This document shows, piece by piece, positions 1 to 64,000 of a stretch of 64,000 nucleotides of DNA. The notes under the pieces were generated by a model. The model had not been told where the DNA came from. It ran no database searches and saw nothing but the letters and a program-made list of their open reading frames with translations. Position 1 is the first letter of the stretch. Each line of letters opens with the position of its first letter. This DNA is from Heliocidaris erythrogramma (Eukaryota > Echinodermata > Echinoidea > Camarodonta > Echinometridae): NCBI GenBank assembly GCA_025617745.1, contig CM046854.1, positions 57,252,258 to 57,316,257 on the forward strand, in the 5' to 3' direction. Position numbers and translations under genes: made by a program.

Positions 1-2505
1 CTGTGTCTCTCCCCTATCTTTGTAATTCCCAAACGCTCGGGGAAGCTCAGAATGATCTTGAATATGAAGGTCATAAATACCTTCATACCAAGGGAGCGTT
101 TCCGCATGGAAACCTTGGCCTCGATTCTTCCGGCTATCAGACCGTCAGACGTGGCCATTTCGGTGGACTTGAAAGATGCTTACTTTCACGTACCGATACA
201 CCCTTCTTCAAGGGACCTGCTAGGTTTCACCTTTCAAGGCGAAACTTTCCGGTTCAAAGCCTTACCATTCGGCCTGAAACCGGCACCTCGAGTTTTTACT
301 TGAGTAGCCTCTGCCCTAGCCGCTTTCCTCAGGTATCACTTAACTGGACGACTGGCTCCTGGTGGCGAGCTCTGTGTCCGTCCTTCAGTCTCACATGGAC
401 CTACTCCTCCGTACCACACAGAGAGTAGGGTTCATAGTCAACTGGGACAAGTCGGAGTTGACTCCTACCCGCAAGCCCATTTACCTGGGTGCGGAAATAG
501 ACATCGTGAACCAAGTCGCCCGCCCCATTCGGGAGAGGGTTCAAGCGATTGTTTTACTAGCTCGATCTCTTCGTCTCTTACGTCGAGTTCGGGCAGGCCG
601 ATGGCTCCAATTCTTGGGCCACTTATCGAGCCTTGTGGATGTCCTCCAAGACTGTCGGCTTCATATGAGGCCATTCCAACTTCATCTTCTGAAGTTTTTC
701 AAGCCCAGTGTAGACTCTCTCAAGGTGTGGATTCCTCTCACTGGAGAAATCAAACGCCTGCTTATCTCCTGGTCGAAAGAGTCGTTCCTTCTTCAAGGCA
801 AGTCTCTTCGCACGCCCCTTTCGTCAGTCTCCATTTCGACGGATGCCTTCTGGGGTGGGGCGGCCATTGTTCGGACCAGGTGGTCTCGGGGGACTGGTCA
901 CACCTGTGCACCTTTCCCCACATCAATGTATTGGAGTTGATGGCAGTCTTCATGTCTCTTCGTCATTTCGAGAACATGATTGTAGGTTGCTCCGTCCTGA
1001 TTTTGACGGACAACACCACTGTTGCTGCCTACATCAACCGACAAGGCGGGACTTGTTCCACTACTCTGAACGATCTGACCGCCAAGCTTTGGAGGTGGTG
1101 TCGGTATCTCCGAGTAATTCCGATCGCCTCCTATGTTCCCGGCCAGGACAATCTGATTGCAGATTTTCTGTCCCGGGGCATGTGCCTTCCCTCCGAGTGG
1201 ACACTGAATCAAGAGGTCTTCGATTACCTCAGTTCAGTCTGGGTCCCTCTAGAGATAGATCTGTTTGCGACATCTCTCAATCATCGCCTCCCGAGATACT
1301 GCTCTCGAGTGCGAGATCCGGAAGCTTGGGCCCTCGATGCGTTCTCCCTTCAGTGGGAGAACTTCCGGGGTTACGCCTTTCCGCCGGTCTCCTTAATTCC
1401 TCAGGTCCTGGGGAAAATTCAGGAGGATCAGGGGCTCTACATTTGACCGCCTGGCCTCTGTCGGGGAGGATGCGAGGACTGCAGGACTCTCAGAGAGAGC
1501 CTCCCAGTTCATAGTCCAGAGTAGAAGAGAATCTACCCGAGCTGTTTACAACTCGAGATTAGAAGCCTTCCATGCTTGGTGTGGGGAGAAGGGAGCTTCT
1601 CCCCGTTCTGCCCCGGTCGGTGCTATTGCAGATTTCCTGATCGCCCTTTTCGATAAGGGTAGATCTCTCTCTACCATTCGTGGATACCGTTCAGCTATTG
1701 CTGCGGTTCACCTTGGTTTTTCTGATGGTTCGGGAGTTTCGAACTCTCCCTTCTTGACCCATTTGCTGAGGTCGTTCTTCTTAAAACGACCAGCAAATCG
1801 CCAGTTGACTCCTGCGTGGAGTCTTCCTTTGGTTTTGGACGCTTTGGCCAAACCGCCCTTTGAGCCGTTGTGCAAAGCGTCGTTACACCATCTCTCGATT
1901 AAGACCGCCTTTCTTGTCGCTATTGCTTCTGGGCAGAGGAGAAGCACTATTCAGGCTCTCTCTACGGCGCCCGGGCATATCAGATGGGAAAGGTAAGGTG
2001 TACGTCTTGTCCCTCGACCTTCGTTTATTGCCAAGAATCAGACGGATTCTTCTGGCTCAATTGAAGTGTTCTTGATTCCTCTGTCAGTATTCTCTTCTGT
2101 CAAAGAGGACAAATCTTAGTGCCCTGTTAGGGCTCTCAAATGGTACTTGGATAGGACTAAGGTCTTTCGCCTTTCTGCCCCTCGTTAGTTCTTCCCGTCC
2201 TGGGACATGCCACTCGGGTTTTTATCCGTGCTATTGTAGCAAATAGGTAGATACATTGATTTATTTGCTGTAAATCAAGAAAATTATAACTAATTATGTT
2301 ATTTAGTAGATAAATCTGACGACATGTCTTAGACTCTGTCCCTAACTGCAGAAGAGGAAGAGCATGGCGGCTGCGCGATCATGATTGGTGGACGGGGAAC
2401 ACACGCGGGCGGGGCGTGCACGTTTTGACTTAGCTTTTCTCGAATGACGGCATAGTTTGGGAAACTAACGAATAGGTAGATACATAGATTTTCTTGATTA
2501 AAACA
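1..2505 (+). mobile_element. DIRS-like tyrosine-recombinase retrotransposon, old fossil, 5' part outside window
   Basis: Translations show, in order, reverse transcriptase (from the window start to about 900; for example IPIHPSS-like and PFGLKPAPRVFT motifs), RNase H (about 830-1200; LTDN and AAYINRQGG motifs) and a tyrosine recombinase (about 1500-2200; STIRGYRSAI and SGQRRST motifs). All are clearly related to the two better copies at 28.7-33.9 and 38.5-44.5 kb. After the recombinase come two copies of an AATAGGTAGATACAT motif (about 2244 and 2480), matching the complementary-region and terminal-repeat layout of DIRS elements. It is broken, with several breaks, and is more diverged than the other two copies, so it is older. 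The left end is off the window. Confidence 0.85.
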
Positions 2506-2831
2506 CTTGTATACAGGTGTATATGCTATTTGCTTTTGGGTTTCTTAAATATGTATATCTTTATGTAATGAGCACTAGGAAACTATACAGTTTGCTTAGG
2601 ACATCTTCATCTTCATTTTAATTTTGCAAACCTATTAAAGAGTGTTATGATTAATCCTTTTGTATCGACTCATCTTCTATAACGAGCTATCGACACCTTA
2701 CCCTACCAACTCTTACTTTCGGCAGCTTAAATCTAGCTTTTCCATGAACACTTTCTGAGTATATCAATATTTGTGTTTCTTCTTGTTCACTTGAATATTT
2801 CATTTCATATTCATGTTGTAATATGATATAG
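2506..2831 (+). other. Intron sequence before LRR exon 1
   Basis: AT-rich sequence without coding potential between the DIRS fossil and the first LRR exon. It ends in a pyrimidine-poor but acceptable AG acceptor at 2830-2831. Nothing else is recognised. Confidence 0.4.
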
Positions 2832-2987
2832 GATCATCTCACAGTTCGCAGAAAGTGTGGACCAACAATGTCAGGTGAAGTTGCAGAGATGATATGTTCA
2901 TCACCTTCTCTGAAGGAAGTTACTCTAGATGGAGAATTTCATGACAAGTTTTACACTAGACTTGCAGAAAAAGGAGATCTGTCCCAG
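2832..2987 (+). CDS. LRR exon 1 of an NLR-like receptor gene (52 codons, phase 0-0)
   Basis: The exon reads DHLTVRKCGPTMSGEVAEM onward and contains SSPSLKEVTLDGEFHDKFY, the same pattern as the seven fuller LRR exons downstream (hydrophobic strand, helix ending in A-L-C, a MPNLTEL-like second strand, then D/E-E-F-Y). It is bounded by AG at 2830-2831 and a GTAAAT donor at 2988. At 156 nt it keeps phase 0 on both sides. The family role of such repeats is ligand sensing in cytosolic NOD-like receptors; that is inferred, since no NACHT domain is in view. A second AG at 2850-2851 would give a shorter exon in another phase, so 2832 is preferred. It is the most diverged of the set: SS replaces the M-P seen in the others. 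Confidence 0.65.
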
Positions 2988-3662
2988 GTAAATGTCTTGT
3001 ACGCTACTTTTATAGGTACATTTACTCTTGTTATTTCTATAAAATATACAGTCCAAGTTTTCAGTTGAAGAAAATTATAGATACATGTATGAGTTAATAA
3101 CAATGAACAATAATTATTGTTCCCCTATTGAGACAACTGCAAGGTGACTGGACTTGAAATTTCATGTCGGCAATTATATGAATACCCTTTGCGTGCCCAT
3201 TATCCCTCTTGGTTGTTGATGAGGAGTAGATCTCCAACATGTGCTTCATAGAAGGGGTGTGTTGTAAAGATATGTGTTTAATAATATATCTAAGTCACAA
3301 GTACATGTATGATTTTTAAAAAATTAGAAAAGAATGTCAATTCATGAAATTTTTACTACCGAACAATTGGAGTGTTACAAGGTGAATCATCGAGTTGCCA
3401 ATTCATTTTTGATCGACTGCAACGTTGAAAGTTAATTAATAACCAAGATATAAAAGAAGCTTGGGAGAATAAAACACAACAATGGTCTCTAGAAGGCCTA
3501 AAGTATGTTCTACATGACAATATAAAGCCATTGTAGAATGGAGATATTGGGTGAGACAAAAAGAAAGAAATTGAGAAGAATAAATCAGTGAATAAAAATA
3601 TTTGATTAATAAGCATTCCAATAATTCACTGTTTATACTGAAAGAATGGTGCAGTACCAAGT
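2988..3662 (+). other. Intron, no recognised content
   Basis: AT-rich sequence between LRR exon 1 and the tandem repeat at 3.66 kb. Short open stretches on the minus strand here have no domain signature or family resemblance. Confidence 0.4.
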
Positions 3663-4085
3663 GTAACCCCATGGGCGGTCGGTCCGTCCGTCCGTTGCAA
3701 ATCTTGTGGATCGAACTACTTCCTCAGTTTTTGACCGAAAGTCATGAAATTTGGTTGCACACATTGGTCTTGGTGGGAAGATGTGCAAGACATATTTTTC
3801 GGATGAGTCGGAATCTGCGTTGCCATGGTAACGGCATATTTATGGCAGAAAATCAAGGAAACACCTTGCGGATCGAACTACTTCCTCAGTTTTTCACCGA
3901 AAGTCATGAAATTTGGTACACACATTGGTCTTACTGGGAAGATGTGTACAACATATTTTTTTGATGTGTCGGAAGCTGCGTTGCCATGGAAACAGCATAT
4001 CTATGGCAGTAAATCAGGAAAAAATCTTGCGGATCGAACTACTTCCTCAGTTTTCGACCAAAAGTCAAGAAAGGCTGTTGTCACG
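3663..4085 (+). repeat. Tandem repeat, about 2.5 units of 160-165 bp, with a GTCCGTCC start
   Basis: A run of GGTCGGTCCGTCCGTCCG at about 3676 is followed by three copies of a block containing GGATCGAACTACTTCCTCAG (about 3708, 3872 and 4031), then GTCATGAAATTTGG and GTTGCCATGG. The layout (CCGTCC run, then units of about 160 bp) parallels the Tsp-like elements at 11.3 and 45.7 kb, but the monomer is unrelated in sequence. It probably belongs to a third family of the same structural class. Confidence 0.7.
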
Positions 4086-4690
4086 GGGCGGGGGTATTAA
4101 TCATCATCTTCAGTGATATTTCTAGTTAAAAATGAAATTACAAATAAAAATTAATTGCCATTTTTACTTGTTTCATTTTAATCAGACACACATTTATGTA
4201 TTCTTAAAGTCTTACATTGAATTTCATTTGATAAAAGAGACAACTGAAGGAGAAAAACTGTAGGCCTAGGGGTGCATATGCTGCCCTTTTTATACAATAA
4301 TATTTTGTATACGTTCTACTTACCAAATACGATCATCCAACAATTCTAATGAGTAATGCCATGTAATGTCTGATGTACTTGTACTATTGTAGGCGAAATT
4401 TCGCGTGGGCTGCCGGCCGGCCAGCTAGCTAGCTGGCTACTTCCGTCTTGAGAGTTGAGATATCACGTGACGAACCAATTCGTCTATAAAAACCCAATGA
4501 ACTCTCTCAGTGGTCTAACTCCTTCAATGATCTCTGGGAAATAATGAATGCTAATTATGAAGACTTTTCAAAAAAATATTTTTTTGATTATATCTTTTTA
4601 AACACATGCAAGCTAAATTCCACGTTCAGTTAGAAAATGGATGATATTTCGTTATTTTAATTTTATTATAAACGACTGATGTGGAAGACT
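4086..4690 (+). other. Intron sequence with a short GC-rich palindromic patch
   Basis: No gene is recognised. A short stretch at 4408-4433 (GCCGGCCGGCC followed by AGCTAGCTAGCT) is self-complementary. The rest is AT-rich. Confidence 0.35.
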
Positions 4691-4694
4691 AGTT

Positions 4695-4816
4695 AACGCA
4701 CCCCTTCGAATAAAGCCCCCCCGCTTGTCTCGAAAAGGGTGCGTTAACGCGCAACTCCGTTCTCAACGCACCCTTTCGAGACAAGTCGGGGGGGCTTTTC
4801 TCGAAAGTGTGCATTG
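4695..4816. repeat. Long hairpin: two arms of about 52 bp with an 18-bp loop
   Basis: The arm at 4695-4746 (starts AACGCACCCCTTCGAA, runs through a C tract, ends AAGGGTGCGTT) is the imperfect reverse complement of the arm at 4765-4816 (starts AACGCACCCTTTCGAG, runs through a G tract). Each arm also contains a shorter internal inverted repeat of CGCACCC/GGGTGCG, so the whole can fold as a cruciform. A further partial copy (GCACCCTTTCGAGATAAG) lies at about 4844-4861. Probably a small foldback element. Confidence 0.75.
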
Positions 4817-4893
4817 AACGCTCCCCACGGCGCCGATCCGCACCGCACCCTTTCGAGATAAGCCGAATTTTAGTGTTTTAAATCACAATTTCG

Positions 4894-5072
4894 CAATAAT
4901 AATAATAACGTCTATTTATATAGCGCTTTTCAGAAGTAAACTAATATCAAAGCGCTTTACATAATACGATACTATTAATAATAGAATTTGATGAATGCGC
5001 ATCAACTATATTTTACTTGTAGGTGATCTGAATACAAGCGGAGGCATATTGAAGACGCAGTCGTATCTTTTG
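4894..5072 (+). repeat. AAT microsatellite with ATATAGCGC-type dispersed repeat and a Tsp-like 3' end remnant
   Basis: AATAATAATAATAACG is followed by TTTATATAGCGCTTTTC and a reverse-complement AAAGCGCTTTACATAA. Similar blocks recur at 48.4 and 63.5 kb, so it is a dispersed element. At 5038-5072 the sequence AGCGGAGGCATATTGAAGAC matches the 3' end of the Tsp-like elements at 14.3, 46.6 and 60.4 kb, suggesting the end of a decayed copy. Confidence 0.6.
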
Positions 5073-5576
5073 CTTGTTTTTAATTTTTTGTTTCATTTTT
5101 TATCCCCTTTTCTCACACAAGCGAGGTATAGCTAGGGCCATAGTCCGTCAGCCCTCCTCACCCATCATATTTTAACAAGCAAAAATAACCATTTAACAAA
5201 TAAATAGAGTCATGAAGTTTTGAAGTTTTGATCTATTAAACATAAACGGGCACTCTCGCTTTTCGTAAGTTTGTACAAAGTATTATTAACCCTGAAAGGG
5301 CGAGGGGCAAGATCCGCCCTTCTGATATCAGATTTTGTGCAAGGATTGCTGTAGATAAAAATTCAATATTTTGTTTATTTCAGGAATTGTTGAAAATAAC
5401 AACACTTTTGAAAGTGCCTCATATAAATGTATTAAATGTAGATCTAAAATTAATGTGTAGATTTTTATTGGAAAATTCATTGTTAACAAATGGCTTATGG
5501 ATGTAACAACTGCCCTGTAGATTTCATGATATTTTCGCTGTCTGTAGTGTTTTGGAAATGTCCGACTGTAATTGTA
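5073..5576 (+). other. Intron, no recognised content
   Basis: No gene or repeat is identified in this AT-rich stretch. It ends at the TA target of the MITE that follows. Confidence 0.35.
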
Positions 5577-6569
5577 CTGGGCGTTTCAGAAAAATTCCTG
5601 TAAATGAACTATATGTCTACCGAAAATAAAATTCATACCATATGAAAGAGTAATTAATATTCTTTCCAGCGGTATCTTGTTTAGGTTTCCAGGGTCATGT
5701 ATCACTGAACACCATTGTCTTCAAAGTTTTGTGCAAAAATCTAGTTGGTTCACTTCCTTGTAAAACACAATGGGCATGATGTTTACAGACATGCCTTTTG
5801 TGAAAATGCCTGAGAGCTCCAATTCTCACTGTGGATGATTTTCTTCTTCAAATTTGTGTTAATGAGATGATATTCACCCATGCTTAATTCAGGATTTTTG
5901 CTTCGTAAAACCCTTTTCAGATAGGAAACATTTTACAAAGAAGACAGTCTGGGTGAATTTTAACACGGTTGCATGGTAAAGAACCAGTGTGAACCAGAAG
6001 GATTGTAAGATCACAAAGCAATGTAAATCAAAGACAGAGAACATAGAGAAGGAAAACAAAAACTAGTGCATGACAGATTTGACTGTGCTGATTTTTAAAA
6101 AGTCAGATATTTTGTTGAAAATAGGTGGAAGATGCCTGCAGCACTCATGACAAAACAACATGTTCTCTGTGCTGTCCGAAGATCTCACTTCTGCTTGGTC
6201 AAAGTTTATGAGTAAAAACTTGGTCCATGCACTGTGAAGTTCATAAGGCTCTTAAGGCGTAAAATCAATCATGATGAGATTTGCTAACTAACGACTTGAC
6301 ATGAAGCGCAACCAAGCTACATGTAGTTAACAAAGACATTTAACTCAAACCATGCCTATTGTGTTTAAAATGGAAGTGAGCCAACTCAAATTTTACGTTT
6401 AATTTTGAAGACAATGATGCGTGACCCGGGAAACCTAAACAAGTTGCCATTGGAAAGTAAATGAATTACTCTTTCATATGATGTGAAATTCAAATCTGGT
6501 AAATATATACCGGTAGTCCATTTAGAGGAAATTTTGAAAGTTGGGTTTCCTTTTTCTTGAAACACCCAG
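5577..6569. mobile_element. Non-autonomous DNA transposon (MITE/foldback) with TA target duplication
   Basis: The ends are CTGGGCGTTTCA and TGAAACACCCAG, inverted, flanked on each side by TA (5575-5576 and 6570-6571). The inverted similarity extends well inward: the block with GGTTTCC and TGTCTTCAAA at 5680-5730 is matched in reverse at 6400-6435. No transposase frame is present. A TA target duplication with TIRs fits the Tc1/mariner superfamily, which is an inference from the ends alone. Confidence 0.75.
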
Positions 6570-6737
6570 TATAATCTTCGTTGATGTTTTTGTTCTGTTT
6601 TATGTGCGCAATGCCTGCTTTGTTATTGTACCAAATTTTTTTTTCATAGGTTTTGGTAAAAGCTGTGAATAAAATCAAGTTCACTTTCGATTCAGTATAT
6701 TAAAATGCTCATGTTAAATACTTTTCCTACTCTTCAG

Positions 6738-6908
6738 ATCAAAAAACTCGACTTCAAAGCTAGTGTTGGCAATCATGCACAGGCCTCCTCTGATCTTGCA
6801 AGTGCACTGTGTTCAATGCCACACTTGATAGAACTGAGTCTGGGTAGAATGTACACACTCCACGAGAGGTTCTATTCTACATTGGAAGTAATGGCATCAT
6901 CACTGAAG
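6738..6908 (+). CDS. LRR exon 2 of an NLR-like receptor gene (57 codons, phase 0-0)
   Basis: It begins IKKLDFKASVGNHAQ and contains SSDLASALCSMPHLIELSL followed by LHERFYSTLEVMASSLK. This is two RI-type LRR segments: strand, helix ending in ASALCSMP, second strand LIELSL, second helix. A pyrimidine-rich acceptor (TACTCTTCAG) ends at 6737 and the donor is AAG/GTACAT at 6909. The exon is 171 nt, a size also known for LRR exons of vertebrate NLR genes, and is symmetric in phase 0, so its gain or loss would not shift frame. The D-L-A-S-A-L-C core is shared with exons 3-7. The next clear LRR exon is 13 kb downstream, a gap filled with mobile elements. Confidence 0.8.
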
Positions 6909-8349
6909 GTACATTTAACTAGGTGAACACAAGATGAACTTTGAAATAACAAGTTACAGAGATGAAATGAGTTTTCATGAGAGGTTATCAGAAATATCCA
7001 TTTGTGTCTTTGAAATTAATTTTTCTTAAACCCCTGCAAATATTTCGAAACACATTAGATATTTAAGGGCAGTCAAACATTTTTTCAAGTTTGAGTTGCA
7101 TGGAAGCAGAAAGATAGGAAAACATGCTGATGAAAATTGAGAGAAATCAGACAAAGAATAAGAGAAAATGAATGCTTGAAAGATGTGATCTCTAAATCTA
7201 TGTGAATCTCTAATTGGCAATTTGTTTTTTTGGTTGGCTGTGATGTATCATGAACAATTCTCCCTATTTTTTTTGTACAGTAAAACAACGGTATATCACT
7301 TGCCTCGTTTACTCAATGATAACACCTTTAAATATCACATTTAGAATCAGTATGTAACCAGCAATCAATAACTCCTATTCAGAGAAAATGGCCATTTAAG
7401 TTCGGAACAAAAGGGTGCTAAACCTTTGCCCTCTGTGTGCGTCCAAGTAAAACTGGGTATTCAAATGGCCATAGCAACCGGTGTGATTGGATTATCAAAT
7501 TAAGCTGGATTATCAAATTAGGCTGAATTTTGGCACGCTGCTCCAGGAGGACCTATTCATTACTCACTCCAAAAATCAATTTAATACCTTTAGAGGTAAA
7601 GTAGTAATTTGGCATTGAATGAAAGTATTACAAAAGCTCTCCAAACATTCATTAGCTGGACGGGTGAAAATAAAGGAGTCATTTTAAAATGCCCCAAAAA
7701 CATATTTCTAAGTCGAATTACGACTCACAAACTTGAGACATGATAGAATGATAATGAAACTACCCATTTCTATCAAAAACAGAAAATCGACTGATCACGG
7801 CAAATTTACTATTTTGGGCTGTTTGCTACGTTGTGGTCCGTGCGACTTATTGTAGGTTTTGAGGCGGCGGGTCACATATGGAAGAGTTGACAATTCATCA
7901 CTTTGACATTACCAATCCAAAAATTTAAAGCACCTATAGGTATAGTTTGTTTGAAAGTTTATTTTTCTCTGCATTATTTCAGTAATAAAAGTTTACAAAT
8001 GAATGTACATAATACAAACAATACATGATGACATAAATGATACCCTGGCGTACCAAATGAAAATCCGCCATTTTGTTGAATTATTTATTTTTCAGGGCTG
8101 TACCCTGGGTCACCAAAAAGTGTGAAAGTATTTTTGGTATGCTTTAATAATGTTCAAATGCTCTTCTTGTGCTCCATGTTCTCGTAAAAAGATCTCATAT
8201 GCATGCTACATTGAAAATAGTACACGGAAACCCGATCGTGATGGTTACCTTTGTTCCTTACCACGCACGTACACTACATACAATAAACCTGTACGGTACC
8301 GTCACAGGCTGTAACTCTAAGTACAGTGTATACAGACGATTGGTACTAC
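6909..8349 (+). other. Intron, no recognised gene
   Basis: There is no conserved frame on either strand. Short open stretches at 7026-7288 (minus) and 8169-8489 (plus) are compositionally ordinary and match no family known to me. The right end runs into the arm of a Penelope-like element. Confidence 0.35.
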
Positions 8350-9190
8350 AAAACTTAAAGAAAGCATTTAACAAATACATAGTGATGAAGCTTTTTCGAC
8401 CTGCACTCATCGGGTCACAACGCAGGAATGAGAGAATACAAGAAAAATACGAAAGTCAACGAAAGGTGTGTACAGCGACGCGGATATGATCCGGGCACGC
8501 TAAAATAATCGAAGAGCATGTACAAACTCCTTTTGTCGGCACAATAGCGGATCTCTCGACTGAATGAACAATGCCTCTAAGAAGCGAAAATGCTGACTGA
8601 GCAGGGTTATAGGTCTTGGAACAAGCCGGACCATTCAGCAAGTGCTGACCAATAGTAGAGTCGCAGTGATTGTGGCACTGAACATTAGTAACGCTATAGC
8701 AGCGGTTTTGCAATTACGCTTCGGCTGTGCTCAGCTACCAGCTGCTGTCTGTTGTACCACGGGGGTACGTGCTGTTTAATGCGGTCCGCTAGACGCTGAG
8801 ATGTACGGCCAACGTAGACGGCTTCACACCGACAATGATACTTATAAACGACATTTCTCATTTGGGAGGAAGGCAGTAGGCCTACATCCTTGCGAACTGC
8901 GGGTAGCATTCTATTAGTAGAGAACACAACACGCGTAGCCACGGCAAAGTAACAGCGCGCGACACTGTATGCTTATTTCAGTCAAGAGATCCGCTATTGT
9001 GCCGACAAAAGGAGTTTGTACAGGCTCTTTGATTATTTTAGCGTGCCCAGATCATATCCAGGTTTGCTGTACACACCCTTCCTTGACTTTCGTATTTTTC
9101 TTGTATTCTCTCATTCCTGCATTGTGACCCGATGAGTACAGGTCGAAAAGCTTCGTCACTATGAATTTGTTAAATGTTATCTTTAAGTAC
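8350..9190 (-). mobile_element. Penelope-like element fragment between inverted copies of its 3' end
   Basis: The arm at 8350-8566 (contains GTCGGCACAATAGCGGATC) is matched in reverse complement at 8979-9190 (GATCCGCTATTGTGCCGAC). Between them a minus-strand GIY-YIG endonuclease piece is encoded. Inverted partial copies around a 5'-truncated coding region are a known property of Penelope-like elements. The arms differ at several percent of positions, so the copy is not recent. The layout matches the unrelated-sequence copy at 27.0-28.7 kb. Confidence 0.75.
8456..8942 (-). pseudogene. GIY-YIG endonuclease domain of a Penelope-like element, broken
   Basis: The minus strand from 8942 encodes MRNVVYKYHCRCEAVYVGRT then SQRLADRIKQHVP. 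This is the GIY-YIG core (VYKY, YVG) with the Cys-x-Cys pair and the R-x-x-x-R-I-x-x-H helix typical of Penelope-like endonucleases, which nick DNA during target-primed insertion. Further downstream the expected conserved tail (RDPLLCRQKEFVHALRLF) appears in another frame, so the gene is interrupted at least once. The RT part is absent. The family assignment is by motif recognition. Confidence 0.75.
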
Positions 9191-9411
9191 AGTGTACTCA
9201 GCAATGGGAACATAACGAACATAAAGCTTATTGTACTAGCACGGTGGGGACCGGGGTAGCGGGGAAGCTGTATGCACAACGCAACGTATACTAGCGCTAG
9301 CAGCTGCGGCACCATGATTGCTTTGCAGTACGGTTGTACTTTGGGTGAACACATGATGGCGCTACACAACGTGGTACCCCGGGGTACTGCGTGCTGCATC
9401 ACATGTATAAA

Positions 9412-9537
9412 GCCATCATTAAAAATGTACATAATACAATGCAATACATACATATGAGAAGCCATCATTAAAGAATATACATAATACAATACAATACATA
9501 CATATGCAAAGCCATCATTGAAGAATACATAATACAG
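9412..9537 (+). repeat. Short tandem repeat, three units of about 63 bp
   Basis: Three consecutive units start with AAGCCATCATT and contain ACATAATACAAT plus ACATACATATG. The units are diverged by small indels. There is no coding content. Confidence 0.8.
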
Positions 9538-10170
9538 GTCACCGTCATAAGGAGAGCTTGATCAGACGGTCAACCTTACATACGATAACAATTGTTCTAA
9601 TACAAAATGTATGGGAAATTTGATCCGGCTTAAGTTGTACGCTCAAAAAAAAGTTTTAAAAAAAAGACTTAATAGAAAAGAAATATGCAAGATCTGTGCT
9701 TTGAAAGGTGTCGGTGTGTGCTAGTGCAGTGGAGATGTGCATGGGCATAGTGATATTGGTGTAGTGATCTCAGTGCTGGAATACTATATTTAAAGCTTCA
9801 TAGTATTCTGTAAATACAGTTTGAAACTAAAATGGAATGATCCTCCTTTCATCTGGTAGACTATGTCCCGCAGGAGATTTTAGCCTTCAGATCAGAACCC
9901 CACTTTTGATATATCAACCACTGTGAAAAACCTGACACTTTTCAATGTAAGATCATGTTTGCAGAGTGTGCCAGATATCAAGTTTCCACTTAAGAAACAT
10001 AGCTCAGCTCATGTTAGGAAATGTCTCACAAATGAAGCAGGTAATCATGGAGTGCACTATACTGATGAACATGCTCTGCTTGCAAATATGAATGCTAGTG
10101 ATGTCATAAGATTCAAGAAAATTCAAAACTTGATTGCCTTGTCTGGTGTTTTTTTAAGAGAAGAGAACCA
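9538..10170 (+). other. Unassigned stretch with one open frame (9923-10174)
   Basis: The plus frame starting at GTG 9923 gives VKNLTLFNVRSC and then a basic and polar stretch of about 80 residues with no motif I recognise. It directly precedes a degraded LINE-like 3' end, so it may be part of a decayed element or of an old LRR exon (LTLFNV). Neither is supported well enough to call a gene. Confidence 0.25.
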
Positions 10171-10747
10171 GTGAACTATTGAAACATCGATCTACACTGG
10201 CTTCCCATTAATCACTTTTAGTTTACAAGTGCCTGATTAACACTGCTCCACAGTTCTTATCCAACTTATTAACTACACAGGTCTGCAGTTTTCAAATCAT
10301 CTCCTTTCCCTGAATGATAAAACTTAATACAAATCCAAGCGTAAACCAAGGTAACCGAACACTAATTCTCATATGCAGGACTGGTTAACCGGTTAGGCTA
10401 TGCATAAACCTCTAACACAACATCTCGGCCTACTGTATGTAATAAAGAAAAGAAGAGACTTTTAAAAAGAAACTCAAAACCAAACATGATTTTAGCTAGT
10501 TCATATCATCTGTTGTGAGCTAGAAGGGCGTTACCCTTGTGTGATATGCTGTTAATCGACACCTTTCTGGCTTTCAGTGTACAATATACATACAATCCCA
10601 TTTTAAAGTGTCTTGATATTTGTTATATTATGTCTAATCATTGATAATTAGTATATTGAATACTCTTATATTATTGTTCCCATTTGTATCAGTGCTCTTA
10701 TCAGTGCTCTGATCAGCATGCTGTAAAAGCAAAACAGTTAATGTTAC
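10171..10747 (+). repeat. Decayed LINE-like 3' end joined to a block that recurs in LRR units
   Basis: Around 10180-10260 the translation resembles the C-terminal part of LINE polyproteins (VYKCLINTAPQFLSNLL). From about 10365 to 10747 the sequence is a near-copy of 20540-20930 and of 26592-26897 (shared words such as CATCTCGGCCTACTGTATG and GAGCTAGAAGGGCGTTA). The block therefore belongs to the tandemly duplicated LRR intron unit, here without a recognisable exon. Confidence 0.65.
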
Positions 10748-11310
10748 TTAAAGGCCAAGTCCACCCTAACAAAAAGTTGATTTGAATGAATAGAGAAAAA
10801 TCCAACAAGCATAACACTGAAAATTTCATCAAAATAGGATGTAAAATAAGAAAGTTATGGTATTTTCAAGTTTCGCTTAATTTCGCAAAACAGTTGTATG
10901 TACATCCTGCTCAGTATGCAAATGAGGGAACCAGTGATGTCACCCACTCACTATTTATTTTGTATTTTATTATGTGAAATATAGAATATTTTAATTTCTG
11001 CAGATTTCACAATAAGGAAGCTCTCATTGAATTGTGTATAGGTTGCAACAATGGCAATTACACATGTTCAGCGAGGAATCAAACCTTGTTTCACATAACA
11101 AGGAAAAATTCAAATATTTCGTATAATTTCAAGTAATAAAATACAAAAGAAATAGTGAGTGGGTGACGTCACTGGTTCCCTCATTTGCATACTGAGCAGG
11201 ATGTGCATATAACTGTTTTGCGAAATTAAGCGAAACTTTAAAATACCATAACTTTCTTATTTTACATCATATTTTGATGAAATTTTCAGTGTTATGCTTG
11301 TTGGATTTTT

Positions 11311-14300
11311 ATGCCTCCGCCCACCGAAGGTGGGTGCCGGAGGCATTATGTTTTCGGGTTGTCCGTCCGTCCGTCCGTCTCGTTACGCGATATCTGAAGA
11401 ATCATTTGAGGTAAGAACCTCAAACTTGGTACTAGTATGTTTCCCTATACGAAGATGAACTGATTAGATTTTGGGGTAAGGAGGTCAAAGGTCAGAGGTC
11501 ACAGAGGTCAATTTACATGAAATTACATGAAATTCTTGGTTTTTAGCACCGTTACCGCGATATCTCAAGAACTATTTGAGGTAAGAACTTCAAACTTGGT
11601 ACCAGTATGTATCCCCATAGAAAGAGGAACTGATTAGATTTTGGGGTAGGTAGGTCAAAGTTCAGAGGTCACAGAGGTCAATTTACATGAAATTACATGG
11701 AATTACTGGTTTTTAGCACCGTTACCGCGATATCTCAAGAACTATTTGAGGTGAGAACTTCAAACTTGGTACTAGTATGTTTCCCTATACGAATATGAAG
11801 TGATTAGATTTTAGGGTAATGAGGTCAAAGGTCAGAGGTCACAGAGGTCAATTTACATGAAATAACATGAAATTCTTGGTTTTTAGCACCGTTACCGCGA
11901 TATCTCAAGAACTGTTTGAGGTGAGAACTTCAAACTTGGTACCAGTATGTATCCCCATAGAAAGATGAAATGATTAGATTTTGGGTAAGAAGGTCAGAGG
12001 TCACAGAGGTCAATTTACATGAAATTACATAGAATTACTGGTTTTTAGCACCGTTACCGCGATATCTCAAGAACTGTCTGAGGTGAGAACTTCAAACTTG
12101 GTACTAGTATGTATCCCTATACGAAGATGAAGTGATTAGATTTTGGGGTAAGGAGGTCAAAGGTCAGAGGTCACAGAGGTCAATTTACATGAAATTACAT
12201 GAAATTCTTGGTTTTTAGCACCGTTACCGCGATATCTCAAGAACTGTTTGAGGTGAGAACTTCAAACTTGGTACCAGTATGTATCCCCATAGAAAGAGGA
12301 ACTGATTAGATTTTGGGGTAGGTAGGTCAAAGTTCAGAGGTCACAGAGGTCAATTTACATGAAATTACATGGAATTACTGGTTTTTAGCACCGTTACGAT
12401 ATCTCAAGAACTATCTGAGGTGAGAACTTCAAACTTGGTACCATTATGTATCCCCATAGAAAGATGAACTGATTAGATTTTGGGGTAAGGAGGTCAAAGG
12501 TCAGAGGTCACAGAGGTCAATTTACATGAAATTACATGGAATTACTGGTTTTTAGCACCGTTACCGCGATATCTCAAGAACTATCTGAGGTGAGAACTTC
12601 AAACTTGGTACCAGTATGTATCCCCATAGAAAGATGAACTGATTTGATTTTGGGGTAAGTAGGTCAAAGGTCAGAGGTCACAGAGGTCAATTTACATGAA
12701 ATTACATGAAATTCTTGGTTTTTAGCACCGTTACCACGATTTCTGAAGAACTATTTGAGGTAAGAACTTCAAACTTGGTACCAGTATGTATCCCCATAGA
12801 AAGAGGAACTGATTAGATTTTGGGGTAGGTTGGTCAAAGTTCAGAGGTCACAGAGGTCAATTTACATGAAATTACATGGAATTACTGGTTTTTAGCACCG
12901 TTACCGCGATATCTCAAGAACTATTTGAGGTGAGAACTTCAAACTTGGTACTAGTATGTTTCCCTATACGAAGATGAACTGATTAGATTTTGGGGTAAGG
13001 AGGTCAAAGGTCAGAGGTCACAGAGGTCAATTTACATGAAATTACATGAAATTCTTGGTTTTTAGCACCGTTACCGCGATATCTCAAGAACTGTTTGAGG
13101 TGAGAACTTCAAACTTGGTACCATTATGTATCCCCATAGAAAGATGAAATGATTAGATTTTGGGGTAAGTAGGTCAAAGGTCAGAGGTCACAGAGGTCAA
13201 TTTACATGAAATTACATAGAATTACTGGTTTTTAGCACCGTTACCGCGATATCTCAAGAACTATCTGAGGTGAGAACTTCAAACTTGGTACTAGTATGTT
13301 TCCCTATACGAAGATGAACTGATTAGATTTTGGGGTTAGGAGGTCAAAGGTCAGAGGTCACAGAGGTCAATTTACATGAAATTACATGAAATTCTTGGTT
13401 TTTAGCACCGTTACCGCGATATCTCAAGAACTGTTTGAGGTGAGAACTTCAAACTTGGTACCAGTATGTATCCCCATAGAAAGAGGAACTGATTAGATTT
13501 TGGGGTAGGTAGGTCAAAGTTCAGAGGTCACAGAGGTCAATTTACATGAAATTACATGGAATTACTGGTTTTTAGCACCGTTACGATATCTCAAGAACTA
13601 TCTGAGGTGAGAACTTCAAACTTGGTACCATTATGTATCCCCATAGAAAGATGAACTGATTAGATTTTGGGGTAAGTAGGTCAAAGGTCAGAGGTCACAG
13701 AGGTCAATTTACATGAAATTACATGGAATTACTGGTTTTTAGCACCGTTACCACGATATCTCAAGAACTATCTGAGGTGAGAACTTCAAACTTGGTACCA
13801 GTATGTATCCCCATAGAAAGATGAACTGATTTGATTTTGGGGTAAGTAGGTCAAAGGTCAGAGGTCACAGAGGTCAATTTACATGAAATTACATGAAATT
13901 CTTGGTTTTTAGCACCGTTACCGCGATTTCTGAAGAACTATTTGTGGTAAGAACTTCAAACTTGGTACCAGTATGTATCCCCATAGAAAGAGGAACTGAT
14001 TAGATTTTGGGGTAGGTAGGTCAAAGTTCAGAGGTCACAGAGGTCAATTTACATGAAATTACATGGAATTACTGGTTTGTAGCACCGTTACCGCGATATC
14101 TCAAGAACTATCTGAGGTGAGAACTTCAAACTTGGTACCAGTATGCATCCCAATAGAAAGATGAACTGATTAGATTTTGGGGTAAGTAGGTCAAAGGTCA
14201 GAGGTCACAGAGGTCAATTTACATTAAATTACATGAAATTACTGGTTTTTAGCCTCGTTATCAAATATTTCTAGAACAGTTTGAGCCATCAACTGAATTT

Positions 14301-14338
14301 AGGCGGAGGCATATAGGAGACGCAGTCGCATTCATCTT
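11311..14338 (+). mobile_element. Tsp/pearl-like element with internal tandem repeats (Helentron-related class)
   Basis: The 5' end is a hairpin (ATGCCTCCGCCCACC / GGTGGG...CGGAGGCAT) followed by GTCCGTCCGTCCGTC. The core is about 17 copies of a 170-bp monomer, and the 3' end is TTAGGCGGAGGCATATAGGA then GCATTCATCTTG. The same ends bound a shorter copy at 45.67-46.69 kb. It interrupts the right arm of the TTAA element within a T run and no clear target duplication is seen. Sea urchin Tsp and bivalve pearl elements share this architecture and have been linked to Helentron-derived non-autonomous elements; applying that here is an inference. Confidence 0.75.
11375..14270 (+). repeat. About 17 tandem copies of a 170-bp monomer with 7-monomer higher-order repeat
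   Basis: The monomer starts at GTTACCGCGATATCTCAAGA and includes CTTCAAACTTGGTAC and GGTCAGAGGTCACAGAGGTC. Starts fall at about 11375, 11551, 11721, 11891, 12053, 12223, 12393 and so on. Variant marks (TACTAG or ACCAG/ACCATT; TTTCCCTATACGAAG or TATCCCCATAGAAAG; ATTCTTGG or ATTACTGG) make the order A B | A C A B D E B | A C A B D E B | end. A seven-monomer block of about 1.18 kb is thus duplicated in tandem. Confidence 0.85.
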
Positions 14339-14390
14339 GTTCTCTATTTATTCAAATCAACTTTTTGTTAGGGTGGACTTGGCCTTTAAA

Positions 14391-14960
14391 TAAAGTAGAG
14401 GTTAGAGCAGTGTACCTGAATGCCCACATGGAAGGCATTTTTTAACAGAAAGAGTTGTAAAGAGTTGTTAATGCAAATCTATAACTCCCAAAAGATCGTA
14501 AATGAATGTTAAACAGACTGCAACCAAAAGAACTTGAAAGCAAATTCCAAAGCATTTATGAATGCAAAATCATATTTATAAAATATCACTAACTCAAGAA
14601 ATGGCAATATACTATTCATTGTCAAAGTTGAATATCAATAATAGTAAATCCTAGTCATCATCAGCATACAACATGGGGAATGAGGAATATTTACCTGTCT
14701 AATAATTTGATAAAAATTGATATACTTTATCAATCTATGTTCCTAAACCTTTTATCTATAAAATAACATGATTGTGTTGAACGTTAGTATTCTTATATGC
14801 AAAATGTAACATTCAAATGTTTAAACATATTTGTTTTCTTATAGGGAGGTTGTGTTTACATTTTTTTTTTTTAAATACAGATTGTGGAAACAAAAATTAT
14901 GTTGGCTATAATTCTTATTTAAATTAAAAGTTAGGCCAATATATTTTTATGCAAACATAT
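14391..14960 (+). other. Intron sequence, no recognised gene
   Basis: Up to about 14437 it continues the LRR-unit intron (AGGTTAGAGCAGTGTACCTG). After that the sequence is AT-rich and unassigned. Confidence 0.4.
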
Positions 14961-16084
14961 ACCCCCCCCCCCCCCCCCCCCCCCCCCGTGTTCAAGTTAT
15001 TTAACAACAGGAATGTTAGAGATGTGAAGCTTTGACTTTGTAACAGCACCAACCCACTAATAAGCTTTGTGTTTTAAGGCTCATCTTATTGGACTTATTT
15101 GCATAAATGATCATCCCTATTTGGTAACATCAACAAGAGTGTGTCACTCAATAATATTGATGTGGCCCCTTTCGAGCAGCATTGGGGCGTGGTCACGCAG
15201 TGAGCGTTACATTCAGTTTGTATTGTTGTCTAAATCAATAGATCAAGGTATCCCCTTTCAGGAAAGTAAAATGAACCCACGTATAATGACGTTTCCATTA
15301 TTTTGAATAATACCGATATTAGAATGTGTGTAATTCATTGTTGAAATTCTTGAACCTTTTTGACATCCAAATTGCTGATTTAAAATCTTCCCATTTTTAC
15401 CAGGCATATAAAGAGATGACATTGGTTATTATGTATCCAAGGGTATTCATTTGAATTGCAACCGAGCAACATTTTTGTTTAATTTCTTAGGTATTCACAA
15501 CAGAATTGTTGTGAACATACCCCCCCCCCCCCCCATAGCTTTCAAAATCTATGTCATTGAAATCCTTTTTTTTAGTGTTCAAGTTATTTAACAACAGGAA
15601 TGTTAGAGATGTGAAGCTTTGACTTTGTAACAGCACCAACCCCCTAATAAGCTTTGTGCTTTAAGGCTCATCTTATTGGACTTATTTGCATAAATTATCA
15701 TCCCTATTTGGTAACATCAACAAGAGTGTGCGCTCAATAATATTGATGTGGCTCCTTTCGAGCGGCATTGGGGCGTGGTCACGCAGTGAGAGTTACATTC
15801 ATTTTGTATTGTCGTGTAAATCAATAGATCAAGGTATCCCCTTTCAGGAAAGTAAATGAACCCACGTATAACGACGTTTGCATTATTTCGAATAATACCG
15901 ATTTCAGAATGTGTGTAATTCATTGTTGAAATTCTTGAACCTTTTTGACATCCAAATTGCTGATTTAAAATCTTCCCATTATTACCAGGCATATAAAGAG
16001 ATTACATTGGTTATTATGTATCCAATGGTATTCATTTGAATTGTAACTGAGCAACATTTTTGTTGTTTAATTTCTTAGGTATTT
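14961..16084 (+). repeat. Direct duplication of about 500 bp with poly-C tracts
   Basis: The segment at about 14988-15494 (starts GTGTTCAAGTTATTTAACAA, ends AATTTCTTAGGTATT) recurs at about 15574-16084 with a few percent divergence; the offset is about 586 bp. A C homopolymer of about 27 precedes copy one (14961-14987) and another of about 14 lies in the spacer (15521-15534). No coding function is seen; small open stretches in either copy are not conserved between the two. Confidence 0.8.
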
Positions 16085-16270
16085 TCTAGGGAGCATAGAA
16101 ATGCAACCATGTATATAATCCACTTTCTTTCTCCATTCTTCATTTTCTTTCAATGTTTTTTGTTCCTTTTTTAAAAAATCTTCTCATCACGCCCCCCGGA
16201 ATTTTCTTTTTCATTGTCCAAGCACTCCAAATTCATTATATCGTATTGCATACCAATTTGTTCTTCATTC

Positions 16271-18545
16271 ATGGATCTGGATGATATATTAAATGATGAA
16301 CTATTTAATTCTCAGAGCAAATACTATACTGCAAAAGAATTCATTTCCACTTTTAATTCAACAAACCAAAATGGTAAACGAAAAATTTTCAGCGTAATAC
16401 ACATAAATATCCGAAGTTTGCAAAAGAACTTTGATACTTTCAATGAATTTTTATCCATATTAAATTCATTTCCTTTTTCTATAATAGCTTTGACAGAGAC
16501 ATGGTTACACTCAACGACACCTCCCATATTTGATATTGAGAATTACACATTTAACCATATAGATCGCAAAAATGGTAAGGGAGGCGGTGTTGCGTTTTAT
16601 ATTCACAATAATCTGCATTATAAAGTGAGGCATGATATTATAATTAACGGCGTAGAAACCCTATTCATAGAAATTATTGACGATAACTATAAAAATAAAA
16701 TAGTCGGTGTAATTTATAGACCACCTAACAACATAGCTGATATATTTTTAGATAAATTAGAATCATGTCTTGAAACCGTATCTCGAGAAAACAAAGATAT
16801 TTACCTCATGGGTGATTTTAATATAGATCTCTCTTTGCCTTACACTGCCCTTGGGCAACATTTTACTAATTTATTATCATCATTTTCTTTCAAACCTCTT
16901 ACTGACAAACCTACGAGGATTACAAATACAACACATACAATAATTGACAACATCATCTCAAACGTGCTGAGTAGAGATAGTAATGGAATAATATATTACG
17001 ATATTTCAGACCATCTACCAATTTTCACGATATGTTCAGATAATAAACGCTTACATCAACATTCAAATAAAGAACACATTACTCGACGAAAAGAAACCAA
17101 ACGCAACATAGAGTCCCTAAAAACAGATTTGAGTACAGAAAGTTGGCAAGATGTTCTTCATGCGACAAATGTTAATAGTTCATATGAAATATTTATAAAC
17201 AAACTTCTTCATTATTATGATAAAAATGTGCCTCTGACAAGAATAACTTCTAGCAAAAAGAAGAATAAACAACCGTGGATCACTCAAGGAATAATAAAAT
17301 CAATATTTACTCGTAATAGATTATATAAAATATCACTTAAATCACCTACTTTGGCACATCAAAACAAATATAAAAAATACCGTAATAGGTTAACTTCTAT
17401 TATCCGTTTAGCACGAAAATCATATTTTTCTGACAAAATTGAAAGCAATAAAGACAATAACAAAACATTATGGCATACAATTAATGAAATGTTAGGCAAA
17501 AAAAGAGAAAATGCACAAAATGTTGAATTTTTAGTGAATGGAAATTACATTAAAGACAATGGTCTTATTGCTGATGCATTTGATACATATTTCACCAATG
17601 TTGGCCCAAAATTGGCCTCAAAAATTGTTACTAATGATAATGATTTTTCACAATATCTAAATAATCATACCGACCACTCATTATTTTTTAATCCAACGAA
17701 TGTTCATGAAATTTTAGAAATTGTTCAATCTCTAAGTCCTTCTAAATCTAGTGGCCATGATGGAATAAGTGTATATCTATTAAAACAAATTATTCATTTC
17801 CTGGTTTCGCCGCTGGCACATATTTTTAATCTATCTCTTTCCCAGGGAATTTTTCCTGATTCACTAAAACTTGCCAAAATAATTCCAATATTTAAAAAAG
17901 ACGACCCATGCCGTATCACAAATTATCGCCCAATCTCGTTGTTACCAAGCTTTTCTAAAATACTTGAAAAAATTGTTTACAAACGTTTATACTCTTTTTT
18001 GGATATGAATAAATTATTAATCCCCAACCAATATGGCTTCAGAAAAAATCATTCGACTGACTACGCAATCTTACAACTTTACGACAAAATAACTGATTCA
18101 TTTTCAAAAAAGGAGCACACTGTTGGGGTTTTTATGGATTTATCGAAGGCATTCGATACAATGGATCATGCTATATTATTATGTAAATTAAAGACATATG
18201 GCATCAGAGGGATCGTACTTTCCTGGTTTAAGGACTACTTAGATAATAGACGCCAATATGTTAGTTTCAAATCCAAATCATCTAATATATGTACTGTGAA
18301 ATGTGGAGTACCACAGGGCTCAATCTTAGGGCCCTTGCTGTTTTTAATATATATGAATGATATTTTCAATGCATCACCTTTACTAACATATGTTTTATTT
18401 GCAGATGATACTAACATATTTTATTCACACCTAAATCTAAACATGCTTGTTACAACTCTGAATCTAGAGCTAAAGAAATTATCATTGTGGTTTAAATCCA
18501 ATAAACTCTCTCTCAATATAAATAAAACAAACTTCATGTACTTTA
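16271..18545 (+). CDS. LINE ORF2: endonuclease and reverse transcriptase, N-terminal part
   Basis: The first ATG (MDLDDILNDELF) is taken as start; an in-frame TTG lies 57 nt upstream. The APE-type endonuclease spans about residues 40-270: HINIRSL, LTETWL, GGGVAFYIH, VIYRPP, GDFNID near residue 181, and SDHLPIF near 246. The RT follows: SGHDGIS, NYRPISLLPSFSKILE near 551, QYGFRKNHST, LSKAFDT, GVPQGSILGPLLF, and FADDTN near 711. All expected catalytic residues are visible. The product would nick target DNA and reverse-transcribe the element RNA. The frame leads straight into the insertion at 18546, which adds a stop a few codons on, so this copy is inactive. The clade within CR1/Jockey is uncertain. 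Confidence 0.9.
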
Positions 18546-18886
18546 GGATTTGAGGGTTTGCATGGTGAAGTTGTAATTCAGAAAAAAGGTTTGCGGTACA
18601 ACCATTGTTTTCTTTTCAACGCAGGATTCGATTGATGTCACTTATCCTTTCAATGCAGGTACCTTGATGTTATTTATCCTTTCAATGTAGGTACTTTGAT
18701 GTTACTGTTACTATTTCTTTCTATGTTATTTGTTTGCATCCATTTTATTAAGTGAATTGCTGCTTCATATATAAATTCTGCTGATTTATTCGCTCTTCTC
18801 ATTCTCCTGACGACGGCCAGAGCATTCTGACCGGAACGTGGAGTTATTCCAACTCACATGGTTGTACCGCAAACCTTTTTTCTGAA
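18546..18886 (+). mobile_element. Short Penelope-related insertion (341 bp) with 13-bp target duplication
   Basis: It interrupts the LINE RT and is flanked by TTCATGTACTTTA at 18533-18545 and 18887-18899. An internal inverted pair (AAAAGGTTTGCGGTACAACC near 18585-18604 and its reverse complement near 18859-18879) almost reaches both ends; the left end carries an extra 5' part with GGTTTGCATGGTG. Similar left-end and inverted motifs bound the Penelope-like palindrome at 26898-34019. A hammerhead-like motif sits near its right end. It has no coding capacity. Confidence 0.75.
18807..18840 (+). ncRNA. Hammerhead-ribozyme-like motif, degenerate
   Basis: CTGACGA (fits CUGANGA) is followed by a 7-bp stem with one mismatch (CGGCCAG / CTGACCG) and GAACGTG where GAAACGTC would be expected. 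It resembles the motif at 28511-28543 but is imperfect. Hammerhead motifs are known in Penelope-like elements. Activity is doubtful. Confidence 0.35.
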
Positions 18887-18889
18887 TTC

Positions 18890-19583
18890 ATGTACTTTAA
18901 ACACATTAATTCTACACATGTATTTCGTAATAATATTTTCATTGATGACATGCCCGTTACCGAAAAACATGAAACAAAATTTTTAGGTATATTAATCGAC
19001 TCAAATGTAACTTGGAATAGTCACGTTCGTAACATTAGCATGTTGGTAGCAAGAGGCATAGGTATTTTATATAAAATTCAAATATTATCTTTCTCAAAGA
19101 TCGCTATTAATGCTTTACAACTCATTTATTTTGTCACATATATCGTACTGTAACATAGTTTGGGGAAATAGTAACAAAATGAATATAGACACTATGTTGC
19201 GTCTTCAAAAGAAAGCACTCCGTATCTGTTCTCATTCTCATTATTTAGCCCACACCGATCCTATATTTCATAAGTTCAAAACATTGAAAATTAACGATAT
19301 TCATGCCTACCAAACTGCTATATTTATGTATAAATATTCCACTAACGCTACACCAATATCCTTTCATAATATTTTTATCTACAACAGAGATGTCCATTCC
19401 TACCCGACACGACATTCATCTGATCTTCATTTAACAAATCCAAAATTAATAATAGCTCAAAAAACGATAAGACATCATGGTCCAGATGTTTGGAATAATT
19501 TACCTCATGATATTAAACACGCTGTATCTCTTTTTTCTTTTAAAGCTTCGTTAAAGAAGTATTTGCTATCCACTTATTCGTAA
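18890..19583 (+). pseudogene. LINE ORF2, C-terminal part beyond the insertion
   Basis: It continues the LINE polyprotein after the 341-bp insertion: KHINSTHVFRNN, then KFLGILIDSNVTW, a typical thumb/C-terminal LINE motif. The tail YNSFILSHISYCNIVWGN, PDVWNNLPHDIK and SFKASLKKYLL lies in a second frame from about 19110, so a frameshift sits around 19110-19150. These tail motifs are common to CR1, L2 and Jockey-like LINEs. It ends at a TAA at 19581-19583, followed by the 3' UTR. Confidence 0.85.
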
Positions 19584-19965
19584 ACTTCTCACCTGCACGT
19601 GCACCCACTTGCACACACTTCACTTCACTTCAATCCCTTTCCTTCCCCTTTTTTTTTTTTAGTAAATATTTGTTTTTCCAGTTAGTGACATCGCTTTTAT
19701 GATATAGACATTTATATTAATTATGGTTTCCATGTAGCCCTTTCCACTGGCTGCTATTCATTCAAGCATTTTGCTTAAGATAGCTGGCCCCTGCATTTCT
19801 GTTAATTCTACTTGTTCATTTCGATTTATAATCATGTCTTTATTCTGTTGTCATTATTTAACTGTCACATTTTTGAATTTGAACAATTATGTTGTATACT
19901 ATAATTGTAAATTTGTTATTTGATTTGACAATAAATGCAGAAACTCCTGCAAAAAAACAAAAAAC

Positions 19966-20259
19966 TCCAAGTTAACTTCCAAAATATTATTTTTCCTTAT
20001 AATGCAGTTTATTGATGTATGATTCAGTTATCACATGGTGGTTGAGAACTTCTGATTATCTACAAATTGATTTTTCTTCTTGAGATTTATTTATTTTTGC
20101 ATTTTCAAACAAATTGCTCTTTCTTTGCTATCATGGCATAATTACACAGAAAAAATTGGAAAGATAAGTATGTACATATACCTGTATTTAATAGAGTAAT
20201 GTGGCTAGGGGAATTTGCCAAGATAAATGACATACTATCTTCAATGTTTATGTCTTCAG
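19966..20259 (+). other. LRR-unit intron upstream of exon 3
   Basis: This sequence (AACTCCAAG-type start, GATTCAGTTATCACA, AAATTGATTTTTCTTC, CTTTGCTATCATGGCATAAT) is repeated before exons 4 and 5 and in a diverged form before exons 6 and 7. It defines the duplicated unit. It ends with acceptor ATGTCTTCAG. Confidence 0.75.
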
Positions 20260-20454
20260 GTCCACACTGTAACTTTGGAAATGCCAATCCAAGATCTGAC
20301 GAGACAAAACCGACAACTGTCACCATCAGCCTGCTGTGGCCTTGCAAGTGCACTTTGCACCATGCCCAACCTGAGAGAGCTGACACTGGAATGTGTGACA
20401 TCTCTCCGTGATGAGTTCTATTCTACCTTTGGTGAAAAGGCATCGTCCATCAAG
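20260..20454 (+). CDS. LRR exon 3 of an NLR-like receptor gene (65 codons, phase 0-0)
   Basis: It begins VHTVTLEMPIQDL and contains SACCGLASALCTMPNLRELT then SLRDEFYSTFGEKASSIK: two RI-type LRR segments. The acceptor ATGTCTTCAG ends at 20259 and the donor is AAG/GTACAT at 20455. At 195 nt it is eight codons longer than the 171-nt exons; the extra residues lie before SPSACCGLA. The sequence is almost the same as exon 4 (26312-26506), showing a recent duplication of the unit. The minus-strand open frame across it is a shadow. Role in ligand sensing is inferred from the NLR family. Confidence 0.85.
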
Positions 20455-20529
20455 GTACATTCACCTACATGTGTGGGTAGATCCAAACAAACGTAATTGA
20501 AACTAGAAATGTCCTTGTACAGTTGTACA

Positions 20530-20940
20530 CTCATTCTCATATGCAGGACCAGTTAATCGGTTGGACTATGCATAAACCTCTAACACAACATCTCGGCCTA
20601 CTGTATGTAATAAAGAAAAGAAGAGACTTTTAAAAAGAAACTCAAAACCAAACATGATTTTAGCTAGTTCATATCATCTGTTGTGAGCTAGAAGGGCGTT
20701 AACCTTGTGTGATATGCTGTTAATCGACACCTTTCTGGCTTTCAGTGTACAATATACATACATTCCCATTTTAAAGTGTCTTGATATTTGTTATATTATG
20801 TCTAATCATTGATAATTAGTATATTGAATACTCTTATGTTATTGTTCCCATTTGTATCAGTGCTCTTATCAGTGCTCTTATCAGTGCTCTGATCAGCATG
20901 CTGTAAAAGCAAAACAGTTAATGTTCACTTAAATAAGTAG
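20530..20940 (+). repeat. LRR-unit intron block, copy of 10365-10747 and 26582-26897
   Basis: Contains CATCTCGGCCTACTGTATG, GAGCTAGAAGGGCGTTA and a short tandem TCAGTGCTCTTA repeated two to three times. It is shared almost unchanged with the other copies but absent after exons 5, 6 and 7, where a different intron follows. Confidence 0.75.
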
Positions 20941-21163
20941 AGGTTAGAGCAGTGTACCTGAATGTCCATGGAAGGCAACTCCAAGTCAACTTCCAAAAAA
21001 ATTATTTTTCCTTATAATGCAGTGTAATCTTTATCCATTTTGATGTGTGATTCAGTTATCACAGGGTGGTTGAGAACCTCTTATTATCTTGTGCGTGAGT
21101 GGTCAAAATTGTGGTTTGCAGTAAACACACATTTGATCCACATCACAACACCAATTTTACTAC

Positions 21164-24100
21164 GTAATTTTTCCGTGAGAAATTACATGAGAGCCCGTAA
21201 TGCGCATGCGCGGTCAATTACGTTTTGCAAATGGTGGTCTCACGCTGAAAACTGTGTTTTCGTCGCGGTTTTTTCCTCTTTTTTCACCATCTATGGATAT
21301 TTGCCGTTTACCACAGCTATTTTCGGAGTTTTTATTGTTTTCTACTCCCCCTCTCCGCTTTTGGGAGTTCGTTGACGGTTTTTGGAGATAATGGAATCAA
21401 TTTTCTCGTGTGAGGAGAAATCTCCGACTTCGGGCCAGACGTCGGCAAAGCCAGACGCACGCCCTATGCACTCCTGTCGCGTTACCGGGGGTGCGAGTAG
21501 CGAAGCTACTGTAGATGCCAAGAAGCCCTCGGGCTCGACTACAGGCAAGAACAAACCCAAGGGGGATCTTCCGACAAAGGAAAATCTAAAGTGCGTGCGA
21601 AGCCAAAGATTTCATCTCAGCCTAAAAAGGCAGAAACCCCCGATTTGGGGGATAGACTGGATAAACTGGAAGCCCTTTCGGGCAAAGTTATGGAGAGTCT
21701 CCCGTCCACCTCGTCTGCGGCGCAGAGTCCGGGAACTTCGCATTCCACCTTCGGTGCGAGTAATCGTCCTGGTACGTCGGAAGGCGGCCATTTTGTTCGA
21801 GATCCTTCGGAATTAATGGATATCTCAGATACCGATGAACCTCTTGCCGGTCAAGGCTGATGATGATCGTGATGATATTTATGAACATGAAATGGAGGAA
21901 GAGCTAGTTGTACCTAAGCTCGCAGCTAAATTTGCTCAACCCAGTGAGATTGGTGAACCACTTAATGATAGTTTGGCCAGTTCGGCATCTTACTTAATCT
22001 CACATCAGTTGGAGGGAAAAACCCTAAATGAGACTGGGGAAAAGTACATTCCACCCAGCAACTGCCCCTTGCTTACTGTTCCCAAAGTGAATGCTCCAAT
22101 TTGGGACAATTTGAAATCAGGCACCAAGAGCAGGGATCTTAAACTACAGAGGGTTCAGCTGTCCCTCATCAGAGGTTTGGTGGCCTTTTTGCGTACTCTT
22201 GATGCAGCTGACGATATTTCAGCCACTCAGCAGGATGCCTTGGCTCTGTTGAGCAATACTAACTTTGAACTTAACTCTTTACGCAAGCACTTGATCAGGC
22301 CAGACATGAACGCTAGATTCACGCACCTGTGCAAACCCACAACTATGGTGGGGAAACAACTGTTTGGTGATGATCTACCCAAGCAAGTGAAAGACTTGCA
22401 GGGACAACAGAAGGCAACAGCGGGGGTGATGAGGCCACAGATTAACCCCAGTTCTGGCCAGCATAGCCATCATTTTCACCCCTACGCCAGGTCACACAAG
22501 TCCAAGTACCATGATGCGGGATGGACGCCGTCCACCAGAGATTCAAGCCGCTCACAACCTAAGGCTGGTAGTTCTCACAGGCCTTTTTTAGGCAATCAGC
22601 CCCATCAGGGGCAGACTTATCACCAGAAAGACAAACACCAGAGCAGTGCCCTGCCTCGGCTAGGAGCAAAACAGAAAACCTACACCTACAACTACAAGTT
22701 CAAGAAGAACTAAAGAACACCAACCTCGAAGAGGTAGGTCAGTTTTCTCATTCCAAAGATTCATTTACATGTAGTACTCCTGTTGGAGGTCGACTGAAAC
22801 AGTTTTATGAAAATTGGTGCAGCATTACATCTGATGCTTTCATTTTGGCTGCAGTGCAAGGGTACAAACTTGAATTTGATCCAAAGTGCATGCCACCGAG
22901 AAGATCTCGGCCATTTTTCCAATTCAAGTCCTGTCAGACTGAACAGGCTGCTATCAGCAATGAAATTATGAAACTTTTGGACAAAAATGTCATAGAGAAA
23001 TGTAATCATGATGAAGGCGAATTCATTTCCAATATTTTCACTCGGCCCAAGAAGAATGGCGGGCTGCGTCTGATTTTAGACCTGTCAGACCTAAATAAGA
23101 GCCTTCAGTACCATCATTTTAAGATGGATGATATTCATGTAGCTGCTGCACTTATTTCTCCAAATTGTTATCTTGCTTCAGTCGACCTCCAAGATGCTTA
23201 TTACTCTGTTCCCATCCATCCTAGCCACAGAAAGTATTTGAAATTTGTATGGAAAGGGCAACTGTTACAGTTCAAGGTCCTTCCAAACGGCCTTAGCACA
23301 GCCCCTAGGTTATTCACCAAGTTACTTAAGCCTGTTCTTGCCTCGCTCAGACAGGCAGTTCATGTAGTGGTTGGATACTTAGATGATACCATAAACATTG
23401 GAAAAGACAAGGAACGTACTAAGGCTGCAATCACAGCTACTACAGATACTCTTTCAGAGTTGGGGTTCCTGGGTCATCCTGAAAAGTCAGTCCTTATACC
23501 TATGCAGGAGATAAAATTCCTTGGGTTCATGCTAAATTCAGTAATTATGCATCTTTCTCTACCTGAAGATAAGAAAGATGATATAGTCACAGACTGCACA
23601 GATCTACTTCATGCCAACAACCCTCTCATTCGGGTGGTAGCTAGAGTGATAGGGAAGTTGATAGCAACATTCCCGGCTGTACAATATGGTCCCTTGTTTT
23701 ATCGCTCCCTTGAAAGGGATAAGATTACTGCCCTGAAGAAATGTAAGGGTCATTTTGATAGGCCGATGAAGCTCTCCTCTAAGGCAAAGGAGCAACTAAC
23801 CTCCACACTAAGATAGGAGGAAGATGGAATGAGCAAGAGTTGAAACGAGCTCAAAATAATGAAATTAATTTCTTAGAGACCCTAGCCGCAGGTCTAGGTT
23901 TAAGGGCTTTTTGTGAGGATAGGCGTGATTTGCACGTGCTCATGAGACTAGACAATCAAACAGCAGTAAGCTACCTGAATAACTTTGGGGGCATCAAATC
24001 TAGAGATTGTGATCATATGGCTTCGGAAATCTGGAAATGGTGTATGATGAGAAATATATGGATAACTGCAGCCCATCTACCAGGCTGTCTAAACACTGAG

Positions 24101-24675
24101 GCAGACCAAATGTCCAGAAAATTCAATGACAGAACAGAATGGATGTTGGATAAGAAAGCCTTTTCACAGATTATTGACCACTTTGGTCTCCCCAAAATAT
24201 ATCTGTTTGCATCCAGACTGAATGCTCAACTTCCTAGATTTGTATCTTGGTTGCCAGAACCTGGCGCTGAAACAGTGAATGCCTTCACAATAGATTGGGG
24301 CCATCTCAATTTCTATGCATTTCCCCCCTTCTGTCTGATATCAAGATGCTTACAAAAGATACAAGCAGACAAAGCGACTGGGCTGTTAGTAGTACCAAAT
24401 TGGCCCACTCAGGCTTGGTTCCCAATTTTTAAGGACTTAGTAGTAGGGGAACCCATGTTGCTCAAGAGAAAAAAAGACCTTCTCAAGCAACCAGTATCTA
24501 ATATAACTCATCCACTTTCTCCCCATCTTGATTTGTTTTGTTGCAGGATTTGTGGAGACCCTTCCAGGGTAAGGGACTGAGCAACAGGACAATACAGGTC
24601 ATCACATTTGTGCTGCAAAGATTGACCGCGCATGCGCATTATGGGCTCTCATGTAATCTCTCCCTACAAAATTAC
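21164..24675 (+). mobile_element. DIRS/Pat-like RT retroelement fossil with about 55-bp terminal inverted repeats
   Basis: The ends at 21164-21218 and 24621-24675 are inverted copies (shared core ATTACATGAGAGCCC and GCGCATGCGCGGTCAAT). Between them are a gag-like region (about 21382-22713; SELMDISD, LFGDDLPKQVKDL motifs), a reverse transcriptase (about 22845-23816; LDLSDLNKS, SVDLQDAYYSVPIHP, LPNGLSTAPRLFT, YLDD) and an RNase H-like region (about 23840-24580; RLDNQTAVSYLNNFGG). The RT type is that of tyrosine-recombinase retrotransposons, but I see no recombinase or integrase domain between the repeats. It is broken, with a few breaks, and of moderate age. Confidence 0.7.
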
Positions 24676-26107
24676 TCTTAATATAACGATTAAATTTCAA
24701 ACGGTAAGTTCTCATTTAATCTTTCTATTAATCGATAAATTTAAGCACCATCCTCACAAGAAAAGACTAATTAGATTCCAGAAATGCATCATTATATTTT
24801 TATTACTATATCACACAATCATTGAATGAATAATCATCATTATTGCATAACGCAAAAATAACAAGTTTGACAAGACAATATTGATAATAATAACTATAAT
24901 ACCGGTATCCTATAAATGGGAGTGATGAGAGTCCATGCAGACCAAAGTTCGCAGTTCACAGTCAGTTGTTGTAGAGTCGGATGCTGGGGTTGATCACTGA
25001 ACAGCTCGTCCAAGGAGAAATATAAGGTAGTCAATCACAACGATGTATACCTCCCTCTGACTTGGCGTGATAAATAGCAAGAACAAGCAGATAATGAAAG
25101 GTCCACGAGAAACGATGATAAATTATCCACGATAATATCCAGAGTAGTTCTCCGACGTAATGTAGAAATTCTGCGGTAATAATAAGCATATATTGTATAG
25201 TCCACGGTGGATGAGCAGTATAATTTTCTTCACAGAGTAATGGTCCAGCAGAGATAATTTTCTCACAGAGTGATGGTCTCTGTGAAATGTCCAACCGATG
25301 TTCCTAAGAAAAGCGAGGAAGTCAGGAGCAGTGGACACGTAGGAGTTCGCACAAGAAGAAAGTTGAATAGCTGTTGGCAGGTCGGGGCTAGCTGTCAACC
25401 AGCAGGCAAACTTAACTGCAAAGTCGACATGATGCGACCCAACGAGGATCGGAGAGTGAACTTAATCCAATATGATGTCCAGTGTGGTCTGACTGTATAA
25501 TGTTGAATGTTCTCCTTTTTGTGAGTTCCCTTATGATGGTATTTATAGCCTCACAGAGGATCGAACGGCAATATGCAAATATCAACCTTGACCCCATTGG
25601 TCAGTTAAAACAAAATGTTAAGTTGGCAAGAACATACTGGAGTGTGCTAGTTTGCAATTTTGTAAGTTAATTTGTACAAATATAAAATGACATATGAAAA
25701 CAATTAATGCTGTAACAAGAGCAAGTTAAGATAAACGGAGTTATATAAATGGTTTTATCATAATCCTACTAGAAAGGTGTAAAAGTACCATAAATTGTAG
25801 GAAATGTATCGATTTTTCTCAAGTTTGCTGGTTCGAGTGAGCTAGGATACTGTGTGTCTTTTGACACCCTCTTTTCAGAGCAGCTTAGTGCGCTAACAAA
25901 AACTCTTTTGTTTGGCTTGTTGACCGACCTGCCCTGGGCAGAGATGAAGGGATTATCCTCTCGTTGCGTGTGCATAATGGCAATGACTCATCCTAGTTCT
26001 CAAAATTAACTGATATTCAAGATAAGAAATAATAACTTGTATGGCATATTCATTCTCAAATTATCATAATAATTATTAATATAAACATTAACATGAAAGG
26101 CGCTACA
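24676..26107 (+). other. Unassigned right part of the composite insertion
   Basis: There is no conserved frame, terminal repeat or RNA gene that I can recognise. Several short open stretches on both strands have unremarkable composition and no motifs. Confidence 0.35.
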
Positions 26108-26311
26108 ATCTTATAAATTGATTTTTCTTCTTGAGATTTATTTATTTTCGCATTTTCAAACAAATTGCTCTTTCTTTGCTATCATGGCATAATTACACAG
26201 AAAAAAATTGGAAAGATAAGTATGTACATGTACCTGTATTTAATAGAGTAATGTGGCTAGGGGAATCTGCCAAGATAAATGACATACTATCTTCAATGTT
26301 TATGTCTTCAG
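26108..26311 (+). other. LRR-unit intron upstream of exon 4
   Basis: Near-identical to 20052-20259, from AAATTGATTTTTCTTC through the acceptor ATGTCTTCAG at 26302-26311. It supports a unit duplication that included the exon and its flanks. Confidence 0.75.
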
Positions 26312-26506
26312 GTCCACACTGTAACTTTGGACATGCCAATCCCAGTTCTGCCGCCACAAAACCGACAACTGTCACCATCAGCCTGCCGTGGCCTTGCAAG
26401 TGCACTTTGCACCATGCCCAACCTGAGAGAGCTGAAACTGGAATGTGTGACATCTCTCTGTGATGAGTTCTATTCTACCTTGGATGAAAAGGCATCGTCC
26501 ATCAAG
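26312..26506 (+). CDS. LRR exon 4 of an NLR-like receptor gene (65 codons, phase 0-0)
   Basis: It begins VHTVTLDMPIPVLPP and contains SACRGLASALCTMPNLREL then SLCDEFYSTLDEKASSIK. Boundaries are the AG at 26310-26311 and AAG/GTATAC at 26507. It is 195 nt long, like exon 3, and differs from it mainly in the segment between the first strand and SPSAC (QDLTRQ versus PVLPPQ), which in RI-type LRRs lies on the exposed side. This could mean variable-site diversification, but a few substitutions are not a test. It is followed by the same intron block as exon 3, broken by the Penelope-like insertion at 26898. Confidence 0.85.
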
Positions 26507-27187
26507 GTATACATTCACCTACATGTGTGGGTAGATCTAAACAAACGTAATTGAAACTAGAAATGACCTTGTACAGTTGTACACTCATTCTCATATGCAG
26601 GACCAGTTAATCGGTTGGACTATGCATAAACCTCTAACACAACATCTCGGCCTACTGTATGTAATAAAGAAAAGAAGAGACTTTTAAAAAGAAACTCAAA
26701 ACCAAACATGATTTTAGCTAGTTCATATCATCTGTTGTGAGCTAGAAGGGCGTTAACCTTGTGTGATATGCTGTTAATCGACACCTTTCTGGCTTTCAGT
26801 GTACAATATACATACATTCCCATTTTAAAGTGTCTTGATATTTGTTATATTATGTCTAATCATTGATAATTAGTATATTGAATACACTTATGTTATTAGA
26901 TGATCTTTGAAGGTTTGCATGGTGGAGCTTATAACGTGGAGAAGGTTTACGGTTCACCATGTGTGTTGGTAGGAGGAAAGGGAAAAGGAAATTAGAAATG
27001 GATAGACGAGAAAGGATGACAAGAGAGAAAAGAAGAAATATTCTTTCGTGACAATGGGTGAAGTCCTGAAAAGGACTGTAGACCAGATGAGATGAGATGA
27101 GAAGACTTGGTTGATGATCGATGGATGAGCAGCGATGGATTGAGTAGCGAAGGTTTGAGTAGATGAGGCTTGAGTAGGAGGTTACTC

Positions 27188-27220
27188 GACGTTTCGGACA
27201 GGTTGACTGTCCGTCATCAG
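27188..27220 (-). ncRNA. Hammerhead-ribozyme-like motif, left arm of the Penelope-like palindrome
   Basis: On the minus strand CTGATGA (27220-27214) is followed by a stem (GGACAG/CTGTCC, one extra or mismatched C at its base), then GAAACGTC. It is the mirror copy of the motif at 28511-28543. ACGT in the GAAACGTC part is self-complementary, so stem III could form only between two molecules or the two arms. Confidence 0.5.
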
Positions 27221-28164
27221 GAGTGAAGTGTGCTAGACGAGCGGCGGGGTTTTATGGAGTGTGTGCGGACGTCGGAGGAATCGGCGGCCGGAGGTGTGGG
27301 TGGGTTGCTGTCGGTGGTGGCGCTATTATGTCCGAGAGTTGAGTGGACGTGAGTGCGGACGTCGGATGGATTGGTAGCGGGGGGCTGGCGGCGTGACGTC
27401 CTTTGTGTGTTTGCTGGTCGAGGGCGGATATTGTCCCGGGTTTGAGTAGGTGGGACGGCGAGCTGTGGTGTCAGGGGTGCGTCGGCCTGAGGATTGGGTG
27501 GGATGGCGTTGGTAGTCGGCGGGTCGGCGTGCTGGATGGTCGGCTGGTCGGCGGGTTGAGTGGGCTGTGAGTCGGTGGGTTTGGTGGGCGGCGATTCAGT
27601 GGATTGAGTTGTCAGTGGTGCTGGTTGTGTGGATTGGGTTTGGTGTTGGTTGGTGCCCCTATGAAGTATTGGGTGCCAGATGTGGTTGAGATGAAGTCCT
27701 GTGTCCTGTGGTACTGTGTCGTGGCGTTGAATCTCCATGGCCTCTCTCACTCGTCTGGTGTGCCAGTGCTTGATGTTGGTGATTAGAGTGCTGTGTGCCC
27801 AGTCGATGTGGTGATCTTCTTCTTGTGCGTGTTTGACTATTGCAGATTTGTCCCAGTCGCTAAGTCGGTGGCAGGCCTTGTGTTCCTTAAGTCTTGTGTT
27901 GAAATCTCGTCCTGTCTCTCCGATGTAGACTTTGCCGCAGTCGCAGGGAATCTTGTATACACCGGGTTGTTTGTTGGTAGGGGTCTTGTCCTGTGTGAGT
28001 GCAAGATGGAGTGAAGTTTCTTGGAGGATCGGTGTCGGACTTTGAAGTTGACCTGAGTAAGTATGCTCATAGGGGCACCAACCAACACCAAACCCAATCC
28101 ACACAACCAGCACCACTGACAACTCAATCCACTGAATCGCCGCCCACCAAACCCACCGACTCAC
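27217..28164 (-). CDS. GIY-YIG endonuclease piece of a Penelope-like element with Pro/Thr/Gln-rich tail
   Basis: The open frame is 315 codons on the minus strand. The genuine family part begins around EHTYSGQLQSPTPILQET (about residue 33); residues 1-30 are the right arm read backwards. The GIY-YIG core is PGVYKIPCDCGKVYIGETGR then DFNTRLKEHK, with Cys-x-Cys and the catalytic-type Arg, followed by SAIVKHAQEEDHHIDW and RRVREAMEIQRH, all typical of Penelope-like elements. From about residue 165 a low-complexity tail rich in T, P and Q runs to the end (NIRPRPANTQ, SIKPRRSSS). The enzyme would cleave DNA for target-primed insertion. The RT that normally precedes it is missing, so alone it is probably not mobile. 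No promoter was identified. Confidence 0.8.
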   Translation of the reverse strand: MSRWVWWAAIQWIELSVVLVVWIGFGVGWCPYEHTYSGQLQSPTPILQETSLHLALTQDKTPTNKQPGVYKIPCDCGKVYIGETGRDFNTRLKEHKACHRLSDWDKSAIVKHAQEEDHHIDWAHSTLITNIKHWHTRRVREAMEIQRHDTVPQDTGLHLNHIWHPILHRGTNQHQTQSTQPAPLTTQSTESPPTKPTDSQPTQPADQPTIQHADPPTTNAIPPNPQADAPLTPQLAVPPTQTRDNIRPRPANTQRTSRRQPPATNPSDVRTHVHSTLGHNSATTDSNPPTPPAADSSDVRTHSIKPRRSSSTLHS

Positions 28165-28514
28165 AGCCCACTCAACCCGCCGACCAGCCGACCATCCAGC
28201 ACGCCGACCCGCCGACTACCAACGCCATCCCACCCAATCCTCAGGCCGTCGCACCCCTGACACCACAGCTCGCCGTCCCACCTACTCAAACCCGGTACAA
28301 TCTCCGCCCTCGACCAGCAAACACACAAAGGACTTCACGCCGCCAGCCCCCCGCTACCAATCCATCCGATGTCCGCACTCACGTCCACTCAACTCTCGGA
28401 CATAATAGCGCCACCACCGACAGCAACTCACCCACACCTCCGGCCGCCGATTCCTCCGACATCCGCACACACTCCATAAAACCCCGCCGCTCGTCTAGCA
28501 CACTTCACTCCTGA
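28068..28514 (+). CDS. Inverted second copy of the Pro/Thr-rich tail of the Penelope-like protein
   Basis: On the plus strand RGTNQHQTQSTQPAPLTTQ through SIKPRRSSSTLHS is open to a TGA at 28512-28514 inside the hammerhead-like motif. It repeats the minus-strand tail with only a handful of substitutions (for example YNLRPRP versus DNIRPRP). It has no own start or GIY-YIG core, so it is a partial copy and probably not expressed as a separate protein. Its open state reflects recent duplication or selection; the former is simpler. Confidence 0.55.
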   Translation, partial: HRGTNQHQTQSTQPAPLTTQSTESPPTKPTDSQPTQPADQPTIQHADPPTTNAIPPNPQAVAPLTPQLAVPPTQTRYNLRPRPANTQRTSRRQPPATNPSDVRTHVHSTLGHNSATTDSNSPTPPAADSSDIRTHSIKPRRSSSTLHS

Positions 28515-28543
28515 TGACGGACAGTCAACCTGTCCGAAACGTC
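28511..28543 (+). ncRNA. Hammerhead-ribozyme-like motif, right arm of the Penelope-like palindrome
   Basis: CTGATGA at 28511-28517, a stem of GGACAG/CTGTCC with a short loop at 28519-28535, then GAAACGTC at 28536-28543, and a possible stem I of ACTC/GAGT flanking the motif. A C at 28518 sits between the core and stem II, where a canonical hammerhead has G paired to C, so the match is near rather than perfect. Hammerhead motifs of a minimal, dimer-forming kind have been reported in Penelope-like elements. Confidence 0.5.
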
Positions 28544-28745
28544 GAGTAACCTCCTACTCAAGCCTCATCTACTCAAACCTTCGCTACTCAATCCATCGCT
28601 GCTCATCCATCGATCATCAACCAAGTCTTCTCATCTCATCTCATCTCATCTCATCTGGTCTACAGTCCTTTTCAGGACTTCACCCATTGTCACGAAAGAA
28701 TATTTCTTCTTATTTACTGCAATAAATCATATATACCTACCTATT

Positions 28746-30584
28746 ATGCCTGTAGTCTTGACTACGGGACCCCTTCGAGAATTATCACACATGTGTCACA
28801 ATATTGTGCGCACCCCCCGTAATCCTATTGTCCCCTTCGCCACTCACGCGCGTCAATACGCTACGGGTATGTTTTCACCTGAGTGCGTGACTACTAGTGC
28901 TCCCCTATTGCTGCTTTCGAGCGGTCCAATAGCGGGTTCACACGCCTTTAGTAGTCATCGGGCACATACCGAGTCATCTCGGTCTGCCCACGCACTGGGA
29001 GCTTTTAGCTCCCAACCCAAGGCTACTGCATCTTCTTGCTTAGCCAATATGGGTGATTTGGGCGATTCTCTAGGCTTACGCCATGAGCGCTCCAATCCCT
29101 TTATGGGAAGTGAACGCCCCTCCGCGGAGGGATCGGTTTGTGTTTCCGAAGAGGCTTCGGGGACCCGAACGAATCCGATTAAGCGTTCTAAGAAAAGGGT
29201 TTCGGCTACGACTTTTGTCGAGCCAGCCAAGAAAAAGGCCAAGAAGAAGGCAAAAAGTGGCAAGGCTTTGCCGGCCTCTTGCCCGTCTGGCCTGGCTAAC
29301 CCAGCTAGCTCCTCTCAAGCTGACATGTTCAGTATGATGCGGGCTTTTGCTCAGAATCAGGGTTGGTCCTTTGTACCGGCTACTTCAAACCTGACTTCTG
29401 TCCCTATTCAGGGATCTCGCTTTGAGTCTAATCAGCCTTTTGTGATTGATTCGTCTTTGTCTGAGTCGGATTCGCATGTGCCTCCTATTCCCGCGGCCCT
29501 TGGGGCTCCGCCGGGCGAGGAGACTTTTGTTGAACCATGCGGGGCTCTGCCTGCGGAGGCCTTTGTTAGCGTTCCTTTGTCTCATTCCACTCGGGTGGAA
29601 CCAGATTTGGATGTGGCCTCTCAAGCTTCGGTTTCTGAATCGCTTGGGCAGGCGGAGTCTCAATCGCTCGCTCTCTGTGGGGTGGAAGCGATTGCTTTGT
29701 TGTCCAAATATCTCCCTGAATTTCAGTCAACCCGCGCGCAGGGTTCGACTTCGCGTTGGAAATTTAAGCAGCAGGATTCCTCTGAGGGTATCGCTCTTGA
29801 GGAGGTTTTCAAGCTGGAGTATGACCGCATTGAGGCCGCGCTGTTGATTAAGCGCTCTAATGCGGTCAAGGGTAAGGCCTTTGCCTTTTGTTCTCAGGAC
29901 CAAGACAGCTTTTTTAAGGCTAAGACTCTGTCTCCTGAGATTTTGGAGGTTGGTCGTCGCTTACGGGCGACTAATCCGCTTACCTCCGCCGCTTTCAAGG
30001 CGGAGGATAAGATCTGGTCTAATATTGAAAACCAGGTTAGGTCGGGGATGCGTTTGTCGGTGTTTCAAGGGTTTCTCTCCGACCTTAGGTCCAGGGCGGA
30101 GGAGTTGAATGTTACCGATGGTGACAAGCTGATTATTGACGACCTGTTGCATACTCTTTTTTGTCTGCAGTGGTCGCAGCTTTCCACCGCAGCTGCTTCG
30201 GTTACGTTCCGTCGCAGGACCTCGGCTCTCTCGGCACTGGGTGTTAGAGAGTCGGGCATTGCTCAACTTCTCCGAGATGTTCCGTCTCGGGGTCCTTCGC
30301 TTTTTGGTGGTAAATTCGCTACGGTTTTTCAGAGAGAGATCGATGCGCGTAAGCAGATCTCGGATATGACTAAGCAGTTTCACACTAGCTCTAAGCCAAC
30401 GCGGGCCCCTGTTCAGCATAGACCTGCTGGTCCCGTTTCGGGTCAACGCAGTCGCGTGTCTAGGGTCCCGCCTCCTGAGCCACAGCCAGCTCCTTCTCGT
30501 GGGAGAGGGAGTCGTGGCAGGGGCATTTCGAGAGGTACTCGTGGTAAGGCGATGGCTTCGCAGAAGGCCAAGCCTCGGTTTTGA
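28746..30584 (+). CDS. DIRS copy B: gag-like ORF
   Basis: Part of the fossil element 28712-33922. The protein has a lysine-rich segment (KRSKKRVSATTFVEPAKKKA), a long Ser/Pro-rich middle, a conserved C-terminal half (CGVEAIALLSKYLPEF, LEYDRIEAALLIK, LLHTLFCLQWSQLSTAAAS) and an Arg/Gly-rich tail (SRGRGSRGRGISRGTRGK) that could bind nucleic acid. This order matches the first ORF of DIRS-type elements. The first codons read through the terminal repeat, so the true start is uncertain. Confidence 0.75.
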   Translation: MPVVLTTGPLRELSHMCHNIVRTPRNPIVPFATHARQYATGMFSPECVTTSAPLLLLSSGPIAGSHAFSSHRAHTESSRSAHALGAFSSQPKATASSCLANMGDLGDSLGLRHERSNPFMGSERPSAEGSVCVSEEASGTRTNPIKRSKKRVSATTFVEPAKKKAKKKAKSGKALPASCPSGLANPASSSQADMFSMMRAFAQNQGWSFVPATSNLTSVPIQGSRFESNQPFVIDSSLSESDSHVPPIPAALGAPPGEETFVEPCGALPAEAFVSVPLSHSTRVEPDLDVASQASVSESLGQAESQSLALCGVEAIALLSKYLPEFQSTRAQGSTSRWKFKQQDSSEGIALEEVFKLEYDRIEAALLIKRSNAVKGKAFAFCSQDQDSFFKAKTLSPEILEVGRRLRATNPLTSAAFKAEDKIWSNIENQVRSGMRLSVFQGFLSDLRSRAEELNVTDGDKLIIDDLLHTLFCLQWSQLSTAAASVTFRRRTSALSALGVRESGIAQLLRDVPSRGPSLFGGKFATVFQREIDARKQISDMTKQFHTSSKPTRAPVQHRPAGPVSGQRSRVSRVPPPEPQPAPSRGRGSRGRGISRGTRGKAMASQKAKPRF

Positions 30585-32535
30585 TGTTTTTCCCCGAGCG
30601 CTTGTTCAACCGAATGTGGTAGGTGGCCGTCTTCACGCGTTTCTCCCCGCTTGGGAGGCCATCTCCGGGGACGCGTTTGTTCTCTCCGTCGTGCGAGACG
30701 GATTCTTCATAGATCTTTGCGCTTCGCTCCCCGGAGGGGCTATAAGAATTCGGTCACCTCCCATGTCTGCCCTGTCTCGATCTCATGCTTCAAAGGAGAT
30801 CGAGTCTCTTCTGGAAAAGAGGGCTATAGAAAGGGTAAGAGACAGGCCGTCTCTTTCCCTTTCTCCAATATTTGTTATTCCCAAGCGCTCGGGAAAACTT
30901 CGTTTGATACTGAACCTGAAAAGGATAAACAAATTTATTCCTCCGGTTCATTTTCGGATGGAGACTCTTGCCTCCATTCTTCCGTTGATCAAAAGGGAAG
31001 ACTACGCGGTCTCGATAGATCTCAAGGACGCGTACTTTCACATTCCCATTCATCGCGCATCTCGCGATCTTCTGGGGTTCTCCTTCCTCTCGGAGACTTA
31101 TCGTTTTCGGGCTCTTCCCTTCGGGCTGCGCCCGGCTCCTCGGGTTTTTACTCAAGTTGTAGCGGTGCTAGCGGCCTTTCTGAGGCGTCGCGGCCTGCGG
31201 TTGTTTTGTTACCTGGACGATTGGCTTCTCCTTGCGGAGTCGCGCGATCGTTTGTTGGACGAGATTCGTTTGCTCGTCTCTCTTACTCAAGACTTAGGTT
31301 TCCTAATAAATTGGGAAAAGTCAGAGTTAGTTCCCACTCGCAGCCCAGTTTTTCTGGGGGCGGTGTTAGACATAAGGAATCAGTTGGCTCGGCCCAGTCG
31401 AGACAGGATTCTCACCATTGTCTCTGCGGCTCGCAAGCTCTTGCTGGCCAGAAGAGTCTCGGCCAGACAGTGGCTTCAGTTTCTAGGTTATCTAGCCAGT
31501 CTAGTCGATGTTTTAGAGGACTGCCGGCTCCTCATGAGACCCTTTCAGAGACATCTCCTCAGGTTCTTCAAGCCGGGAAAAGACTCTCTTTTGGTCTGGA
31601 TTCCAGTACCAGTAAAGATCAAGTCTCTTCTCTCTTGTTGGACGAGCGAGGTGTTTCTCGCGCGAGGCAGGTCCTTCTCTGCCCCTCTTCCGTCGATATC
31701 GGTTTCGACGGACGCCTCTCGGTTGGGGTGGGGAGGACACTGCAATGGCAGCACGGTTGCGGGGGATTGGTCTCATCCTGGGACTCTTCCTCATATCAAT
31801 GTCCTGGAGTTTATGGCAGTTCTGTTGACCTTGCTCCATTTCAGAAGTCGACTTCTCAGTCGTTCGGTTCTGATTCTCACGGACAATGTTGCTGTGGCGG
31901 CATATATCAATCGGCAGGGAGGCACTCGTTCGGTTGCCCTGAATGCCCTAGCAGCTCAGCTGTGGAGGTGGTGTCGTCGCATGGCAATCACACCCGTGGC
32001 CTCTTTCATCCCCGGTCGGGAAAACCTCATTGCGGATTTTCTGTCCCGGGGCAGGTATCTTCCATCGGAATGGATGCTCCATCCGGAGGTATTTTGCCGC
32101 ATTCGCAGTTGCCTAGGTCCACTGGAAGTGGATCTATTTGCGTCGGTGCTAAATCACCAGCTGCCGAAGTATTGCTCCCGTGTTCGCGATCAGGGAGCAT
32201 GGGCTCTCGATGCTTTCTCCCTCAGCTGGGAGAACCTTCAGGGATTCGCCTTTCCTCTCTTCCAACTGATTCCGCGTGTCTTGCGGAAAATCAGGGAAGA
32301 TCGGGCGAGGGTGCTTGTAATAGCTCCCTTTTGGCCCAGGAGGAATTGGTTTCCGGAACTTATGAGCCTTCTAAGGGCTCAACCGTTAGTTCTCCTGTTA
32401 AGAGCGGATCTGGTGTTACAGCCCCTATCGGGGATTCTTCACCACAATCCGGAGTCTCTTCATTTGACTGCTTGGCCCCTGTCAGGGAATCTGCAAGACA
32501 GTCGGGTCTCTCTGATAGAGCCGCGGACTTTTTAA
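30499..32535 (+). CDS. DIRS copy B: reverse transcriptase and RNase H
   Basis: Part of the fossil element 28712-33922. The RT spans about 30760-31680: FVIPKRSGKLRLILNLKRIN, SIDLKDAYFHIPIH, ALPFGLRPAPRVFTQV and YLDDWLL with the catalytic aspartates. RNase H follows at about 31690-32060: STDASRLGWGG, EFMAVLLTLLHF, LILTDN and AAYINRQGGTRS. A conserved tail (PSEWMLHPEVF, ALDAFSLSWENLQGFAF) follows. It overlaps both the gag-like and recombinase frames, an arrangement normal for DIRS elements. Confidence 0.88.
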   Translation: MGEGVVAGAFREVLVVRRWLRRRPSLGFDVFPRALVQPNVVGGRLHAFLPAWEAISGDAFVLSVVRDGFFIDLCASLPGGAIRIRSPPMSALSRSHASKEIESLLEKRAIERVRDRPSLSLSPIFVIPKRSGKLRLILNLKRINKFIPPVHFRMETLASILPLIKREDYAVSIDLKDAYFHIPIHRASRDLLGFSFLSETYRFRALPFGLRPAPRVFTQVVAVLAAFLRRRGLRLFCYLDDWLLLAESRDRLLDEIRLLVSLTQDLGFLINWEKSELVPTRSPVFLGAVLDIRNQLARPSRDRILTIVSAARKLLLARRVSARQWLQFLGYLASLVDVLEDCRLLMRPFQRHLLRFFKPGKDSLLVWIPVPVKIKSLLSCWTSEVFLARGRSFSAPLPSISVSTDASRLGWGGHCNGSTVAGDWSHPGTLPHINVLEFMAVLLTLLHFRSRLLSRSVLILTDNVAVAAYINRQGGTRSVALNALAAQLWRWCRRMAITPVASFIPGRENLIADFLSRGRYLPSEWMLHPEVFCRIRSCLGPLEVDLFASVLNHQLPKYCSRVRDQGAWALDAFSLSWENLQGFAFPLFQLIPRVLRKIREDRARVLVIAPFWPRRNWFPELMSLLRAQPLVLLLRADLVLQPLSGILHHNPESLHLTAWPLSGNLQDSRVSLIEPRTF

Positions 32536-33509
32536 TGTCCAGTCGTAGGGTTTCTACTAGGGAAATTTACAATTCCCGTCTCTCGGTCTTTTTCCTTTGG
32601 TGCAAAGAGAGAAATCAAACCCCTTCTAAGGCTCCTATTGGTTCAATTGCGGATTTCTTAATCTCGTTATTTGACAAAGGGAGATCTATTTCTACTATCC
32701 GAGGCTACCGTTCGGCGATCGGGGCCATTCATTCGGGTTTTTCGGATGGTTCGGGGATTTCCAATTCCCCGCTACTAAGTGGTTTGATTCATTCGTTCTT
32801 TCTGAAACGACCTTCGTTTTCTAAGTTAGTGCCGTCTTGGAGTCTGCCTAAGGTCCTGGAGGCCTTGGCGAAACCTCCTTTTGAACCGTTAGGTGAAGCT
32901 TCGCTTCATCATCTTACGGTTAAGACGCTCTTTTTGGTAGCTATTGCCTCTGGGCAGAGGCGCAGTACTCTTCATGCTCTCTGTCTTACTCCTGGTCATG
33001 TTCGCTGGGAGAGAAAAGGTGTTAGATTGATTCCTAGGGCTTCTTTCGTTGCCAAGAATCAGACAGCTGCCTCCGGTCCTGTTGAGATTTTTCTTTGTCC
33101 GCTTTCTAACTTTTCTTCGGTGCGTGAGGACAAAGTTTGGTGTCCTGTTAGGGCTCTCAAATGGTATATTGATAAGACTAAGTCTTATCGTAAGGATGAT
33201 CAGTTGTTCCTGATCACTAGAGAGCCTTTTTCTCCTGCCTCTCTTGATTCCATTTCTAGATGGATCGTTGAAGCTATTAGGGCCGCTGGCACAGAGGCTC
33301 TTTTATCCGACAGTAAGCCTCGTGCTCATGATACTCGTAGTGTCAGCACTTCTTGGGCTCTGTTTCAAGGTGTGGCGCTTGTTGATATTTTGAAGGCTGC
33401 TTATTGGCGTTCGCCCAATTCCTTCATTTCTTGCTACCTTAGGGATATTCCCGCAGGTGAAGCTTTGTTTGCGTCAGCCACCTTGAAGGCCGCTGTGTCT
33501 TCTTTGTAG
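32510..33509 (+). CDS. DIRS copy B: tyrosine recombinase
   Basis: Part of the fossil element 28712-33922. The domain starts near RAADFLMSSRRVSTREIY, with an N-terminal SAM-like part (STIRGYRSAIGAIHSGFS) and a catalytic part with the family residues visible: R in SGQRRSTLHAL, H and R in RAHDTRSVSTSWALF, and Y in SFISCYLRD. It would join circular element DNA to the genome without target duplication, in line with the clean junctions of this copy. It lies at the end of a longer open frame whose upstream part is out of frame with the RT. Confidence 0.85.
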
Positions 33510-34031
33510 TCTTTGGTGTAATCCTATTTCCTTCTGCTCGAAACATGCCTCCCGGTCTTTGAGTTGGCGCTGGTCTGGCATAATAGGTAGGTATATATGA
33601 TTTATTGCAGTAAATTTGTAAAATCAGCACTGATTTTCTTATTTACTATATAAATCTATATACCTTCCTATGACCCTCCCTCCTTCCCCGCTCCTTGCAA
33701 GCAACATGTTTCTTCTTGGGGTTGCTCGCAAAAGAGGAAGATGGCCGTAGCGTATTGACGCGCGTGAGTGGCGAAGGGGACAATAGGATTACGGGGGGTG
33801 CGCACAATATTGTGACACATGTGTGATAATTCTCGAAGGGGTCCCGTAGTCAAGACTACAGGCATAATAGGTAGGTATATAGATTTATATAGTAAATAAG
33901 AAAATCAGTGCTGATTTTACAATTCTCTCTTGTCATCCTTTCTCGTCGATCCATTTCTAATTTCCTTTTCCCTTTCCTCCTACCAACACACATGGTGAAC
34001 CGTAAACCTTCTCCACGTTACTTATGTTATT

Positions 34032-34261
34032 GTTCCCATTTGTATCAGTGCTCTTATCAGTGCTCTGATCAGCATGCTGTAAAAGCAAAACAGTTAATGT
34101 TCACTTAAATAAGTAGAGGTTAGAGCAGTATACCTGAATGTCCATGGAAGGCAACTCCAAGTTAACTTCCAAAATATTATTTTTCTTTATAATGCAGTGT
34201 AATCTTTATCCATTTTGATGTGTGATTCAGTTATCACAGGGTGGTTGAGAACTTATTATCT
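34032..34261 (+). other. LRR-unit intron resumed after the Penelope-like insertion
   Basis: Continues the block seen at 20840-21089 (CAGCATGCTGTAAAAGC, GGTTAGAGCAGTATACCTG, GTGATTCAGTTATCACAGG) up to the ATCT target at 34258-34261. Confidence 0.75.
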
Positions 34262-37200
34262 GGGTCAATTCACGTCAAATCAACGTATGGGTGTCACCCG
34301 ACCCCCTTCGATTTTCTTTAAACTCGCACCAAATGTTCCCCCAAGTGTCTGACGGAAAACTCCAAAATATTTTGCCCCAAGGTCAAACGGTTGCTAAGAT
34401 ATGGCCTCGCCTAGCAACCAATGCACGTACAAACCAATAGGGCTAATTAAATTTATGCATTTTTGATTGAGAACTGTAGCCAAAATGTTTCATACAGAGA
34501 GCTCATTGTCTGGATATTGTGAGAACTTTATGCCCTTTACAAAAAAAAATAATCATGACACAAATACGATTCTCCATTTTCGTGTACAAGGTCACCGAAA
34601 ATGGCGTGAACTGTAAAATCTGTGATTTCAAGTGTATGTTTGGAGGTTCATAGCTTCAAAATCAAATAAGCTTAGGACCCAATATTTTGTATATTTGAAC
34701 ACTTTTAGTAATTGAACAAACCTAAAAAAAAATCAGAACGTTTGTCCAAGCGGTTTTGCTAAAGAGCACCCTCAAATTTGGGATATTTTCAAAATAAGCC
34801 AAGTTCATGGTCATGGATCACCCTTAGTCCAATCTCAGAACACCACCAATTCTTGTGTATGGTTAGGCATTTACCTATATTAATAACGAGTTACCAAAGA
34901 AATTTTGCGTTCGGAACGTTCAATGGCCAATGTACACTGTCGAAAATGGTCATAAACGCATCAAAATCAAAGAAAATTGACATATGGGCTTAAGATCATA
35001 TTTCAAATGTTAATTCCTTCAAGATAAAAAGGCCAAGCATAGTGATATTAACAGTTTTGGTAGGATATTATAGGTACTAAAAGAATATATACTAGTGTAA
35101 GTTTGTTTTATAGGGAATGACCTTGAAATCGCTTCTCAAAAGCAATTATACACTTAAAATATGCTAATTTCTGGTCACGTGTTACCTTTATAGCATATTT
35201 CATAATTGATTTTCTCACAGACCCTAAAATTTGGGCATGTTGATATATTACTAAAATGGTAGTTTCTAATGAGTTCTTGAAGAATATGTCACATTTGTAC
35301 ACTCTAATCTGACTATGATCTTGAAATGGTGCCCCCAAAAGGGTCCAAAATCATTAAAATAGGTAATTCGCGCTCACGTGTGACTTTTATAGCATAATTC
35401 AAAATTGATTATCTCACAAACCCAATCCCAATCATGATCATATTTACAATATTGATAGGTTTTAATGGGGACTTGAAGAATATGTCACATTTGTACACTC
35501 TTATTTAACTATGACTTAGCAATGGTGGCCCAAAATGGGGCCGAAATCATTATGCTGAGGCATAGCAAATATTCCTTCATCAGCCTTCAGCTTTCTTTCT
35601 TTCCTGACTGAGTAGTCAGAAACACCAAACTCATCCATTGTTTTTGGTACACTCAAACTTGGTGGTGTCATAGTTAACATCTGAAGCTTCTTTTGTCTTG
35701 GGGAACTTGCAATTTTTTCCTTCATATTTTTCACCATCTCATCTAGATCTGCACATTTTGTGCATTTTGTCTCTGATTGATCTAGTGACAAAGATTCCTG
35801 GTCCACATTCAGAGTTTTTGCAATCTTCTCTTGCAACTGAGATGATGCTTCTGACTATCAATCTTGTAAATATCATCATGCTCAGGCATTGCGTTTGTGA
35901 GAAAATCTATTTTGAATTATGTTGTATGTGAGTGCGAATTAGCATATTTAACAATTAGGGCCCATGTTTGGGGCACCATTTCAAGGTCATAGTCAAATTA
36001 GAGTGTACAAATGTAACATATTCTTCAAGTACTCATTGGAATCTATCAATATTGAAAATATCATTATCAGGCTTTGGGTTTGTGAGAATAAATTTTGAAA
36101 TATGCTATAAAAGTCACATGTGAGTGCGAATTAGCATATTTTAACAATTTGGGCCCCTTTTGGGGGCACCATTTCAAGGTCATAGTCAAATTAGAGTGTA
36201 CAAATGTGACATATTCTTCAAGTACTCATTGAAAGCTATCAATATTGAAAATATCATCATTATCAGGCTTTGGGTTTGTGAGACAATAAATTTTAAGAGT
36301 GTATAAAATTCACACGTGGGGGCAAATTAGCATTATTTAATGATCTTGGACCTTTTGGGGGAACCATTTCAAGGTCATAGTCAAATTAGAGTGTACAAAT
36401 GTGATATATTCTTCAATTACTCATTTGAAACTATCAATATTGTAAATAGCACTATGATCAGGCTTTTGCGTTTGTGAGAAAATCAATTATGGAATATGCT
36501 CTAAAGGTCACACGTGACCAGAAATTAGCATATTTTAAGTGTATAATTGTTTTTTGTTGAATTTTAAGAAGCGATTTCAAGGTCATTCCCTATAAAACAA
36601 ACTTACAGTAGTATATATTCTTTTAGTACCTATAATATCCTACCATAACTGTTAATATCACTATGCTTGGCCTTTTTATCTTGAAGGAATTAACATTTGA
36701 AATATGATCTTAAGCCCATATGTCAATTTTCTTTGATTTTGATGCGTTTATGACCATTTTCGACAGTGTACATTGGCCATTGAACGTTCCGGATGCAAAA
36801 TTTCTTTGGTAACTCGTTAAAATATAGGTAAATGCCTATCCATACACAAGAAATGGTGGTGTTCTGAGATTGGACTAAGGGTGATCCATGACCTTGAACT
36901 TGGCTTATTTTGAAAATATCCCAAATTTGAGGGCGCTCTTTAGCAAAACCGCTTGGACAAACGTTCTGAGTTTTTTTTAGGTTTGTTCAATTACTAAAAG
37001 TGTTCAAATATACAAAATATTGGGTCCTAAGCTTATTTGATTTTGAAGCTATGAACCTCCAAACATGCACTTGAAATCACAGATTTTACAGTTCACACCA
37101 TTTCCGGTGACCTTGTACACGAAAAGGGAGAATCGTATTTGTGTCATGATTATTTTTTTTGTAAAGGGCATAAAGTTCTCACAATATCCAAACAATGAGC

Positions 37201-37448
37201 TCTCTGTGTGAAAAATTTTGGCTACAGTTGTCAATCATAAATGCATAAATTTAATTAGCCTTATTGCTCTGTCTGCGCACTGGTTGCTAGGCGAGGCCAT
37301 ATCTTAGCAACCGTTTTACCTTGGGGCAAAATATTTCGGGGTTTTTCGTCAGACACTTGGGGGAACATTTGGTGCGAGTTTAAAGAAAATCAAAGGGGGT
37401 CGGGTGACAACTTGTCTGAAAATCCATTGATTTGATGTGAATTGACCC
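34262..37448. mobile_element. Foldback element of 3.2 kb with about 1.1-kb inverted arms
   Basis: It begins GGGTCAATTCACGTC and ends GATGTGAATTGACCC, flanked by ATCT at 34258-34261 and 37449-37452. The arms (34262 to about 35370; about 36340-37448) match in reverse along their whole length, including CCGACCCCCTTCGATTTTC, GGCCTCGCCTAGCAACC and GACATATGGGCTTAAGATC. Toward the centre are three to four tandem blocks of about 185 bp with TTTCAAGGTCATAGTCAAAT (about 35982, 36172 and 36368) and inverted counterparts near 35290 and 35490. The loop holds a minus-strand coding fragment. No transposase was recognised; the superfamily is unknown. Confidence 0.85.
35516..35836 (-). CDS. Coding fragment in the loop of the foldback element, function unknown
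   Basis: The 106-codon minus-strand frame contains KCADLDEMVKNMKEKIASSP, then RQKKLQMLTMTPPSLSVPKT and MDEFGVSDYSVRKERKLKAD then EGIFAMPQ. The part from MLTMTPPS to AMPQ looks like a short helix-turn-helix segment (EFGVSDYSVRKERKL) seen, as far as I recall, in uncharacterised multi-copy proteins of marine invertebrates. Composition and lack of repeats suggest genuine protein rather than chance. It begins and ends without start or stop context, so it is probably an exon or a piece of a larger gene carried by the foldback. It could be a transposase-associated protein or captured host sequence. Confidence 0.5.
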   Translation of the reverse strand: MQEKIAKTLNVDQESLSLDQSETKCTKCADLDEMVKNMKEKIASSPRQKKLQMLTMTPPSLSVPKTMDEFGVSDYSVRKERKLKADEGIFAMPQHNDFGPILGHHC

Positions 37449-37653
37449 ATCTTATAAATTGATTTTTCTTCTTGAGATTTATTTATTTTTGCATTTTCAA
37501 ACAAATTGCCCTTTCTTTGCTATCATGGCATAATTACACAGAAAAAAAATTGGAAAGATAAGTATGTACATGTACCTGTATTTAGTAGAGTAATGTGGCT
37601 AGGGGAATGTGCCAAGATGAATGACATACTATCTTCAATGTTTATGTCTTCAG
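37449..37653 (+). other. LRR-unit intron upstream of exon 5
   Basis: Same sequence as before exons 3 and 4 (AAATTGATTTTTCTTC, AGTATGTACATGTACCTG), ending with acceptor ATGTCTTCAG at 37653. Confidence 0.75.
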
Positions 37654-37836
37654 GTCCACACTGTAACTTTGGAAATTCAAAAATTAGGTGTGACGGGACA
37701 AAACCCACAACTGTCACCATCAGCCTGCTGTGGCCTTGCAAGTGCACTGTGCACCATGCCCAACCTGAGAAAGCTGACACTGCAATGTGTGACATCTCTC
37801 CGTGATGAGTTCTATTCTACCTTTGCATCGTCCAAG
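37654..37836 (+). CDS. LRR exon 5 of an NLR-like receptor gene (61 codons, phase 0-0)
   Basis: It begins VHTVTLEIQKLGVTGQ and contains SACCGLASALCTMPNLRKL then SLRDEFYSTFASSK. Acceptor AG is at 37652-37653; donor AAG/GTACAT at 37837. At 183 nt it lacks four codons present near the end of exons 3 and 4 (they have GEKASSIK where this has ASSK), still in phase. The first loop (EIQKLGVTG) is unlike exons 3 and 4, while the ASALCTMP helix is identical, so variation concentrates on one face. The following intron resembles those after exons 6 and 7 rather than those after 3 and 4. Confidence 0.85.
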
Positions 37837-39034
37837 GTACATTCACCTACATGTGTGGGTAGATCTAAACAAACATAATTGAAACTAGAGATGACCTAGT
37901 ACAGTTGTACAGGTAGGCTAGAATAAGAAGTATGAATAAAGTACATTCCCCGCTGATTAGGAACTCAAAATGTGAACATGAGACATGGAGTAAGGGAGGG
38001 AGTTTTCGGCACAAAAAAGGAGAAACCCCCCGAATAAATGCATTTTGATAGAAGTATATCAGTAAAAGGTTGAGGAAAAACGGACAACTAATAAAAAGGT
38101 TGTGAATATTTGAAATCCTGAATTTGGCAATGTCCTCATTATGCTAATGAGATGCTGTGATGTAAATGTGCTATACTTTCCAATTGCCTGTTGTAAAAAA
38201 CCTTTTCCTTGAATATATCTTAGAAAATTTGATATCTGCGATATAGGTGGTGTTCATAAATTTATTCCTTGCAATATATTTCAAGCACAATGTTGATAAT
38301 TCAATTTTCTTTGTTTAAAGATCACATTACAAGAAAATCACAAATATGGCAATTAATGTATCACTAGAAACTGGGGAGCTTACAGATGGCAATCGTATAA
38401 GTTTTATGTCAACTGCGTATCTGATGATTATAAAAACAACATAAATAAAAGCTCTTCTAAGCATCTGGAATTTACTGCAATAAATCATATATACCTACCT
38501 ATTATGCCTGTCGTCTTGACTACGGGACCCCTTCGAGAATTTATCACACATGAGTCACAATATTGTGCGCACCCCCCGTAATCCTATTGTCCCCTTCGCC
38601 ACTCACGCGCGTCAATACGCTACGGCCATCTTCCTCTTTCTTGCTCGCCCCCGACGAGATAGGACGTATAGTCACAGCGCTCCTGAAATCAGGTCGTATA
38701 GTATCTTTTAGGTGCGCTTTTTCGCATAGTTAAAGCACTTTTAGGTACCTATATTCGTTTAGATTATAGTACTTTGTGTTTGAGTCACTGTTTTGATTCC
38801 CTTTCTTGGCACTTATTTTTCTCTTTCACGGTCAGCCCCACGTAGATTTTTCTGTGTTTGCGGGTGTTTCCGTTTGTCACCGAGCCTTTGGGTTCGGTGT
38901 TTGTTCTTACGGTTTTTAGGCTGTGAAAATTTCTTTAGTGCGTATCTCCCAAATAAAATTTACCCTTATTTTACTGCATTCAGTTGAAGTATTTCTTATT
39001 TTGAAAAGTATACTTTATTGTCTGTTTTATTGCA

Positions 39035-41281
39035 GTGGTATGGATTCGGAAGAAGAAGCAGCTAGGTCAAGGAGACCTGCTTCTTCCGAAGAGTCGTCTA
39101 GCAAGACGACTCGGCCTTCCAGAACTCCCCCGAGTACTTCGGTACACGGGGGAGGGAGGAGGGCTAAGGGTAAGTTGCCTAGTGGTGTTTCCTTTGCAGA
39201 GTTTGCCAGTCTCGGAGCTTGCGGCTTCAGGACGGGTGGCGTTAACTGAATCGGGATTGTCAACTCCGAAGCCTGTGGTTTCGGGGTGGGTGGCGTCAGA
39301 TTCTAGTGGTTTGGATATCTCGAATCCAATCCCCCGGTCGCTGAGACCAGAGGGGGGGGCGGTTGTTTCCCGTATGGTAGCGTTCACTCGCTCTGATCCG
39401 TTAGGGGAGACGCGCCCCACTACTGCAGGGCAACCCACGGGCTTAGTCCATGTTGGTCTGGGTTCTCAAACCCTAGCCCCCGGCAAACGCCATATGGGGG
39501 AACGAGTACTTCCTGGGCTGTCTACATTGCCAGCTAATGGGAATGCTCGAGCTAACAATTATGGACGCTCTTCGGAGCAACAGGTGTTTTCACCTGAGTG
39601 CGTGACTACTAGTGCTCCCCTATTGCTGCTTTCTAGCGGTCCAATAGCGGGTTCACACGCCTTTAGTAGTCATCGGGCACATACCGAGTCATCTCGGTCT
39701 GCCCCCGCACTGGGAGCTTTTAGCTCCCAACCCATGGCTACTGCATCTTCTTGCTTAGCCAATATGGGTGATTTGGGCGATTCTCTAGGCTTACGCCATG
39801 AGCGCTCCAATCCCTTTATGGGAAGTGAACGTCCCTCCGCGGAGGGATCGGTTCGTGTTTCCGAAGAGGCTTCGGGGATCCGAACGAATCCGATTAAGCG
39901 TTCTAAGAAAAGGGTTTCGGCTACGACTCTTGTCGAGCCAGCCAAGAAAAAGGCCAAGAAGAAGGCAAAAAGTGGCAAGGCTTTGCCGGCCTCTTGCCCG
40001 TCTGGCCTGGCTAACCCAGCTAGCTCCTCTCAAGCTGACATGTTCAGTATGATGCGGGCTTTTGCTCAGAATCAGGGTTGGTCCTTTGTACCGGCTACTT
40101 CAACCCTGACTTCTGTCCCTATTCAGGGATCTCGCTTTGAGTCTAATCAGCCTTTTGTGATTGATTCGTCTTTGTCTGAGTCGGATTCGCATGTGCCTCC
40201 TATTCCCGCGGCCCTTGGGGCTCCGCCGGGCGAGGAGACTTTTGTTGAACCATGCGGGGCTCTGCCTGCGGAGGCCTTTGTTAGCGTTCCTTTGTCTCAT
40301 TCCACTCGGGTGGAACCAGATTTGGATGTGGCCTCTCAAGCTTCGGTTTCTGAATCGCTTGGGCAGGCGGAGTCTCAATCGCTCGCTCTCTGTGGGGTGG
40401 AAGCGATTGCTTTGTTGTCCAAATATCTCCCTGAATTTCAGTCAACCCGCGCGCAGGGTTCGACTTCGCGTTGGAAATTTAAGGAGCAGGATTCCTCTGA
40501 GGGTATTGCTCTTGAGGAGGATTTCAAGCTGGAGTATGACCGCATTGAGGCCGCGCTGTTGGTTAAGCGCCCTAATGCGGTCAAGGGTAAGGCTTTCGCC
40601 TTTTGTTCTCAGGACCAAGACAGCTTTTTCAAGGCTAAGACTCTTTCTCCTGAGATTTTAGAGGTTGGTCGTCGCTTGCGGGCGACTAATCCGCTTACCT
40701 CCGCTGCGTTCAAGGCGGAGGATAAGATTTGGTTTAATATTGAAAACCAGGTTAGGTCGTCACTATGCCGCGAGGCCGACCTTGGGTCCAGGGCGGAGGA
40801 GTTGAATGTTACCGATGGTGACAAGCTGATTATTGACGACTTGCTGCATACTCTTTTTTGTCTGCAGTGGTCGCAGCTTTCCACCGCAGCTGCTTCGGCT
40901 ACGTTCCGTCGCAGGACCTCGGCTCTCTCGGCACTGGGTGTTAGAGAGTCGGGCATTGCTCAACTTCTCCGGGATGTTCCGTCTCGGGGTCCTTCGCTTT
41001 TTGGTGGTAAATTCGCTACGGTTTTTCAGAGAGAGATCGATGCGCGAAAGCAGATCTCGGATATGACTAAGCAGTTTCACACTAGCTCTAAGCCAACGCG
41101 GGCCCCTGTTCAGCGTAGACCTGCTGGTCCCGTTTCGGGTCAACGCAGTCGCGTGTCTAGGGTCCCGCCTCCTGAGCCGCAGCCAGCTCCTTCTCGTGGG
41201 AGAGGGGGTCGTGGCAGGGGCATTTCGAGAGGTTCTCGTGGTAAGGCGATGGCTTCGCAGAAGGCCAAGCCTGGGTTTTGA
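39035..41281 (+). CDS. DIRS copy C: gag-like ORF
   Basis: Part of the fossil element 38470-44450. The ATG at 39040 opens a short Ser/Glu-rich start (MDSEEEAARSRRPASSEESS), and the longer frame across this region encodes the same lysine-rich, Ser/Pro-rich and CGVEAIALLSKYLPEF regions as copy B, ending in the Arg/Gly-rich tail. It has more 5' gag sequence than copy B. Confidence 0.7.
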   Translation: MVWIRKKKQLGQGDLLLPKSRLARRLGLPELPRVLRYTGEGGGLRVSCLVVFPLQSLPVSELAASGRVALTESGLSTPKPVVSGWVASDSSGLDISNPIPRSLRPEGGAVVSRMVAFTRSDPLGETRPTTAGQPTGLVHVGLGSQTLAPGKRHMGERVLPGLSTLPANGNARANNYGRSSEQQVFSPECVTTSAPLLLLSSGPIAGSHAFSSHRAHTESSRSAPALGAFSSQPMATASSCLANMGDLGDSLGLRHERSNPFMGSERPSAEGSVRVSEEASGIRTNPIKRSKKRVSATTLVEPAKKKAKKKAKSGKALPASCPSGLANPASSSQADMFSMMRAFAQNQGWSFVPATSTLTSVPIQGSRFESNQPFVIDSSLSESDSHVPPIPAALGAPPGEETFVEPCGALPAEAFVSVPLSHSTRVEPDLDVASQASVSESLGQAESQSLALCGVEAIALLSKYLPEFQSTRAQGSTSRWKFKEQDSSEGIALEEDFKLEYDRIEAALLVKRPNAVKGKAFAFCSQDQDSFFKAKTLSPEILEVGRRLRATNPLTSAAFKAEDKIWFNIENQVRSSLCREADLGSRAEELNVTDGDKLIIDDLLHTLFCLQWSQLSTAAASATFRRRTSALSALGVRESGIAQLLRDVPSRGPSLFGGKFATVFQREIDARKQISDMTKQFHTSSKPTRAPVQRRPAGPVSGQRSRVSRVPPPEPQPAPSRGRGGRGRGISRGSRGKAMASQKAKPGF

Positions 41282-41306
41282 TGCTTTTTGATGCTTTTGA
41301 TGCTTT

Positions 41307-43150
41307 TTGATGCTCCTTCCCCGAGCGCTTGTTCGACCGAATGTGGTAGGTGGCCGACTTCATGCGTTTCTCCCCGCTTGGGAGGCCATCTCCGGGGACG
41401 TGTTTGTTCTCTCCGTCGTGCGAGACGGATTCTTCATAGATCTTTGCGCTTCGCTCCCCGGAGGGGCTATAAGAATTCGGTCACCTCCCATGTCTGCCCT
41501 GTCTCGATCTCATGCTTCAAAGGAGATCGAGTCTCTTTTGGAAAAGAGGGCTATAGAAAGGGTAAGAGACAGGCCGTCTCTTTTCCTTTCTCCAATTTTC
41601 GTTATTCCCAAGCGCTCGGGAAAACTTCGTTTGATACTGAACCTGAAAAGAATAAACAAATTCATTCCACCGGTCCATTTTCGGATGGAGACTCTTGCCT
41701 CCATTCTTCCGTTGATCAAAAGGGAAGACTACGCGGTCTCGATAGATCTCAAGGACGCGTACTTTCACATTCCCATTCATCGCGCATCCCGCGATCTTCT
41801 GGGGTTCTCCTTCCTCTCGGAGACTTATCGTTTTCGTGCTCTTCCCTTCGGGCTGCGCCCTGCCCCTCGGGTTTTTACTCAAGTTGTAGCGGTGCTAGCG
41901 GCCTCTCTGAGGCGTCGCGGCCTGCGGTTGTTTTGTTACCTGGACGATTGGCTTCTCCTTGCGGAGTCGCGCGATCGTTTGTTGGACGAGACTCGTTTGC
42001 TCGTCTCTCTTACTCAAGACTTAGGTTTCCTAATAAATTGGGAAAAGTCAGAGTTAGTTCCCACTCGCAGCCCAGTTTTTCTGGGGGCGGTGTTAGACAT
42101 AAGGAATCAGTTGGCTCGGCCCAGTCGAGACAGGATTCTCACCATTGTCTCTGCGGCTCGCAAGCTCTTGCTGGCCAGAAGAGTCTCGGCCAGACAGTGG
42201 CTTCAGTTTCTAGGTTATCTAGCCAGTCTAGTCGATGTTTTAGAGGACTGCCGGCTCCTCATGAGACCCTTTCAGAGACATCTCCTCAGGTTCTTCAAGC
42301 CGGGAAAAGACTCTCTTTTGGTCTGGATTCCAGTACCAGTAAGGATCAAGTCTCTTCTCTCTTGTTGGACGAGCGAGGTGTTTCTCGCGCGAGGCAGGTC
42401 CTTCACTGCCCCCCTCCCGTCGATATCGGTTTCGACGGACGCCTCTCGGTTGGGGTGGGGAGGACACTGCAACGGCAGCACGGTTGCGGGGGATTGGTCT
42501 CATCTTGGGACTCTTCCTCATATCAATGTCCTGGAGTTTATGGCAGTTCTGTTGACCTTGCTCCATTTCAGAAGTCGACTTCTCAGTCGTTCGGTTCTGA
42601 TTCTCACGGACAATGTTACTGTGGCGGCATATATCAATCGGCAGGGAGGCACTCGTTCGGTTGCCCTGAATGCCCTAGCAGCTCAGCTGTGGAGGTGGTG
42701 TCGTCGCATGGCAATCACACCCGTGGCCTCTTTCATCCCCGGTCGGGAAAACCTCATTGCGGATTTTCTGTCTCGGGGCAGGTATCTTCCATCGGAATGG
42801 AAGCTCCATCCGGAAGTATTTTGCCGCATTCGCAGTCGCCTAGGTCCACTGGAAGTGGATCTATTTGCGTCGGTGCTAAATCACCAGCTGCCGAAGTATT
42901 GCTCCCGTGTTCGCGATCAGGGAGCATGGGCTCTCGATGCTTTCTCCCTCAGCTGGGAGAACCTTCAGGGATTCGCCTTTCCTCCCTTCCAACTGATTCC
43001 GCGTGTCTTGCGGAAAATCAGGGAAGATCGGGCGCGGGTGCTCGTAATAGCTCCCTTTTGGCCCAGGAGGAATTGGTTTCCAGAACTTATGAGCCTCCTA
43101 AGGGCTCAACCGTTCGTTCTCCCGTTAAGAGCGGATCTGGTGTTACAGCC
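41307..43150 (+). CDS. DIRS copy C: reverse transcriptase and RNase H
   Basis: Part of the fossil element 38470-44450. Shows the same motifs as copy B: SIDLKDAYFHIPIH, LPFGLRPAPRVFTQV and YLDDWLL for the RT; STDASRLGWGG, LILTDN and AAYINRQGG for RNase H. Amino acid differences from copy B are few and mostly conservative. Confidence 0.88.
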
Positions 43151-44036
43151 TTCTAAGGCTCCTATTGGTTCAATTGCGGATTTCTTAATCTCGTTATTTG
43201 ACAAAGGGAGATCTATCTCTACTATCCGAGGCTACCGTTCGGCGATCGGGGCCATTCATTCGGGTTTCTCAGATGGTTCGGGGATTTCCAATTCCCCGCT
43301 ACTAAGTGGTTTGATTCGTTCGTTCTTTCTGAAACGACCTTCTTTTTCTAAGTTAGTGCCGTCTTGGAGTCTGCCTAAGGTCCTGGAGGCCTTGGCGAAA
43401 CCTCCTTTCGAACCGTTAGGTGAAGCTTCGCTTCATCATCTTACGGTTAAGACGCTCTTTTTGGTAGCTATTGCCTCTGGGCAGAGGCGCAGTACTCTTC
43501 ATGCTCTCTGTCTTACTCCTGGTCATGTTCGCTGGGAGAGAAAAGGCGTTAGATTGATTCCTAGGGCTTCTTTTGTTGCCAAGAATCAGACAGCTGCCTC
43601 TGGCCCTGTTGAAATTTTTCTTTGTCCGCTTTCTGACTTTTCTTCGGTGCGTGAGGACAAAGTTTGGTGTCCTGTAAGGGCTCTCAAATGGTATATTGAT
43701 AAGACTAAGTCTTATCGTAAGGATGATCAGTTGTTCCTGATCACTAGAGAGCCTTTTTCTCCTGCCTCTCTTGATTCCATCTCTAGATGGATCGTTGAAG
43801 CTATTAGGGCCGCTGGCACAGAGGCTCTTTTATCCGACAGTAAGCCTCGTGCTCATGATACTCGTAGTGTCAGCACTTCTTGGGCTCTGTTTCAAGGTGT
43901 GGCGCTTGTTGATATTTTGAAGGCTGCTTATTGGCGTTCGCCCAATTCCTTCATTTCTTGCTACCTTAGGGATGTTCCCGCAGGTGAAGCTTTGTTTGCG
44001 TCAGCCACCTTGAAGGCCGCTGTGTCTTCTTTGTAG
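43151..44036 (+). CDS. DIRS copy C: tyrosine recombinase region
   Basis: Part of the fossil element 38470-44450. Carries STIRGYRSAIGAIHSGFS, SGQRRSTLHAL, RAHDTRSVSTSWALF and SFISCYLRD, hence the R, H-x-x-R and Y residues of the tyrosine recombinase family. Nearly identical to copy B over this span. Confidence 0.82.
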
Positions 44037-45475
44037 TCTTTGGTGTAATCCTATTCCCTTCTGCTCGAAACATGCCTCCCGGTCTTTGAGTTGGCGCTGG
44101 TCTGGCATAATAGGTAGGTATATATGATTTATTGCAGTAAATTTGTAAAATCAGCACTGATTTTCTTATTTACTATATAAATCTATATACCTACCTATGA
44201 CCCTCCCTCCTTCCCCGCACCTTGCAAGCAACATGTTTCTTCTTGGGGTTGCTCGCAAAAGAGGAAGATGGCCGTAGCGTATTGACGCGCATGAGTGGCG
44301 AAGGGGACAATAGGATTACGGGGGGTGCGCACAATATTGTGACTCATGTGTGATAAATTCTCGAAGGGGTCCCGTAGTCAAGACTACAGGCATAATAGGT
44401 AGGTATATAGATTTATATAGTAAATAAGAAAATCAGTGCTGATTTTACAAATATCCGAGGATTCGCCAGAAATATAGCGATGTTTTGATGTCGTCACACT
44501 AGGGATCGATCCTGCTTAAGCAGACGATGTCCTATAATGAATGAACGTAATTGCAATGCAATTATTTATCAAATTATAAAGAGTTTGGTATATTTAAACA
44601 TGACCTTATTTCACACCATTCTAAAAGGGAAAGTGAAACTGATTCTGATAACTAAAACTGTTTGATTGTAAATACACAGGAGAAGGGTCAGTGATCAGTG
44701 AAATAAACCCCACTTTCAAATTGAAAAGCCCTCCGAATAATAGCACGGATGGTATTCGTTCCCTCTTGAAACGCCGAACATGCCCCGGTGCAAGCAGCTG
44801 AAAATACAATGGCGTCTTATTTTGTTACAAGTGACTGATTCCTTTATTTTTTTAACGCTGCATTTTTCATCAAAATAATACTGTACACGAAGTTAAGAGT
44901 GAGGCAACAGACTAATATTGAGACTGACGCTAGTCAAGTAAGAGAAATAAGAGGAGATGACAAAACAGGCACTGAAAAATGTGTAAGATGTTATGGGACA
45001 TCGTCTGCTTAGACAGGACTGGCCCCTGGTGTGTCGTCACACATCTCAGCAGCGTTCGAGGAGCTCTCCAGCTGCTATATCGGGGGCTGTATTTTACCGT
45101 TTTATAATTGATAATAATCATTACTTCAAATGTTTCCAAGCGTTGAATTTGGATAACCTTGTTTAATTTATGCCATATATGCAATAAAAAGTATTAAGTC
45201 AATATTTACTTTGATGGAATTTTCTTGTAATGTGATCTTTAAAATCTGAAATCTGATAAATTTCTTATTTATTACCTATAAAGAGAGAGAGCACAAAAAC
45301 ATCATAGCATCTCATTAGCATAATGAGTATGTTGCCAATTTCATTTAGCAATTTTAGGTTTTTAAAATCTTCATAACTTTTTTATTCTTTATCTGTTTTT
45401 CCTCAAACTTTCAGTGATATGCTTCTAAGATTTTTCTGCTTCTGTTAAGTACATTCTCCTTTAAGACATATTCGA

Positions 45476-45666
45476 ATTTGAGGGCACTTTTAATTCAGAA
45501 TTATTTTCGCTTCTCACTCAAATCAAGGAAGCCTGTATTGTTACTGTTTCAGCAAAAGAAATCAATGTACCTGTATGCCCAAGGAAGTAAACTCCAAGAT
45601 AACTTCCAAAATATTTTTTTCTTTATAATGCAGTGTAATCTTTAACCATTTTGATGTGATACCCTA
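45476..45666 (+). other. LRR-unit intron after the foldback insertion
   Basis: Homologous to 47290-47480 and 48100-48220 (GTTACTGTTTCAGCAAAAGA, AATCAATGTACCTGTATGCC). No exon in this piece. Confidence 0.7.
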
Positions 45667-46690
45667 TTTTTTTATGCCTCCGCCCACCGAAGGTGGGTGC
45701 CGGAGGCATTATGTTTTCGGGTTGTCCGTCCGTCCCACTTCTCGTTACCGCGATATCTGAAGAATCATTTGAGGTAGGAACCTCAAACTTGGTACTAGTA
45801 TGTATCCCCATACGAAGATGAACTGATTAGATTTTGGGGTAAGTAGGTCAAAGGTCAGAGGTCACAGAGGTCAATTTACATGAAATTACATGAAATTCTT
45901 GGTTTTTAGCACCGTTACCGCTATATCTCAAGAACTGTTTGAGGTAAGAACTTCAAACTTGGTACTAGTATGTTTCCCTATACGAAGATGAACTGATTAG
46001 ATTTTGGGGTAAGGATGTCAAAGGTCAGAGGTCACAGAGGTCAATTTACATGAAATTACATGTAATTCTTGGTTTTTAGCACCGTTACCGCGATATCTCA
46101 AGAACTGTTTGAGGTGAGAACTTCAAACTTGGTACCAGCATGTATCCCCATAGAAAGATGAACTGATTAGATTTTGGGGTAAGTAGGTCAAAGGTCACAG
46201 GTCACAGGTCAATTTACATGAAATTACATGTACATGAAATTCTTGGTTTTTAGCACCGTTACCACGATTTCTGAAGAACTATTTGAGGTAAGAACTTCAA
46301 ACTTGGTACCAGTATGTATCCCCATAGAAAGAGGAACTGATTAGATTTTGGGGTAGGTAGGTCAAAGTTCAGAGGTCACAGAGGTCAATTTACATGAAAT
46401 TACATGGAATTACTGGACAGTTGGTTTTTAGCACCGTTACCGCGATATCTCAAGAACTATCTGAGGTGAGAACTTCAAACTTGGTACCAGTATGCATCCC
46501 CATAGAAAGATGAAATAATTAGATTTTGGGGTAAGTAGGTCAAAGGTCAGAGGTCACAGAGGTCAATTTACATGAAATTACATGAAATTACTGGTTTTTA
46601 GCCTCGTTATCAAATATTTCTAGAACAGTTTGAGCCATCAACTGAATTTAGGCGGAGGCATATAGGAGACGCAGCCGCATTCATCTTGTT
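45667..46690 (+). mobile_element. Tsp/pearl-like element, short copy with about five 170-bp repeats
   Basis: The 5' hairpin (ATGCCTCCGCCCACCGAAGG then CGGAGGCAT), GTCCGTCCGTCC, five monomers of the same family as 11.4-14.3 kb, and the same 3' end (TTAGGCGGAGGCATATAGGA, GCATTCATCTTG). Inserted in LRR-unit intron. It shows that element length varies by monomer number while the ends are fixed. Confidence 0.8.
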
Positions 46691-46908
46691 AATGGATGGA
46701 TTTAATAGAACTTCTAATTTTCTATAAATTGATTTTTCTTGAGATTTGTACCCTTTGCAGTTTTCCATTTTCAAACAGCATATTTATTTGCTTTCATGGT
46801 ATTACACAGAAATAATAGGAAAGATAAGTATGTACATGTATAAGAATAATGTGACTAGAGAAATGCACCAGGATAAATGCATAACATCTTCAATGAATAT
46901 ATCTTCAG

Positions 46909-47079
46909 GTCCAAAATGTCATTTTGAAAGGAAATGAACTCTCACTGTCACCATCAGCCTGCCATGGCCTTGCAAGTGCACTTTGCACCATGCCAAACCT
47001 GAGAGAGCTGAAACTGGAATGGATATCTCTCCGTGATGAGTTCTATTCTACCCTGAAAGAAAAGGCATCGCTCATCAAG
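46909..47079 (+). CDS. LRR exon 6 of an NLR-like receptor gene (57 codons, phase 0-0)
   Basis: It begins VQNVILKGNELSL and contains SACHGLASALCTMPNLREL then SLRDEFYSTLKEKASLIK. Acceptor TATATCTTCAG ends at 46908; donor AAG/GTACGT at 47080. It is 171 nt, the basic length of the set. The partner exon 7 has four extra codons after the first strand. Both share a unit-specific second strand (KLEWIS versus TLECVTS in exons 3 and 4). Confidence 0.85.
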
Positions 47080-47699
47080 GTACGTCCACCTACATATGTA
47101 GGTATGTCATGTCTAAACAAACATAATTGAAACTAGATTTGACTAACTACAACTATACAGGTAGGCTAGAATGAGAAGTGTGAATGAACTACCGTTACAT
47201 TCCCGCTATATTAATTAGGACTCAAAATGTGAACACAAGATATATAGAGTAAGGGAGGGAGTTTTCAGCCACTTGAGACAGAATCCAGGTTTAGGACACT
47301 TTAATCGAGAATTATTTTCACTTATTACTCATATCATGGAAGCTTGTACTGTTACTGTTTCAGCAAAAGAAATCAATGTACCTGTATGCCCAATGAAGTT
47401 AACTCCAAGATAACTTCCAAAAATTTTTTTCTTTATAATGCAGTGTAATCTTTAACCATTTTGATGTGATACCTATTTTTAATGGATGGTTTTAATAGAA
47501 CTTCTAATTTTCTATAAATTGATATTTCTTGAGATTTGTACCCTTCGCAGTTTTCCATTTTCAAACAGAATATTTATTTGCTATCATGGCATTACACAGA
47601 AATAATAGGAAAGATTAGTATGTACATGTATAAGAGTAATGTGACTAGAGAAATGCACCAGGATAAACGACATAACATCTTCAGTGAATATATTTTCAG

Positions 47700-47882
47700 G
47701 TCCAAAATGTCATTTTGAAAGGAAAAGAATACTCACGCAGCCCACAACTGTCACCATCAGCCTACCATGGCCTTGCAAGTGCACTTTGCACCATGCCCAA
47801 CCTGAGAGAGCTGAAACTGGAATGGATATCTCCCCGTGATGAGTTCTATTCTACCCTGAAAGAAAAGGCATCGCTCATCAAG
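47700..47882 (+). CDS. LRR exon 7 of an NLR-like receptor gene (61 codons, phase 0-0)
   Basis: It begins VQNVILKGKEYSRSPQ and contains SAYHGLASALCTMPNLREL then SPRDEFYSTLKEKASLIK. Acceptor ATATTTTCAG ends at 47699; donor AAG/GTACGT at 47883. It is 183 nt long. Against exon 6 it has an in-phase 12-nt difference in the first inter-strand loop and an L-to-P change at SLRD/SPRD, while flanking introns are almost the same. This is the clearest sign of recent unit duplication followed by change in the exposed loop. Confidence 0.85.
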
Positions 47883-48240
47883 GTACGTCCACCTACATAT
47901 GTAGGTATGTCATGTCTAAACAAACATAATTGAAACTAGATTTGACTAACTACAACTATACAGGTAGGCTAGAATGAGAAGTGTGAATGAACTACCGTTA
48001 CATTCCCGCTATATTAATTAGGACTCAAAATGTGAACACAAGATATATAGAGTAAGGGAGGGAGTTTTCAGCCACTTGAGACAGAATCCAGGTTTAGGAC
48101 ACTTTAATCGAGAATTATTTTCACTTATTACTCATATCATTGAAGCTTGTATTGTTACTGTTTCAACACAAGAAATCAATGTACCTGTATGCCCAAGGAA
48201 GGTACATATATCTCCAAGTTGACTTCTAAATTATTGTTTT

Positions 48241-48500
48241 GTGGATAAATCCCCGGACTGTGAACCAAGAGGTCCGGGTTGGCAAGACTTTAATCTACAT
48301 TTGCCACTCTCTACCCAGGTGTTAAATGGGTACCCGGTAGTATGCAAAAGTTAAATGTTGTTTGCTTAGCAATGTGAGTGCCACGGCCCATTGCTGGAAT
48401 AATAATAATATAATAATAATATATCTGTAAAGCGCTTTATAGAGACATCACTGATGTATTAGGCGCTATATAAAAGCGGAATATTATTATTGCATTGTAA
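48241..48500 (+). mobile_element. SINE-like repeat with AATAAT tail and ATATAGCGC-type end
   Basis: The block with CTCTACCCAGGTGTTAAATG and GGGTACCCGGTAG, followed by GTGAGTGCCACGGCCCATTG and an AATAATAATA tail, is a familiar arrangement of dispersed SINE-type repeats in marine deuterostomes. It continues into a GTAAAGCGCTTTATAGAGAC / TAGGCGCTATATAAAAGC inverted pair like the one at 4.9 kb. The promoter boxes are not clear in this copy. Confidence 0.5.
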
Positions 48501-48530
48501 TCTTCAACCATTTGTATGTGGGTTACGTGT

Positions 48531-48870
48531 GTTCTGAAGGTTTGTTTTTCCAAAGGTTCTTTACACCGACGGTTCGTAATTCTGAAGGTGCATCATTCCG
48601 CAAATTGAAAAGGGTTCACAATTCCAAAAATTGAATAGGGATCGTAATTCCGAAAATCAAACGGTGTTTATAATTACAAAAATGAAATAGCGTTCATATT
48701 TCCAATTTATGAACCCTTTTTTTATTTTTGAATTATGAACCATCCGAATAAAGAACCCTATTTCATTTTCGGAATTATGAATCCCCTTTTATGGGAAATT
48801 TGTGTTTCAGAAATACAAACCTTCGGAATTATGAACATTTGGAAAAAACGAGAACCCTTCCGGGATGTGT
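48531..48870. repeat. Hairpin-forming array of short GGTTCATAATTCCGAAA-type repeats
   Basis: Units of about 28-32 bp (for example GGGATCGTAATTCCGAAAAT) run forward from 48545 to about 48710, then in reverse complement (TTCGGAATTATGAA) from about 48712 to 48860. The ends carry TCTGAAGGTTTG and CAAACCTTCGGAATTATGAA. A small foldback MITE built of one repeated motif is likely. Confidence 0.7.
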
Positions 48871-48926
48871 GATACATTTATTACAGGGTAGTTTTAGAAC
48901 TTTTAATGATCTGTAGATTGCTTTTT

Positions 48927-49450
48927 TATTCCTCCGCCCACCTTTGGTGGTAGCCAGAGGCATTATGTTTTGCGGGTCGTCCGTCCGTCCCCTTTTCGTT
49001 CTCGCGATAACTTCAAAGCTGGTTTTTTTTTTTATCAGTTTGTAACTTGGCCCATGTATGCATATGGGAGGGACGATGAACGGATTAGATTTTAGGGTCT
49101 CAAGGTCAAAGTTCAAAGGTCATACAGGTCATTATATACATAAAAATGGTTTGTGATGTATGGAGTCTAGGCCTACCTATTTTAGAAATTTCAAGGGGAC
49201 AGTGGTCTATTTGCTACAAAATATCTATTTCCTTGGTGTATTTGATGATTATAAGTCATCAATGGTAAGTTTTTTATTTGTACGGGATGAAAATGAAATG
49301 AAATAAATTTTCTGTCTCCTGTGCTTTTTAAGTGAAAAGATTTGTAATATTGTTGGACCGATCCTTTTTAGAGACAGTGTACATGTATGCCATACATTTC
49401 GAATCTGGTGATGGCGGAGGCATAAACTCCAACCACGCGCAGTCGAAGAT
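48927..49450 (+). mobile_element. Tsp-like element, divergent subfamily, single repeat unit
   Basis: It starts ATTCCTCCGCCCACCTTTGG with a hairpin partner CAGAGGCATTATG and GTCGTCCGTCCGTCC, then TTCTCGCGATAACTTC and GGTCAAAGTTCAAAGGTCAT (a diverged monomer). The part from 49150 to 49450 (GGAGTCTAGGCCTACCTATT, CTGTCTCCTGTGC, GGCGGAGGCATA) recurs at 60045-60320, so it is a non-repetitive 3' section of this subfamily. Confidence 0.7.
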
Positions 49451-49459
49451 TCATCTAGT

Positions 49460-49562
49460 TTTTCTAGAGATTTGTTCCCTTTGCAGTTTTCCATTTTCAA
49501 ACAGAATGTCTTTTTTGCTATCATTGCATTATACAGAAATAAAAGGAAAGATAAGTATTCAT
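49460..49562 (+). pseudogene. Remnant of an LRR exon unit (intron only, exon lost)
   Basis: TCTAGAGATTTGTTCCCTTTG through AAAAGGAAAGATAAGTAT matches the sequence upstream of exons 6 and 7 (46740-46830, 47530-47620) and stops before the acceptor. A sixth unit was therefore once present and has lost its exon. Confidence 0.65.
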
Positions 49563-50200
49563 GACTGCAACGTGCCATCAGACACTTTTGAGCTTGCAAA
49601 CACATGAAAAATCAATTCAGCGAGCGAGCGTAATGAGCAAGCAAGAATTTGACAGTTTAGTGCTGTGAAAATGTAATTTTCGTTATCTAAATCTAATAAG
49701 CTAGATATGATATAAGAATTACAAAAGACCATCTTACATCTGGTCAAAAATAAACTAGCGGGTGCCGGAATATTGGGTAATTTTTATATTCTTGGCAGAG
49801 GATGCTGCAGCCCCTTGCCCCGCTTCTTAAACCTATGCATATATACCCAAATACCCCATCTAAGTGACGGTGGAACAATTATTTTGAGATACTTCTTCAG
49901 TTTCATATCATAAATAATTCTTATCTTTATTTTTTTATTTTTTTATTTGTTCTATACGTGGTAGGATAGGATGACAAACTACATGACTATGATGCTACAT
50001 GTATTTGCAAAGCAGTTGGGCAAAAATGTTGATACTTTTTATTCATATCAGTAGTTGGGATGATGTATTATTTATCCACATTGCATGAAGCAAGAACTTG
50101 GCAACAAGTTTTTTTCTTTTACTAGACATTTTGGCAGGCATGAAAATCGTCTTGCATGTTGCAAGTGGCCGCGGTCGTGTGTCACTATTTCAGAAGATTT
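49563..50200 (+). other. Unassigned intron sequence
   Basis: No recognisable gene or element. A run with TTATTTTTTTATTTTTTTAT near 49925 is low-complexity. Confidence 0.35.
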
Positions 50201-50412
50201 GATTTAGAGGGATCAGGAGTTGGTCTAGCGGTAACGCCTATGTTCAGCTCTCTGTAGTCGCCTACAAACTAACTCTGATCCGACCCAGGTTCGAATCCCA
50301 GTCACGTCTTTCGGGTGGGGACGTTAAAGGTCGGTCCCAGACCTAAATAATCATATTTGATTGATACACGTCTGTAAAAACCTAATTAATAACAACAGCA
50401 ACAACAACATGA
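50201..50412 (+). mobile_element. tRNA-derived SINE
   Basis: A RNA polymerase III box A, TGGTCTAGCGG at 50221-50231, fits TRGYNNANNNG exactly, and box B, GGTTCGAATCC at 50288-50298, fits the consensus. The spacing (about 56 bp) is longer than in a tRNA gene and no acceptor stem closes, so this is a SINE head rather than a tRNA. The body has GACGTTAAAGGTCGGTCCC and it ends in an AACAACAGCAACAAC tail. Confidence 0.75.
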
Positions 50413-50763
50413 AGGTTTGTTTAGAAAGGATGAGTCTCTGTTTGAGTCGGTGAGATGAAACTATTCTGAAATAAATTTATTTGGCAGCCTTGTTCTTCGC
50501 TCTTTCATGTATTTCTCCTTTTCTTCTTCTTAATTTCTTTTTTTTTTCATCCTGTTGCTTTCTCTTTTCTCCTTTCTCTAATTTTCTTTTCCTTTGAAAT
50601 GTTTCTTCTTCATCTTTTATCTTTCTCATTGTCATATTCTTCTTCCACATGGCTATATTCCCTTTCATCATAGGCATATGGGCACTTCTCCATGAAGAGG
50701 GCTGATGCCTTTTGACCAAATATCAACTTTGTAATGTTCAATTTTGACATTTCCCCCTTTTTT
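50413..50763 (+). other. Low-complexity pyrimidine-rich stretch
   Basis: CTTTTCTTCTTCTT-type sequence at 50500-50660 yields a lysine/glutamate-rich open frame on the minus strand that is a composition artefact. Nothing else is seen. Confidence 0.5.
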
Positions 50764-53010
50764 AGCTCACCTGAGCCTAAGGCTCGAGTGAGCTATTGCG
50801 ATGGAAATTTGTCCGTCGTCCGTCGTGCGTCATCCGTCGTGCGTTAACTTTTTACATTTTCATCTTCTTCTCCAAAACCCATGATCGGAATTCAACCAAA
50901 CTTGGTAGGAATCATCCTTAGGGGTAGGGGACCCAAAGTTGCTAAAATGGTACATGTGGCCCCCAGGGTGGCCCAGGGGGAGGGCCCCCAATTGTAAAAG
51001 CTATGTAAATTTCAAACATCTTCTTCTCCACAACCAGGCATAGCTCAGACTTGGTATTGTGAAATTTCTCTGAGGGGCCCTATAGGGGCCCTGTGGGGGT
51101 AACATACTGGAGGGGGGTGGGGCGCTGCCAGGCAAAATGTACATTCTGATCTTCTTCTCCAAAACACATGATCGGAATTCAACCAAACTTGGTAGGAATC
51201 ATCCTTAGGGGTAGGGGACCCAAAGTTGCTAAAATGGTACATGTGGCCCCCAGGGGGGCCCCCAATTGTAAAAGCTATGTAAATTTCAAACATCTTCTTC
51301 TCCAGAACCAGGCATAGCTCAGACTTGGTATTGTGTATGGAGATACCTCTATAGATGAAGAATGAATGTTGTTCATGAAATTTCTCTGAGTGGCCCTATA
51401 GGGGCCCTGTAAGGGTAACATACTGGAGTGGGGGGGGGGGGGGGCGCTGCCAGGCAAAATGTACATTCTGATCTTCTTCTCCAAAACACATGATCTTCTT
51501 CTCCAAAACACATGATCGGAATTCAACCAAACTTGGTAGGAATCATCCTTAGGGGTAGGGGACCCAAAGTTGCTAAAATGGTACATGTGGCCCCCAGGGG
51601 GGCCCAGGGGGAGGGCCCCCAATTGTAAAAGCTATGTAAATTTCAAACATTTTCTTTTCCAAAACCAGGCATAGCTCAGACTTGGTATTGTGTTTGGAGA
51701 TACAATACAATACAATACAATACAATAAGCATTTAGTACGCCCTTCCCATAAGGCTCGGAGCGTTTACAAAATATTTAAATTATAGAACACATTATAATT
51801 TGTATATAAACACAAATCAGAAAACTCTTCAATCGTCCATGTGGGAACTACCAGGTGGTTTTATGGAGACAAAATGTAATGAATGTACCTGTTACAAAGT
51901 TTGATAGCGGATTTAAAATAAATATGATTTCACAGCTTTTTTAAAGGTCTTTATGGATGCTGACTGCCTAATGGTCAAGGGGAGATTATTCCATAGCCTA
52001 GATGCAGTAACTGTGAAAGTCCTATCACCTGACAAATTTCGGGTCATTGGGTAGCTGAGCTGAAGGTTGTGATTTGAGGATCTGAGATTTCTACTAGGTG
52101 TATATACAGTTAAGCATTCAGATATGTACCCTGGAGCCTGGTTATTGATTGATTTATAAACATAAAGAACTAATTTGAAGATGATACGTTTTTGAATGGG
52201 CAGCCAGTGAAGGGAACGAAGTAAAGGTTGGGAAGAATGACTTCTGCCAACCTCAAAAACAAGACGTGCAGCCCAATTCTGCAGACGCTGTAGATACCTC
52301 TGTAGATGAAGAATGAATGTTGTTCATGAAATTTCCCTGAGTGGCCCTATAGGGGCCCTGTGGGGGTAACATACTGGAGGGGGGAGGGGGGAGCGCTGCC
52401 AGGCAAAATGTACATTCTGATCTTCTCCAAAACACATGATCGGAATTCAACCAAACTTGGTAGGAATCATCCTTAGGGGTAGGGGACCCAAAGTTGCTAA
52501 AATGGTACATGTGGCCCCCAGGGGGGCCAGGGGGAGGGCCCCCAATTGTAAAAGCTATGTAAATTTCAAACATCTTCTTTTCCAGAACCAGGCATAGCTC
52601 AGACTTGGTATTGTGTATGGAGATACCTCTATAGATGAAGAATGAATGTTGTTCATGAAATTTCTCTGAGTGGCCCTATAGGGGCCCTGTGGGGGTAACA
52701 TACTGGGGGGGGGGGGGGCGCTGCCAGGCAAAATGTACATTCTGATCTTCTCCAAAACACATGATCGGAATTCAACCACACTTGGTGGGAATCATCCTTA
52801 GATGTAGGAGATTCAAATAGTACATGACATTGTAGACCATGGGGTGGGGGGGGGAATTATGTTAATTTCTAACATCATCTCATGTACATCCTCCTAGTTG
52901 TTTCAATTTCTAACATATCTCCTGGAGGTGCTAGAGAGAACAGAATTGGTGCACAAGATGTGAATTGATCCACCTCAGGTGAGCGTCGTGCCCCCTGGGG
53001 CTCTTGTTTC
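50764..53010 (+). mobile_element. GCTCACCTGAG-type tandem-repeat element with 5' hairpin
   Basis: It starts TAGCTCACCTGAGCC-TAA-GGCTCGAGTGAGCTA, a hairpin, then GTCCGTCGTCCGTCGTGCGTC. The core has five copies of a monomer of about 290-340 bp (ATGATCGGAATTCAACCAAA at about 50881, 51168, 51508, 52437 and 52759; CCCTATAGGGGCCCTGT; GCGCTGCCAGGCAAAATG). It ends CACCTCAGGTGAGCGTCGTG and GGGGCTCTTGTTT. The design is the same as in the Tsp-like elements though the sequences are unrelated. A LINE fragment splits the third unit. Confidence 0.75.
51703..52290 (-). mobile_element. LINE 3' fragment with (TTGTA)n tail, inserted in the repeat array
   Basis: On the minus strand the translation includes GDRTFTVTASRLWNNLPLTI and LHWLPIQKRIIFK, typical for the C-terminus of CR1/L2/RTE-X-type LINE proteins. 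The plus strand begins with (ACAAT)n, the reverse of a TTGTA tail. A short target duplication AGATAC is visible at both junctions (about 51697-51702 and 52291-52296). 5'-truncated. Confidence 0.8.
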
Positions 53011-53129
53011 TTTCCTTCTCTTTTCTTCTCTTTTCTGTTCCTCCCTGTTCCTCCCTTTCATTTCTTTTTCCTTTCCTTTCACTTTATTTTTTGTCTTCAT
53101 ATTATGGACTGGCCGAAAACACCCTCCTT
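53011..53129 (-). other. Pyrimidine-rich 3' flank of the L2-like LINE
   Basis: TTTCTTTCCTTCTCTTTTC on the plus strand; probably the purine-rich 3' UTR end of the minus-strand LINE. Confidence 0.4.
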
Positions 53130-53830
53130 TTATACATTTAAAGTTTGGCCCATACATGTGGGCAGGTTTTGGAGATCATGCAGAAGCGAATTCCAGAGCC
53201 GTGGAGCCACTGATGAGAATGCACGGCCCCCAAACGTCTTGAGTCTAGTCCTTGGAACCTGGAGGGTAATTCCTGGAGTCCGTAAGCCAGGGCGGTGGTG
53301 ACGTTCTTCGATGAGGGAAGTGTACTTTGGCGCCAGATTGTGTATAGCCTTGAAGGTTAGCAGCAATATCTTGAATTGAATTCTTGACCGTATCGGCAAC
53401 CAGTGGAGCTCAGTCAGGATAGGTGTGATGTGGTCATATTTTCTGCGTCCGGTGCCGCTGCATTTTGAACAGATTGTAGCCTGTTAAGTTAAGATGTCGA
53501 GAGGCCTGCAAGAAGACTGTTGCAGAAATCCAATCTAGATGTAATAAGAGAGTGGATTAGACTTTCCGCAGCGGCACGAGTGAGGAATGATCGAATCGCT
53601 GCCATCTTGCGTAACTGGAAATAAGCCGTCTTGCAAACATGAGAAATATTCCGGTCCAAGCTCATGGAGTCATCAAAGTAGACACCAAGATTGCGTGCAT
53701 TTTGAAAGGGGGAGACAGATACGTCGCCAACAGTCAAATTAGTTGAGATGATCTTACTTCTCATTTGTGTAGAACAGATGATCAAATACTCTGTTTTGCT
53801 TTCATTTAGCTTCACAAAGTTTCTTGTCAT
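53130..53830 (-). pseudogene. L2-like LINE C-terminal region
   Basis: Piece 53830-53489 (FVKLNESKTEYLIICSTQMR, LTVGDVSVSPFQNARNLGVY, SHVCKTAYFQLRKMAAIRSF, ITSRLDFCNSLLAGLS) and piece 53399-53130 (ILLLTFKAIHNLAPKYTSLI, FGGRAFSSVAPRLWNSLLHD). Between them the linking motif LHWLPI-like is read from another frame (about 53400). Confidence 0.85.
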
Positions 53831-55153
53831 CCATTGTCTTGTTTCATGGAGGCATTTATCTTTGGTGCAGCCGATACCTCTCCATCACCATCCTTAGGAT
53901 CAAAGCTCACGTACAGCTGAGTATCATCCGCGTAGAAGTGGACATTAAGTCCATGATGTCGGGCAACGTGTCCAAGTGGGGTGGTGTACAAGGTGAAGAG
54001 GAGCGGTCCGCGGACTGATCCCTGAGGTACACCATACCGTAGAGCTGCTTCTTTGGAGACAGTGCCGTTGATGTTGACAGCTTGTCGTCTGGAGTCCAAA
54101 TAGGAGCGAAACCACTCAAGAGCTGATCCGTTGATCTTGAAAACATCTTGTAACCGCTGTAGCAGTATGTCGTGGTCGATAGTGTCGAAAGCAGCAGATT
54201 GGTCCAAAAGAACTAACATGACAGCTTTCTTGTCATCTACTGCCCTAAGGATGTCATCGGTTATCTTGATTAGAGCTGTTTCGACACTGTGGTATTTCTT
54301 GTAGGCAGATTGTAAAGATTCACACAGTCCATTCTCTTCAAGATATGTTGTTAGTCTTATTGCCACTATTTTCTCAATGACTTTGGCAAGAAATTGGAGA
54401 TTGGTCTGTAGTTGCTCAACACATCTTGGTCGAGTGATGTTTTCTTCAGGACAGGGGTTACATGGGCTAATTTGAGCTCATATGGAACCTGTCCTTCCCG
54501 GAGAGATGCATTGACAATAACTGTTATAGGCCAGGCCATCACATCGGCATTCTGCTTTATGAAAATAGTTGGTATTGGGTCAAGTGCACATGTCTTTGTT
54601 GTAGACATCTTAATGATGTTCTCTACTTCTGCCGGGCAAGTTGGTGGAAGAAAAGCCATACAGTCGTCAGTGGTGAAAAGCAGGGTGAACTGTCATGCAC
54701 AACTCTGGTTTGAATACCTGCCCGATTTGTCTGAAGGCCTTCCCTTATTTGGTCGATCTTCCCGACGAAGAAGTGAGAGAACTCTTCAGCAAGACTAGCC
54801 TCACAGTCATTGTGTGGAAGCTTCTTTACATCTGGACCATGGAGGAGCTTATTGATGATGCTATACAATGCCTTCTGATCCTTATGGCATTCAACAATAA
54901 GGTCATTGTAATGAGCTGACTTAGCGCTCTGGAAGAGTTCTTTTACACGGTTCCTCTGGTTCTTGAATAGCTCTTTGTCTATTAAAAGCTTTGTTCTTCT
55001 CCACTTTCTCTCTAACTTTCGTTGTTTCCTTTTGTCGTGAGGAATTTCTTCATTGTACCAGGGTGTAGCAGGCTTTTCAACACTAAGACATGATTTCTCT
55101 GGAGCACGTTTGTTGAGTATCTCATCCAGAGTGGCGTTGTACTGAGATACCAA
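53827..55153 (-). pseudogene. L2-like LINE linker and reverse transcriptase region
   Basis: Pieces: 55153-54623 (KPATPWYNEEIPHDKRKQRK, a basic linker with W/P motif), 54659-54366 (TKTCALDPIPTIFIKQ, VTPVLKK, NYRPISN) and 54366-53827 (QSAYKKYHSVETALIKITDD, LLDQSAAFDTIDHDILL, YGVPQGSVRGPLLF, HFYADDTQLYVSF). The YADD catalytic motif is near 53925. The usual GSVLGPLLF reads GSVRGPLLF here. Two frame changes separate the pieces. Confidence 0.85.
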
Positions 55154-55285
55154 TATATCCGTTGAGTCATGGATATTTAGCTCAGAGAGGCAAGAAGCCT
55201 TAATGTCACACCTGAGCTCAGCTAGGTTGACAGTCTTCAGCTTTCAAAACACGATCCTCTTCTTTGCTTACCTGGGTTTTTTAAG

Positions 55286-56085
55286 CTAAAGTAAACAGTG
55301 CACAGAAGAATGGTCGGCGATAAAGTCACTGGTGAAGACCGATTCCACATATGTCTCCCCGACATGTGTTATAAGTAGATCAAGAGTATGTCCTGACTCA
55401 TGGGTTGGTCCACCAACAAGTTGCTGAAGGTTGTAGTCATTGAGAAGACGCAGAAGATGCTTGGTATCATTGGACGACTGGTTATCCCAGTGGATGTTGA
55501 AGTCTCCTAGTATTAACAGTTTGCCCATGAACAAAGAATATCTGTTGAACAATGCCGACAGTTCTTGGATGAAATCAGCAATTGTAGCATTGTTCTTACG
55601 TGAAGGTGGTGGTCGGTAGATGGTGACAATTTTGATAACCTGATTGGCATGGGTCATATCAGTCTCAAGACATTCAAATGATTTAAACTGGTCATGATTA
55701 TTGACAACTTTTAGGCTCAAAGTAGATCTGTACAATATAGCAACTCCCCTCCACGACGTTGCTTCCTGGGTTTATTAACAATTTTGAATCCTGCTGGAGT
55801 TATTCTAGTAGCATCTGAACAGTCACCACTCTTGAACCAGGTTTCAGTTAGAGTTAACACATCTAGATCATGAGCTATCAGATGATCAACAATCAAGTCA
55901 GATTTATTACATGCAGACTGACAATTGATTGATCCTACCTTGAACTGGCCACTAGGTTTCTGAGGTTTTATACCGCCTTTCTTACCACCACGGTGACCTC
56001 TATGTCCACTCCTAATCCTCTTAATTCCAAGGTCCTTCAATCTCTCAAATGTTGGTGAAGGAATCCTCCTATGAAGGTAGCTCAT
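55286..56085 (-). pseudogene. L2-like LINE endonuclease region
   Basis: The first piece (56085-55717) starts MSYLHRRIPSPTFERL, then KVGSINCQSACNKSDLIVDH and LTLTETWFKSGDCSD. The second (55735-55286) has IVTIYRPPPSRKNN, LLILGDFNIHWDNQ, HTLDLLIT and DFIADHSSVHCLL. These are the metal- and phosphate-binding motifs of APE-type endonucleases. The two pieces are in different frames around 55720-55735, where the GGG motif is reduced (RRGGELLY). A stop follows at about 55283. Confidence 0.85.
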
Positions 56086-56570
56086 AGACTTCCATATTAG
56101 TTTAAGTTCACAAGTACTGTACTGTAAAGTACAAAATTCCAGTCACATGTAAACTAGAGCAGAGTTATCAAGCAATCAAAGCAAGTGTCCCACTCAGTGA
56201 AGAAGGGAACATCACAATGAGGCTGTATTGTGGTACTCCAGGCCTGACTGGTCATGAATAGGCCATTAGTGAATAGAGTCTTGTAAGCTGTCTTGTAAGC
56301 CACACACAAAGTCAAACTCCAAAACAGCATGAATAAGTATGCATGGGACACACAGTAAACTTCAAACTGGCAGTCACTCGTGACCACAACAAAATTGGTC
56401 ACCAAACTTCTCAGAACCAGAACCACAAAACTTCCTGAAAACTGTCCAGGTGCTTCCCCAATATCATATCAGACAACCGGTGCTCAAGCAAGCTGACAGG
56501 CCCCCAGCAAAAGTGTGACAAAAGCAACAAATTGTAGGAGCCAAAGTGGGTCGCTGCTTCACAGCGCGCA
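56086..56570 (-). other. Probable 5' region of the L2-like LINE
   Basis: No motif or frame is recognised; it lies directly upstream (minus strand) of the LINE start and before Tsp-like repeat sequence resumes at about 56580, so it is probably the LINE 5' UTR. Confidence 0.4.
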
Positions 56571-56672
56571 CACACATCAGACGTTGTGTGTACATATGGG
56601 AGGGACGATGAACTGATTAGATTTTGGGGTCCAGACATCAAGGTCAAAGGTCACAGATGTCATTATGTATAT

Positions 56673-57407
56673 CAGGGATGTAAGACTTCCAGATTTTTCC
56701 GGAACTCCAGATTTTTTTAAATTTAAGAAGTTATGTGTTGAAGGCATTATCGTACTTTCGTGTGCATTAACCGAGTGGCGGAAAAAAATCTCGCAAATGA
56801 AATATAGTCTTGTACGGGCCGTTTCATACGAAGTATGTTAATATAGCGTGAAGTGGTTCTCGTACGCACAGCACGAATTTTGTATAAAAATCCTGGTAAC
56901 CAGTATGTGTGGACAAGTGCTATGGACTGTAAAACCATGCGCTTTACTAAAATTCGTAACAGCCATGTAATGATTTTGTATTTTGAACGTGCCGCGACAA
57001 GAAAAGTGGACTGGAATGCATTGTCAGGATGACCGCATTGCGAAGCTAGCGCTAGCACACGTGCACAGCGATATTGCGCTGTATGTGTACTGTCGACGTC
57101 GCGTATCGCATGCATATCACGCAGCTGCACAGATACTTGGAAGTTTACGACTTTGTGATAGCATTTCGACTTCGTTTCCTGATTTTCTTTTGCCTCTTAT
57201 TGGAATAAAAACTCAAAATGGAAGTGGACAGGACTGCTATTATAGCGAAAATCGACATAGGAATCAAGAATAAGTGGAATTGGAAATGGACAGAGGAGAA
57301 GGATGCGAACAGAGTATTCTTGAGCGATTACGTTCAGACACCTACACTTGACCGAATCACTGTCAAATATTTTCCGGATTTTTTTTTGCTACCCATTTAC
57401 ATCCCTG
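56673..57407. mobile_element. hAT-like non-autonomous element (CAGGGATGTAA ends)
   Basis: The ends CAGGGATGTAA and TTACATCCCTG are inverted repeats; further inward TTTTTCCGGA pairs with TCCGGATTTTT. It is flanked by GTATAT at 56667-56672 and 57408-57413 (a 6-bp match; hAT duplications are 8 bp). CAGGG termini are common in hAT elements. It carries no transposase. Confidence 0.7.
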
Positions 57408-57504
57408 GTATATAAAAATGGTTCGTTCTCGCGATAACTTCAAAACGTTTGTAACTTGGCCCATGTATGCATATGGTAGGGACGATGAACTGATTACATT
57501 TTAG

Positions 57505-59669
57505 TAAGCCTGAGTCGAATCGATTGGTTAGCCGGTGTTCGATCGAAGACATCGAATCCCGAATTAGTTTTGGCAAATCCGGTTCATCGATTTGTAGTCC
57601 GCCAGATTTTTGACTACCGTAGCCACCATGAAAAGAGCAAATAAAAAAAGAAACTCTGTAACGTACAGCATATATACTAGCAGAGAACGTGAAGGCGACT
57701 TCAAACTGTTGGCTAACTTTCACTAATTCGCTCGCGGAGGACGTCGCGCTTTACCTGTGCTTTCTCTATGGAAAAATCGTTTTGTCGTTATGAACTGAAG
57801 TTTACGATGATTGTAATAATATGTAATTTGGAGCATACTTATATTTTAGATATATTTTGTCAGGCTGCCTTATTGCACTATTTCATGTTGTTATTGTCAT
57901 ATGACCTACTGTGGTGCGATGTACATGTATATGTAATGGGGTTCTGAATGTATTGTATGTACATAACAGAGCAAACATTATCCCTTGAGGGACCACATGG
58001 CCGCCAAGGTTCAGTGAACAAAGGGTCCTGTCTGTCCCTTCACCTCAAATCAGTGCACCCTTCACAATGCAATGTCCCTACGTACCCCCTGTCCAGTATA
58101 ACATGACATTTGCCTACTAGCATCTTTTCAATTGGGTTACCCCCAATAGGGCTAAATGAACATTACTTTGTTCTAAGGGGGTACAGCTGTAGCTTTCTTG
58201 GTACAGAACTTCATTCACCATCTGACCATTGACCGGAGTGGACACACTTTGCACCGTCAGTTATAATTGCCTCCAACGTTGTGAATCTTTTACAAACTCT
58301 TTACTTTGTGAGGAACTTGCTTTGTAGTGGGAGAAAAGCGATGCTTCATCGGGCTAAGAGTAAGTCTAACATTTTTATATTTAATGCAGAGTGGCATTAG
58401 TGAATGCCGGGCATATTGGGTGAAATTAATAATTGTGTAGACAGTTTTTGCCAGAGAGACATGATGATCTATAAATTTGATAAAATAAAGAACGAATCCC
58501 ATTACTGTACAAGTATTTGCACTGTAAACTTTAGAAAGTGGCTGTACAGTAAATTTGGCATAATTATGATATGCTTTCTTAGACGGTAATGTGTTTTGTT
58601 AATTTTGGTACATATGTCCCAAGAGCACTTTGTGTGCTACAGATATTCCATATCAAGCAACTCATCACCATAGTTCCACCCATCTTATATACTAAAAATT
58701 GCATTTAATATCCTGTAATAAATTTGAAGTTCTTAGGAATGAGTTGGGAGGAAAATTATTTATTCACGTCAAGAGCTCAAATCATCATAAACGTTCCACA
58801 TTAGAATCGATATTACTCCTTACTTGTAACTTTGTGATGATGTGTAGAAGCTCGATATGGATCTCGGTTGTTGGTCGCATTTGTTTTAATATGTAACTTA
58901 ATATTTATTCCAGTTCACATTCTTAGTAAGTCTAGATGTTGTAATTACACTTTAAATGTGAATATTGTTTGTTTTTGAGATAATAAAGTCGCACCTTCGA
59001 CCTTACTCCAAGTCCAATCTGCTGTGTCAGGGTGTCACCCCCGTAACGCTTCATAATATTCTTGCACTCTCTCTGCATTGTCAATTTGACAATTGTATAA
59101 TTGAACATGATAAATACGGGCATGAGTACGAGTGTTCCTACTTAATTCGCAATAACTAATATCACACTCTCATCAAATTGGCAATTACTTCTGAATGATC
59201 TGAAGCTGAATGAAGTCGAGTCTATATAGAGCGACGAAAAGTTTATTTCGTATTGTTTTTTTTTTTTGCATCGAACAAACGTGTTCCATTCAGCTCTCCA
59301 AAGACAAAGTAAGATTATTAATTCTTTGAATTTGTATCATTGTCGGGTGTGTCGACAATGAGCATCGCTTTGTGCGACACTAGAGTGATATTTTGGCTAG
59401 CCATACGGACTAGAAACTTAAGATTTTGGCTCGTCCGCTGTGATTTTTACTAGCCATTGGCTAGCGGGCTATCGTTAATGTCGAGCAGCGAGAGCCCATA
59501 CATATGCCCGCGATGCCAGCGGACCGGTCACCGGTGCATGGTGCATGCACTGCGTGCAACTGTGTGCAACTCTGTTTTCACCGCCCATCATTTATCGATG
59601 CACCGGTATTCGATCGAATCAAAGCCGTCGAATCCCGGATTATGAAATATTCGATATGACTCAGGCTTA
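57505..59669. mobile_element. 2.2-kb element with TAAGCCTGAGTC terminal inverted repeats
   Basis: The left end TAAGCCTGAGTCGAATCGAT and right end GATATGACTCAGGCTTA are inverted. The flanks CATTTTAG (57497-57504) and GATTTTAG (59670-59677) give a near-perfect 8-bp target duplication, suggesting hAT. Just inside each end is a directly repeated block with TTCGATCGAA and TCGAATCCC. The interior is AT-rich with no transposase frame. Non-autonomous or decayed. Confidence 0.7.
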
Positions 59670-60508
59670 GATTTTAGGGTCTTAAGGTCAAAGTTCAAAG
59701 GTCATAGAGGTCATTATATACATAAAAATGGTTCGTTCTCGCAATAACTTCAGAACTGTTTGACGGATCAGCTTCTAACTGAGCATATGTATGCATATGT
59801 AAGGGAAGATGAACTGATTAGATTTTGGGGTCTCAAGGTCAACGGTCAAAGGTCACAGAGGTAATTATGTAAATATTAAAATGGTTAGTTCTCGTGATAA
59901 CTGAAGAACTGTTTGACAGATCAGCTTCTAACTTGGCCTATGTATGCATATGTGAGGGACGATTAGATTTTAGCGTCTCAAGGTCAAAGTTCAAAGGTCA
60001 TAGAGGTCATTATATACATGAAAATGGTTCATGATGTATGGAGTCTAGGCCTACCTATTTTAGAAATTTCAAGGGATAGTGGTCTATTTGCTGTAAAATA
60101 TCTATTTCTTATAAAATATCTATTTCCTTGGTGTATTTGATGATTGTAAGTCCTCAATGGTAAGTTTTTTATTTGTACGGGATGGAAATGAAATGAAATA
60201 AATTTTCTGTCTCCTGTGCATTTTAAGTAAAAAGATTTGTAATTTTGTTGGACCAATCCTTTTTAGAGTGTACATGTATGCTATACATTTCCAATTTGGT
60301 GATGGCGAGGCATACATTCCGACCGCGCGCGGTCGAAGATTAATCTAGTTTTATTCTAGTTATCACAATATTTGTATTTTTAAAAATTGAGCCATGAACT
60401 TAACTGAATTTAAGCGGAGGCATGAACATGTAGGTGATGCATTCGCATTAATTTTGTTTTTTCATTTTTTGCCGATTTTGATGAAATTTCAAATCAAGAT
60501 TTGAAATA

Positions 60509-60800
60509 CAGTCAACCTCGCTTAAGTCGACGTCGCATGTGTCGAATAGTCGCTCAAGTCAATGAAAATAAAAATCCCAATTTATCCTCATAGACTTACT
60601 TGTGTTAATCCTTTGTACAAGTCAATTTTTGTAGGTCGAATACTCGCCTATATCGATCAAATTCTCAGAACAATACCATGAAAAAACATTTAATTAACAC
60701 CGCACAAGTCGAACTAGACCGCGATGTGAAATCAATCATTTTAAAAATCGTACATTATCCCCTTTCAGACCTCGATATATCGGGAGAACAAATGATAGGC
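60509..60800 (+). mobile_element. pogo/Tigger-like MITE fragment
   Basis: It starts TA-CAGTCAACCTCGCTTAAG, like the CAGT-AACCTCG termini of pogo-type elements, and has repeated GTCGAATA / AAGTCGAA motifs. The right terminus is not found. Confidence 0.4.
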
Positions 60801-60837
60801 CTACTATTCTGTGACATCTTTTCCCCCCTTTTAATGC

Positions 60838-60930
60838 CTCCGCCCACCGTAGGTGGTGCAGGAGGCATTATGTTTTTGGGTCGTCCATCCGTCCGTCCGT
60901 CTGTCCCCTTTTCGTTCTCGCGATAACTTG
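60838..60930 (+). mobile_element. 5' end of another Tsp-like element, truncated
   Basis: ATGCCTCCGCCCACCGTAGG with hairpin partner GCAGGAGGCATTATG, then GTCCATCCGTCCGTCCGTC and TTCGTTCTCGCGATAACTTG. No monomers follow. Confidence 0.75.
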
Positions 60931-61664
60931 AAAACGTGAAATTTCTCATGAATATGCATGATGATTTGCTGTAACTATGTACAGAGGTTTTTTGTGAATG
61001 AACAACATGATTGAGAGTGGAACGCCCCTCATCACGCTGTCAATGTTAAAATATATGTTAGGGCTTATTGTACTAGAAAGTGCCATGTCATCTAATTTCA
61101 ACTTGAAAGCTACCTATGTAAAATTTTCACTAAAGTGGACAAATTTGGTATCTACAGCAATTCTAAAACCTCGAATTTCATTAATAGCCAGTTTTTGTTA
61201 CAGAAAGTCTTCGGGAGATATGGCTTCGTAAAATGGAAAGTGCACATGTATGTAAAAAACCTACATGTATACCTAATTCATGTGTGTCATGTGTGGTGCA
61301 TTTTGAATACGCTTGGCCTCTATGGAGGATGTCACTTTAATATTGTAAAAATGATATGTAAAGCGTAAACAAAGAGAGAGATCAAAGAAATTATGTTACA
61401 AACTTAGGATGGTCCATATTGACTGTTAGGCGGTTATTTTCATTCTCTATTCATGTATTCCTGCTTTATACAGCTGCCCCCACCCCGCAATGTAGTAGTG
61501 AATTGATGTCAACCTCCAAAACAAAAGAAGACACCCAATCAAAAGTTTGTTTACTCTCCATCCCAGCATAGGCTCCCATTAAGCAATCATGTATGGAGAC
61601 TGTATTGAGAAAAATATGTAACCCAACATTCTAAATCAGTGTTGTAAAATCACTGTCTCTTCAG
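60931..61664 (+). other. Intron upstream of exon 8
   Basis: Short open frames here have no motifs. It ends with acceptor CACTGTCTCTTCAG at 61664. Confidence 0.4.
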
Positions 61665-61835
61665 GTCCAAACTCTCACATTGAGGAGTCACCATATCTCT
61701 ACTGAAGCTTCAGGTGACGTAGCAGAAGCACTGTGCTCCATGCCAAACCTGACTGAGCTCTACATCACTGGAAACTTAATCAGTGAGGAGTTTGTTTCTG
61801 CAATGGAAACGGGGGTATCAACCTTGAATCCGAAG
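61665..61835 (+). CDS. LRR exon 8 of an NLR-like receptor gene (57 codons, phase 0-0)
   Basis: It begins VQTLTLRSHHISTEASGDVA and contains EALCSMPNLTELYITGNLIS then EEFVSAMETGVSTLNPK. This is the most canonical RI-like LRR exon in the window: strand LTL, helix ASGDVAEALCSMP, second strand LTELYI, second helix. The acceptor AG ends at 61664; donor AAG/GTACAT at 61836. It is 171 nt. It is not part of the duplicated unit family (its introns differ) and is closer in style to exons 1 and 2, so the array of exons 3-7 probably expanded between older flanking exons. Confidence 0.85.
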
Positions 61836-62029
61836 GTACATATCGATCATGTAGTGCAAAAACTTCAAATCACCTTAATTTTCCAGCAAGTTTGCATTTG
61901 GGTTATATTATCAGTAAAGTTAATGCAAATTATTGATGGAAGGTCAAAGAATAGACTTCCTCAGTTCTCATAAGTCATATACATGTACACCTATTTTGTA
62001 TGAGGGTATGATACGGGGTTACCTAACTA

Positions 62030-62225
62030 GTCATAAGGACTGCTATCCATAATGCGTGACTAAAGGAAGAGCAGTTTTGTATGAATAGCAGTCCTTCTAA
62101 ATAGCGAGCAAACCATAGACAAATTACCTCGCTATTCACAAGGACCGCCATTCATAAGGACCACTATTCATAACGCGTGTTAATGAATAGGGAGCAGTCC
62201 TTATGAATAGCGAGCGGACCCCTAA
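62030..62225. repeat. Inverted and direct repeats of an ATTCATAAGGACTGCTATTC motif
   Basis: CATAAGGACTGCTATCCATAA at 62032, its reverse GAATAGCAGTCCTT at 62081, TCACAAGGACCGCCATTCAT at 62136 and GCAGTCCTTATGAATAGCGAG at 62192 can form several hairpins. Probably a small MITE. Confidence 0.6.
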
Positions 62226-62292
62226 AAGTTTGCTCTGGAATACTTACATTTTGGGAAAATCACAGTGTTGATCATTTATTATTCTCAAAGTA

Positions 62293-62467
62293 CGGTGGAA
62301 CCTTGTTATAACAAACTCCTTGGGACCAAGGAAATTACCTCTTTATATCGAAACCTTGTTATATCAGGGCTAAAAAGCAATAGAATACAAAGAAGTGCGA
62401 CCTGCAAACTTACCTTGTTATAATGAGAGTTTGTTATAACGCTGCTCTTTATAACGAGGTTCCACTG
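62293..62467. mobile_element. MITE with TGGAACCTCGTTATAA termini
   Basis: The ends CGGTGGAACCTTGTTATAA and TTATAACGAGGTTCCACTG are inverted. They resemble pogo/Tigger-type MITEs; TA lies at the left junction, the right junction is less clear. 175 bp, non-coding. Confidence 0.65.
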
Positions 62468-63379
62468 CAATAGATATCTGTCATGGCTAATTCTCTTAAT
62501 TATGAATATCTTACAGATAGAATCTGATGCTGAACTTCACAGAATGGTGCTTATTCATGTCTCTGAATAATAAAAGAATGACAAAAAAAAAATTAATAAG
62601 TAAACTTTTAAAACTGCACAAAAAAAATGGCTGGCTTGATTGTGGATGCACTTCTGTGAAATCATAGTGGACATGTTTACGGTCTTAAATTGGCAAGAAC
62701 TTATGCGCACATGCGCAATAATATGCGCTTGTACGCGCATTACGCGCACACAAACATGTAAATATACTTTTATTGCTGATTTCACATCATTTCAAAATTT
62801 TAAGACGCTGTACTGTGCACGCTTCAAAGCATTATAGGAACATGCCTACTTAATGCCTCATTATTATTACTCTATCGCATTTCAAGACTGTACGTCCCAC
62901 AGCCCACCTGTTTAGTTGTATTTGTTCAACTCTAGTTGTTAATATATTTCTGAAAGGTTCCGAGGTGATAACGTGTAAAGAGAAAAGTGATGCTATTATT
63001 TGCAAGTGCACCTAGGTAATGTGAAATGCATAATCCTCTGCATTGTTATGCTTTAATATAGCTGGCTGTGATGTCACATGAAGCAAAACATGATATTGGA
63101 GGATATTGATAGCAAGTTGCAGAAACATAGGGAAAATGTTAAAATTATGTCATAATACATATTTAGATCAAACAGTTGATGATTTGTCCATGCACAGACC
63201 CATGCTCATTTAGAAAATTCATTATGCATTTGCATATCATGGGTTCTTTCACCAGCCACCCAGTAGACATATTTTATTTCAGCCTAGTGTTTGTCCTTCC
63301 TTTGAAAAAGTAAACCAAGAAGAAAACTGCATTAATTTTTTTGAATTTGACATAGTATTATTTATTATTGTCCCTTCAG
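62468..63379 (+). other. Intron before exon 9, includes an alternating purine-pyrimidine tract
   Basis: No gene is recognised. At about 62702-62752 ATGCGCACATGCGCAATAAT and TACGCGCATTACGCGCACAC form an alternating, Z-DNA-prone tract. The intron ends with TGTCCCTTCAG at 63379. Confidence 0.5.
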
Positions 63380-63496
63380 GTTCAAGTCATCTACATTGAC
63401 GTGTACTTGCATAGTCCCAACAACACAGAGCAGTGGAATTTCCTTAGAAACTTCAGAGACAGATTGGCTTCTAAAGGAATTGCTGTTAGGAGTGTG
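63380..63496 (+). CDS. LRR exon 9 or C-terminal exon of an NLR-like receptor gene (39 codons, phase 0-0)
   Basis: It begins VQVIYIDVYLHSPNNTEQW and contains NFLRNFRDRLASKGIAVRSV. Acceptor CCCTTCAG ends at 63379; donor is GTG/GTGAGC at 63497. At 117 nt it is shorter than the other exons and has only one strand-helix pair without the MPNLTEL segment, as expected near the end of an LRR array. It is followed at once by an AAT microsatellite. If the donor is not used, the frame runs on through repeat sequence, which is unlikely to be coding. Confidence 0.6.
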
Positions 63497-63507
63497 GTGA
63501 GCTTTGA

Positions 63508-63575
63508 TAATAATAATAATAATAATATTGGATATTTATATAGTGCTCATATCCACCAATGGTGCACAAGGCGCT
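63508..63575 (+). repeat. AAT microsatellite with ATATAGTGC-type dispersed repeat
   Basis: (AAT)6 then GATATTTATATAGTGCTCAT and AAGGCGCTC, the same dispersed family as at 4.9 and 48.4 kb. Confidence 0.7.
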
Positions 63576-63770
63576 CCATTATTACCCTGATTACATGTAT
63601 ATGCAAATATATGTATATGTTTCTCTACATGCAACGTTTAAGCGAATCCTTTTATCTCGGCCTATTGTTTGAATTCCCCTTCACGCATGTTCGCCTTCGC
63701 TTTAACATCAACTTTCTGTTGTGACGGATTAAACTGCATTGTTAGGAATCACCTTTGCATACAAGATACA

Positions 63771-63821
<51 letters not shown>

Positions 63822-64000
63822 GTAAAGAAATGTAGATGGGAGAACGTATAGAAAAAATAATTTAAAGTAAGATAAAGTTCACTCCGAGAATAAAGACATA
63901 GTAGATATCCGTTGGTTTGCTTCCACAAGCGCTTTCGTTTAATTCTTCAGGTGGAATGATTAACCTGTTTTTAGTTTCATGCGTTTATATATCGTACAAG
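63576..64000 (+). other. Intron sequence with a (TA)n microsatellite
   Basis: (AT) dinucleotides run for about 42 bp at 63777-63819. The rest has no recognised gene. Confidence 0.6.

Follow-up and report, generated by a model that had tools for sequence, protein, structure and literature searches.

Leucine-rich repeat exons in the window

A run of short exons that appear to encode leucine-rich repeats (LRRs) lies scattered through a 64,000-nucleotide stretch of the Heliocidaris erythrogramma genome (hereafter the window, C2:57252258-57316257 of a 1.06 Gb genome, C2 being the contig that carries it), and raises the question of whether these exons form the sensor end of a single NLR-like receptor gene or belong to several adjacent genes, and how they came to be multiplied. 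An earlier note on this DNA had listed nine exons with lengths divisible by three and phase 0 at both ends, and in a border scan restricted to in-frame (phase-0) borders we recovered all nine predicted exons at the same places and lengths, each with AG before it and GT after it. Several exons contain an extra in-frame AG or GT; in these cases the border chosen was the one common to the copies or the one matching the alignment. The predicted exons are as follows (window positions; the paralogue-only profile is one built from LRR exons of a paralogue, described below).

2832..2987, plus strand: LRR exon 1, 156 bp, matched by the paralogue-only profile at E 2.8e-4
6738..6908, plus strand: LRR exon 2, 171 bp, AG/GT borders, phase 0, matched by the paralogue-only profile
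20260..20454, plus strand: LRR exon 3, 195 bp, inside the duplicated module 20061-20843, matched by the paralogue-only profile
26312..26506, plus strand: LRR exon 4, 195 bp, inside the duplicated module 26112-26897, matched by the paralogue-only profile
37654..37836, plus strand: LRR exon 5, 183 bp, inside the duplicated module 37453-37911, matched by the paralogue-only profile
46909..47079, plus strand: LRR exon 6, 171 bp, inside the duplicated module 46686-47438, matched by the paralogue-only profile
47700..47882, plus strand: LRR exon 7, 183 bp, inside the duplicated module 47476-48248, matched by the paralogue-only profile
61665..61835, plus strand: LRR exon 8, 171 bp, the top match of the paralogue-only profile (E 8.7e-16)
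63380..63496, plus strand: putative exon 9, 117 bp, diverged, AG/GT borders, phase 0

The core helix, described earlier as nearly constant, is so in seven of the nine exons, which carry ASALC or AEALC followed by T or S, MP, N or H, and L; it is divergent in exon 1 (AEMICSSPSL) and absent from exon 9. Several exons, exon 9 included, begin with VQ. By likeness, exons 3 to 5 form one group and exons 6 and 7 another, and exons 1, 2, 8 and 9 are divergent.

A first LRR profile built from eight of the window's own exons was circular, and a second was therefore built solely from the 21 LRR exons of a paralogue located 17 Mb away on the same contig (C2:40.10-40.13 Mb). This paralogue-only profile matched eight of the nine exons, all on the plus strand (E 2.8e-4 to 8.7e-16), and gave no further match when 264 kb were read in six frames (8620 open segments), an interval made up of the window, the 150 kb before it and the 50 kb after it. 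Five second-order Markov shuffles produced no profile match at E<0.1. When the translated exons were checked against Pfam, the joined product of exons 1-8 passed as LRR_4 (36.7 bits against a cut-off of 27) through a stretch within exon 8, but none of the seven exons scanned singly (all but exons 4 and 5) rose above the cut-off. A phmmer search with the joined LRRs returned weak matches, the best being leucine rich repeat protein 4r5d (E 0.0085), and a Foldseek search with one LRR unit gave no match at E<=0.001. The AlphaFold model of exon 4 (mean pLDDT 79.0) shows the succession strand, helix, strand, helix, and on the model of this one exon a full-size exon is predicted to be two ribonuclease-inhibitor-like repeats.

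Exon 9 is the single doubtful member of the nine. It is too short for two repeats, was missed by the paralogue-only profile and by Pfam, and in a genome search matched itself only; no terminal exon resembling it was found beside the C3 paralogue or up to 50 kb past the window. The support for it comes solely from its splice signs, its phase and its opening residues. Perhaps it is a C-terminal cap, or else a chance open frame.

NACHT and Death-like exons upstream

Assignment of the exons to an NLR, previously argued from repeat style and exon size, is supported by a NACHT domain encoded on the same strand a short distance before the window and ending at a phase-0 donor. The upstream features are listed below, negative positions being counted back from the window.

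-7434 to -7163, plus strand: Death-like exon, about 2.3 kb ahead of the NACHT exon
-4892 to -3111, plus strand: 594-codon open frame with the NACHT domain, ending 3.1 kb short of the window
-4864 to -3138, plus strand: likely NACHT exon within this frame, start in phase 1, consensus donor in phase 0

The NACHT frame matched Pfam NACHT well above the cut-off (E 6.5e-20; 72.1 bits against 26.7) and had NLRP3 as its best match in the PDB (E 2.3e-7); the region that follows it gave a weak NOD2_WH match of 17.7 bits, under the cut-off of 23.1. Its phase-0 donor fits LRR exon 1, which lies 6.0 kb downstream, and its phase-1 start fits the phase-1 donor of the Death-like exon.

Of the two upstream domains that had been proposed for checking, NACHT and Death/CARD, the former is thus clear and the latter weak. 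The Death-like exon is 47% conserved with that of the C3 paralogue, in which Pfam Death scored 14 bits (E 0.056), under the cut-off of 22.6; the exon of the present gene gave no Pfam Death match. Its PDB matches were also weak, with PIDD at E 0.18 and a protein with LRR and death domains at E 0.41 ranking behind an unrelated designed protein (E 0.0019), and the locus was absent among the matches listed in a genome-wide Death search (best 150 of 338 candidates). From its sequence, then, this exon looks like a Death domain, with weak backing from profiles. Set against the C3 paralogue, the open segments found upstream shared mostly repeats with it, the gene-like parts being the Death-like and NACHT exons only, and no first coding exon with a start codon was found upstream.

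One gene or several

Phases agree at every modelled junction from the Death-like exon onward, giving a modelled gene that spans approximately 71 kb from that exon to exon 9. Two NACHT queries, the gene's own and that of the C3 paralogue, were run against all 8620 open segments and detected no second NACHT frame in the 264 kb. Among the matches listed on C2, the closest further member of the family lies 252 kb past the window on the minus strand (C2:57568369-57570054). The family list for the genome contains at least 116 matched pieces, from the best 74 of 321 candidates scored, and the genome-wide Pfam NACHT list, drawn from the best 101 of 312 candidates, lacks the NACHT of this very gene, so that these counts are lower bounds. 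With a lone NACHT frame in 264 kb and the next listed relative so far off, a single gene is the simplest reading, and the alternative of separate genes raised in the earlier note is disfavoured. We consider it highly likely that the exons make up the LRR part of one echinoderm gene of Death-like-NACHT-LRR (NLRD) type, with splicing as predicted from the genomic sequence. The mitochondrial code also points to echinoderms: when tables 5 and 9 were compared on the COX1 gene on C24, AAA stood for Asn and ATA for Ile at positions where other animals are known to retain these residues, as in the echinoderm code (table 9).

A division of the exons over two or more adjacent NLR genes, of which the later ones lack or have lost their NACHT, would account for the long span (2832-63496), for introns of up to 13.8 kb and for the unlike groups into which the exons fall. 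We regard it as very improbable, since, besides the lone NACHT frame, all exons share one strand and one phase, and the long introns contain retroelements and satellites, as listed here.

11381-14260: 170-bp satellite
16175-18550: reverse-transcriptase frame, in an intron
22572-23813: reverse-transcriptase frame, in an intron
30370-32532: reverse-transcriptase frame, in an intron
41301-44033: reverse-transcriptase frame, in an intron
45743-46609: 170-bp satellite
53830-54477, minus strand: reverse-transcriptase frame, in an intron

The length of the single gene is probably owed to retroelement insertions. Reverse transcriptase was found in five of the seven window frames scanned, and such an invaded locus could also be a decaying gene in which the duplicated exons are disused relics. 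A module relic without an exon at 49461-49558, and the absence of 12 bp near the end of the copy at 37654, would agree with decay. All nine LRR exons and the NACHT exon are nevertheless open and retain their splice dinucleotides, and both indels between exon copies measure 12 bp, a multiple of three, which makes decay an unlikely explanation in our judgement.

Duplication of exon modules

The suggestion that such symmetric exons might be duplicated without loss of frame found direct expression in the DNA, where one module is present in three copies and another in two. The segments 20061-20843 and 26112-26897 are 97.3% identical over 786 bp, with intron on both sides included, and 37453-37911 is a third copy of this exon 3/4 module at 91-92% identity; the segments 46686-47438 and 47476-48248 are 93.1% identical over 773 bp. 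Because every LRR exon is in phase 0 at both ends, an exon can be copied together with its flanking intron sequence and the frame is preserved.

Similar arrays occur in paralogues. The paralogue at C2:40.10-40.13 Mb contains 21 LRR exons of 162-174 bp in 32 kb, all 21 with phase-0 borders in a scan restricted to such borders, and these represent 14 distinct DNA sequences and 13 distinct proteins. Its flanks are mosaic, in that the 3′ introns of some exon pairs are identical although their 5′ introns are unlike. In the C3 paralogue, exons recur at steps of approximately 2 to 2.7 kb. Most likely the repeat-coding exons of the gene have been copied recently, and they may be changing fast.

Divergence of exons and introns

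In the pair formed by exons 3 and 4, the youngest in the window, 7 of 588 intron sites and 11 of 195 exon sites differ between the copies, and the exon has 10.5 nonsynonymous differences over 146.7 sites and 0.5 synonymous differences over 48.3 sites. The nonsynonymous excess gave a one-sided Fisher's P of 0.0004 against introns and 0.054 against synonymous sites, counts being rounded for the test, and the remaining two pairs of the three-copy group gave P values of 0.014 and 9e-6, the pairwise tests within the group not being independent. Across the group, 9 of 14 positions vary in the loop after the first strand compared with 10 of 51 elsewhere (P 0.002), the limits of the loop being taken from the exon 4 AlphaFold model; within pair 3/4 alone the loop excess was not significant (4/14 versus 6/51, P 0.13).

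A general rule by which exons outrun introns was ruled out by two further comparisons. The pair of exons 6 and 7 had no excess of exon change (5/130 versus 27/582, P 0.73; P 0.18 for the N-part alone), and in the paralogue array the exon was more diverged than the intron in just 56 of the 161 pairs with intron divergence below 0.2. The excess, seen in one copy group and absent from these two sets, is therefore not general, and only the three-copy group suggests that the loop after the first strand may be under diversifying selection.

For this selection claim, and for no other part of the analysis, gene conversion that evened out the introns, or chance acting on few sites, is a quite plausible explanation, though not the one we favour. 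The mosaic flanks of the paralogue array speak for it, as does the lack of an excess in pair 6/7. In pair 3/4, however, synonymous sites have changed as little as the introns, so that conversion would need to have spared nonsynonymous sites only.

Proposed working and possible meaning

By analogy with other NLRs, the predicted receptor would use its LRR arc to sense a ligand or to keep itself shut. Oligomerisation with ATP would fall to the NACHT domain, and signalling partners would be recruited through the Death-like domain. A bolder proposal, to which we attach only a small likelihood, is that the LRR arrays serve as receptor-diversity cassettes, combining germ-line multiplication and conversion of modules, selection on the loop, and in-phase choice of exons in immune cells. 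If it were true, many LRR combinations could be made from each gene, in an animal counterpart of the diversity of brown-algal ROCO or arthropod Dscam. Echinoderms have large NLR families, and the diversification of their sensor ends seems little described; among the open-access titles and abstract openings listed, no study concerned LRR exon arrays in echinoderm NLRs. The present locus and its paralogues offer concrete modules for testing duplication, conversion, selection and in-frame skipping.

Comparison with known systems

Proteins with the order Death-NACHT-LRR (NLRD) are described from sea urchin, amphioxus and sponge (PMC11508797), and our gene resembles them in domain order and echinoderm host, with weak profile support for the Death assignment here; the main text of that article does not use the word "exon". 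A selection scan in sea urchins tested just 29 of 217 innate immunity genes once alignments containing paralogues had been removed, with NLRs among the families named (PMC5521101).

The architecture itself is already known from human and zebrafish NLRs. In human NLRPs the LRR domain is described as encoded by many short frame-preserving exons of two repeats each; in NLRP3 these exons measure exactly 171 bp and their border falls within the beta-strand (PMC6642158; Hoss et al. 2019). Likewise, LRR exons preserve the frame here (9/9, and 21/21 in the paralogue), and three of our nine measure 171 bp. The H. erythrogramma gene differs in that its exons range from 117 to 195 bp, its N-terminus is Death-like where NLRPs have a PYD, its introns reach 13.8 kb and contain retroelements, and some of its exon copies are recent. 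The zebrafish NLR-B30.2 genes, as reported, form a large family subject to gene conversion, with one large NACHT exon and one exon per LRR, and have a variable number of LRRs, more than 20 in groups 2b and 4 (PMC4852459). Our gene shares with them the single large NACHT exon, the LRRs on exons of their own, a variable LRR number, possible gene conversion and the large family, whereas the zebrafish LRRs are termed not particularly variable and it is the B30.2 domain that has signs of positive selection there (PMC4852459).

A further parallel comes from brown algal ROCO genes, for which shuffling of LRR exons, selection and alternative splicing are reported (PMC11378527). Those exons are 72 bp long, in phase 2 and encode one repeat each, and a GTPase takes the place of NACHT, yet the two systems are alike in their tandem LRR exons of a single phase, in exon duplication, in diversifying selection, as suggested here, and in a proposed diversity of binding (PMC11378527).

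Paralogous and mitochondrial loci

Outside the window, the following loci of the same genome are considered:

C2:40101001-40133000, minus strand, 21 LRR exons in a paralogous array (pieces L026-L029)
C2:63.9-65.3 Mb, minus strand, cluster of matches to the NACHT family of the proposed gene
C2:39.7-40.9 Mb, minus strand, second such cluster
C24:1877-3217, COX1 on the mitochondrial contig (piece L030)

Some exon pairs of the array have identical 3′ intron flanks but unlike 5′ intron flanks, a pattern that suggests exchange between modules, the intron-exon-intron blocks around single LRR exons. Several of the 21 exons are exactly identical to one another. The minus-strand orientation of both NACHT clusters holds among the matches listed. 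The codons of COX1 carry echinoderm meanings.

Relic and repeats within the window

49461-49558, LRR module relic, part of a 5′ intron without its exon
11381-14260, 17 copies of a 170-bp tandem repeat, in an intron of the gene
45743-46609, 5 copies, in another intron
27030-27664 and 28067-28711, inverted repeat pair of 645 bp, 97.4% identical
27220-28215, minus strand, open frame
28518-33509 and 39005-44036, pair of retroelements much alike in sequence, in which a reverse transcriptase frame is present

The relic shares 89-90% identity with the two modules that lie at 46.7 and 47.5 kb. Both introns share the same 170-bp unit. The inverted copies overlap the minus-strand frame, which looks GIY-YIG-like; a Pfam scan of this frame gave no match. 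The retroelements, presumably DIRS-like, are 98.9% identical over the compared stretch of 752 bp.
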